Below, one piece after another: positions 1-45,399 of a DNA stretch of 45,399 nt. The stretch lies in assembly GCA_001600495.1 (NCBI GenBank), contig BCKE01000092.1:36440-81838 (forward strand), read 5' to 3'. The DNA comes from Pilasporangium apinafurcum (lineage: Eukaryota; Oomycota; Peronosporomycetes; Pythiales; Pythiaceae). The position numbers and the translations under genes were made by a program. Below the pieces are notes generated by a model, which did not search any database, had not been told where the DNA came from, and saw only the letters and a program-made list of their open reading frames with translations. Each line of letters begins with the position of its first letter. The first letter of the stretch is position 1.

Positions 1-315
1 CTCTTGATCACTGCTGATGCGACCAACATGCCGTATAACACATATTTGAGTTTGCTACGAATGCGAGGCACATGCATGATGGTTGGTTTACCAAACGATG
101 AGATCAAATTTCGTCCTGGTTTCCTCGTAACCTCTGGTCACAAAGTTGTTGGAAGTTNGNTNGGCAGNATNCANGACATCAAAGACATGCTGAAGTTGGC
201 TTCAGAGAAGGATGTGCGACCAGTTATTCAGAAATTGCCGATGCATCAAGTTAACGATGGCATCCAAATGGTACGCGACGGCAAAGCCCGCTACCGTGTC
301 GTGCTAGAGAATTAG
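1..315 (+). CDS. Zinc-dependent alcohol dehydrogenase (CAD type), C-terminal part, cut by window edge
   Basis: The frame is open from base 1 to the TAG at 313-315 and gives the last ~104 residues of a medium-chain, zinc-dependent alcohol dehydrogenase of the cinnamyl-alcohol-dehydrogenase type. It covers the end of the Rossmann domain and the return to the catalytic domain (ending RYRVVLEN). The rest lies left of the window. It is a tandem paralogue of the complete gene at 1853-2935. Bases 1-95 are identical to 2600-2694; the copies then differ at many sites. Six N bases lie between 158 and 174, falling on codons that read normally in the complete copy, as expected if near-identical copies or alleles were merged in assembly. 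Whether the left part is intact cannot be seen. Confidence 0.85.
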   Translation, partial: LLITADATNMPYNTYLSLLRMRGTCMMVGLPNDEIKFRPGFLVTSGHKVVGSXXGXXXDIKDMLKLASEKDVRPVIQKLPMHQVNDGIQMVRDGKARYRVVLEN

Positions 316-394
316 AAATAATCATTGCATGAATAACATATTGTCACTAATACGTTTTTTTAAACTGGTGCTTGTGTCTCTTCTTCCTTTTTTT

Positions 395-1240
395 CTTTGA
401 CTTCTTCACTTGACTCTGCTTCTCTTTCCTTCCGTTGCATTTGGATCTCTCCTCTTCCACATCAACTTATCGTACACGAATGGCAGTGCAGAGCGACCGC
501 GTGCCAGAGTCGACCTCAGTGACAATATCGAGAACGTAATTGTCAGAAGGTGCCGCCATGCCTTTGTCTTTCTCGGGACGCTACTGGAGTAGAGACACGC
601 TGTAGTCGTTGGTTGTGATCTGGTACACAAACTTGCGATTCATCATCTCGGACTTGTGAATGTGAAAGACCTTCTCCCAAAGTTCGTCTCGCATGACTTG
701 AAACTCTTTGTTTATTGGATGAGACTTGGTTTTGTCGCTTGAAGTAACGGAGAAAACATTGATCTTTCGCGTTCGCAGGATGCGCGCTGAGACGAAGGAT
801 GTCGACACTGGCAGCAGTGAAAACACACGACATCCCGCCAGCTTTGGTTCCTTCGACGCTTGAAACTCTATGTACTGCAGCATCTCGTACGTCTTGCTTA
901 GAAAGTGACAGAGATTTCCTTTTATCGACGATTGAGAGGGTGGGTGCACTTCCAGCTACTCGCGAATTTCGATCTCTTCACTCATAACGTCTCCATCTTT
1001 GCGAAAACAGCTCAATATCAATGCTCTCGCCTCTTTGTCATTCTTTCCATAGCGAAGCTTGATATAACGATGGAGTTGTCGATTAAAGTTCATCACGGTA
1101 TGGTTTTTCGCGTTCACAAACATAGTGTCTGCCAGTTCAAGGAGAGATTTGGAGGCATTGGACATTTGTGGAGTCGAGTACTCGTCCGCGAATAATATGG
1201 GAGTCTTGAGTGCGTCCATGCCCGTAGTATTACTGCCGAG
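395..1240 (-). pseudogene. Decayed Fanzor-like (TnpB-related) nuclease, N-terminal half with RuvC-I motif
   Basis: On the minus strand, two adjoining open stretches (1219-956 and 949-581) followed by a third after an in-frame TAG read like the N-terminal half of a eukaryotic Fanzor protein. They contain a 'FSLLPVSTSFVSARI' stretch, then 'FVYQITTNDYSVSLL', then a proline-rich linker, then 'EVDSGTRSLCTAI' at about 510-472. The last resembles the RuvC-I motif (consensus VDPGxRxLFTA), with the catalytic Asp kept and Pro changed to Ser. A Lys-rich stretch follows and the similarity ends near 395, so RuvC-II, RuvC-III and the zinc ribbon are missing. Stop codons and a frame change near 950 mean it cannot be expressed intact. 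Fanzors are RNA-guided DNA endonucleases carried by transposons; the family call rests on remembered motif patterns, not on a search. Confidence 0.5.
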
Positions 1241-1289
1241 GCACTATTAAGTCGTACACAGGGAATTAGTAAACCACTGTTTACCACTA

Positions 1290-1515
1290 CCATTAAAGAG
1301 TGGCATCTTCAAAGCAAGAACCGGTGGCAGTTATTTTATAGAACCTTCAAACAAACACTTACTCGCTTGGACTCGTCGAGTCCAAGTGTCGGATATGGTT
1401 ACTCTGCAGTTGTCATCTTAATTAGCTTTTCCTGGTTGAGTCGTACCCAAGCAACAAAACAGCGGTCCTCCCTCAGATACTCTTATTTCGGTATCTCACA
1501 TGATCTTTTGAGGTT
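1290..1515 (+). pseudogene. Fanzor relic copy 1: zinc-ribbon and C-terminal tail only
   Basis: This piece aligns by eye with the 3' ends of the relics at 12330-12891 and 35720-36686. Shared landmarks are a 'ctctgcagttgtc..taattagctttt' stretch, then 'caacaaaacag', then 'tcttatttcggtatctcac'. In one frame it ends with a hydrophobic tail (QILLFRYLT then stop), matching the ARNIxLRxL end of TnpB/Fanzor proteins. The zinc-ribbon cysteines and the DRD motif are mostly gone. A perfect 10-bp inverted repeat with a one-base centre lies inside it (1366-1386). Similarity stops shortly after 1513, close to where the other two copies stop. Confidence 0.45.
1366..1386. repeat. Perfect 21-nt palindrome (10-bp arms, 1-nt centre)
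   Basis: CTTGGACTCG at 1366-1375 is the exact reverse complement of CGAGTCCAAG at 1377-1386, with T1376 at the centre. It lies inside the Fanzor relic tail and is not shared by the other two copies. It may be a small fold-back mutation. Confidence 0.8.
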
Positions 1516-1805
1516 AGTGCTGATGTCCATAGCAACATGGCATGCATAGGATTTGTTGAACCAAAGAAGTTTATGAATTCTAAGCAAATCCTTCTCCTCA
1601 TGCCTTCGGCGGTTAAAGAAAAAGATTTGAAATCGATTTGTTGAACGCAATCAGAAATAATTAGTAATCATCAACAATATTGATCACGTTCATTTGGTGT
1701 GAGACAAAACGCGCAAATCTATGAGGCATTCTGATGTGCATGCTAGTCACAAGAATGAATAGTCGTACACATATCACATCAACACAAACCTCTGATCTTC
1801 GTCAA

Positions 1806-1821
1806 CCTCATTCTTCAATTT
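1806..1821 (+). promoter_or_regulatory. Oomycete-type core promoter (initiator plus flanking element)
   Basis: CCTCATTCTTCAATTT fits the oomycete start-site consensus CTCATTYYNCAWTTT at every defined position. It ends 31 nt before the ATG of the alcohol dehydrogenase at 1853, the usual short distance in oomycetes. Confidence 0.65.
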
Positions 1822-1852
1822 GACTTAAACCGAGCAACAAGCAGTTTCAAGT

Positions 1853-2935
1853 ATGTCTGCTAGTCCTCGAACTATCAATGCCTACGCCAGTTTTGAACCA
1901 AAGGGTGAATTAAAGCCATGGACATACGAATCGCGCGCATTGACCGCGGAAGACGTGGAGATTAAGATTTCGCACTGTGGTATCTGTGGCTCTGACATTC
2001 ACACAATAGACAGTGGCTGGGGACCTACAGTCTATCCATGTGTGGTCGGTCATGAGATCGTTGGTGAAGTTACTCAGGTGGGCTCTGGTGTCAAGACATT
2101 GGCGGTTGGGGACCGTGTGGGTGTCGGGGCGCAAGTTTGGGCGTGTCTAAACAGAGACCCTAAAGCCCCATGCTTTGAATGCCAGGATGGCGCTGATGTC
2201 TATTGCAGCCATCGTGTACTCACATACAATTCCAAGTACAAGGACGGTGCCAGGTCCTATGGAGGGTATGCTGACTACGTACGTGTATCAGAGCACTACA
2301 CATTCAAGATTCCTGACAATATCCCATCCGATGTCGCCGCTCCATTGTTGTGTGCTGGTGTTACTGTCTTCACACCACTAAAGCAGCAAGGCGTCAAACC
2401 TGGTGACCGTGTTGGTGTCATCGGCATTGGAGGGTTGGGTCACATTGCTTTGCAATTCATCCGTGCAATGGGTGCTACACCTATTGCGTTTTCACGTTCG
2501 GCTAACAAGAGAGAAGAGATTCTGAAACTCGGTGCCGCTGAATTTTATGATCTGAGTGATCCAGAAGATGTGAAGAAAGCGACCAAATCGGTCAATTATC
2601 TCTTGATCACTGCTGATGCGACCAACATGCCGTATAACACATATTTGAGTTTGCTACGAATGCGAGGCACATGCATGATGGTTGGTTTACCAAATGACGA
2701 AATTAAATTCCTTCCTCGTTTCATCGTCAGCTTTGGTCACAAAGTTGTTGGAAGTTTGATGGGCAGCATTCAGGACATCAAGGAGATGTTGCAAATCGCT
2801 TCAGAAAAGAACGTACGGCCAATTATCCAAAAGTTACCCATGGAAAAGGTGAACGAAGGTCTTCAACTTGTGCGTGAAGGTAAAGTGCGCTACCGTGTCG
2901 TGCTGGAAAACCCCGGCAGCTCCAGCAATCTCTAA
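1853..2935 (+). CDS. Zinc-dependent alcohol dehydrogenase, cinnamyl-alcohol-dehydrogenase type
   Basis: A complete single-exon gene of 360 residues, the usual length for this family. It should reduce aldehydes to alcohols (or the reverse) with NADP(H) in the cytosol; the substrate cannot be told. The catalytic zinc ligands are visible in CGICGSD (residues ~43-49) and GHE (~70-72). The nucleotide-binding motif GIGGLG is near residue 197. The structural-zinc loop is unusual: the first and second cysteines (ACLNRDPKAPC) are separated by eight residues instead of two, then CFEC and a final Cys follow in normal spacing. The start is supported by a promoter motif 31 nt upstream and by family length. 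It is the intact member of a tandem pair with the partial gene at 1-315, and a patch of 95 identical bases suggests recent gene conversion or duplication. Confidence 0.95.
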   Translation: MSASPRTINAYASFEPKGELKPWTYESRALTAEDVEIKISHCGICGSDIHTIDSGWGPTVYPCVVGHEIVGEVTQVGSGVKTLAVGDRVGVGAQVWACLNRDPKAPCFECQDGADVYCSHRVLTYNSKYKDGARSYGGYADYVRVSEHYTFKIPDNIPSDVAAPLLCAGVTVFTPLKQQGVKPGDRVGVIGIGGLGHIALQFIRAMGATPIAFSRSANKREEILKLGAAEFYDLSDPEDVKKATKSVNYLLITADATNMPYNTYLSLLRMRGTCMMVGLPNDEIKFLPRFIVSFGHKVVGSLMGSIQDIKEMLQIASEKNVRPIIQKLPMEKVNEGLQLVREGKVRYRVVLENPGSSSNL

Positions 2936-3170
2936 GAAGCTGAAGGCATGCAAATGGTTCATAGTATTGGTAGAATAAGGTTATGACGTACGCATCCATA
3001 TCTACGTTATTCACGTAATATCCATATTTGAGCAACCACTGTTAGTGATGTTAAATTTGATATAACGGTTATTTCAATGTTAATACGATGGATAACGTAA
3101 GGGGGAGAGAGGCTGTTACTGTTGGCATTTTCGGATTTGGGACTCAGACTCCACAAGAGATACGAAGACG

Positions 3171-4089
3171 ATGGCGCCGCCAAATGTGGACAACATGTTT
3201 ACCCTCAAGGTCGACAACGTGCCGTTCCAGATTGGGTGAGTGGAGATGTGTGGGTGTGTGCAGTGTGGTGACTGCTGAGGAGAGGAGAGGACCTATTGAA
3301 AGACGAGCGCGAGCCGAGTCCGTTCGTGTGTTGTTTCCCGCGTGTGTGCCTGTGTTTTTCCTGCGTGCTCTCCTGTCTCGTGCGTCGCGCCAGAGCAATT
3401 TAAAACTCAAATCAATCTACGACCGGTCGTCTAATCATCATGCTGTGGTCGTGTCCTGTATCTGTTGCTGCTCTCGGCTGCTGTAGGAATGACGAATTGA
3501 AGGAACTCTTCGCCAAGTATGTCTTACTGAGTTACTTTATTCATATAACATTAAATGGTTTACTTTATGAAAATCCCCCGCTATTGTTTTTAGATTCGGC
3601 GAAATCGGGGACATCTACATTCCTCGTGCCCGTGGCACAACCGAGTCGCGTGGATTTGCGTTCGTGCGGTTCATGGAGAAACGCGACGCTGAAGACGCGA
3701 TCCAAGGCATGGAAGGTCAGGAATTTCAGGGCCGGGAGCTGCGTGTGCAATTTGCAAAGCAACGTCGACCAGATAATCCGAGAGAGTACTACTCCCGCGG
3801 TGGAGATGGCTATGGAGGAGGAGACTATCGCCGTGATGATCGTTATGAAGATCGCCGAGGTGACCGCTACGGTGATCGCTATGGAGGAGATCGTTATGGA
3901 GACCGCGACCGTCGTGATGACCGGGGGCGCGGTCGCCATGATGATCGTGATCGGCGTTATCGCTCCCGCTCGCGGTCTCCGGATCGTCGAGACCGATCTC
4001 GTGGCCGGGACCACGGCCGTGGAGGATACGGTGGTGGTCGGGACCGCAGCCGCAGTCGCCATCGTAGTCGCTCCCCACGTCGTGAATGA
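3171..4089 (+). CDS. SR-type RNA-binding protein (RRM plus RS domain)
   Basis: Three exons: 3171-3235, 3487-3516 and 3594-4089, giving 196 residues. All junctions are GT..AG and keep frame. The spliced N-terminus forms one RNA-recognition motif (about residues 10-88) that starts FTLKVDNVPF (RNP2) and has RGFAFVRF (RNP1). The rest is a low-complexity tail of RG, DRY/DRD and finally RS repeats (RSRSRSPDRR, RSRSPRRE). This layout is typical of SR splicing factors of the SRSF2 type, which act in the nucleus in pre-mRNA splicing and have phosphorylated RS tails. The first intron is 251 nt, long for this window. Long opposite-strand open frames over the RS tail are shadows of its biased codons. Confidence 0.9.
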
Positions 4090-4250
4090 GTAAAGTTCAT
4101 AGCGAAAACAGAATGAATAAGAGAGCGATTAAGAGAGAGAGAAAGAGAGAAAGAAGGTTGCTTTATGAAGTTAATGAACTTGATTGAGTGATGATTGCGC
4201 TTCTCAGTGGATTTGAATATTGTGTGACAGGTCAGTGAGTGGTTACGAAA

Positions 4251-5595
4251 ATGGAATATCACGAAGGACAAGGAGAAATTGAAGAAGATACAACAGACTC
4301 GTCCTTTGTCACGTCGGACTGGGATACTTTGCTCTTCACAATCACTGAGAAATCCACCACCGGCACTGTAGCGGGTGCTGACACTAAACGTCTACTGACC
4401 CAACAAGATCAATTTGCGTTCACTTGCTCAAGAAAGTTGCTGACGGCGTGGGTGAGCCAACCATCTCCTTGTTGTGCAGCGGCTTCCGTAGGTAAATTCT
4501 CCGTGGCTCTGTGTGTATTGTTGGTCAACAAGAATATAGTTCACATCGCGGATGATGTGCTTCAGCTGGCGCAATGAACGCTCTTTCGTTGAAAGATCGC
4601 GATTGGACTTGCTGGGAAGTGCTCGAGTATTACAAGACAATGACGAAAGCTCGCCTCATCCGACAGAAACGCCATCTTCAGCTATTAACAGGTGCATCCG
4701 AGAATGAAATTGACGCTTTGGAAATTGCTGTGAGCAAGAGAGTCGTGGAGCAGTACAAGCTGCGCTTTGGGGTATGATGTGGTGTGCATTCGTCCGTCCA
4801 AAGAGTGCAAGATCGACGTGTTGACGTGTAATTTCTCAAACTTAGGGCAGGAAGAAGATGTCAAGGGCTACCATACTGAAAGCTGCAAGGGATTGCCTCC
4901 TCTCTGGTCACCACTTACATTCACCGCTAAGTGGTCTACTACAGCCGAAAGAAAATGAAGTGGCGACAATTGACACAGCCTCAACACTTCTAGGAACGAA
5001 ACACTCTGCCTTGGAATCGAAGATTAGCGTAGCGTTTGAGATTCCATTGACCAGCGATGATCAATCGAGAATGCGCACGAAAGGAGAGGATGAATTGTAT
5101 CAATACTTTCATCTTTTGGATGGATTGGCAAGATTGGAGCATCCGGAGAAGCCCAGCACCTCTATCTGCGGAAATGAAGCGATCATCCGTGCTGTGGAAG
5201 CCATAAATGATAGCGCGACTGAGAGAGAGCGGCTTGGATTAACTGGTAATCTCTCGGCAATATTGTTTATGGGCAAGAACCGATCCCAACATCGCATTTC
5301 AACAGAAGACTCGGACAGCCAACGGCTTACGACGTGGCGAGCGCTCTGGGCGCAGTTCTCTCAGGAGCAAACCGTGCTGACTTTTCATTTGAAAAACCAC
5401 TACGCACTCATCTTTGCATTACGCGAATGGCGAGAGAAGAGTTCAGATAGCGAGGCGAAAATCATACAACATCGGCAACTGCTTACAGCTCGCAAAGGAC
5501 AGCGACCAAGTACGTGGATATCATGGGATGACGTGTACGAGACCATGTGTGCATGGCAAGGTTATAAAATCATCTCCATCTCTATGCTATCTTAA
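4251..5595 (+). CDS. BIVM-like protein (basic immunoglobulin-like variable motif-containing type)
   Basis: Spliced model of three exons: 4251-4491, 4566-4771 and 4846-5595, giving 398 residues; both introns are 74 nt and keep frame. An alternative upstream GTG in the same frame is not a eukaryotic start, so the ATG at 4251 is used. The C-terminal half resembles BIVM proteins, which are found in animals and many protists: 'FHLKNHYALIFALREW' followed by 'LTARKGQRPSTWISWDDV' and 'WQGYKIISI'. Their biochemical role is unknown to me. The N-terminal third is acidic and unremarkable. The middle has 'WEVLEYYKTMTKARLIRQKR' and 'GASENEIDALEIAVSKRVVEQY', probably helical. The family call is from remembered motifs. 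Confidence 0.65.
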
Positions 5596-5727
5596 AATAA
5601 CGGTGAGAAGTAACTAGAATTTCGTACTCGAGCTACGCGTAACACGACGACGAAAGCAAAGATAAAAAAGCTAGTCGCAACCGAGAGAAAAAGGAATAAC
5701 AACGAAAACAATGCCTCACCGAGGTAT

Positions 5728-8700
5728 CTACGCCTTCAAAATGAGAAAGATGAAAAAGCCGAGCAGAACGACCATCATTCCAGCGCACAAGTACGCCCGC
5801 ATGTCACTACCACCGTCGATAGGAGTGTAGTTGCGACGACGTCTGAACATAAACACGCTAAACGCTAGAGCCCCGATCGCTCCCACGACAATCAAGCCAA
5901 TAGCAACTTTGCTGATATGGCTGTGTCTGCTTGTAGTTTCGTTACCCTTGGATTTGCTCTGGACTTCTTCAGAATCATCCTCTGAACTGCAACACAACAA
6001 TCCCGGACAGCATCCTTCAGGCGTGAAACAACACGCTAGGGTCGTGCCGTTCTCACCGGCAGTCAAACATCTCGGGTTTTCATGGCAGGTCGAGTAGTGA
6101 CTGGGCGCACTTGGAATAGGAACATTGTTAGCGGAAGAGTCTGCGCCCAGACAGCAGCCCAACTTTTCCCCAGTAAGAGGGTCTGGTAGGCAGCATCCTT
6201 CAAGAGTGCGGCAACAATCAAGTCCATCGAGGGCACATTGAGGTTCACCATGGCAACTGGTAGGATCCGTAGTGTCGTTCGATTCCATACCAACAGATGA
6301 CGCAGTCACTGCGGAACAGCAATCTAGTTTTGTCGGTCCTAAGCAGCAACCACCGGGAGCAGCGCAACAGTCAAGATGTGCTGCCGCACATAATGGCTCA
6401 TTGTAACAATTTGCAGAATCATCCAGAGAATGAACTGCGGCTGTAACAGGCTTAGCTTTTGGGTGCTGGTTCTTGCAGCATCCTAAGACAGTACCGCTGA
6501 TTGGATCCGGTTCACAGCAGCCATCAATAGTATTGCAGCATCCTAGCCCAAGGATAGCGCATTCGTGTTCACCAAAGCACGCGTTTAGAGGCACTTCCGA
6601 AACATCTTGCTTCGGACAACAGCCCAAAGCACTTGGACAGCACCCTGGAAGTGTAGAACAGCAATTAAGGGCTGTTCCATTGTCCCCGGCAACACTGCAA
6701 GCAGGATAACCAAAGCACTTGTCATCGCCATTTTGCTCTTCTTTTATCAATTCTTTGACATTCGCCTTAGCAGTCCACGATGGACGTGTTGCAATCCATA
6801 GCAGGGAGTTTGCATAAGAATTCCACGTATCCAAATTCTGGACGGTGGTCGTGAATTCTTCCCACGCACTCTGAGCATCCAAGATCGCGTGATCTAGCAC
6901 GATGACAGACCGCCATATATCGTTTCCATCCAAACTCTGCAAGTCATCGCTTAGTAGGCGGAACTCACTCGCTACATACGCTTCCTCGAGCAGTTGAGTG
7001 GTGATCGGTGTGAATGGGATCATATTAATTCCATGCATATACATCGGTCGATCACCAAACCACGTGTTGTACGCAACACTCATCTCACCGACAACACCAA
7101 TCATCATGTTCTTTGAGAAAACTGGCTCGTATATCTTTGAATTTTCTTGCATTTGCCAGTATTTCTTAGTTGAGCGAAGCTCCGCAGCGAGGAGCAGCCG
7201 TGCATATTGATGATATGACGTAGCTTCATTGGCATTCTTGTCGAGAGAAGAGAAAAGCGCTAGCGCGTAATACGCATTCACGGATTCACTGCTACTTTCT
7301 TGCGATTTGCCAACTTCCATCGGGAACATCCCACTTGCGTACGAGTGTCCAACAAACCAATCTTTATGTCTAGCGATAGGGAAGAAATTGCGCGCAGGAA
7401 AATCATGGAAGAATGGTGTATCTGGATCCAATGGAGCCCCGATGTCTGCGACAAGCATGGCACATGCCGTGGCATGCGAGTTGATAAAATCAGGGTCAAA
7501 CTTGCGCACGATAGCTAGCGCATAGATGAAATATCCATAATGAAACTGTTTATCACATCAACACAGCTATGAGTGAGTCACCATTCAGACGAGTGTAAAG
7601 GTATAACTACATGATACTTACATGATGATCGTTATAATATCCGTTACCGAAATCGCTGTCTTGATCTCGCAGTCCATCTTTGGTGACAACACCACCGAAC
7701 GTCTGATCATATACCAGATTGTCACCATTCGTCGCCTCCAGCCACGGAATTAGCTCAGCTTTGATCTTGGTTAAAATTCGATCAACAAGATCTTTCTGAT
7801 TGAATCGATCGGCAATGAGCAACAATCGTGCTTCTCGTCCTACTTGCTTGCCAAAATTGTACGAGTTAGGGCTCAGAACGGGGTATTTCTCAATTTCTTC
7901 TGGAAGTCTGGATAAAATTTTCTTTGTTACTTGTTCGCGTTCAGCCGCTGCAGTCTCAGACGTTTTTCCTTCGTCAAACACACCATCGTTCGCAAAATCC
8001 CATTCTACATTTGGTAGCACTTCTTGCATATGCCATACATTTCCGATGATGCCTTGCATCATGCCTCGAATGGATGTGTACCACACGCTACCAAGCACCT
8101 CATTGGTCGTCACATCCGTTTTAGAATCTTTGGCCAGGATATCCATATGATGTGGTAGCGCCAACATCAACAACTTATCTTCAGCATGTTTGGATGAAAA
8201 ATAACGTGTCTTCCAATGCAATTTCACATTCGCTACGTCGTTGGCTGGATCGACATTATACTGGATCTTTCCTCCAACAGGATATACACCTGCAGATTCT
8301 TGAAGGAACGGCTGAGCCGATGCGTCAAGGCAAAACGCAATACGCAACACACCGGTATAAGGGGTATCTGATGTGACTTTACCGTCTGAAAAAGTCAGCT
8401 TAAGCGACGGGTCGGATGCGTAAATGTACCAGGTCTGACCGTTGTTGAGCATAATGCTGAACGTAGCAAAATCCACGGGCTCACCATTCATAAAAACCAA
8501 ATCTTCCATCTGTTTAAATCGCGATATGAGGAGTCCGTCCATCGATTCAATGACCGGAATGCTGTTGGTAAATTCCATCGTGACATACGGCGAGCCTCGC
8601 ACTAAGTGGACCGTAAATGCTTCCTCTTTGTCTCGTGAGAACCGCACTTGCGTGCTAAACGAATCAAACCCGACAACATGATGCGTCATGACGTGCGAAT

Positions 8701-9133
8701 CACCTCCACCTGCGCTTACCACCACTTGCGAGAGAAATCCGCTCTGAATCACCTGTGGAGTCACCACACGGAACGGATACGACACATGCAGCTTCTCATT
8801 GAGGATACGGAAGACATAAGGCATGGTCACCACGGGCACATCACCTCTATCCAACACCAGATTCGTCCACCATGCACCAGTGGGAAACGGTACATCTGCG
8901 AGCAGCGTCTTCTTTGGATCTACAGCATCCACCGTGTTTTTGTTTTTCAGATCCACTTGGTCATCTAAATGAGGTTCATCTCCTGCAAACAGCGTGAGTG
9001 ACAGTTGCAACGGATGCGTGGCGATAGGAAATGGTAGTTGGGTCTGCAGTAGATTGACATTGGCGATCACATGGACGTCTGGTGCACCTGCATACAAACA
9101 ACAGAGCAGCGCAAGCAAGACGCGCACGCTCAT
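5728..9133 (-). CDS. GH81 endo-1,3-beta-glucanase with cysteine-rich repeats and C-terminal membrane segments
   Basis: Two exons, 9133-7622 and 7545-5728 (intron 76 nt), give 1109 residues. An in-frame ATG at 9169 would add 12 residues; 9133 is preferred because it puts a hydrophobic signal peptide (SVRVLLALLCCLYAGAP) at the start. Residues ~30-770 form a glycoside hydrolase family 81 domain, which cuts beta-1,3-glucan. The segment DFGNGYYNDHH|FHYGY holds the expected acid Asp and is rebuilt exactly across the intron, and QESSSESVNAYY (~583-594) holds the expected catalytic Glu. Residues ~780-1025 carry five repeats of the form C-x4-C..CC-x5-CC..CC. Then come two hydrophobic segments (about 1045-1066 and 1088-1107) with RRRR between them. 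The enzyme is probably anchored at the cell surface for wall remodelling or nutrition. Confidence 0.9.
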
Positions 9134-9469
9134 TTTCGTCGATCTATTTGCTTCTGATTTCTCTTTCACCTAAGCAAATCGAGTACTGACGCACTCCACA
9201 TTGGATCGTATGTGAAAGAATGTTGGTCAAAATGGTTGCTTGGAGAACAAAAAACCAGACAAAAAAATAAACCTCAAACCTCGTCATATCTGTTAAAGTA
9301 TACAAATATCAAAGAAATCTATTGGATAAGCATTTCAGTAGTATATGGTATAAATATACAATTTTGTTTGCAGCTGGGGAAACCTTTCAAAATAAATCAT
9401 GCCAAGCAGTATTTTACCGGTATATCGAGGTTGCCTAAAATTTCATGGCTGCAACGGTCATGAAGAGAG
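9134..9469. other. Intergenic region between divergent genes
   Basis: This 336-nt AT-rich stretch separates the start codons of the GH81 glucanase (minus) and the ELL-like gene (plus), so it probably holds both promoters. No clear initiator motif, RNA gene or repeat was seen. Confidence 0.5.
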
Positions 9470-11222
9470 ATGCACAACGTCATCCTGGATGAAATTGTGA
9501 TGATGGAGGCGAATGCGCAGGTGAGACAGCTACAGTAGCCATGAATGCGCATATTTCTTCGATATGAACGTGGCATAATTGTCTCAATTGATTATGAATG
9601 TTGCGTACACTTGAGTAGTATGCATTGCACGACAGTGACGACGGCAACGCTGCGCAATGGGCAGCTCACATCCGATTAACACCGGAACTCTTGGCGAAAC
9701 TGTTGCAATCGCCTGAACAAATTTCAATAAAACTGAATGGAATTAACAATACTGGCAGATTGTCTCGTGGGAAGCCCAACAAGGCAAGTGTCTTGAGCAT
9801 CAAAGTCAGTGATGGTGCTGAGGAAGACGTAACTGAGCAATACGAGTTACTCTCATTTCAAGAAGATCCTCGTGTTAACCATGTTTGCACTTTCCGTCAA
9901 GAGCAAAGACAGGATCAGGATGGTTCTTTACCGAGTGGTTATTCCATATTTAAGACGGGAGAGATCCACCAGAAGCTTATTGTGCAGCGAATGCTGGATT
10001 CAACGGAGAAAGACCGCATGAAAGACCGTCATGCGAAATCTGTACTCGAGTCCAAGTCACGGACGTCCAAGTTGATCATGGAACAGCCAGCGACAGTGGG
10101 GAAGAAACGTCGAATCTCGCTATTACCAAACTCTTCGGCAGCATTCGACGCGTCAGTCAAGCCAGCCGATTCGGGACTCCCAAAATTGTAAGGGTGCACA
10201 CTGCAGTATATTATTGTGTATTTGTGCTTACCACTGCATTTCCGCTTATGTAGAAAATTGCCCTCAGCATTATCAATCGAGGAAGCTAGGCATCATCGAG
10301 AGCGGATACAAAAGGGATTCGAGCAAGAAGAAGGTGCTCAAACAGATGTTCAACCAGAGATGGTAGAAAAACAAGATGAGGTGCCTTCAAGTGCATTGGC
10401 ATCAGCTTCGTCATCTCCAGTAGCCTCCAGCATTAAACAAATTCGTGACTCGGAATCTAGTCTGTTTTCTTCAAATATAGATGAGGAAAATATTGTACCA
10501 CAGGTAAAGAAAGCGGATAAATCACCGAGAAAATCAGGCTTCCGTCTGCCGAAACAACTTGATACAGTGAATACGAATACTCCTGAAGATGCACCTGACA
10601 CTAACGACACAGCTACAAAGCCCGTTGCCATGCATGTGAGAGACAAAACACCACGAGTGCTGAAATCGACATCTGTCGTGGAGACCAAACGCCCTCGTCG
10701 CCGCGCACAGCCACCTCCAGATCTTGCGTTCTTTCCACCAGTTGTCGAAACAATCTGCAAGCGCCTCGCTACTCACATCAGCCGAACAGTGATTCTCGAC
10801 GCGAATGACTATGAGTCATTCGTGAAGCAGTACGAAACGTTTCAAGATGAATGGGAAACATTAGATAAGGTAAACGATATCGTATATGTTCCTCGAGATC
10901 AAAATGCTGATTTGCTTGTTGCGGTTTGCTTCAGGCGTATTCAATTGAGATCATCAGAACAGAGGGCTTGCATATCCAATTGGAATTCGCACCTAACGAC
11001 GAAGTACGAGCTCAATATAAACGGCAAATACAAGAGTCTGCAAAGAAAGCAGAGGTAAGCGGCATTTTCGAATTCCTAGTACCACCACGACGTAGTTATC
11101 GCGGCACTGCTGACACCAGTACATGTTTATAGGGACTCGTTTTTGTACGAGAAGCCATGGAAACCATTCAGAAGATCCTCGTCAACATTCAAACCTGCAT
11201 TACCCGTTACGACAGTAAATAA
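9470..11222 (+). CDS. ELL-like protein (possible RNA polymerase II elongation factor family)
   Basis: Five exons: 9470-9520, 9619-10187, 10254-10869, 10935-11054 and 11133-11222, all with GT..AG introns and preserved frame, giving 481 residues. The N-terminal ~170 residues have a compact look (IRLTPELLAKLL, then ISIKLNG, then a 'GEIHQKLIVQRMLDSTEKDR' helix), weakly like the N-terminal domain of ELL elongation factors. Residues ~180-330 are disordered, rich in Ser, Lys and Glu. The C-terminal ~130 residues are helical (YESFVKQYETFQDEW ... ILVNIQTCITRYD) and could be an occludin/ELL domain, which often ends in such a helix. If correct, it acts in transcription elongation in the nucleus. The gene model is much firmer than the family call. 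Confidence 0.6.
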
Positions 11223-11441
11223 GGTAAATATATTATGTAATTTAGTACACTATAGGTCCGTAAATAACGTCCTGTTCATTAAATAACGTTTATGAATGTC
11301 ACTATTTTGTCGTGTGGTCACTATCAATGTTAATGCTGAAATATACCGGTACTGTACCGATACCATTCCGGTTGTTACACAAAAAAATATGCCCTATCTT
11401 TTCAGCTTCAGCACTGGCAACACGCGTGGAAGTCGGTGAAG

Positions 11442-12161
11442 ATGCAGCCCATGAACGGAGATTCGAGAAATCTCACAGAGCCGCCGTTCATTGCGAGAGT
11501 GAACGCGTCCATAAAGCGGTATGTTCCTTTTGGTCCCCCCCTCCTCGTCTCATAGTGTCTCCCCCTGTTATTGGCAATACTAAATATTTTATGGGTGTAG
11601 GAAATGGCAACACCTCCTTGATCGATCGACAATCTACGTCTACTCTCGCTGGGCGTTTGCATTTTTCCTGCTGGGAATTTACTTGATCCGTGTGTTTTAT
11701 CTGAACGCCTTCCACATTGTCACGTATGGCTTGGGAATCTACTTGTTGAATCTGTTCATTGGCTTTTTGTCCCCCCAAGTAAGTGATCAATAATGTCCGC
11801 TTCATAACTTGTGTGGCAGCTAACTTTTACAACCCACCCATTAAATATGTAGATTGACACGGAATCGGATGGACCATTACTTCCGTCGAAACAAAGTGAA
11901 GAATTCCGCCCGTTTGTACGCCGTGTACCGGAGTTCCAGTTCTGGTATTCGACCTCGAAAGCCGTGGTCATTTCGCTGTTGATGACACTCAGTAGCGCGT
12001 TCGATGTGCCCGTGTTCTGGCCTATTTTGCTGATTTACTTCATCGCATTGTTTACCTTGACGATGAAACGCCAGATCAAACATATGTGGAAGCATAACTA
12101 CGTTCCGTGGACGCATGGGAAGCAGGTGTACAAAGGCAGAGGAGCCAAGAATTCCAAATAG
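11442..12161 (+). CDS. RER1: RER1 family Golgi-to-ER retrieval receptor
   Basis: Three exons, 11442-11518, 11601-11778 and 11853-12161, give 187 residues, the normal RER1 size. RER1 is a four-span membrane protein of the early Golgi that returns escaped ER membrane proteins and unassembled subunits through COPI vesicles. Family signatures are clear: WQHLLDRST, then SRWAF, then '[21 protein letters not shown]' at the exon 2 end, [31 protein letters not shown] and [16 protein letters not shown] near the C-terminus. Hydrophobic spans fall in two pairs, as in the family. The introns are 82 and 74 nt. The C-terminus ends KNSK. The gene follows the ELL-like gene by about 220 nt on the same strand. 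Confidence 0.95.
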
Positions 12162-12329
12162 ATTCCAAGCGATTGAGAACAGCATGCTATACATCGACAA
12201 AACCATGAAAATAAGTGCAGAGAAACCACATTACAGATAGCCTTTAAGAGAAAATGCGGGTTCGATGATCTGTCTAAGAACGACCGTGAATACACACATA
12301 CACACGCTTTCACCTCAAGAGACTATATG

Positions 12330-12891
12330 CGTTATCAATACCTTCATTCTTGGACAAATCAAAAGTCCACCTACAACGAACTCGAGAAGATTGCTACTAT
12401 GTCTACATTCCGGTGTTGAAAGAATTCCAGCAGACATACTCCATTCGAACGAGTACAATCGATCCCGGAGTCCGTAGTTTCATAACTTTGTACGACCATC
12501 ATGGCATGATGTTAAGCATGGACGACGCCAAGAATGCAATGTTTAATCGCTATATGTTGGTTGATATTCTATCCTTCGGGACTTCAGCGATGACATCCAG
12601 GTAAAGAAGGATTTCAAGCAAGGTGTCAAGAGCAATGCTTGTGTGGTCTCATTACGAGTTCAAGAAGCTACTAAAGTACAAGATGGAAAAGAGTGGAGGA
12701 TGCGTGGTCAAGTGTGAGAAACAGTATGCAACAAAGACTTGTTCTCAGAGTTCAGGTATCGGAGACGGCTACTCTTAGCTGGTTTTTGGTAGTCAGGTCG
12801 GACCGAAAGAAAAACAGGAGCTCTTCCCTCAGTTACTTTTACTTTGGCATCTCATGTGATCTCTTGAGATGACGCAGATTCTTAACATCTC
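12330..12891 (+). pseudogene. Fanzor relic copy 2 (TnpB-like nuclease, internally shortened)
   Basis: One reading frame (phase of 12350) runs from about 12345 to the TAG at 12776-12778 with a single internal stop (TAA 12602-12604, CAA in copy 3). It reads LQRTREDCYYVYIP, then RuvC-I 'STIDPGVRSFITLYDHHG' (catalytic Asp codon 12461-12463). Then comes the RuvC-II region, where the expected Glu is GGG (Gly, 12578-12580). Next are 'RISSKVSRAMLVWSHYEFKKLL' and a damaged zinc ribbon 'KQYATKTCSQSSG'. These are strong TnpB/Fanzor signatures. Only 39 codons separate the RuvC-I Asp from the RuvC-II position, against about 87 in ISDra2 TnpB. The hydrophobic C-terminal tail can be traced after a frame change. 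A short inverted repeat (12866-12871/12886-12891) marks the end. Confidence 0.75.
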
Positions 12892-12931
12892 CACTATTTC
12901 ATAACTGATAATTCAGAATGTTGATCAGCCA

Positions 12932-12946
12932 CTCATTTTTCCCACT
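12932..12946 (+). promoter_or_regulatory. Possible oomycete-type initiator
   Basis: CTCATTTTTCCCACT resembles the oomycete start-site consensus in its first half (CTCATTYYN) and lies 20 nt before the ATG at 12967. The second half fits poorly. Confidence 0.4.
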
Positions 12947-12966
12947 CGAATAGTTTGCCGTGAAGG

Positions 12967-14131
12967 ATGACGCAGATGATCCTCCGGCGACTCGCGCATA
13001 GGCAGAGTCTCTCTGTGTGTCTGCGGTATCCACAACTATCAGAAAGAAGCGGAAGTCGTGTGTGTAATGTAGATATTTGGCTTCGATGTGAGTTTTCATC
13101 ATCTTCCCCCAATTACAAGCAGAAAAAGAAGGAAGATGAAGAGACTGCGGCGTTGATGTTAAAGCGCAAGTTGTTGATGGATGTCGAGAAAGCAAAAAAT
13201 TTAGTGAGTTTCTCTATCCTGATTTATATCAGTGTTTGTCATATGTCATGAATGGATTACTTATCTGTATACTTTTTGGTGTGTAGGCGCTTCATCAAGT
13301 GGTAAATGTGCCCAATGCGATTACTTTTGCACGCATCCTGTCCACGCCGTATTTAGCGTATCTAATCATCAGCGGTGAATACGCATCGGCCACAGGACGT
13401 ACGTGATGTTGCTCTCCCTTCGTATTATGAGGATTCCTCTTCATTGAACTCATTGCTGTGGTTAAATGCATGTAGTACTAGCAGTTGCTAGTTTTTCCGA
13501 CTGGCTTGATGGTTACATCGCGCGAAGGTACAAGCAGCAGGTGAGTGTCCATTTATGGCTTCTGAGCGGAATGACGCACTCAATATGTGTGATCAATGGT
13601 TCTGTAGTCCATCATCGGCTCATTCTTGGATCCATTTGCCGACAAATTTATGGTCGGCACTCTATCGCTGAGTATGCTATGGTCGGGGCTGCTTCCATGG
13701 CCACTGGTTGTGCTCATCTTTGGTCGTGACATGCTGCTGATCTCGGGCACATTTTATCATCGCATCAAGACCAAAGACGCATCTTCTGCTTTCTTCGATA
13801 CGCATGATACGGGAGCGTTCCAAGTCGAGCCAACTTTACTTAGCAAAGTAAATACGGCCCTCCAATTCGGTCTGTTTGGGCTGACGCTCACCAACGCGGC
13901 CTGGCAAATACCGCCAGATCCAGCGCTGCATCTGGTCTTGTAAGTGTTCACCACCTGTGCTCTGCGACATGTTGGCCATATTGCTGATCGAAAACAATTT
14001 CGGGGTTTGCATGTAGTGGTATCGTCGGCACAACGACCTTCCTCTCCGGGTCGGAATACCTGTGGAGTTATATCAACCAAACCGGAGCGTTTCGAACTCT
14101 TCAAAAGAAGAAGCCATCGTCTAGACATTGA
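12967..14131 (+). CDS. CDP-alcohol phosphatidyltransferase, cardiolipin synthase type
   Basis: Five exons: 12967-13203, 13287-13398, 13476-13540, 13608-13939 and 14017-14131, giving 286 residues. Spliced exons 3 and 4 join to make the full family motif D-x2-DG-x2-AR-x8-G-x3-D-x3-D (SDWLDGYIARRYKQQ|SIIGSFLDPFADK); the intron cuts exactly through it. The sequence before it, VVNVPNAITFARILSTPYLAYLI, and the GTTTFLSGSEYL near the end fit eukaryotic cardiolipin synthase (CRLS1 type), which joins CDP-diacylglycerol and phosphatidylglycerol in the mitochondrial inner membrane. The first ~75 residues are rich in Arg and Ser, as in a mitochondrial targeting peptide. A phosphatidylglycerophosphate synthase is the main alternative. 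The Fanzor relic copy 2 ends about 75 nt upstream. Confidence 0.88.
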
Positions 14132-15090
14132 ACATGAATCTAAATCGAATGAATGACGATCAGTGTTTTAGATTCAAAGCTGATGAAAATGTTGGTCATG
14201 TGAGGCTGTCCATGTGAAGCCAACTTGCTATCTCCCAGGTACGGTACCCTGCTCAGCCAAAGGCTTGAACAGCTTTAGTACCATATGTTACCTTTGAAAC
14301 TGGATATTATGGTGGACCCATCTCCGGACAAATTCGGAACCCCGATATTAAACTCAAATGAATGTAACCTTACAGTCTTGCAGCAATTCATATTTCCTGA
14401 ATTTCAATTTTGCGCGAAGCGAAGGAGTAAGCAGCTGATTTCCTTAAACACGCAGGAGGAGAGAGGATGGGACCATCGGACCCATTGATCCAATTTGGAA
14501 AGGAGCTCCTCCACCACCTTTTTTTCTCGATCCTTCCTCTCCTCTAATACCACTAAGAGCACGAGAAGATGATTTGTATCGGAAATCAGTACATCAACAG
14601 TCTACATCTGCATGAAGTCAATTTAGACAGTTTACTGGTTGAGAGATGATCCAGCTGGGTATTCATATCGCATGGTAATTATTAAAGGAAGCCATTAAAG
14701 CTACAAGAGACATTGCAAAATCTCTCAAATCTCAAGCACTGAAAGAAGAACAAATGAATGGACATACACTTTATTATTACAGACGGAATGTGCGTCGACA
14801 CGCACCATTGAAACTCTTTCTCTTCTTCAGCCACATCTTCCTCCAACCAACAGCGTGTGAGTGGAAAGGGAGAGGTGGTACAACCATGGATGGATGCATT
14901 CTCCCTTCCCCCTAGGTAGGGTTAGCAAACACGCTTTATTACAAAAATTGTATGCACAGCTACATATATTAATTTTCAGAGGTTATGTTCAACACGGTGT
15001 TGGTTTTTGTCCTTCCCATCATTTTCGCATTTGCCCCACAGCGGAGGAAGAAGAGAAGACAACAAGCGCACCGACATACTTACCGATACG
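14132..15090. other. Intergenic region, no gene recognised
   Basis: About 960 nt between the phosphatidyltransferase and choline kinase genes. A short open stretch around 14475-14620 (GPIDPIWKGAPPPPFFLDP in one frame) looks coding-like but ends in stops, and no family was recognised. The last 100 nt include a possible initiator, TCATTTTCGCATTTG (15019-15033), 57 nt before the kinase ATG. No RNA gene was seen. Confidence 0.4.
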
Positions 15091-16152
15091 ATGGCCTATA
15101 GCACCGAATCTGCTGTGACTGTGGGGCCTTTCCTCGCTGCTATGGCCGCGCTCGAGAAAGAAAAGCTCAAACTCCACGCAAATATTGTCAAGACGCTCGC
15201 TGAGTGTGTGCCTGGATGGAAAGGTTTCCAACAGACGGACGACATTAACGTGGACCACTTGGGCGGCGCAATGACAAATCTCATCTTTGCTGTATCCAAG
15301 CCCGATGGTGAAAACCCTGGTGTGCTGTTGCGTATCTACGGTGAAGGTACGGAGTCGTTTTTCAAGCGCAAGGAAGAAACGCGGTTGTTCCAACTGCTTT
15401 CGGAGAAGGATATTGGCGTTGAGCTGCTCGGCCAATTCAGTAATGGACGTGCGGAAAAGCTGATTCAAGGCGCGACGTTTACGTGGAAACGAATGCGTTC
15501 ACCTGAATGGATACCTTTGGTCGCTAAGAAGATGCGTCAATTTCATGAAATTGATATCGACATTGACCACACGCCGCGCTATTTGAGCGAACCACAACGC
15601 TTGTTGGAAATTGCCAAGAAAAAATGTGTGGGGGAGAAATTCAAGAACATCGTGGACTTTGCGCAATTAGATAAAGATCTTAAAGAACTGGAAGATACCC
15701 TCGCTAAAGTCCATTCACCGATTGTGCTAAGCCACAACGATTTGCAATACGGCAATATCATGGAATCCGACGGCAATGTTGTGCTTATCGATTTCGAATA
15801 CACGTCCTACAATCCACGTGGGTATGATATTGGTAACCACTTTTGCGAGTGGGCATACAACTACCACAAGTCGATCAACCCGCATTTGGGCGATTTCAGC
15901 AAGTACCCTTCGGTGGAACAGCAGCGTGCATTCTGTCGAGCATACCTCGAAAATGATGACAATACTCCTGTAACCGATGAAGAGGTGGACGCACTGCGGT
16001 TGGAAGCAAACACGTATTCATTGGCATCGCATCTCTTTTGGGGGTTGTGGGGATACATCCAAGCGAGTCAATCGGAGATCGACTTTGACTTTTTGGCCTA
16101 CGGCAAATGCCGGTATGATGCGTTCAAGTCTCGCGTGACTTTGAAGAACTAA
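15091..16152 (+). CDS. Choline/ethanolamine kinase
   Basis: A single exon of 353 residues. The frame is open further upstream, but the first ATG that fits family length is 15091 (MAYSTESAVTVGPF). The enzyme phosphorylates choline or ethanolamine with ATP, the first step of the CDP-choline/CDP-ethanolamine route to phosphatidylcholine and phosphatidylethanolamine, in the cytosol. The kinase fold is shown by 'GGAMTNLIFAV' (nucleotide loop, ~residues 56-66), Brenner's motif LSHNDLQYGNIM (~215-226) with the catalytic Asp and Asn, and the choline-kinase motif LIDFEYTSYNPRGYDIGNHFCEW (split here only in description; ~233-255) with the metal-binding Asp. The C-terminal HLFWGLWGYIQASQS is also typical. 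Choice between choline and ethanolamine cannot be made from sequence. Confidence 0.93.
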   Translation: MAYSTESAVTVGPFLAAMAALEKEKLKLHANIVKTLAECVPGWKGFQQTDDINVDHLGGAMTNLIFAVSKPDGENPGVLLRIYGEGTESFFKRKEETRLFQLLSEKDIGVELLGQFSNGRAEKLIQGATFTWKRMRSPEWIPLVAKKMRQFHEIDIDIDHTPRYLSEPQRLLEIAKKKCVGEKFKNIVDFAQLDKDLKELEDTLAKVHSPIVLSHNDLQYGNIMESDGNVVLIDFEYTSYNPRGYDIGNHFCEWAYNYHKSINPHLGDFSKYPSVEQQRAFCRAYLENDDNTPVTDEEVDALRLEANTYSLASHLFWGLWGYIQASQSEIDFDFLAYGKCRYDAFKSRVTLKN

Positions 16153-16483
16153 ACTCCGTGTAGAATAGCGAAACGTTGAAACACTCATTTTGATGTATGG
16201 CTGTCTATATAAGAAGGAGCAAACGCACTTTGTCTCTGTAGAAGTAATGTACAGTCAATTGTGTAAGAAGAAGCGCGAGTAGGAACGAAGGAAATCACGA
16301 ACAACTTCGTTATTATATTCAATAGATCCCTTTACATTACACCCATTCTCTCCACTGCATGATCATTCAGAAAGTGTACCCATCCATTCGTACCCTCCTG
16401 AGGGTACGCCAGATGGTTACATTGTAACTCTTCTGTCCTTTCAGGATTACATTTCGATCATGAAGAGTTGAAGTTAGTTACGA
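16153..16483. other. Intergenic region with a palindrome
   Basis: About 330 nt between choline kinase and the coiled-coil/ankyrin gene. The only notable structure is the perfect inverted repeat at 16389-16408, listed separately. No other feature was seen. Confidence 0.5.
16389..16408. repeat. Perfect inverted repeat, 9-bp arms, 2-nt loop
   Basis: CGTACCCTC (16389-16397) and GAGGGTACG (16400-16408) are exact reverse complements around CT. It lies 76 nt before the ATG at 16484, so it may be in the promoter or 5' leader. Function is unknown; it could bind a dimeric regulator or form a hairpin. Confidence 0.75.
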
Positions 16484-19400
16484 ATGGAGGAACTGAATCA
16501 GTTCCTCAATAGCGTCGAAGCGAGCGCGCGCAAGATCCTCAAGCAGCAGAACAAGAAGCAACAACAGTTGATCGCGCGTGAACGGGTCGCTAATGCGCGC
16601 TCGTCATCTACTAGTCATACTGCCACCAGCAGTCCGAAGATCTCAAAGGAGGAGCTGCGAGTAACCTACGGCTCGGGAGGAGCACTTATCGTCCACGCGC
16701 CAACATCTCCACATCAGCAGAATCAACTGTCTAGCTCTCCGGTGGGTAGGCGTAGCGAGCATGTGAGCGACGTTGCAGATGATGATGAGCGACGGTCGCT
16801 ACCTCGCATTCATCCACCTCTGTCGCCTACACCCAACCAGTCACTGCACAGTTCCACATCCATGTCCAATCTCGCTTCTTCTCAGCACAACAATGCGAGT
16901 CTTCCAGCGATTGGCGATAAGAAACAGGAGAAATCGAAGGGACAACGGAATAAGCACGCATCGATGAAGCTACTGAACTCGCCATTGTATAAATCACTGG
17001 CAAAATCCAAATCTGATCAAGGCTTTTCGACAGCCTCCACGACGTCGCCTGCGCAGGTATTGAAGAAGACCTTACAGGATGTCGATAATGTGAATCTTTT
17101 GCTAAAGAAGATGGGACTACGTAATGGCGGCAATTCACCCACATTACGTCCAGATCATGCAGTGGAGAAACGCATGTGCCATGCCTGTTGGGCTCAACCA
17201 AATAGAATGACTGGGTGTGAACACCATCCACGTGTTCTCCCGGCACATCAATACAACGATGATTCAGGCGCGATGCTTCGAGTTACAGAGCTCCAGGGTC
17301 CAACTAGTTGGTTAACGGACGATCTGTATGTAAAATATCGATCCGAGAAGGATAGAGAAGCGCTGTGGGAAGTGTTTTTGCGACTTAAAGAGGAAGAAAA
17401 ACGAGAGAAAGAAGAACATAGTAACCAGAAGAAAGAGCACCTGACGGAGCTGTGTGTAATCCCCATAATCACACGACATCCAGTCTACGCCAAATATTAT
17501 ACACAAATTGAATTGGAGAATATACGTACCCAGGCAGAGACGAGAAAACGGAACCAAACGAAAGCATTTATATTTGATGTCAATCACATTTGGCTGATAA
17601 ATCTCGATCATTTTAACGAACAAAGTTACAAGACTAGGAAGAGAAAGTCAACAAGTCGGTTAACAATGCCGGAATTGGAGACAAGCGATGAGGACGACTT
17701 AGATCAAGCAGAACAAAACTCTTTGAGAGATCGTCGTGATGAGGCAGCGATTCAACATGGATATTCCCAAATTCAGTCCATTTCGACATCGCGAGCACTG
17801 CAGAATGCCGTATTTCCAGATATGAACTCTGTTGTAGCTTCATATTCCTTCCAAAGACAACCCTCGATCAATAATAACTCTGCTTTGAAACAAGCAGTCA
17901 CTCCGACACAACGCCAACGACGACGACAAAGCCCGAAGAATGGGTTTTATCCGCTCAGTTTACTCGTTTGCGGTCGATGGCGAGCAGATGTCGAGCCAAA
18001 TGCGCTCGATATAGTTCCTGGAGTGGCATTAACAGGAAGGCGGCGTGTTCTTTGGTGGATCTATCAGCACGACCCACCAGAACAAGAGTATACGAAAGCA
18101 GTGGCGATGTACACTCGAGACCACACATTGTCCTCGTCAAATGCCATTTTAGTCTTGCTTGTGGTGGCGCTCGATGCACCAGTACTTTCACCCCTGTGTT
18201 TTGCATGGCAGATTGGGTCGAAGACATCACCACCACCGATACCGACCCTTGACCCAGCCATATCGAATATAGCTACTGTAGTACAATTCTCGCCATGTAA
18301 GCGGAGTTTGGTGAATACGCGTCTTCAATCGCGTCTTGACTCTCTCTTGCCATGTACAATTATGGTACTCAACAACATCGCACAGCCCGACGACCATATC
18401 ATGTGTTTAGAAGAACCGTATGGTCATCGTCGATTGTGGAAAGAAACAAATGAGGACTCCTTTCGGCAGTGGTGGATTGTAGAGCAGTCAGTGCAACCAA
18501 ACTACGATGTTATTCCGCAGCAATGTAGCGTACAAGTCGCTCAACCAAATTCGACTGGTGTGTGCGGACGATTCTGTTGGCACTCGACCGATGTGATAGA
18601 CCAGTTGCTTTGTCGAAGACGTGCTGAGCGCGACTTCATCCAAATTATTCAAAACTGTCGACCATGTGGTTCGAATGATCCTGCCTACTTTACGGTTTCG
18701 ATGGCGCACGAAGTGATGATGGATGTGCGAGCTGCGCGATTATCGGCATACCTGGAAATGTTGGAGGAACGGCGAAAGAATAAAGAGTACGAAGAGAAAC
18801 TCATGGAAATCGAACAGAAACTTGAGGTGGGACGTCTGAAGTTAGAAGCAAAACGACAAGAACAGAAGCGTATCGAGCAGGAGATCTCGCATACAGAAAT
18901 GATGAAACAAAAGCATGGTTCCGATCGCTCTACAATCGAAACGCTAGGGGAATGGAAACATCGACTACAACACTCGATAGTACTCGATGAGAAACACGGA
19001 TGGCAGATGCGTGAGATTACAGAAGATTCGAGTCATGTGATATTTTACTATTTGTTAAATGAGGAGTGCCCTCCGGCCTATCGATATACATGGGAACGAC
19101 CTGTAGTATGGAAGAACGAAGTTAACGCCGACAATAATCTAGATAGGGAAGAGCCGAAGGATGATGGAAACCTGACATCAAGAAGTGATATTTCCTCTCT
19201 TTCTTCTTCCTCAACGTCTTCATCAATGGTGAGCGACAGCTCGCTGGATCAAAAGCAAAAAGAAAATGCCGAGCAAATAGCGCAACTGGCTCGGTGTCTG
19301 GTTCAGGATGAGCAGTTTTTGCAGGTACTGAAGGAGAAACTTGGCCTTCATGCTTTTGCAATGGCAAAAGCAGAAGAGAAGAGTACGAGTCAAAAACAAA

Positions 19401-20382
19401 AAGTCTCCTTAAATGATTCCCAGGACAAGGATGACGAAGACGAAGCATTACGACTTGATTGGGAGGATCAGATGGCGATGCTTGTTGAGGAAAGTGATCG
19501 GTCAAAGGCATCATTAATGACGACAAAGATGGCAAAGCTGCATTTAAACCCTCCTCACCGTGCGTTTACTCGACCAAAAGTACCAGGTGAAGGATGGAAG
19601 CGACTGAAACCAACAAGATTACCCAAAAACTTTGCACGTACTGTCTATTCCTCTCATACAGAGGGGCCACGTTCGCAATTTATCAACCAGACCAACCACC
19701 CCACGCCGGTGGGGATGCTGGATCCCGCTGATGCCAGTCCAAATGAACCACCTGACTTCATTCCGGAGCTGAAGACCCATTTCATTCCCAAACCCAATGC
19801 TGATTTGCAGGAAAAGAAGGCAGTCTGGGCTACATACGAGGCTACACAATCGAAAATCCCAATTCAAGGAAATCCTATTAGTGGCACAGCCGCTCAAATC
19901 AGAAAAGATCAATTGTTTGAGCGTGATCCCGCAGAAGCCGAGATCACGATAGAGGAACGCGTACAGAAAGCCATTCTCTGTGCACGGAACAACAACATTG
20001 AAGGGGTACGTACTAAAACTTTATTGCTCACAATTGCATGTGCACCAATACTGACTTGGTGTCTTTGCTCATTCTATGTCAGTTGGAAGCTGCACTGGAT
20101 GACGGTGTGGATGTAAATTCACGGGACAATTATGGCAACACGCTCTTCATTCTTGTGTGTCAACAGGGCAACAAGCGCATTGCCAAATTTCTTCTACGCC
20201 GGCACGCTAATATGAATCTTCAAAACATGAATGGGAACACAGGGCTACACTACTTATACGAGTACAAGCATGTTGAGCTGGCCGAGTATTTAAAAGCGAA
20301 AGGCGCTATTGACACGATCACAAACGCCTCTGGCCTCACGTGCTATGAAGGATTGAGTCAGGACAACCTCGAAGCATTGTAG
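16484..20382 (+). CDS. Large coiled-coil protein with C-terminal ankyrin repeats
   Basis: Two exons, 16484-20005 and 20083-20382, give 1273 residues. Splicing restores an ankyrin segment: ARNNNIEG|LEAALDDGVDVNSRDNYGNT, then NKRIAKFLLRRHANMNLQNMNGNTGLHYLYEYKHVELAEYLKAKGA, about three repeats at residues 1165-1265. Upstream parts are a disordered Ser-rich N-terminus (1-220), a small Cys/His cluster CHACWAQPNRMTGCEHH (~231-247) that could bind a metal, a Lys/Glu coiled coil (~295-320) and a long one (~752-815, EERRKNKEYEEKLMEIEQKL...). An acidic, Ser-rich stretch precedes residue 960. No enzyme motif was seen. Ankyrin plus coiled coil suggests a scaffold, possibly cytoskeletal or flagellar, but this is a guess. 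I do not recognise the family. Confidence 0.8.
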
Positions 20383-20678
20383 GAATTTTGACAATTGTAC
20401 CATAACGAAGAGATGTATCCATATACTTCAATTTCACAGCTTTGTAATCGGTAAGGGTCATCATTCTTTTATTGTTGATCCTCTTCGTAGATCCAGTTGA
20501 TGAGGCATTGAAGTTCATGTGAGTAATTGTGCTAGTGTGATGTATATTTACCAATATCTTTATATGCACGAAAGAAAGCAAAAAAAAAAACAAGCTCCAA
20601 TACCTCAAGCACACGCAGTAAGTCTCAGGCTTCTTTTCCTCTTCTTCCTATTTTCTCTCTTTGTCTGGTGAAAAATGC
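20383..20678. other. Convergent 3' intergenic region
   Basis: This lies between the 3' ends of the ankyrin gene (plus) and the cellulose synthase gene (minus). It is AT-rich with an A run near 20580 and presumably holds both polyadenylation regions. No other feature was seen. Confidence 0.4.
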
Positions 20679-23600
20679 CTACGAGCTTGTGTCACCCTGT
20701 GCCACGGCAAGATTACCTTCGTAGTACACTTGCCACAGCTGCACAAACACCACGACGAAGATCAAAAGCAACGAACCAAAGACGTTTGCCGTGAACGTCG
20801 CCGCCGTGTGGTCCCAACCACAGTACTCCGTGATACTCATCTTGACCATCGGATAGAATTGCGACATGATGAAGAAGCCGAAAAACATCGCGGAGACGTA
20901 ATTCCATGGATTCGTGGCGTTTTCGTACTGGAAGAATCGAATCAATGCCACGAACTGACTGACCGCCAATGTGAAGAACATAAGCACGTTCGGAATTTCT
21001 GTCCACGATGTCTTCTGACCGGCACCAGTATTGGCCCACGACTTATCCTTGCCGGTGACACGCGCCTGGACGGCTTCAAAGATAGCGAGCAACGTGATGA
21101 ACGAGTACGAGAACCACGTCTGCTGTGCACGCCACACATCATTGTTGTCGACAGCGCGATTGGCAAGCAAGTTGAGCATCCAACGAGAAACCATCAAGGG
21201 CAAGAACGAGTACATGAACTTGGTACCCTTGGCATAAATTGGAGCATCACCAGTGTTAAGATAGTAGATAGCGATCGTCACATAACACAACGCAGGAATG
21301 GAACCGAATGGGTAGAACACAGAATCATAGAAGAACATCTTACGTGGGAACGCAAGCGATGGCTTCGGATCTGGGGCAGGCACACGCGGTGGACGCCAAT
21401 CCGGATCGACTTCTGATTCATTCTTCATCAGCAAAATCTGCACGGCACCCTTTGCCCAACGTTTCTTCTGACCCATCGAAGCAGCAACCGTTTCAGGAAC
21501 AGCACCTTCACAGAGACGAATGCGATCTTTCTGATCGCCTTCGAAATCCTTACGGAAGTAGACTGAATCCCAACCAGACGAGTGCAAGACGTTACCCGTG
21601 TACGCATCTTCAGTTTGGGTACCATACTGAATACCACCAATCGAATCAAACGCTTGACGACGGAAGACAGCGTTTGTACCGGCAAAAGCGGCAGAGTCGA
21701 AACCATCACGACCACACTGCACAGCATCAAAGAAAATGGTGTTTTTATGACCACAAGGATCACCCATGATCGTCAATTGCGGAGTGTCTTCAAAATACTG
21801 TGGAGTTTGCACGTACGACACTTGATTCCACGAAATATCATCAGAGTATTGACGACCACCACCATCAACAGCTTCACCTTCTGAGAAGAAGAATGGCAAC
21901 ACAGCCAACAAGAACTTCGGATGCGGCTTCATATCGTTATCAAGAATGAGCAGATATTTGCCATCGGCACCTTCATTAAACAGACAGTTGTTGATATTAC
22001 CGGCTTTTGAGTGATGGGTTTCAGGCTTCATACGGCCAATGAACGTTACACGAGGAATACCACGATCACGGTAGTCATAATCATCCGAAAGGGAACCGAC
22101 AGCGCAATCGCGACGCTGCACGCCCTTGCCACCTTCCTTACGCAATTCACGCACCGACGAGTGTTGACGGCGCCATGACTTAAGCGACGCATCATCCTGA
22201 ACAGGACCGACGACACGTTCGTGCATCAAACGGGCCAAGTCACCACGTAAATCACCAGCAAATTCAATCACCTTTGTGTTAACCGTCACCTTGAAGTGAT
22301 TATTGGCATCCCAGACCGATTTCGTGTAACCATCATCAAGAATGAAGATGTGCAAGAGTTCCGGTGGGTATTGCATCGCCAAACAATTCTTCAGTGTTTG
22401 CATTGTATCCGTCACAGGTTCCATGTAGTGACACAAGAAGATATCAACCGTCGGCCATTGCTCCTTCGGAATTGGTGGCTTGAAATCATTCATGAAGCGA
22501 GCACCACGACGAATGGGACGCCACATACTGAAGTTGAACAACAGACCAAGGAAAAAATTCAAAAATTCCGAGAAAACCATCATACTGTACATGATCCACG
22601 GACCGGCAGGAGTGTCCTTGATACAGTAACCTTCATCCGTGGAAGTATCAAAGTTCTTGGTGGAAGGATAACAATCTTGGCGAACAGAAGCATCAAGCTG
22701 AGAGCAGGGTAACGTGGGGGCTGCATTGGAGCAGTAGTATTCCTGAGGGTAGAAGCCACACAGGAAGTACAACCAGATGATACCCGTGATAGCTGACAGG
22801 AAGTACACAAAGTGGAAAATGCCCGTGCCTGACATTTTGTACTTGCGAATATTGGGGGTCTCTACTGGTTCTGCGGCACGGTTGGCGATCGAGTAGGTAC
22901 TCATGGCGAATGATCGGAACGATGGCTCGTAGTAGTTACGGGCCATGCTGTTGTCATTGTAGCCGCGCATCTTGCCATCGGCATCTTGCACACCTGCATC
23001 CATGAAGCGGATTGACCGACCAGGGTCCTTCACGCTCACATCCTTGGCCATCTTGGGATCAACGAACGAAGTTGTAGAGATATAAGCGCGGTGTGGCACT
23101 GGTTGCCAACGATCTGGCGCCTGCGTCTGTGAGTTAATCGCCACAGATGGCATCTGAGCCTGAGAAATCGACACATTGGGATCTGCTTCATCCGACGGCA
23201 TGGCTTCACCACACTCAGTACAGAACGCCGTACCAGCTGGGACGGTCGCAAAACAGTTTTCACACACCAGACGTACGCGTTCGTTCGCCGTTTGAGCGTT
23301 AAGTGTTGCGCCTGTCGGCAACTCAGGTAGATTTTCTTCCACTGGTCCCAACTGCGCGTGGGCTCCGACTCGATTGTAGCAGATGAGTCCCCATCGCATA
23401 CAGAACTGGTTCAAGATCCCAACGACTGCGACACCACCCCAGACCAAAAACATGAGCAGCTGCGCCGATGAATCAATATTCTCTAGTGCAGCTTTTCCGC
23501 CGTCCTGGAAACTATCGTAGAGAACACCTGAGAGCGTATCATCGCCGACAAAGCGTGATACCGCATCTGCAAGCATCCAACCACCAGTGATGGCCGTAAA

Positions 23601-24147
23601 AAGCATGTACTTGAAGCGGTGGTTCTCCATTTCAACTGTCTTGGACGAGGACGACCAGATCAACTGGAAAATAATGATGAACGCGATGACAAACTCTTGC
23701 CGTGCTAACTGGTTGTCCTCTGGGAATAAGTTCACGCCGTCATAGGCGTCCAACAGCAACAGATACGGGCCGATGATCGCGCCCGTCACTAAAATGAGGA
23801 AATACGGCCCTACGGACGTAATAAATCCGATAAGCGCCGCGATCAATACTCCTGCACCACCCGCACATCCAAGCGCAATCCATTCGTTAGTATCGGATGC
23901 TAAACTCACAATCGCTGTGTACGCCGCCACAAATCCCCTATCATGGTAATAAATCCATTAAGCTACGTCCATTCAAGTATTATACGAGATTCATATCTTC
24001 AACTTACATGCCAAAGCCGGAGATGAACTGCGTCGTGACAAAAAGTGACCGCGCGCCGAGGGAGAGCGATGACCAGCCGCCAAAGGAGAGCGAGAGGCCG
24101 CCGATCACCCCAACCACGGAGGCGATGATGCCGGCCGCCGAAGGCAT
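20679..24147 (-). CDS. Cellulose synthase (oomycete CesA type, GT2) with zinc-ribbon-like insert
   Basis: Two exons on the minus strand, 24147-24008 and 23937-20679 (intron 70 nt), give 1132 residues. The large frame alone starts at a GTG; the small first exon (MPSAAGIIASVVGVIGG...) supplies the ATG and a hydrophobic N-terminus, and splicing keeps frame. Catalytic motifs of processive GT2 enzymes are present: ILDDG (~579), LDND (~713), TED (~823) and QKKRWAKG (~874, QxxRW). Several hydrophobic spans lie on both sides. It makes beta-1,4-glucan from UDP-glucose at the plasma membrane for the wall. Residues ~272-293 have CENC-x11-CTEC, a zinc-ribbon-like knuckle in the N-terminal cytosolic part. 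No pleckstrin-homology domain was recognised, although some oomycete CesA proteins have one. Confidence 0.93.
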
Positions 24148-24263
24148 CTTCTTCTACTGCAACTACTTCTCTTGGTCTTCTTCACGAAGCTCTTGTTCCC
24201 TTTTCTTCCTACCTGCGTGCGAACCTTCCCTTCCGTTCGTTCAGCTTGCGAAAGAAGGATAAA

Positions 24264-24277
24264 AAAGGAGAAATGAG
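24264..24277 (-). promoter_or_regulatory. Possible oomycete-type initiator for cellulose synthase
   Basis: On the minus strand this reads CTCATTTCTCCTTT, close to the oomycete start-site consensus CTCATTYYNCAWTTT. It lies about 117 nt upstream of the CesA ATG. Confidence 0.4.
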
Positions 24278-25109
24278 GAGGAAACCCCGGCCGCACGCCC
24301 AGAAACTTCCAACTTTTGGAATAAATTACGAAACTTACGATTCCATGTAAGTTTTCACAAAATAACGGCAAAACACAAGCGCTGGGTCAGTCAAGGGTTA
24401 GGGAGGAAGCCAAGAGAGTATGGGTGGGGGGAGGCTGTTTGTCGAAAGAGTCAGTAGGTTACAATGAGCAATAGCAGACAGACGAAAAAGCATACACCAG
24501 CCATCACTAACAACCCGACGCTCTGAAAGTTAGTCAAGAAAACTATAAATTACTTACCAAGTATGATTTATGGATGAAACGAAAAAAGTAGAAAAGCCCT
24601 AACCTATCCTACATCGGATCTACTCATGTTGTTATCTGGCCCATTTTTGTTTTTGTTTTTATACTCACTGTATTTTCCTTGAATCGAAGAAGAGAACGAT
24701 CTTAAACTGATGAAGCAAATGGCGTAGGTAGCCTATACCGCAGCCGAAAATCGGTGAATTTGATGCGGCTGTTGGAGAACTGGCTAGGAGTACATATATG
24801 CTGGTATTTACCACTTACTATTGACGATCTTTTTCAAGGCCATCTGGTGGATCCACGGAGCATGGCGCATGGCGCATAGTCATGGCCAACGGTGTGCGTG
24901 CGTGATGGGCTGGCTATCCAAGATTGAAAATGGATTTTTTGATTTTGAAATTTTCGCCAACAAGGTGATTGTAAAAGGTTCGGAGCTACAAAATACAATG
25001 CGGAAGAGAAATTTTACACCAAATGTTAACTTTTTCTCAGTACAAATTTCCTATATATTTCCAACTCGTCTCACCATAAAAATCAGTCGCGGTTTATTTC
25101 GCGTGGACA

Positions 25110-25357
25110 GGTAGCATGTGACCATGTCCACAATGCTGGAATTCCTCTCGAGTGTAGAAATGAAGATGCCGATGCCCGAATGGATTTTGGCAAAGCTCTT
25201 CCGCATATGATCCATGTACCATGCATAACTCCATAGCTAGGGCAGACTAGGCAATGCCTTAACACTAATTGCTGTAATGATCGGCATGGATTCAAATCAT
25301 GTGCATCCGCTATCATTATAGCCGAAAAACCTCGCATGTCGCGCTGCCGCCAGTGCG
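25110..25357 (+). pseudogene. Cysteine-rich coding-like stretch, possible transposon zinc-ribbon relic
   Basis: One plus-strand frame from 25110 to the TAG at about 25366 has a single internal stop (25231-25233). It carries spaced cysteines: ECRN..., VPCITP, RQCLNTNCCNDRHGF, KSCAS, SRCRQCEE. The CLNTxC..xDR pattern recalls the zinc-ribbon end of Fanzor2-type proteins (CxNxxC..WNRDVNA), but the match is weak and the opposite strand is also open for 84 codons. It may be chance. Confidence 0.22.
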
Positions 25358-25472
25358 AAGAATAGATCCGAAATGATCGATAGGGACGGTGTTCATTCTC
25401 TTTTATCTGCGCTCAGTTAGACAGACACTTCTCTATTTTGCTGCCGCAGACAAAAGAGGCTCCTCAACCAAC

Positions 25473-25486
25473 TTCATTCTCACTTT
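25473..25486 (+). promoter_or_regulatory. Possible oomycete-type initiator
   Basis: TTCATTCTCACTTT lies 24 nt before the ATG at 25511. It resembles the oomycete start-site consensus with one base missing. Its core CATTCTCACTTT also occurs upstream of the STI1 gene (43720-43731, minus). Confidence 0.5.
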
Positions 25487-25510
25487 GGTATTTGCAGCAC
25501 TTGATTCAAC

Positions 25511-26676
25511 ATGATGCAACTTAGCAGAGTCTCTGCAGTGTTAGCTGCTTTTCTTCTTGGTTCTTTTCCGTCAACAGTATCAGCAACTAGCAAATTTAAC
25601 CAGTCGGCTGGTTATGTTATTGATGTGGTAACTACGGACTGGTCCAACTACGATGCGGATTTTGGCGGCTGTGTGACTTGTCCATATACCTGTACCACCA
25701 CAATCTACACAGAAGACGGAACTGCCGTGAATAGCAGCTCTTCGGTTGCGGAAGATTTGCCGTCCATTTACAGCGAAGAGAAGTCCCATGGCTGCTGTTA
25801 TGTCGATTCCAGTGACTCCAGTACTGACCCAAGTTGCTCGACCGAAGCCAATCCAGCTTCAGCTGAGCCCTGTGGCTTCCTGACAGGTCCAAGTTTGAAA
25901 TGGCGAATTGCTAACGCAGATGAACCGCCATCTAGCAGTGTGGTAAGTTGAATTGCGCTCTTGATGTTGATTCTTCAATCTTCTCACATTGCTATTCTTT
26001 GTTGTAGATTGCCATGTTGCTCGCTACTATTGATTGTGAGACGTTCTGGGCTATCGGTGAAACTCCAATAAAGTACACAGAAGAAGCTGCTGCAGTCTCC
26101 GGATCCAAAGTGATTAACAACGGCTGCTATGGCGACTCTGCAGGCGTAGCGATGGCTCTTGTTGGTTGTCTCACGACAGAGTTAACTTACGATTCGTCAT
26201 CAACATACACATGGGAGAAATTGGCTGGGAAGTGCGCTGGTCTCAGCGGCAAATGCGTTCTCACCAATGGTATCTGGGGTGAACATCTCAAGTGCTGCAC
26301 CAAGTCGTCCGGCTTGAGCTCCGACTGGGATAAATCATACAAGCTTTACACGGCAACGACCACGACTGGCGTGTCGCTCAGTGGACCGGAAATCTGCTTG
26401 ATTGTATTCTTGGGCGTCGGATTTTTGATATGGCTAGTACATTGTGGCGCCAAGGTTCGTGAACGAGCCCATCAAACAGCAATGATGCGCGAACAAGAAG
26501 CGAGTGACGATTACGACGAAATCATGACACCGCTGACCGGTGCGGCCACAGTAGGACGTCCAATGCCGCTACAGCGTCCAATTGGCCCAGCTTCGTTGGA
26601 GATTTCGTTGCATGAAGGAGATCAGATTTTCCAAAAGCCAGCTGACGAGTTATTGTACGAAGGAGATCTCAATTAG
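25511..26676 (+). CDS. Predicted type I membrane protein, tandem paralogue A (unknown family)
   Basis: Two exons, 25511-25942 and 26008-26676, give 366 residues. A signal peptide (MMQLSRVSAVLAAFLLGSFPSTVSA) leads into a cysteine-rich outer domain that starts with the strongly conserved block SAGYVIDVVTTDWSNYDAD and CVTCPYTC. It has further cysteines in GCCYVD, PSCS, KCCTKS and elsewhere. One membrane span (EICLIVFLGVGFLIWLVHCG, ~268-287) precedes a cytosolic tail with a basic start, an acidic DDYDEIMTPLTG stretch and the ending GDQIFQKPADELLYEGDLN. Both tail and outer domain are shared with the gene at 27655-28913. The family was not recognised. A cell-surface role is inferred from topology. 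A promoter-like motif ends 24 nt before the ATG. Confidence 0.88.
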
Positions 26677-27654
26677 AGAGTTCTCGAGCCTACAACAAAC
26701 AAGCATAAATTATCCATCCACGTCACTTAGGGAGAGTCTTTAAGCTTTGAAAGGCTGTCGTTGAGATATGTGAAAGAGCAGGAGAATTTCACGTTGACAA
26801 GGATGAACGTTTAACTTCTAGAAATATATCAATCAACGTTAGACTGTACTTACGAACAAGTAGCGAACGAACAATAAAATAACTCGAATAATATCATGTC
26901 CATGCAAAATCGGATGTGGTTGATTACCCTGCAGCGAATTAACAATCTGCATAGTTTACTTTTTACTGATCGAATGCACATTGCATTTTTATGATGGTCC
27001 ACCCCATCATGAAGATCTCACAAAGAAGGATGCTTGCGCGAATCCAGATAAGGCAATGAACGGAGTGATGAAGATGATGGCATTCAATGGAGATCATACA
27101 CGCTCTGCTACGATTGTTTAGATTCCTCGGGCACATACACAAAATGATAAAATGGCTAGTGTTCATAATCCTCAGATGTACCCATGTGAATGTATCCACA
27201 AAATTTTAGTTTTTGGATACGTTCAGTAAAAAATAACCGCGCGGGATTTTAGATCCAATTGTCAGGAAAAAATCCGTAAAATACAGCCCTATCCTTTCTT
27301 TTCCATTTCGTGGCGTCGTTCGGCAACGCCACCCAGTAAAAACGCAGCATCGATTTGCGTGTAGGGTTCTCCCACTTACAAAGTGATTCGGATTTGTAGG
27401 GTTGCGGTCTTCAAATATTCGTTTCAGCTGGGTGGTTTTGGTTTTTAACGATGCAAGTAATTTATTTTCGAAACGGAAACCTTTGTTCGAGGATGCGAAA
27501 GGGTCGAATGCTGTAGCGCACTCTGGTATTTTTCTTCTTTGGCCGCACAGACCACTTCCAGAAAATTGTTGGATCATCCCCACACAACTCACATTGTGGA
27601 GTAGCGGAAAGGAAGAGGAAGAAATCCACACACACACACACAGTAACGTACATT
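26677..27654. other. Spacer between the tandem membrane-protein genes
   Basis: About 980 nt. One frame at 26975-27228 (ECTLHFYDGPPHHEDL... MNGVMKMMAFNGDHTRS) is open apart from one stop and looks coding-like, but no family was recognised; it may be a decayed gene piece. A short CA repeat lies at about 27626-27642, just before the ATG of paralogue B. Confidence 0.35.
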
Positions 27655-28913
27655 ATGGCCCCGTCCTACCGCCTTCTGTGCGCGCTGTCCGCAGTGTACA
27701 CTGCCGCGCTTTTGTTGACGCATGTGGACGCCAGCAAAAGTAAATTCAACCAATCCTCCGGATACGTGATCGATGTGGTGACGACCGATTGGTCTAATTA
27801 CGACGCCGATTTTGGTGGCTGCGTCACCTGTCCGTACACATGTATAGTCGACACGACCGGCCCATCGGGTACGACACTCAACCTGAGTAACGCAACGCTC
27901 ATGGCGTCCTTACCGTCGATCTACACCGTCGCCAAGTCAAATGGATGCTGCTATGCATCAACTGCCGACTCCGATGTTATGCCGAGTTGCTCTGCCGAAG
28001 CGAGCCCGACTACCGCTGAAGCTTGTGGATTTCTCTACGGACCGACACTCAAGTGGCGAATCGCTAACGCACTCAACCCGCCAACGAAGAATGTGGTATG
28101 TAAATATGTGATTGTGGAGATAACTGAATGCAGAATGGGGAGGCTAACTTATTTTTGATGATTATGTAGATTGCTATTTTATTCGCATCGATTGATTGTG
28201 AGGATTTCTGGGCCGTGGGGAAAACGGCGATCAAGTACACGTCCAATACCAAGTCAGTCTCGGGGTCCAAGATGATTAATCATGGTTGTTATGGTGATCC
28301 AACGGGAGTTGCTATGACACTTGTGGGTTGTCTCACACAAGAGCTGAAGGTGAGTTTGATTGCCATAGATAAATTTGCTGGTAGCAATAGGGATTCTGAT
28401 GATGTTATTGTTCTTTCTTCTTAATAACAGTACGACAAGTCAAAATCGTACACATGGGATCAACTAGCGTCGAAATGCCAAGGGTTGAGTGGGAAATGCG
28501 TGCAGACGAACGGCGTCTGGGGGGAACATCTCAAATGCTGCACCAAGAGCTCCGGACTCAGTTCGGACTGGGACAAGTCCTACAAAGTCTACACTGCCAC
28601 AGCCAAGACAGCTATCACTCTGTCAGGTCCAGCGATCTGTCTCATCGTCTTTGGCGGTGTTGCACTGATGATGTGCTTGGTACATTTCGGTGCGAAGGCG
28701 CGCGAACGGGCACGTCAAACGGCGCTCATGCGGGAACAAGAGGCGACGGACGACTACGAAGAGATCATGACGCCACTGACTGGCACAGAAAAACGACCAG
28801 TGGCACTCACTCGACCGATTGGGCCAGCATCCTTGGAGGTGTCGTTGCATGAAGGAGACCAGATCTTCCGCAAACCGGCCGATGAAGTGCTTTACGAAGG
28901 TGACATGTACTAA
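27655..28913 (+). CDS. Predicted type I membrane protein, tandem paralogue B (unknown family)
   Basis: Three exons, 27655-28095, 28170-28349 and 28431-28913, give 367 residues. It matches paralogue A along its whole length: signal peptide (MAPSYRLLCALSAVYTAALLL), SSGYVIDVVTTDWSNYDAD, CVTCPYTC, GCCYAS, the 'WGEHLKCCTKSSGLSSDWDKSY' block, one membrane span (AICLIVFGGVALMMCLVHFG) and a cytosolic tail ending KPADEVLYEGDMY. The first intron is at the same place as in paralogue A. The second (28350-28430) has no counterpart there, where the frame simply continues (ELTYDSS against ELK|YDKS). Codon use is more GC-rich at third positions than in A, suggesting the pair is not very recent. Function is unknown. 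Confidence 0.88.
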
Positions 28914-29844
28914 GCCAAGCGCTTATGAGCAGATTGATTTGATTTTTGCCATCGCCATCCAAGCGCACGCGATTATATCTTGTCTGTAGTTTTAGATGCT
29001 AGCGCCTGAAGAAAACGATGCCGATCGATCCCATAATTAGGCTTTTTCAGGTGCCACCCGAATCCATAAATAAGACCTCCTTTTTAATGTACTGTCGGTC
29101 TTATTGGCTGAAATAATGAATTTATTTTATCACTAAGCGTAATTTCTACCAATGAAAGTAACAAATGTGAATATCTACTAATGCTACTTCACAATGGTGC
29201 CTGCCGTTGATGGCTACACATTATCCAACATGCTCATCTCCGACGAGTCCTCATGCACGTTTGATCAACTAACAGTCGGCAACGTCTTCCAATTGATTCT
29301 CCATACTGATCGCCCGTTGTTCCTCGGTCAGATTTAGGAAAGGAGTAGAAATACCGATGAAATCTCTTAGAAATACCTTGCTGCCACTTCGGACTGAGCC
29401 TGAACCGATAGGTTTCGAACTTTTGATGTTGTTGGTACTGATGTAACCAGATTCTCATCACTCGGTGGCAAGGATCAAAGTTCTTCAGCAGAAACTTCTA
29501 CCACTAGAGAACCGACTTATCTCTCTCTTAGAGTAGCACCAGCGCTATGGATTTTTGTGATGTAAATGGTAAATATTTTCGAATGTCGTCAGACTCTCAA
29601 GATCTTTCCATTCGAGTCATGGAGCCTCAAACGCTCAAAGTCTGTCCATCTTCTTTAGCAATGGACCCAAACATAACGGTGAGTGCGACATAAGACGACC
29701 GCGGTGTCGAAATATGTGGTTGGTGATAATACCAACAATCGCTTGCAGAGCTGCACTATAATTACCATGTGCACGCAGCAACTAGTAATCTTTGTTCCAA
29801 GTAGACTCTGATGCATACAGACCCCTTGTGAAACGACGCGCCAA
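28914..29844. other. Intergenic region with a possible decayed coding stretch
   Basis: About 930 nt. On the minus strand, about 29410-29270 reads KSSKPIGSGSVRSGSKVFL then FLNLTEEQRAISMENQLEDVADC, which looks coding-like but breaks at stops on both sides. No family was recognised. No RNA gene or repeat was seen. Confidence 0.3.
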
Positions 29845-32800
29845 ATGCCAAGAGGTCGATATGTGTTCTCAGTGTTGCTGGCGGGTGTTGTTGTAGTCGC
29901 GGCGTTCATGACCTCAACGCCTTTACATGCTGCCAGATACTGTACATTCGACGGCTATTACGATGCAAAAGCTGCCACGACGCAGCCCTGTCCAGGCGCG
30001 CTTCCTTGTGAACCAGGCTTCTACTGCACGTAAGCAGCGCGTCTCTACTTTCTTCAAATGATCTTCCTCATGGACTGACGTTGTAACTATTACATCCCTA
30101 CAGCAATATGAAGCGATTCCCATGTCCACCCGGGAAGTTTGGTGCGGAGCCAAAGCTTCGTACGGCTAGTTGTTCAGCTCCGTGTCCATCAGGTTTCTAT
30201 TGTCCAGAGGGCACTGCCACCCCGTTGGAATGTGGTGCAACCGATCAGTATTGCCCATTAGGTGCTATAGCTCCAAAACCTGTCCCAGCCGGATATTACT
30301 CGATAGGAATCTCCAGCCATCGACGAGATCAAATTCAGCCGTGTGAACCAGGCACATTCTGTGTCAAAGGCATGAGGATGCCCTGTCCAGCTGGCACCTA
30401 TGGCAAAACCTCTCGGCTCTTTACTCTCAATTGTTCTGGTAAGTGCCCAGCCGGACATTACTGTTCAAAGAAGACAATCGATCCAATCCCCTGTCCACCT
30501 GGCACGTTTGGAGCCATTACTGGTGCTACAACCGAGTCGTGTTCCGGGAAATGTTATGCCGGTTTCTATTGCCCAAGTGGTAGCATTTCCCCCACAGCCC
30601 ATCGATGTAGCGGTGACAATCAGTACTGTCCAGAGGGAAGTTGGGCGCCATTAAAGCTACGAGCAGGAACATATACACTCAAACAGAAGGACAAGCAGGT
30701 CGTTTGTCCGCGGGGCTCCTTCTGTACTGGAAATGATGGCTTGGCTGAGCTCTGTCCTGGTGGCACCTACGGTGCTAGTGAAGGATTGAGCTCTTCTTTA
30801 TGTTCCGGAAAGTGCCAAAACGGATATTACTGTCCAAGAGGAAGCACAAGCCCAACAGCTTTCGAGTGCGGTGGCAGCCACGTCTATTGTCCAGTTGGTT
30901 CGAGTGCCCCGCTTCCAGTCTCGCTTGGCTATTACACGACTGGCACCCTCTCATTATACAACCATGATCAAGTCAATGACGATGCAACGACGCGGTTTGC
31001 TCAATTTCCGTGTGAACCAGGTCTTTATTGCATCAATGGTGAACGCTGGTCGTGTCCAAGTGGGACATATGGATGTGCATTTGCATTGACCACTTCATCA
31101 TGCAGTGGGAAATGTGCAGAAGGATACTTTTGCCCAGAACGCAGTATTGTTGCGACACCATTTGCATGTGGATCCAGTGTATTCTACTGCCCATCAGGGT
31201 CGTCTACTCCCACACCAGTCTCAAAAGGCTATTGTGCCATTGGCGGCCGAGATGCATCGACCCGTGTGGCACAACGCCTAGCACAACCAGGCGAATTCGC
31301 CTGGAAAGGCACGTGTTATCCTTGTCCAGCTGGTACGTTTGGGAATGCAAGCGGAGAAGTCAACCCTCAATGCTCAGGGAAATGCCTGCCGGGATTCTAT
31401 TGTTCAGCTGGGAGTATCAGCGCTACACAACACGAATGTGGAAGTGCTGCTTTTTACTGTCCAGAGAGGTCGACAGCCCCAGTTCCAGTGAGAAATGGGT
31501 ATTACACGTCAATTGATGTCCAAGAGCAGTGCCCGCCAGGTTTCTTTCGTGATTTCTCGACTACAACATCGACTTTTTTTGATCTCGTGACTGGAAGGAG
31601 TCCCATTAGCGTCAATTACGGGGATTATTTGTTTCCACTCGCAAAATGTGTCTATTGTCCCATGGGAACCTTTAAGCCACAACATGGTGATAGTATGACG
31701 CTCTGCACGCTTTGTCCAGAGTTTACTACAGTCAGTTCCACTGATCGCCGCACGTGCGAGTGCTTTCGCTTGGCTGGAGGAGAGGCTTATGATTCAACAA
31801 AGTATGCGCTTCGATTCGTTGCTGAACAACTCTCCTGTGAGCTAATACTTCTTGAAGAGGCAGTTGACACCGCGTCTATTGCTGCCAACAACAGTCTATT
31901 TACACGTTTTGAACAGTTTCCTTGTGAAAAGGGGTTCTACTGCCAAGCAGGGGTGCGCTATCCATGTCCAGCCGGTTCGTATGGCAATGTTGCACATGAG
32001 ACAAATCCAAAATGCGCAGAAAAGTGTTTGGCTGGTTACTATTGTCCATTAGCAAGTACGAACAGCACTGCGTATAAATGTGGAAACGTCAACGTCTACT
32101 GTCCAGCGGGAAGCGCTTCGCCTATACCCGTTCTAGATGGCTTTTATTCCATTCGGACAGCTTTACCATCACTTCCCAAGGCACAAACTGGCTTAGTGTT
32201 GACACAATCAGTCTTCTCTGCTCAAGTCGTGCAGTATATATCGGAAAATGCCACAAGCAATGAAGCCATTCGTGATTCACAGAGACAATGCGAAATCGGC
32301 TACTTCTGTGTAAATGGCCGCAAATTCATCTGTCCTGCTGGTCGATACGGCGATCGCACAGGTGAAACCTCTTCGCAATGTGCTGGACCATGCAAACGTG
32401 GCTACTTCTGCCCACCTGGAAGCACATCACCTACACAGTACGAATGCGGCGCGAACGACCACATCTGTCGGACTGGGTCAGCTGTGGCTAGTATCATACC
32501 CGCGGGGTACTATTCCATAGGTCTCACCAACACTACTCGATTTTTCCAGCGCCCATGTGAACCAGGGTTTTACTGCATGGATGGTATCAAGCGACAATGT
32601 CCTGAAGGTTTCTATGGCGCTACCAGTGGGCTACAAAGTGCTGCTTGCTCGGGGAAATGTGTAGCAGGTTACTACTGTCCGTCTTATCCGTTTCAGCCTA
32701 GCGTCTCTCGTACACAAAATGAATGCGGCAACTCGACAGTTTACTGCCCGGAGGGGACAGGCAACACGCCGCTTTTGGTGCAGAGTGGTCATTACACTAT

Positions 32801-33182
32801 TGGTGCAGGTGATGGCTTGATAGAGAATGGCCGGAATGCCACACGAACAAATCAGAAGATTTGTCCGAGAGGCTTCTACTGTCGACAAGGCATCATCATT
32901 CGTTGTCCAGAGGGGACTTATGGTGACGAGGAAGGGCTAAGTGTCCCAAATTGTAAAGGATGGTGTCCTGCGGGGTACTTTTGTCCACCCGGTACTGCTG
33001 ACTATCGACTAAATCCATGTCCAAGTGGATCGTTTGCCACTGCCGGGTCGAGCGGTTGCATCATTTGCCCACCCACATCGCTTAATCGTTCAGAGATTCT
33101 TTCAATACTCCAGATTTTGCCTCAAGAGCTACGCAATCTTACACCATGTACAGACAATCGTAGTTGCTGTTTTTATGGCTAA
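29845..33182 (+). CDS. Large secreted protein with about ten cysteine-rich (ephrin-receptor-like) repeats
   Basis: Two exons, 29845-30029 and 30104-33182, give 1087 residues. A signal peptide (MPRGRYVFSVLLAGVVVVAAFM...) leads. The rest is mostly a repeat of about 70-110 residues with the frame CEPGxYCxxGxRxxCPxGTYG, then CSGKCxxGYYCPxGSxSPTxxECG, then YCPxGSxxPxPVxxGYYxxG. Ten copies of the C-x3-C hinge (CSAPC, CSGKC, CAEKC, CAGPC, CKGWC) can be counted. The middle (~residues 555-625) holds a divergent unit with CxxCPEFTT and CECF. The pattern is like the GCC2/GCC3 or ephrin-receptor-like cysteine-rich modules. No membrane span or anchor was seen at the C-terminus, so it is probably secreted or wall-bound. 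Exact function is unknown; adhesion is a guess. Confidence 0.88.
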
Positions 33183-33382
33183 GCAAGTGCGCTGCAAGAA
33201 AGGGTTCCAATGAGACCTTGTTTTTGTTTTTGTTTGACTGCGGTGAGTGGAGTTGTGCGGTAGCACTACTAAAAATCTCTAACTTTCAAATTTCTTTCCA
33301 TTACAACTGATCCATCCACCTGTTCCATCCCATCACTTGAATAATCGACTCGTCGCACAGACAGCAAGCAGCTCATTGAAAT

Positions 33383-35002
33383 TTAAGATACACCAAGAGG
33401 GATGACACGGACCATCATCGGACCTTTCACTGCGAGCATTAGCGATGCCTGGAAGGTGATATCAAATGGGTTCTCGACGGTTTGGATGTCAAACTGAGTT
33501 AACATGACCGCCAACGCGATCTTCATCTCCAGCATCGCAAACTTGGCACCAATGCATGTTCGTGGTCCCGCCAAGAACGCACTGAACTTGAACGGTGAGA
33601 CCGAAATTAACTCACCCGTAACAGGATCCAACCATCGCTCTGGCTTAAACTCACTGGCGTCTGCACCCCACACAGTCGGTTGTCGTGCCTGCACATACTG
33701 AGGCAGCATGACACGAGTGCCTTTTGGAACGACTGTGCCATCACTCAGCACGACTGATTCGATCGCCTCTCGTTGAGAGATGGGAAGTGGTGGGTTCAGT
33801 CGCAGATTTTCACGGATCACTGCCTCCAAGTACGTTAGCTTTTTGAGGTCATCCAGACTCGGGATCTCAATCTTCTCGCCTTCTTTCTTATTGTAGAGCT
33901 TGGGCAACTTCTCGCGCAGTTCAGTGCGTAGTTTAACGAGCACATCCGGATAGCGGTTCATCATGACGATGAGCCACGTCATGCTCTGCGACGTCGTATC
34001 CTTACCAGCAAAAATGAAGCTGATGATCATATCGCGGATCAAGTGCATCTCCTGGTCAAAGTTCTTCGGTTTACTGTTGCTGTCCTGGTTGATATTACTA
34101 TCAAGGAAGAGCGAGATGAGGTCCTTCTTCTTACTTTTTGGAGCGTCTGAATTACTTTTATTGGTCATTGACTCGGAGATGATGGTAAAGATGAGTTTGT
34201 TGACGACTTCCAGGCAGCGTTTGTTTTCCGCCTCATCACCCACGTTCAATAGCCGCTTGAGTCTCCAGAGCCATCTGGGCTGCTGTCTTCGTAACTGGAT
34301 AATCTTGGCATTATATGCGAAAGCACTAACAAAATCATTTTGCAACGGACCATCGCGTCCACTTTCCATGCACTGCAAGTCTACACCAAAGCCAATTTTC
34401 GCAAAGACATCACTTGTGAAATGACTCAACTCGCGGTTCCAGCTGATTTCCCGGTTGGATTTCGCATAATACGCCAAATTATCGTAAAAAATGAGTATTT
34501 TCTCCTTCACGACATCGTGCATAACGTCCTTCATCATTTGCAGCGAGAATAAGTGACTGGCAGTCTTGCGTTGGTAAAACCACTCATCGCCATCCACCGC
34601 CAAGATACCGCGCCCAAAGATATCGCGGATGAGCGATCCAGTTTCTTCCCCTTTGTAGAAGATAGAGGCGTGATGTTTGAGTACATCTTCGAAGAGCTCA
34701 GGAGATGTGACAACAATGTTACGTGGACGGCCGACAACGGTGAATTGCCAAGGTTTACCCTCCACTAGCATACTCTGCTCAACCATCCAGTCCAACAGTC
34801 GATGCTTTTGGTACTTCATTGCATCGAGTGTGTTGCCCAGTAATGGCAGTGTGGATTCTGGTTCAGGTAGCGCATATTGTTTCTTCTTGGCGTAGGAGAA
34901 CAAGAGGTAGACCGCGGCGATGGCAGCAGCTGAGGTGACGGCGAGTTGCTGCTGCTCCTTGGTAAGCGATGGGGACTGGTTGAGAATCGCTTGGAGATTC
35001 AT
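33383..35002 (-). CDS. Cytochrome P450 (CYP86/704-like)
   Basis: A single exon of 539 residues if translation starts at the ATG at 35002 (MNLQAILNQSPSLTKEQQQ). This start gives a normal P450 N-terminus with a membrane anchor (AVTSAAAIAAVYLLFSYA) and then a Pro-rich hinge. The frame stays open 190 codons further upstream, but that part resembles a decayed transposase, not a P450. Signature parts are the I-helix FAGKDTTSQSMTW (~332-344), ExxR in ENLRLNPPLP (~396-405) and the heme loop FLAGPRTCIG with Cys ~481. The overall look suits the fatty-acid omega-hydroxylase-like clan (CYP86/CYP704), so it may hydroxylate lipids at the ER membrane; the substrate is unknown. It is convergent with the cysteine-repeat gene, 200 nt apart. 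Confidence 0.9.
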   Translation of the reverse strand: MNLQAILNQSPSLTKEQQQLAVTSAAAIAAVYLLFSYAKKKQYALPEPESTLPLLGNTLDAMKYQKHRLLDWMVEQSMLVEGKPWQFTVVGRPRNIVVTSPELFEDVLKHHASIFYKGEETGSLIRDIFGRGILAVDGDEWFYQRKTASHLFSLQMMKDVMHDVVKEKILIFYDNLAYYAKSNREISWNRELSHFTSDVFAKIGFGVDLQCMESGRDGPLQNDFVSAFAYNAKIIQLRRQQPRWLWRLKRLLNVGDEAENKRCLEVVNKLIFTIISESMTNKSNSDAPKSKKKDLISLFLDSNINQDSNSKPKNFDQEMHLIRDMIISFIFAGKDTTSQSMTWLIVMMNRYPDVLVKLRTELREKLPKLYNKKEGEKIEIPSLDDLKKLTYLEAVIRENLRLNPPLPISQREAIESVVLSDGTVVPKGTRVMLPQYVQARQPTVWGADASEFKPERWLDPVTGELISVSPFKFSAFLAGPRTCIGAKFAMLEMKIALAVMLTQFDIQTVENPFDITFQASLMLAVKGPMMVRVIPLGVS

Positions 35003-35099
35003 AGTTCGGTGGTGATTGTAAAGAGAGGAATCCCCAAGTGTGTGAGAGTGAATGAAAGTGAACTGAATTACATAACCTACTGGGGGTTGGATGTGCTCG

Positions 35100-35770
35100 G
35101 GAATGTGAATTATGTTGAAGAACACGCCACGAATGCATTGTCGCTCCTCATGCTGTAGAAAGTACATCACAATCAAAGAGCTATAAAATCCATTAAAATA
35201 TAATGGGTAAAACAAAATAAAACCCATTATCCAGTATTTATACCACTTTAATCTAGTACTCTTTCGCAAAAAAACCCTCCATTGTTGATTTAACCCAGTT
35301 TTATCCCATGGGTTGAACATGATGATCCCTTGGAGGTCCACATTTTGGTAGACGGTACAACGGGTACCTTGACATCTGCCTTTATTGTGGGCTAAATAGG
35401 AACGTCTCTGCTTTGGATCGATGGTGTCGCCAATGGGTTGGCGTGGGACAAGAACATGGGAAACTACAACATTTCCTTGAACTTGATCTGCTCGTTTGGA
35501 CCGCCGCAACTTCCGTAAAATGTAGCAGAATTTTTTTTCATAAAAAATGTCTAAGAAAGGCGGAGTCGTCATGTCCTTGCAACAGCTTTAATATCACATG
35601 GTCATTTGAATTCTTTCAAGATTTGCAACTCCTTAGGCTTAGTCATTGCTTCAAGGCATTAGCTTCTGTTGTTAGCCATTTCCTCCATGTAGCTAACACC
35701 AAACCAAGACCGTCTGGATTGGTGGAAATGCCACATAGTGAACAAATCTCAAGAATTGTGGTTACCATTT
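35100..35770 (-). pseudogene. Decayed piggyBac-like (PGBD) transposase fragment
   Basis: Minus-strand reading in this AT-rich stretch gives pieces that recall the C-terminal part of piggyBac-type transposases of oomycetes. The best is STRLKWYKYWIMGFI..FNGF near 35260-35180, against the usual STRFxKYYKSLFLGF..VNGY. Others are a YQN...WDK-x-L-x-Q piece before it and 'SYMEEMANN.S*CLEAMTKPKELQ' near 35690-35620, which recalls the L-x-EEL..G-x-R-K-N region. There are stops and frame changes. It lies directly upstream of the P450 and is open in the P450 frame for 190 codons, which artificially lengthens that ORF. The identification is from partial motif memory. Confidence 0.38.
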
Positions 35771-36686
35771 AATACCGATTTGGGTACGGACACCTCGTGC
35801 AAATGTATAAAGAACATAGCATCCAAGTCGAGATTCACGCTGATCAACAGCTTCATCAAGACAACAATGAAGACATGGAAGCACAAGAAAGTGCCAAGAA
35901 GATCTCTCACCTCATGTTAACATCTTGGTTGTCAGAAGAAATGGAAGGAAATCAGGAATGTTTAAAAGACTCTGATCTCCGAGACTCGACAAGGATCAAA
36001 TGATGCGAGATAGACAAACCAAGTCAAGAAAGGATAACTCGACTTCGGTTGAAATCCAATCTCGATCAATAAAGTCTGATGAAGATCAACTTTGATTCTT
36101 TCCACGATATGCTGGTTTCTCCAGGAATGAAGGTATTAAGATCAAAAAGCAACTTCCGACACTCGGATATGCAGCTCATTTACAGAGAACTCGAGAAGAT
36201 TGCTACTATGTCTGCATTCCTCGAGTAAAAAAATTTGAGTGGACAGACTCAATTTGAATGTGTGCAATCGATCCTGGAGTCCGTGATCTTATGACTTTGT
36301 ATGACCGTCATGGCATGGCATTAAGTGTGGATAACGCTAAGCGCACAATGCTCAGTCGTTGTCTGTTGATTGATCTTCCATATTTCGAGATTTCAGAGAT
36401 GATGTTCAGGCAAAAAAGAATCTCAAGCAAGGTATCAAGAACAATGTTCATATGGTCTTACTACAAGTTTAAGAAGCTAGTGAAGTACAAGATAGAAAGG
36501 ACTGGAGGAAGTGTAAAGAACAGTATCGAACAAGAACTTGTTCTCAGAATCTAGATGTCGTAGATGTCTACGCTGCAGTTGTCTAGTCTTAATTAGCTTT
36601 TGATAGTCAAGTCGAGCTCAAACAACAAAACAGGAAATCTTCCTGTAATTACTCGTACTTTGGTATCTTTTGAGGTGATCCACCTC
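35720..36686 (+). pseudogene. Fanzor relic copy 3 (TnpB-like nuclease, longest copy)
   Basis: The clearest copy. The part from about 36115 on is one frame: FSRNEGIKIKKQLPTLGY, LQRTREDCYYVCIP, a TGA stop (36255-36257, CGA in copy 2), then RuvC-I 'AIDPGVRDLMTLYDRHG' (Asp codon 36270-36272). RuvC-II 'LPYFEISEM' keeps its Glu (36387-36389), followed by 'RISSKVSRTMFIWSYYKFKKL'. The zinc ribbon (QYRTRTCSQ...) is broken and needs a frame change; the tail ends near 36675. Only 39 codons separate the RuvC-I Asp from the RuvC-II Glu, exactly as in copy 2. The third catalytic Asp was not found. Upstream, 35720-36110 has weaker matches to the N-terminal region (SQELWLPFNTD; DLRDSTR). These proteins are RNA-guided DNA nucleases when intact; this copy is dead. 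Confidence 0.75.
36672..36686. repeat. Terminal hairpin of Fanzor relic copy 3
   Basis: GAGGTG (36672-36677) and CACCTC (36681-36686) pair perfectly around ATC. The hairpin begins where similarity among the three relic copies ends. Copy 2 has a looser version at the same place (GAGATG 12866-12871, CATCTC 12886-12891). Confidence 0.5.
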
Positions 36687-36888
36687 TGTAAAAATCTACT
36701 GCAATATATTCGTTTATAAAGGTTACATGATTTTTCACCAATCACTACGCAAGTATTGGCGCGATTAGTGAGATGGAGATACCATCACTCCAGAAGAATA
36801 TTTATCAACCCATTTCGAAGGCACATGGAAGCCAACAACCATTCCCAGATTCCCATTCTCTGCATAACATAGTTCTTCTGTCTCTACG

Positions 36889-37671
36889 ATGTACACAAGA
36901 AGCAAGACGGCTGCCGCAGCAGTTGTAATGACTACGACCAATACACCAGCCGCTCGTGAACCTGACGAAGACGGGGCCGTGAAGGAACTGCTCGTGCAGC
37001 TGCAACACACGTCCATTTCCTTCACTTCTACGCCAGTCAAAGAACAGCAGCGCGATACAACTTCCGTATGTCCCCCCGTCCCAACTGTAATCACAGACAT
37101 CCCTTCATTCCATCAAGTGATTGTCGACCTCATCAACCGCGTCTACAACACATTAGGCGACGCGCAACTGGAGAAAACATACCAACGAGCGCTGCTCTTA
37201 GAACTGAGAAAACTCTACGATCGCGGTGTGCGCGTGCTGGAAGAGCTGAGTATCCCAATTCGGTACGATGGTGAAGTCATTGGCACGCGGAGAGCAGATC
37301 TAGTCGTATTATTACCAGATGGCAGCAGGTGCATCCTCGAACTGAAAGCCGTGAAAACTGGACTGGGTCCGGGCCATTTGCGGCAACTCAAGTACTACAT
37401 GGCGTCGTTTGGGATTGCACATGGACTACTGATCAATTTTCCACGATTACAGGATTTTCCGGATATTGAGGATGATTTACAAGATGGATTTAATGTCGAG
37501 AAGCTGCAGGGAAGTAAGGTGGTGATGGACCCCAACTTGAGAAAGCGAGCACCGACGCTACCCGAGATTCATCGTGTCTACAACGAGCAGCTCCAAAGGA
37601 ACCATTCCAATGAAAAAGAGGATGGAAAAACGTTGAGTTCTCATGATGATTGTTCTTCAGATAGTAAATAA
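36889..37671 (+). CDS. GxxExxY family protein (PD-(D/E)XK nuclease superfamily)
   Basis: A single exon of 260 residues. After a ~75-residue low-complexity N-terminus (Ala/Thr-rich start, possibly a targeting peptide) comes 'INRVYNTLGDAQLEKTYQRALLLEL', which holds the G-x3-E-x2-Y family motif. It is followed by IPIRYDGEVIGTRRADLVV and CILELKAVKTG. The Asp in RADLVV and the E-x-K in LELKA are the expected PD-(D/E)XK metal-binding residues, with LRQLKYYMASFGIAHGLLINF after them. The family is common in bacteria and scattered in fungi and oomycetes; its biological role is not settled. The C-terminus is Ser/Asp-rich. The last 31 nt overlap the 3' end of the eEFSec coding region on the other strand. 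Confidence 0.85.
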   Translation: MYTRSKTAAAAVVMTTTNTPAAREPDEDGAVKELLVQLQHTSISFTSTPVKEQQRDTTSVCPPVPTVITDIPSFHQVIVDLINRVYNTLGDAQLEKTYQRALLLELRKLYDRGVRVLEELSIPIRYDGEVIGTRRADLVVLLPDGSRCILELKAVKTGLGPGHLRQLKYYMASFGIAHGLLINFPRLQDFPDIEDDLQDGFNVEKLQGSKVVMDPNLRKRAPTLPEIHRVYNEQLQRNHSNEKEDGKTLSSHDDCSSDSK

Positions 37672-39908
37672 ACGAGGTCGCCTATCTGGCCATTTGTACC
37701 GCCACCATCTGTGAAATCTACGCGCACCTTGCCTGCTTTGCCGAATGCCTTCTCAATCTTTCCTCTCTCTTCAGTTTTTTCGACTACTGCCTTGCCATTC
37801 TCTTGCTTTATTACACGACAGACAACCACGATGCGCCCTACAGCCTCCCGCGCCTCTTCTTCAGTGGAAAAGAGTTCCGTTACAATGGCGAATGGATTTC
37901 GGCCGTCTGCTGTGGTTTCACCTTTTAAACGTTCAATTTTTCCAGGAATGACAGGGTTCATTGGTTCTTCAGTTGTTGATGGTGCTCGATTGCTCGCTGC
38001 TGTTTCTTCTTTATCAATAGGCACATATGACAGGTTTGGGCTGTTTCTTGGAACAAATGCTTCGGGATAGAGTATACGAATATCTTGCAAAAGGTTTCTC
38101 GCTGCTTTCATGTTAGCTCCTGAACCCTTAGCAGCATTGCCACTCTTTGTTGTTGCCAATTTCGGCGGTTTGATCGACACTAGCTTTACAAATCGGAGTA
38201 AGAAGCGTTCACCAACAGAAGGTGGCAGTGGTGGTGATGTTGTAGTTGCTTTATCGGCCAATTGATCCAGTAATTCAATGCGAAACTTCCCCGTTTTCCC
38301 AAATGGAGCGAGGATCTTGCCCAATAAATGCGTGGTCTCAAACATCACGACCACATTCAAGTAAACGCTCCAGTCAATGTCTTTCGGAAACATGTCGCGG
38401 CCGATGACTTCTCGCGTGGATATTTTTTCTCCTTTTCCAGTTGATACCATTTTGTCTACCACACCTCCTTCGCGTGTCTTGATTCTCCCAATGCGCAATT
38501 CTTGCATAGAAATGTAACGAGATGGCGATAGCGTGGTATTAGTACTGAAATCAGTAACTTTCCTGCTACCGTTACTTGATATTGACTCTGCAGTCACAAT
38601 GGTTTGAATGGTTCCATGGAAAGCTAAACGACAGTGGAACTTTTTTGGATCAAGGTCTAGACGAGAACAGACTACCAAAGCGCCTGGTCGACAAAGCACC
38701 GGTCGATCAAACTGAAGCAGCGCAAAGTAGTAACGCTTAGAATGCGCCTTTTCTCCTACATTCCTCACTTGCTCGTCTTCATCCACCGTATCGATCTCAT
38801 CCACATACTCGTACAGATTAGCAGCATGAAACTCGTGACCTGTGCTCTCCTGGTTTTGCCCCATTTGCGTAAAGAACGTGGCTACTGCCACGACTGTCAT
38901 GTGACTGACCGTGACGTGGAACTTGCCACCGCTTTTGCATTTGGCCTGAAACAGCGCGATCTGATGCACTGGAATGATTACCTGCATCACCTCGGCTATG
39001 CTTTGCGGTGTGACAGCCATACCGCGTTCGACAAGCGAAGCATCCAGTCCATTCACACGAATACCAATGCGATCTCCTTGGCTAGCACTCGGAGCGCTCC
39101 GCTTGAACTTTTGAATAGACTTGACCTTTTTCACGACCTGAAGAGAAGTCAGTTCAATAGAATCTCCTACTGCCACTTGGCCAGAGAGCACAGTCCCGGT
39201 CAAGATCGTCCCGTTGCCTTGTATGGCAAAGCAATGATCAATTGCAAGGCTAAATGGTCCGGAAGCATCTCGAACAGGCACAAATACGTGTTTGCCCAGC
39301 GTCTCAAGTAGCAAATCTAGTCCAATGGTTTCTGAATTAAAAGTGGACTCGGACTGAGAAGTTACAGCCACGGGTACAATTGGCGGTTGGTGGTCATTAT
39401 TGCATATTTTGGGGAAATGGCGTCGCAAAAACCTGTAGATCTCGCTCGTGACGCGCTCAATTTGCTGAGACCGTGTGCTTGCTGGCACTAAATCAATTTT
39501 ATTCAATGCAATCACGACATTTGGTCCAACTGCCATTCCAGCAGCCAACAGGCTCTCGATAGTTTGTGGCTGTAACCCTTTCTGGACATCGACTACCAAA
39601 ATAACCATGTCGATGATCTGGATTCCACCCAAAATAGTCTTAAATAGGGACGCATGTCCCGGACAATCGACGAGTGTCACCTGAATTTCGGGACCATCCG
39701 GAATTTGGTGCAGTGTAAATGCGGAGAACCCCAAGTCCAGCGTAATGCCGCGCTCTTGGCTTTGCGGGTGTTTGTCCAGCGCTGCGGTGGATAGTTGCGT
39801 GCTCAATGCACGCACGAGACTCGTTTTCCCGCTGTCGACATGGCCCAGCACGCCAATGTTGATGTTAGGCAGGCGTGTAGCGAGATCAGTCTCTTTTTGA
39901 TCGCTCAT
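37641..39908 (-). CDS. EEFSEC: Selenocysteine-specific translation elongation factor eEFSec
   Basis: A single exon of 755 residues. The GTPase motifs are all present: GHVDSGKT (residues 22-29), RGITLDLGF (switch I, ~54-62), DCPGH (~80-84), NKIDL (~136-140). The 'ERGITLDLGF' wording and the long C-terminal region with a beta-barrel domain IV separate eEFSec from ordinary EF-Tu/eIF2-gamma. It carries selenocysteinyl-tRNA to ribosomes at UGA codons marked by a SECIS element, so the organism should make selenoproteins. Residues ~590-660 contain a poorly conserved, Ser/Thr-rich insert. The C-terminus overlaps the GxxExxY gene by 31 nt on the opposite strand. It starts 153 nt from the divergent Tudor-like gene. 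Confidence 0.93.
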   Translation of the reverse strand: MSDQKETDLATRLPNINIGVLGHVDSGKTSLVRALSTQLSTAALDKHPQSQERGITLDLGFSAFTLHQIPDGPEIQVTLVDCPGHASLFKTILGGIQIIDMVILVVDVQKGLQPQTIESLLAAGMAVGPNVVIALNKIDLVPASTRSQQIERVTSEIYRFLRRHFPKICNNDHQPPIVPVAVTSQSESTFNSETIGLDLLLETLGKHVFVPVRDASGPFSLAIDHCFAIQGNGTILTGTVLSGQVAVGDSIELTSLQVVKKVKSIQKFKRSAPSASQGDRIGIRVNGLDASLVERGMAVTPQSIAEVMQVIIPVHQIALFQAKCKSGGKFHVTVSHMTVVAVATFFTQMGQNQESTGHEFHAANLYEYVDEIDTVDEDEQVRNVGEKAHSKRYYFALLQFDRPVLCRPGALVVCSRLDLDPKKFHCRLAFHGTIQTIVTAESISSNGSRKVTDFSTNTTLSPSRYISMQELRIGRIKTREGGVVDKMVSTGKGEKISTREVIGRDMFPKDIDWSVYLNVVVMFETTHLLGKILAPFGKTGKFRIELLDQLADKATTTSPPLPPSVGERFLLRFVKLVSIKPPKLATTKSGNAAKGSGANMKAARNLLQDIRILYPEAFVPRNSPNLSYVPIDKEETAASNRAPSTTEEPMNPVIPGKIERLKGETTADGRNPFAIVTELFSTEEEAREAVGRIVVVCRVIKQENGKAVVEKTEERGKIEKAFGKAGKVRVDFTDGGGTNGQIGDLVYLLSEEQSS

Positions 39909-40060
39909 GTCAGCTCTTACTGGAGATTGGGCTACTGATCAGTGAATCCCTCGTTTGGGAAATTTTATGTGTTTTAGTGGGGACTTTACTTTGGGTTTAT
40001 TCGGGACAGTTGCTGTATGAACAAGTGTCTTTTCAATTTCTAGAATTTGCTATAGCGATA

Positions 40061-41637
40061 ATGCAGGAGCAGGCGGTGGGTTGCCGTGTGCAGGTATATT
40101 GGGAGGGAGAAGGCGAGTGGTTTGAAGGGACAGTGACGGACTATGCACCAAATCGGGGCTATTACGTGCAGTATGACGATGGAGAAGAGCAGTGGGAGGT
40201 AGGCACGTCTCTACTGGTATAGACTGGATCATTAGCAACTAAGGCGTGCATGCGACCTAATAGGACGACATAGGAGATGTCAAGATGCGTTTTCTATCAA
40301 AAGGAAGTGTAGACAACTTGTCAACCAACAGGAATCTACAGAAGAGTCCAAGTACGGAGCTGGCACATTTATCTGTGTCTCCTACGAGCGAGTATGAAGA
40401 AGAGGATGCTAATGAGGATGATCAAGAAGACTACGAAAAATCCGACAAAGAAACGAAATTGAGTCCAAATCCAGAACAATCCTATAGAAACGAGGAGAAA
40501 AAAGCTGACGGAAATGCTGGTGAGAGGGCATTATTGCCTAAACAGCTCCGTAAAACCACCAATTACGTTTCGAAGAACTCGGTTTTCTTGCGTGATGAAG
40601 AGAGTTTAGCCGAGGTGTTGCGTGATCTACAGGCCGAGAAGAAGACGCTGACACATGAATATCATATGTTGACCGTCCAATTAGGCGAAAAGGAGCAACT
40701 TTCAGTAGCTCTCAAGCGGGAAGTACAAGAATTAAAGACGCAAGTGACTCTGGACAACTTATTGAGTCATCCAATTAAATATTCTCGCTCAAAAGCATCG
40801 TCTTCGCCAGCTTGCACTGCACCAAAGACATCGACGGATTGGAAAGAGCGAGTGCTTGACCAGAAGCTGCATAATCGGCAGCTCAAACAAGACATAGCGG
40901 AGGTATGCAAGTGAAGCTTGAGATGTCAATGTTCGATCTTAATATATAAAGCTGATCTTTGTATTGTATGGCTGTAGTTGAAAGCCTCAGTTCAAGATAA
41001 GCAAACAGCAGTGCTCCATAGCCGAAAACAATGCGAGCAGCTACAGGAGAAACTTCGACGAGTTCCAAGACGCGATCTGTGCACATTAATTGACTTACAA
41101 GTCGAAATCGCTCAACTGATGCAAGAAAAACGTGCATTAGAGGCTGAGCAACCCACGGTAACAGCCTTATCAAAGTCCAATTCGTTGGCACCGAAAGATC
41201 GAGATAATACTTTCTCAACTGAGACTTCCAAGACGGCACTGGAAAAACAGTTAGCACAACTCGAACTCGCGATATCGCGTGCCAAAGACGACATTTATCA
41301 GCAGAAACTAAACTTTGAGCGTAAAAACGCGCAGATTCTGCCACTTCAGGCACGCCTGAGTGCACTCCAGCAGGAATTAAAGCTGTACGAAACTTCACAG
41401 GTGCTGCTTCGTAGTGTTTTCCTGCAACTAAATCCAAATAACGAAGGAAAAGTGCCAGTGAATGCTGCGCTTCGTGCGTTGGAAATGCTAGCTCCAGCTG
41501 ACCATCCGATTAAAACAGTCGCAGTCATGAATAAGACTCTTCAAGATCGCTCACTGCTGGCAGACGACACCACAGAGCTCACATTTGCGACGTTTGTTGA
41601 CTGCTTCACCTCTCTGTTCAAGTCTTCTGACGAGTGA
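40061..41637 (+). CDS. Tudor-like/coiled-coil protein of unknown function
   Basis: Three exons, 40061-40198, 40264-40902 and 40978-41637, give 478 residues. Exon 1 plus the start of exon 2 forms a small Tudor-like barrel (VGCRVQVYWEGEGEWFEGTV, YYVQYDDGEEQWEDDIGDV); splicing exactly restores its last strand. Such barrels often bind methylated residues. An acidic disordered part follows (~80-145), then long coiled coils (~165-215 and ~260-390). The C-terminal ~80 residues (FLQLNPNNEGKVPVNAALRALEML) look like a degenerate EF-hand. I do not recognise the full family. Its promoter is likely shared with eEFSec, 152 nt away on the other strand. Confidence 0.75.
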
Positions 41638-41804
41638 TTTGATAATTTGAGTAATACATACACAAATTCATAAAAAACACAACACGAGCATTTATTTGTC
41701 GATGTGTAAAAAAAACTGGTTCTGTCCTGTCCTGAGCTGATGTTGGCCACCTGCTTTTCCATTCACTATGCTTTCACCTTCATCGCTTTACGCTTATTGA
41801 TCGA

Positions 41805-43685
41805 TTACTTGGTCTGTAGGACACCAGCAGCGATTAGTTTCTCGATCTTGGCCATAATGCCAGGGTTCTGCAAATGTCGCTGCGCACCCATTGGGTCCGA
41901 CTGGAAATCATTCAACACGTTCTGCATCACCGGGTCACGCAAGATCGCCTGAATTTCTGGATCAGCTAATCCGTGTGCAGCACGCTCCTCGTCTGTCTCG
42001 CCACTTTGAATCTTATAAATCACATTACGCAGACCGTCTTTGCACTCCTGGTTGTCCGGATCGACCGCCAGGCCCTTCTCGTAACTCTCGCGCGCTTTGT
42101 GGTATTCCTTCATGAAGCATTGAATCGCACCCATGCGACTGTATGCCTTGACGTACTTGGGATCTAACTCGATAGCCTTCTCACAGTCCTTCTTGGCTTC
42201 CATGAAAGACGTTAACTTTGTGTACGCTGCAGCACGGTTTGCGTAGTAGATTGGATTCGTCGGGTCGCGTTTGATCGCTTCCGTGTACCGTTCCACAGCC
42301 TTGGGGAACTCGCCGTTCTTGAAAAAGTCGTTACCTTCATTTTTAGCCGCCAAACCGAGTTCAGGGTTCACATACGCCAATTCTTTGGCCTTTTTCAGCT
42401 TGACTTGTAGGTTTTTGATCTTCTTCTCAACATCTTTCGTGCGATTTTCCATCTGTGCACCTTCGTAGGCGTCAATCGCTGCTACCAGATTCGCTTCGGT
42501 CTCGCCCTTTTTCAAAAAGGCATTACCGATACGCACGTACGCCTTGGCAATCAATGCATAGTCGGCACGATGCGCACGACCAACCTCAATTGCTTTCCTA
42601 CAAGAATCAACAATAGATGTAAGTACTTATGCAAACAGTTCAACAATCGGCCGTATGCGACTTATACGTACTTGCAATCTTCAATGCACGCCTCGTGCTC
42701 GCCCATTTCCAGTCTCACAGCCGCGCGGTTGCTTACGTACGACATGTTAGTTGGATCTTTCTCAATGGCTTCATTGTAGCTCTCCAATGCTTCAGCAAAT
42801 TGTTTCTTCTTGTAAAATTCATTGCCACGCACTTTCGCAGCTTCTGCCTCTTTTTTCTTCTGACGCTCCGCGAGTTCTTCCTCAGTCAAATCTTCGTCCA
42901 TTGGCTCCGGTTCCGGCGCTTTCGGTGGTGCAGCAGGCGTTGGTTCTTTCGCTGCAGTCGGAGGCACTGAGTATGAAGCGTCTTCATCGTTAGCATCCTC
43001 TGGTGGCATGTTGCTAAAATTCAACCCCATCAGCTCCCCAAGCACCGTCATCACGCGTGGATCCTGCAGATGCACGTTGATTTTAGATGGATCACTTTGG
43101 ATCTCCTGCAACTTTTTGACAAATTCGGCATCACTCAGTAGTGGTGCCACGCGTGGGTTGGTCGCGATTTTCGCAAACATATCTGGGCCAAATGCGTTCG
43201 CAAACGGGTTAAACGACTGCGACGCCGCCTGTTGCGCCTTCTTGACTTCTTCAATGCCGCTCAGACACGCTGCATTGTTTGATTCCAACTGTAACCCTTG
43301 CTGGTAAGCAGCAATGGCGTCGTCATACTTGCGTAACGCATGCAGTGCCGCCCCTTTGCGCGAATAGCCTTTCGCCCAGTCATTTTTGACGTTAATGCAG
43401 GCTTCTGCATCTTCCAATGCATGCGTAGCATCGTCCATAGACAAGTACGCTGCTGAACGGTTGGAATAGAACACGTGGTCGTTCGGGTTCAGTTCAATCG
43501 CTTTCGTGTAGCACTCGACTGCCTCTTTCGCGCTGCCGCTGCTCAGCGCAGCATTGCCCTTGGCCTTCCAGCTATCAGCCTGTATTTCACACGCAAATAG
43601 ATACGATTAGTTTATCACTTGCTGGATAAAGAGCGAACTTCTTCATCTGTGCCAATCGTTGCCATATACTTACTTCACCACTCAT
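41805..43685 (-). CDS. STI1: STI1/HOP co-chaperone (stress-induced phosphoprotein 1)
   Basis: Three exons on the minus strand, 43685-43674, 43579-42672 and 42597-41805, give 570 residues, the family's usual length. The first exon encodes only MSGE and is followed by a 94-nt intron. Layout: TPR1 (~4-115), a DP1 repeat region (FANAFGPDMFAKIATNPRVAPLL, ~135-195), a Pro/Glu linker (~205-240, PPKAPEPEPMDEDLTEEEL), TPR2A (~245-355), TPR2B (~375-490) and DP2 (DPEIQAILRDPVMQNVLNDFQSDP, ~505-560). STI1 bridges Hsp70 and Hsp90 in the cytosol and passes clients between them. An initiator-like motif lies about 35 nt upstream of the ATG. Confidence 0.95.
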
Positions 43686-43719
43686 TTCTCTGTATCTTGT
43701 TGCTTCTTCTTTCCCTTCT

Positions 43720-43731
43720 AAAGTGAGAATG
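43720..43731 (-). promoter_or_regulatory. Possible oomycete-type initiator for STI1
   Basis: On the minus strand this reads CATTCTCACTTT, the same 12 bases found upstream of the membrane-protein gene at 25511. It lies about 35 nt before the STI1 ATG. Confidence 0.5.
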
Positions 43732-44437
43732 CGGGGCTGGTGATACACTTTAAAATGGCGAGTGGAGCGTAACCTCCCTCTGAGAATTTATAATCGAATA
43801 CGTTAATCAGGGCTGGCAGAATTATAAAACAGAGTTATGATGAGTAAATCGGGTTGATTCTTGCTATTTATTCGCCAATGGAACAGAGTGAGGACAGATA
43901 TAAACAGAGTTGGATGGATTGAATGGATAGTTCTCGAAAAGAGCACAACATTGAGTATATGGTAAGATGAAAGACATAACGTCGATGCGGCGATTCTCTA
44001 ATGATGGAAAACAAAGAAGCGATAAATGGTAGGATGGATGTACACGTAGCTAGCCTCGCTACCAACACCGATAGCCTTAAGGTGCAGGAATGAGTTGCTT
44101 CAACTCGCAATCCATTAGATTTCGAAGGTAAGTAATGAACATTCCAGAAAAAATTCTAACATGGTACAGTCCCGGAAATAATGATAAAGGCACCCTGTTT
44201 TTCTAACTTTTTGTGTAACAATGACGTACGATGATTGGTCGAAAATCTGAAAACTAAAATTTGATTGGTCGAAATCCAAAAACTTGAAAACTTGGACGGT
44301 CATGGAGCTTGAGGAGGAAGTGGTGAGTTGTTGGCAAAATGAAAAGTAAATTAGATGGAGGACTTAGTTCGCTACCACTACATCTAATGTAAGGATTGAA
44401 GACATTTATACATTGACACATCTAAAACCTTTAGTTA

Positions 44438-44509
44438 TCCCAGCTGGTTCAGCTGGTTAAGCACCTAGACTGCTATGTGTGTGACCGGGGTTCAAGTCCC
44501 ACAATTGCA
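44438..44509 (+). repeat. tRNA-derived sequence (pseudo-tRNA or SINE head) with A and B boxes
   Basis: TGGTTCAGCTGG (44445-44456) fits the tRNA A box and GGTTCAAGTCC (44489-44499) the B box, at tRNA-like spacing. The T-loop TTCAAGT has only three good stem pairs, the anticodon stem is poor, and the presumed acceptor ends (44438-44444 and 44503-44509) do not pair. So it is not a working tRNA. It may be a tRNA pseudogene or the head of a short interspersed element. Confidence 0.5.
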
Positions 44510-44787
44510 CAGTTTTGCATATATTCATATTGTATGCCAAGTTTCTTCTTTTTGACCAAGTCATCACGTCATCATTCAAGGATAGTTAAAGATAAAGGTT
44601 GTGGAGATGAGAAGCACATCATCCTAACATCTTTTGTATACTTACTACATGTTTGCGCATTAAGTAGAAACGAGTGGCTCTAGAGCGCTAAAAGAAAGGA
44701 ATGGACAGGAGTAGCTAGAATACCAGAGTTTTACGTTTAATGTCATTAATCTCACTTTCCAATTTACTTCAAAACAACTAAGCACCT

Positions 44788-44815
44788 TACAGTGACTCAC
44801 AAAAGTGTTAAAGTG
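44788..44815. mobile_element. Tc1/mariner terminal inverted repeat (one end)
   Basis: TA followed by CAGTGACTCACAAAAGTGTT is typical of Tc1-family ends, with the TA as half of the target-site duplication. It lies about 200 nt past the 3' end of the transposase at 45006 (minus strand). The other end is outside the window. Confidence 0.65.
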
Positions 44816-45005
44816 TTTTGGATTTTTGTATTTGCGAGTTCATAACTTTTTCAAATCAAGTCGAATCAATATGAAAATTGGCTCAATATTAGATAATTAT
44901 CTTGTATATATGTAGCAAAAATTATAGACTGAGACATGTANCGGTTGATGAGATATGAAGACTAGAACATATCAGTTTCATTTTAACACTTTTGTTGCTG
45001 GTACA

Positions 45006-45399
45006 TCAATATTTGGTATTTCCTCCTTTCGCCTTCAAGACTGCCTTAATTATGCGAGGCATGCTTTCAATCAGTGACGCACACTCTGTTTGAGAGATTT
45101 CGCTCCATTTGGCTTCGATTCTTTCCCACAATTCACAAATTCCTTGAGGCGGGGNTGAGTAAGAACCAAGCTTTCTTTTNAGCACGTCCCACAGATGTTC
45201 GATCGGGTTTAGATCCGGAGACTGCGGCGGCCACTCCAGCACGTTCATATTTAGGTCTTGCAAGCAATTTCTGGCTTTTTTGGAGGTATGCTTGGGATCG
45301 TTGTCTTGCTGGAATATCGCAGTCTCCTTTTCCATTCCATAGTATTCCATCGTCTGCACCAACTCATCCTCCAATATCTTGCAGTACAGCTCAGCATCC
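45006..45399 (-). CDS. Tc1/mariner transposase, C-terminal part, cut by window edge
   Basis: The minus-strand frame is open from the window edge to the stop at 45006-45008 and gives about 130 residues of a DDE transposase. FQQDNDPKHTS contains the second catalytic Asp and NPIEHLWDV the final Glu, with 'WPPQSPDLNP' just before it, so this is the Tc1 DD34E type. The protein would bind the terminal repeats and cut and paste the element into TA sites. Two N bases (near 45155 and 45180), and another at 44941, fall in the element, which suggests several copies merged in assembly. The N-terminal DNA-binding part is outside the window. Whether the full copy is intact cannot be told. Confidence 0.85.
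   Translation of the reverse strand, partial: DAELYCKILEDELVQTMEYYGMEKETAIFQQDNDPKHTSKKARNCLQDLNMNVLEWPPQSPDLNPIEHLWDVXKRKLGSYSXPPQGICELWERIEAKWSEISQTECASLIESMPRIIKAVLKAKGGNTKY

Follow-up and report, generated by a model that had tools for sequence, protein, structure and literature searches.

Two Fanzor relics in the genome of Pilasporangium apinafurcum, referred to here as copies 2 and 3, descend from an IS607-type element encoding TnpA and a Fanzor2-like protein; both are dead, non-autonomous and internally deleted, and neither is a compact nuclease. Both carry the same in-frame deletion (D2), and they belong to one class of 18 genomic loci that share it. Very probably D2 arose a single time, dead derivatives of the element were copied in trans, and deletion alleles were recombined between the copies. 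Copying in trans together with recombination between copies fits the data best. An exact shared deletion of this kind is a clean marker that predates the spread of dead Fanzor copies.

Relics in the window

The window is a 45,399-nucleotide stretch of contig BCKE01000092.1 (assembly GCA_001600495.1), and coordinates are window positions (Table 1). A sequence-only reading had picked out the two relics as a pair. Both are real, but their limits are revised in Table 1 and they are not a mere pair, since each is a member of the larger D2 class. The positions given for the RuvC-I Asp codons and for the in-frame stops were confirmed, as was the identity of 27 bases shared by 12378–12404 and 36187–36213. 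For the last 24 bases of this stretch two matches were found, with 0.00 expected by chance. Aligned to the long copy L041, copy 2 retains reference positions 1058–1259, 1416–1599 and parts of 1737–1818, in addition to a B-type 3' tail. Copy 3 is identical from 35677 to 36659 (983/983) to a copy at 11.8–12.8 kb of contig C70, and the flanks of the two differ.

Table 1. Window features of the Fanzor-derived relics
Feature	Position	Strand	Remark
Third relic	1199..1517	+	element fragment, B-type 3' segment and right end
Copy 2	12311..12871	+	internally deleted, B-ended derivative of IS607/Fanzor2-like element; from L041 alignment and inverted ends at 12311 and 12871
Copy 2 left end, CACCTCAAGAGA	12311..12322	+	B-type terminal inverted repeat
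Copy 2 RuvC-I Asp codon (TIDPGV)	12461..12463	+	through L041, aligned to DPG motif of mimivirus L79
Copy 2 D2 junction	between 12564..12565	+	156 bp missing; 2-bp microhomology in reference
Copy 2 codon taken for RuvC-II Glu	12578..12580	+	GGG, Gly; commonest state, also in L041
Copy 2 in-frame stop TAA	12602..12604	+	reference position 1453; stop there also in L008 and L029
Copy 2 Ealt position	12719..12721	+	AAA, Lys
Copy 2 D1 junction	between 12748..12749	+	137 bp missing (remaining zinc ribbon and RuvC-III Asp); frameshift
Copy 2 right end	12853..12871	-	inverted match to B-type terminal repeat; 3 mismatches to 25-mer
Copy 3	35677..36677	+	deleted derivative with B-type right end
Copy 3 D3 junction	between 36023..36024	+	343 bp missing; junction common to L010, L011 and L012
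Copy 3 in-frame stop TGA	36255..36257	+	immediately 5' of RuvC-I motif
Copy 3 RuvC-I Asp codon (AIDPGV)	36270..36272	+
Copy 3 D2 junction	between 36373..36374	+	156-bp deletion identical to that at 12564/12565
Copy 3 Ealt position	36518..36520	+	GAA, Glu; put out of frame with RuvC-I by 10-bp deletion
Copy 3 D1 junction	between 36547..36548	+	same 137-bp deletion

The parent element

Long copies of the element are present in the same genome, and one has an uninterrupted 504-codon frame. The region upstream of the Fanzor gene matches the IS607 transposase model NF033518 in three long copies (6.8e-15, 1.4e-12 and 3.9e-12, all below the full-length cut-off of that model), as well as PF00239 and serine recombinase structures including the TnpA proteins of ISC1904 and ISC1926. 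The Fanzor gene itself matches PF07282 (3.7e-21), HTH_OrfB (2e-10), guided_TnpB (5.9e-43) and the L79 protein (6.3e-25). In L041 the RuvC-I motif AIDPGV aligns to CGIDPGL of L79 and so includes the DPG triplet, and both the C4 zinc ribbon (PF07282) and the RuvC-III RD (DRDVNAARN) are present. Judged by these motifs, the parent gene is a predicted Fanzor2-like RNA-guided nuclease homologous to TnpB. Eukaryotic IS607-type elements have the same layout (PMC3627910; PMC10711439): TnpA, a serine recombinase, is encoded ahead of a Fanzor2-like protein that carries the DPG, Ealt, zinc ribbon and RD motifs. PMC3627910 includes Phytophthora among the sources of Fanzor2 elements.

A shared 156-bp deletion of probable single origin

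Exactly 39 codons separate the RuvC-I Asp from 12578 in copy 2 and from 36387 in copy 3, as had been reported. The same interval spans 91 codons in long copies such as L041 and about 95, counted on the alignment, in the solved relative L79 (9b0l). D2 removes 156 bp (52 codons) relative to the long copies, and 91 − 52 = 39. The spacing common to the two relics is thus due to this exact deletion and not to chance. Besides copies 2 and 3, D2 was found at 16 other places, the 18 D2 loci being all those whose genome-search match spans the junction (L092, L010 and L097 among them). The loss is exactly 156 bp in 18/18, the aligner having placed the gap 6 bp off in L015. A junction identical to the base at every locus indicates that the shortening arose once and was then multiplied.

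The earlier suggestion that an already-shortened element was multiplied is therefore upheld as to a single origin and spread, but simple multiplication is insufficient given the combinations and mosaics described below. It had also been proposed that relatives retaining the missing segment would speak for independent deletions. Long relatives do exist, and D2 is unclustered on the tree. Over 461 columns D2 requires 9 changes compared with a shuffled mean of 9.3, and one D2 clade is weakly rejected (AU p 0.04). The tree is star-like with 14 of its 25 inner branches drawn open for weak support, so that D2 as a single clade, with a result weakly against it, was set aside. That each relic lost the segment separately, at a hotspot, would account for this scatter and for the 2-bp microhomology at D2. 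However, the endpoints are the same in 18/18 loci, a 2-bp match is short for a hotspot, and a second deletion (D1) recurs exactly with no microhomology. The scatter is explained by four-gamete failures and mosaics, which together with the exact junction favour exchange, and we regard separate deletions as quite improbable.

Regional clustering of the D2 loci was set aside. Of the 18 loci 15 lie on six small contigs, as against 4 of the 59 matches that lack D2, but the contigs were picked once the data had been seen. For same-contig pairs p is 0.004 with all 18 loci and 0.18 once recent duplicates are collapsed to 13. Few diagnostic bases near D2 are linked to it, the best having an uncorrected p of 0.001 among 384 columns.

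Loss of nuclease function

The codon at 12578/36387 had been taken for the RuvC-II catalytic Glu. This is mistaken, as Fanzors use a Glu adjoining the zinc finger, termed Ealt, which precedes the first Cys of the zinc finger by six residues (PMC10711439). In L041 the corresponding sequence is E-HYTTKT-CSQC, which aligns to E-YLTTKT-C of L79. Of 50 rows readable at the Ealt site, 38 have Glu, 11 Lys and 1 Ala. The codon at 12578/36387 specifies Gly in 33 of the 53 rows that could be read, including the intact frame of L041, and Glu in 10; within the 18 D2 loci it is Gly in 10 and Glu in 6. The GGG of copy 2, previously read as a Glu to Gly mutation, is the usual residue of the family and does not have to derive from a Glu. 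Independent decay of the two relics is nevertheless clear from their differing stops and long end branches. The catalytic Glu has shifted position in Fanzors, so that RuvC spacing taken at face value in a relic can be misleading.

Neither copy 2 nor copy 3 has an intact RuvC triad and zinc ribbon, owing to D1, D2, the stops and an Ealt position that is Lys in one and out of frame in the other. D1 (137 bp) has the same exact borders in 14 of the 17 D2 loci that can be read there (in L097 the gap from the left border of D1 is 174 bp) and is also present in copies that lack D2. As it takes out the zinc ribbon and the RuvC-III Asp, most D2 copies are unable to cut. Each of the 18 loci contains at least one in-frame stop, that of L097 falling in a poorly aligned part, and an uninterrupted D2 frame with catalytic residues occurs in 0/18. 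The genome holds long copies but no intact short copy among the D2 loci.

These counts bear on the earlier suggestion that a compact form kept some activity, taken here to mean a small functional nuclease able to multiply unaided. D2 is in frame, and the frequency of differences at third codon positions, relative to that at the other positions, is 1.27 among D2 copies and 1.44 in comparison with L041. However, the ratio is equal or higher among the long copies themselves (1.30 for B-ended and 1.36 for A-ended), and the comparison with L041, for which long copies give 1.14 and 1.30, takes in change predating D2. D2 also excises the segment aligned with the stretch of L79 that leads into RuvC-II. 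With the D1 frameshift in most readable loci and stops in all, we consider an active compact form extremely unlikely.

Probable recombination between copies

Four-gamete failures were found for D1 with D2, D3, D4 and D7, and for D2 with D3, D1 occurring both with and without each of the other four. The rows include near-duplicates (L011/L012, L030/L031, L032a/b, L076/L077 and L086/L088), so that a single copy underlies each of the failures D1xD3, D1xD7 and D2xD3. Near-identical blocks occur within diverged ends. In L006 and L007 an inner block is identical at 873 of 875 positions and the right segments match at 101 of 123 with 18 gap columns, while L007 and L018 are identical at 870 of 875 up to the D1 junction, beyond which L018 continues into zinc-ribbon sequence. 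Dead elements have themselves been copied, as copy 3 and its C70 counterpart illustrate, although identical blocks could partly be assembly artefacts. From these combinations and mosaics we infer that deletion alleles were shuffled among copies by recombination or gene conversion.

Processed copies are another conceivable source of the free assortment of D1 and D2, the missing segments being introns that were spliced out ahead of retroposition. All four combinations occur, as optional splicing would produce. However, the D1 and D2 borders are not GT-AG, which rules out introns there, L041 has open coding sequence through both segments, and copy 2 is bounded by inverted repeats, so this origin is most improbable.

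Under the reading that we prefer, a single ancestral in-frame deletion would have dropped 52 codons from the RuvC-I to RuvC-II interval, and D1, shared by most D2 copies, would have removed the zinc ribbon and the RuvC-III Asp. Copies keeping the 3' segment and terminal sequences would then have been copied by enzymes acting in trans, with deletion alleles moving between them by recombination or gene conversion. The likeliest route would be repair of breaks left by excision or cutting of an element, with another dispersed copy as template. Internally deleted derivatives of DNA transposons such as P and Ac/Ds arise by interrupted gap repair, and the relics resemble these in their retained ends, internal deletions and mosaics between copies. 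The reticulation, together with the flanks described below, is the noteworthy part of these results, the rest being ordinary in kind. Several exact deletions combine freely across copies, and this allows recombination between dispersed RNA-guided-nuclease elements to be measured.

Ends, flanks and movement

The 19-nucleotide B-type end has 296 matches in the genome with at most 3 mismatches compared with 4 for a reversed control. The relics show the features of non-autonomous derivatives, being numerous, with deletions in common, retained ends and no intact transposase. No intact serine recombinase or Fanzor is encoded by either copy 2 or copy 3, so that both must, it appears, have been copied in trans. 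We found no B-ended element with a transposase gene among the first 100 of 296 B-type places and the first 100 of 834 A-type places, and autonomous copies may have been missed because only these places were inspected. None of the eight TnpA-domain matches is a B-ended copy among the copies extracted; the B-ended L030, L031 and L035 retain sequence aligned with the TnpA region. Pairs of B-type ends 2.2–3.2 kb apart were considered as possible autonomous elements, but L073 and L074 may be chance neighbours and enclose what we take to be host genes. A PiggyBac transposase was likewise dismissed as partner: PF13843 has three matches, and the sole stop-free one (L069, a 546-codon frame) is without matching ends.

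Most of the 3' segment is kept at the right end in most D2 copies (L018 and L019 being exceptions), and its consensus can form two hairpins. Deleted copies might therefore persist in an RNA-only role, their 3' ends supplying guide (omega/reRNA) scaffolds to intact Fanzors, as the sequence-only reading had allowed. However, RNAalifold gives no consensus structure, the two hairpins show pairing at 82% and 86% of cells, no better than letter shuffles (402 and 439 of 500 reach or exceed these values), and a 3' end would be retained anyway as a transposition end. With no covariation in the retained 3' segment, such a role is unsupported and we think it very unlikely.

The non-autonomous Fanzor elements CRe-1/2/3 of Chlamydomonas (PMC3627910) likewise have internal deletions, are truncated at the 5' side and conserve their 3' ends. 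However, those are Fanzor1 in Helitron2-type elements, whereas the relics here are Fanzor2-like with inverted-repeat ends and share deletions in many combinations. A literature search of open-licence papers found no report of deletion derivatives of a Fanzor2 element.

The terminal-sequence search gave 834 places for the A-type ends, which begin TTAACC and finish GGTTAA. Among ten long A-type copies the flanking 4-mers (TTAN) are identical in six, once as TTAT/TTAT; the other five are TTAA, which is palindromic, so that end and duplication are inseparable. B-type copies showed no target-site duplication. IS607-type Fanzor2 elements are reported to lack terminal inverted repeats and target-site duplications (Bao and Jurka 2013, PMC3627910; NAR 2023, PMC10711439). 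In contrast, the long A-type copies here have short inverted ends and, in 6/10, matching TTAN flanks, and are accompanied by many deleted derivatives. Four-bp TTAN duplications and short inverted repeats are features of HVav-1 and other elements of insect viruses (PMC3627910), but those are viral and Fanzor1, whereas an IS607 TnpA and a Fanzor2-like gene in a cellular genome are involved here. TTAN flanks on such an element bear on the passage of Fanzors into ordinary eukaryotic transposons. As a speculative and rather doubtful reading, a TTAN-duplicating inverted-repeat transposon might have caught an IS607/Fanzor2-type element, the crippled descendants of which would persist by mutual repair of breaks, perhaps Fanzor-cut, with deletion alleles spreading like homing alleles. 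If so, this capture would mark a stage in the transition that has been proposed from Fanzor2 to Fanzor1.

The shared spacing reflects an exact, shared deletion

A sequence-only reading had noted that the two Fanzor/TnpB relics of the window, copies 2 and 3, share a spacing of 39 codons between the RuvC-I Asp and a codon (12578 and 36387) taken for the RuvC-II Glu. The shared spacing is borne out, and is stronger than claimed. The same interval covers 91 codons in L041, a long copy on contig C62, and about 95 in the mimivirus protein L79, counted on the structure-match alignment with L041. Both relics lack exactly 52 codons of this interval (D2), and the remaining spacing is therefore 39 (91 - 52). 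Base-by-base alignment shows exactly 156 bp missing in all 18 loci with genome matches spanning the junction (shifted by 6 by the aligner in L015), or 13 after recent duplicates are collapsed. The deletion shows 2 bp of microhomology. Six small contigs (C66, C67, C70, C92, C97, C100), picked after the fact, hold 15 of the 18 D2 loci versus 4 of 59 matches without D2; with duplicates collapsed, the same-contig test gives p 0.18.

Coordinates and sizes of features (ref, alignment coordinates based on L041; D1 to D8, exact deletions each common to at least two loci)
Feature	Location	Description
Copy 2	window 12311-12871	Fanzor/TnpB relic
Copy 3	window 35677-36677	Fanzor/TnpB relic
D1	ref 1600-1736	exactly 137 bp, frameshift
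D2	ref 1260-1415	exactly 156 bp, in frame
D3		343 bp
D4		929 bp
D5		1297 bp
D6		142 bp
D7		78 bp
D8		30 bp
Recurring stops	ref 979, 1036, 1495	CGA and TGG codons
L043	C135:16707	two overlapping frames adjoining a PF07282 match
L069	C5:658288-659460	piggyBac-type (PF13843) frame, 546 codons, uninterrupted
L072	C34:5670-8121	2.45-kb element

The codon itself had been read as catalytic; in ISDra2 TnpB the two residues are D191 and E278. This reading was wrong. Across 53 readable rows the codon is Gly in 33, Glu in 10 and other residues in 10, and in Fanzors the RuvC-II Glu is reported to adjoin the zinc finger (PMC10711439); the spacing is therefore not the distance between catalytic residues. 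It is, rather, a good marker of the deletion. The zinc-finger-adjacent Glu is present in L041, aligned to that of L79, while copy 2 has Lys at this position and copy 3 a Glu that is out of frame.

The parent element

L041 contains a 504-codon frame without interruption, matching PF07282 (3.7e-21), HTH_OrfB (2e-10) and an RNA-guided TnpB family model (5.9e-43). Its top match among solved structures is L79 (9b0l, 6.3e-25). We call it Fanzor2-like because of its HTH, its size and the company of TnpA. A decayed IS607-type serine recombinase lies immediately upstream of the Fanzor in several copies, and at least four of eight PF00239 matches in the genome directly precede a same-strand Fanzor gene (C62, C55, C17:239, C1:1167832). 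Against the IS607 transposase model, three pieces give matches at 6.8e-15, 1.4e-12 and 3.9e-12, all below the full-length cut-off.

Two classes of ends occur on one body. Long A-type copies typically start TTAACCTTTATTCC and end ..CGGTTAA, and B-type copies, which include both window copies, end in CACCTCAAGAGATCATATG. The right end of one D2 locus, L005, is A-type. Published Fanzor2 elements are reported to have neither TIR nor TSD (PMC3627910). In contrast, A-type copies here (L024, L042, L044 and L047, in the IS607 TnpA/Fanzor2-type family) have short inverted ends and TTAN flanks. Ten copies are readable at both ends. The 4-base flanks of CC..GG match each other in six of them (five TTAA, one TTAT/TTAT) and differ in the other four (L051, L063, L025, L029). 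We found no target duplication at B-type copies and, among the matches listed, no transposase with B-type ends. The piggyBac-type frame of L069 has ends unlike those of these elements. At L073 and L074, outward-facing B-type ends flank both sides of apparent host genes, by capture or as chance neighbours; the frame enclosed in L073 is presumably bZIP-like.

Coding state of the deleted copies

A compact form that kept some activity had been suggested for the shortened copies. Long copies such as L041 are indeed present in the genome, but no intact short copy occurs among the 18 D2 loci, all of which carry one or more in-frame stops ahead of the D1 point (that of L097 in a poorly aligned part). 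D1 cuts the zinc ribbon short, takes the RuvC-III Asp with it and breaks the reading frame; it is found in 14 of the 17 D2 loci readable there, the sequence of L019 ending before this segment. L097 has a 174-bp gap starting at the left border of D1; L008 and L018 retain the segment, with four and six in-frame stops. The D2 segment aligns with the L79 stretch leading into RuvC-II, and its loss would therefore be expected on structural grounds to abolish activity. Third-position excess within each class is 1.27 in D2 copies, 1.30 in long B-ended and 1.36 in long A-ended copies. Measured against L041 it favours D2 copies (1.44, versus 1.30 and 1.14 for long copies), yet takes in change predating D2, and for this reason we read no special constraint in them. 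Judged by sequence, the D2 copies are dead rather than compact nucleases. Stops recur in many copies at the same CGA and TGG codons, which suggests recurrent transitions or shared ancestry.

An RNA-only role is likewise unsupported. Most copies keep the 3' segment, but RNAalifold, run on 42 core and on 30 B-type 3' segments, gave a consensus structure for neither set, 6 of 48 segments having been left out beforehand as fragments or near-duplicates. For two hand-drawn hairpins, the share of paired cells is 82% and 86%, higher than in slid versions but not than in letter shuffles. These tests lend no support to selection on structure, and are compatible with the segments having served as guides in an active past.

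Spread of the deletion

Multiplication of an already-shortened element, as first proposed, fits the exact junction in 18 loci and holds once recombination is added. D1 and D2 occur in all combinations (both 13, D2 only 2, D1 only 15, neither 15), as do D1 and D4 (both 4, D4 only 4, D1 only 8, neither 10), in rows that include near-duplicates. D2 and D3 fail the four-gamete test too; D1 with and without D3, and also D7, rests on single copies. A tree of 28 copies (461 columns) is star-like. D2 needs 9 changes on it versus a shuffled mean of 9.3, and constraining D2 to one group lowers the log-likelihood by 34 units (AU p 0.04). These results speak against a plain line of descent from a single shortened master.

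The scatter of D2 is explained by direct mosaics between copies. L006 and L007 share 873 of 875 inner bases but just 101 of 123 in their right segments, which also have 18 gap columns. As far as the D1 junction, L007 and L018 share 870 of 875 bases; beyond it, L018 continues into zinc-ribbon sequence. Copy 3 matches C70:12 at 983 of 983 positions; the last stretch differs (13 gap columns and one substitution), as do the flanks. This picture is extended by L006, L007, L012 and L032, fold-back elements that carry the 3' segment at each end in inverted orientation.

The copies thus present one deletion junction at 18 loci, dead coding sequence and mosaics. Deleted copies were probably moved by enzymes acting in trans, and breaks at element sites would have been repaired from other copies. 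Among the literature examined, the nearest published parallel comes from CRe-1/2/3, Fanzor elements of Chlamydomonas, which are described as frequently truncated at the 5' end and internally deleted, with the 3' end intact (PMC3627910).

Other Fanzor genes in the genome

Fanzor/TnpB genes are numerous in the searched genome (36.47 Mb, 136 contigs), where the window occupies C92:36440-81838: all 150 scored candidates of 852 at first look exceed the cut-off for the zinc-ribbon family PF07282. Copies 2 and 3 have at least 48 and at least 85 matches, lower bounds because 40 candidates were scored for each. A second Fanzor family (L048, L050, L052-L057, L059, L061, L065), whose pairs are 96.2-98.8% identical among matches of at least 96%, includes several long open frames. 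Its member L053 has 125 codons at the spacing discussed here, and longer forms therefore exist. The frames at L043 resemble a Tc1/mariner-type transposase. L072 has perfect TTAACCTTTATTCCCC inverted ends and encodes a protein unlike that of the parent element; this protein is Fanzor1-like, and its sole structure match is 8gkh (Spizellomyces Fanzor, 7e-5). The end sequence of L072 has 834 near-matches genome-wide versus 14 for a control.
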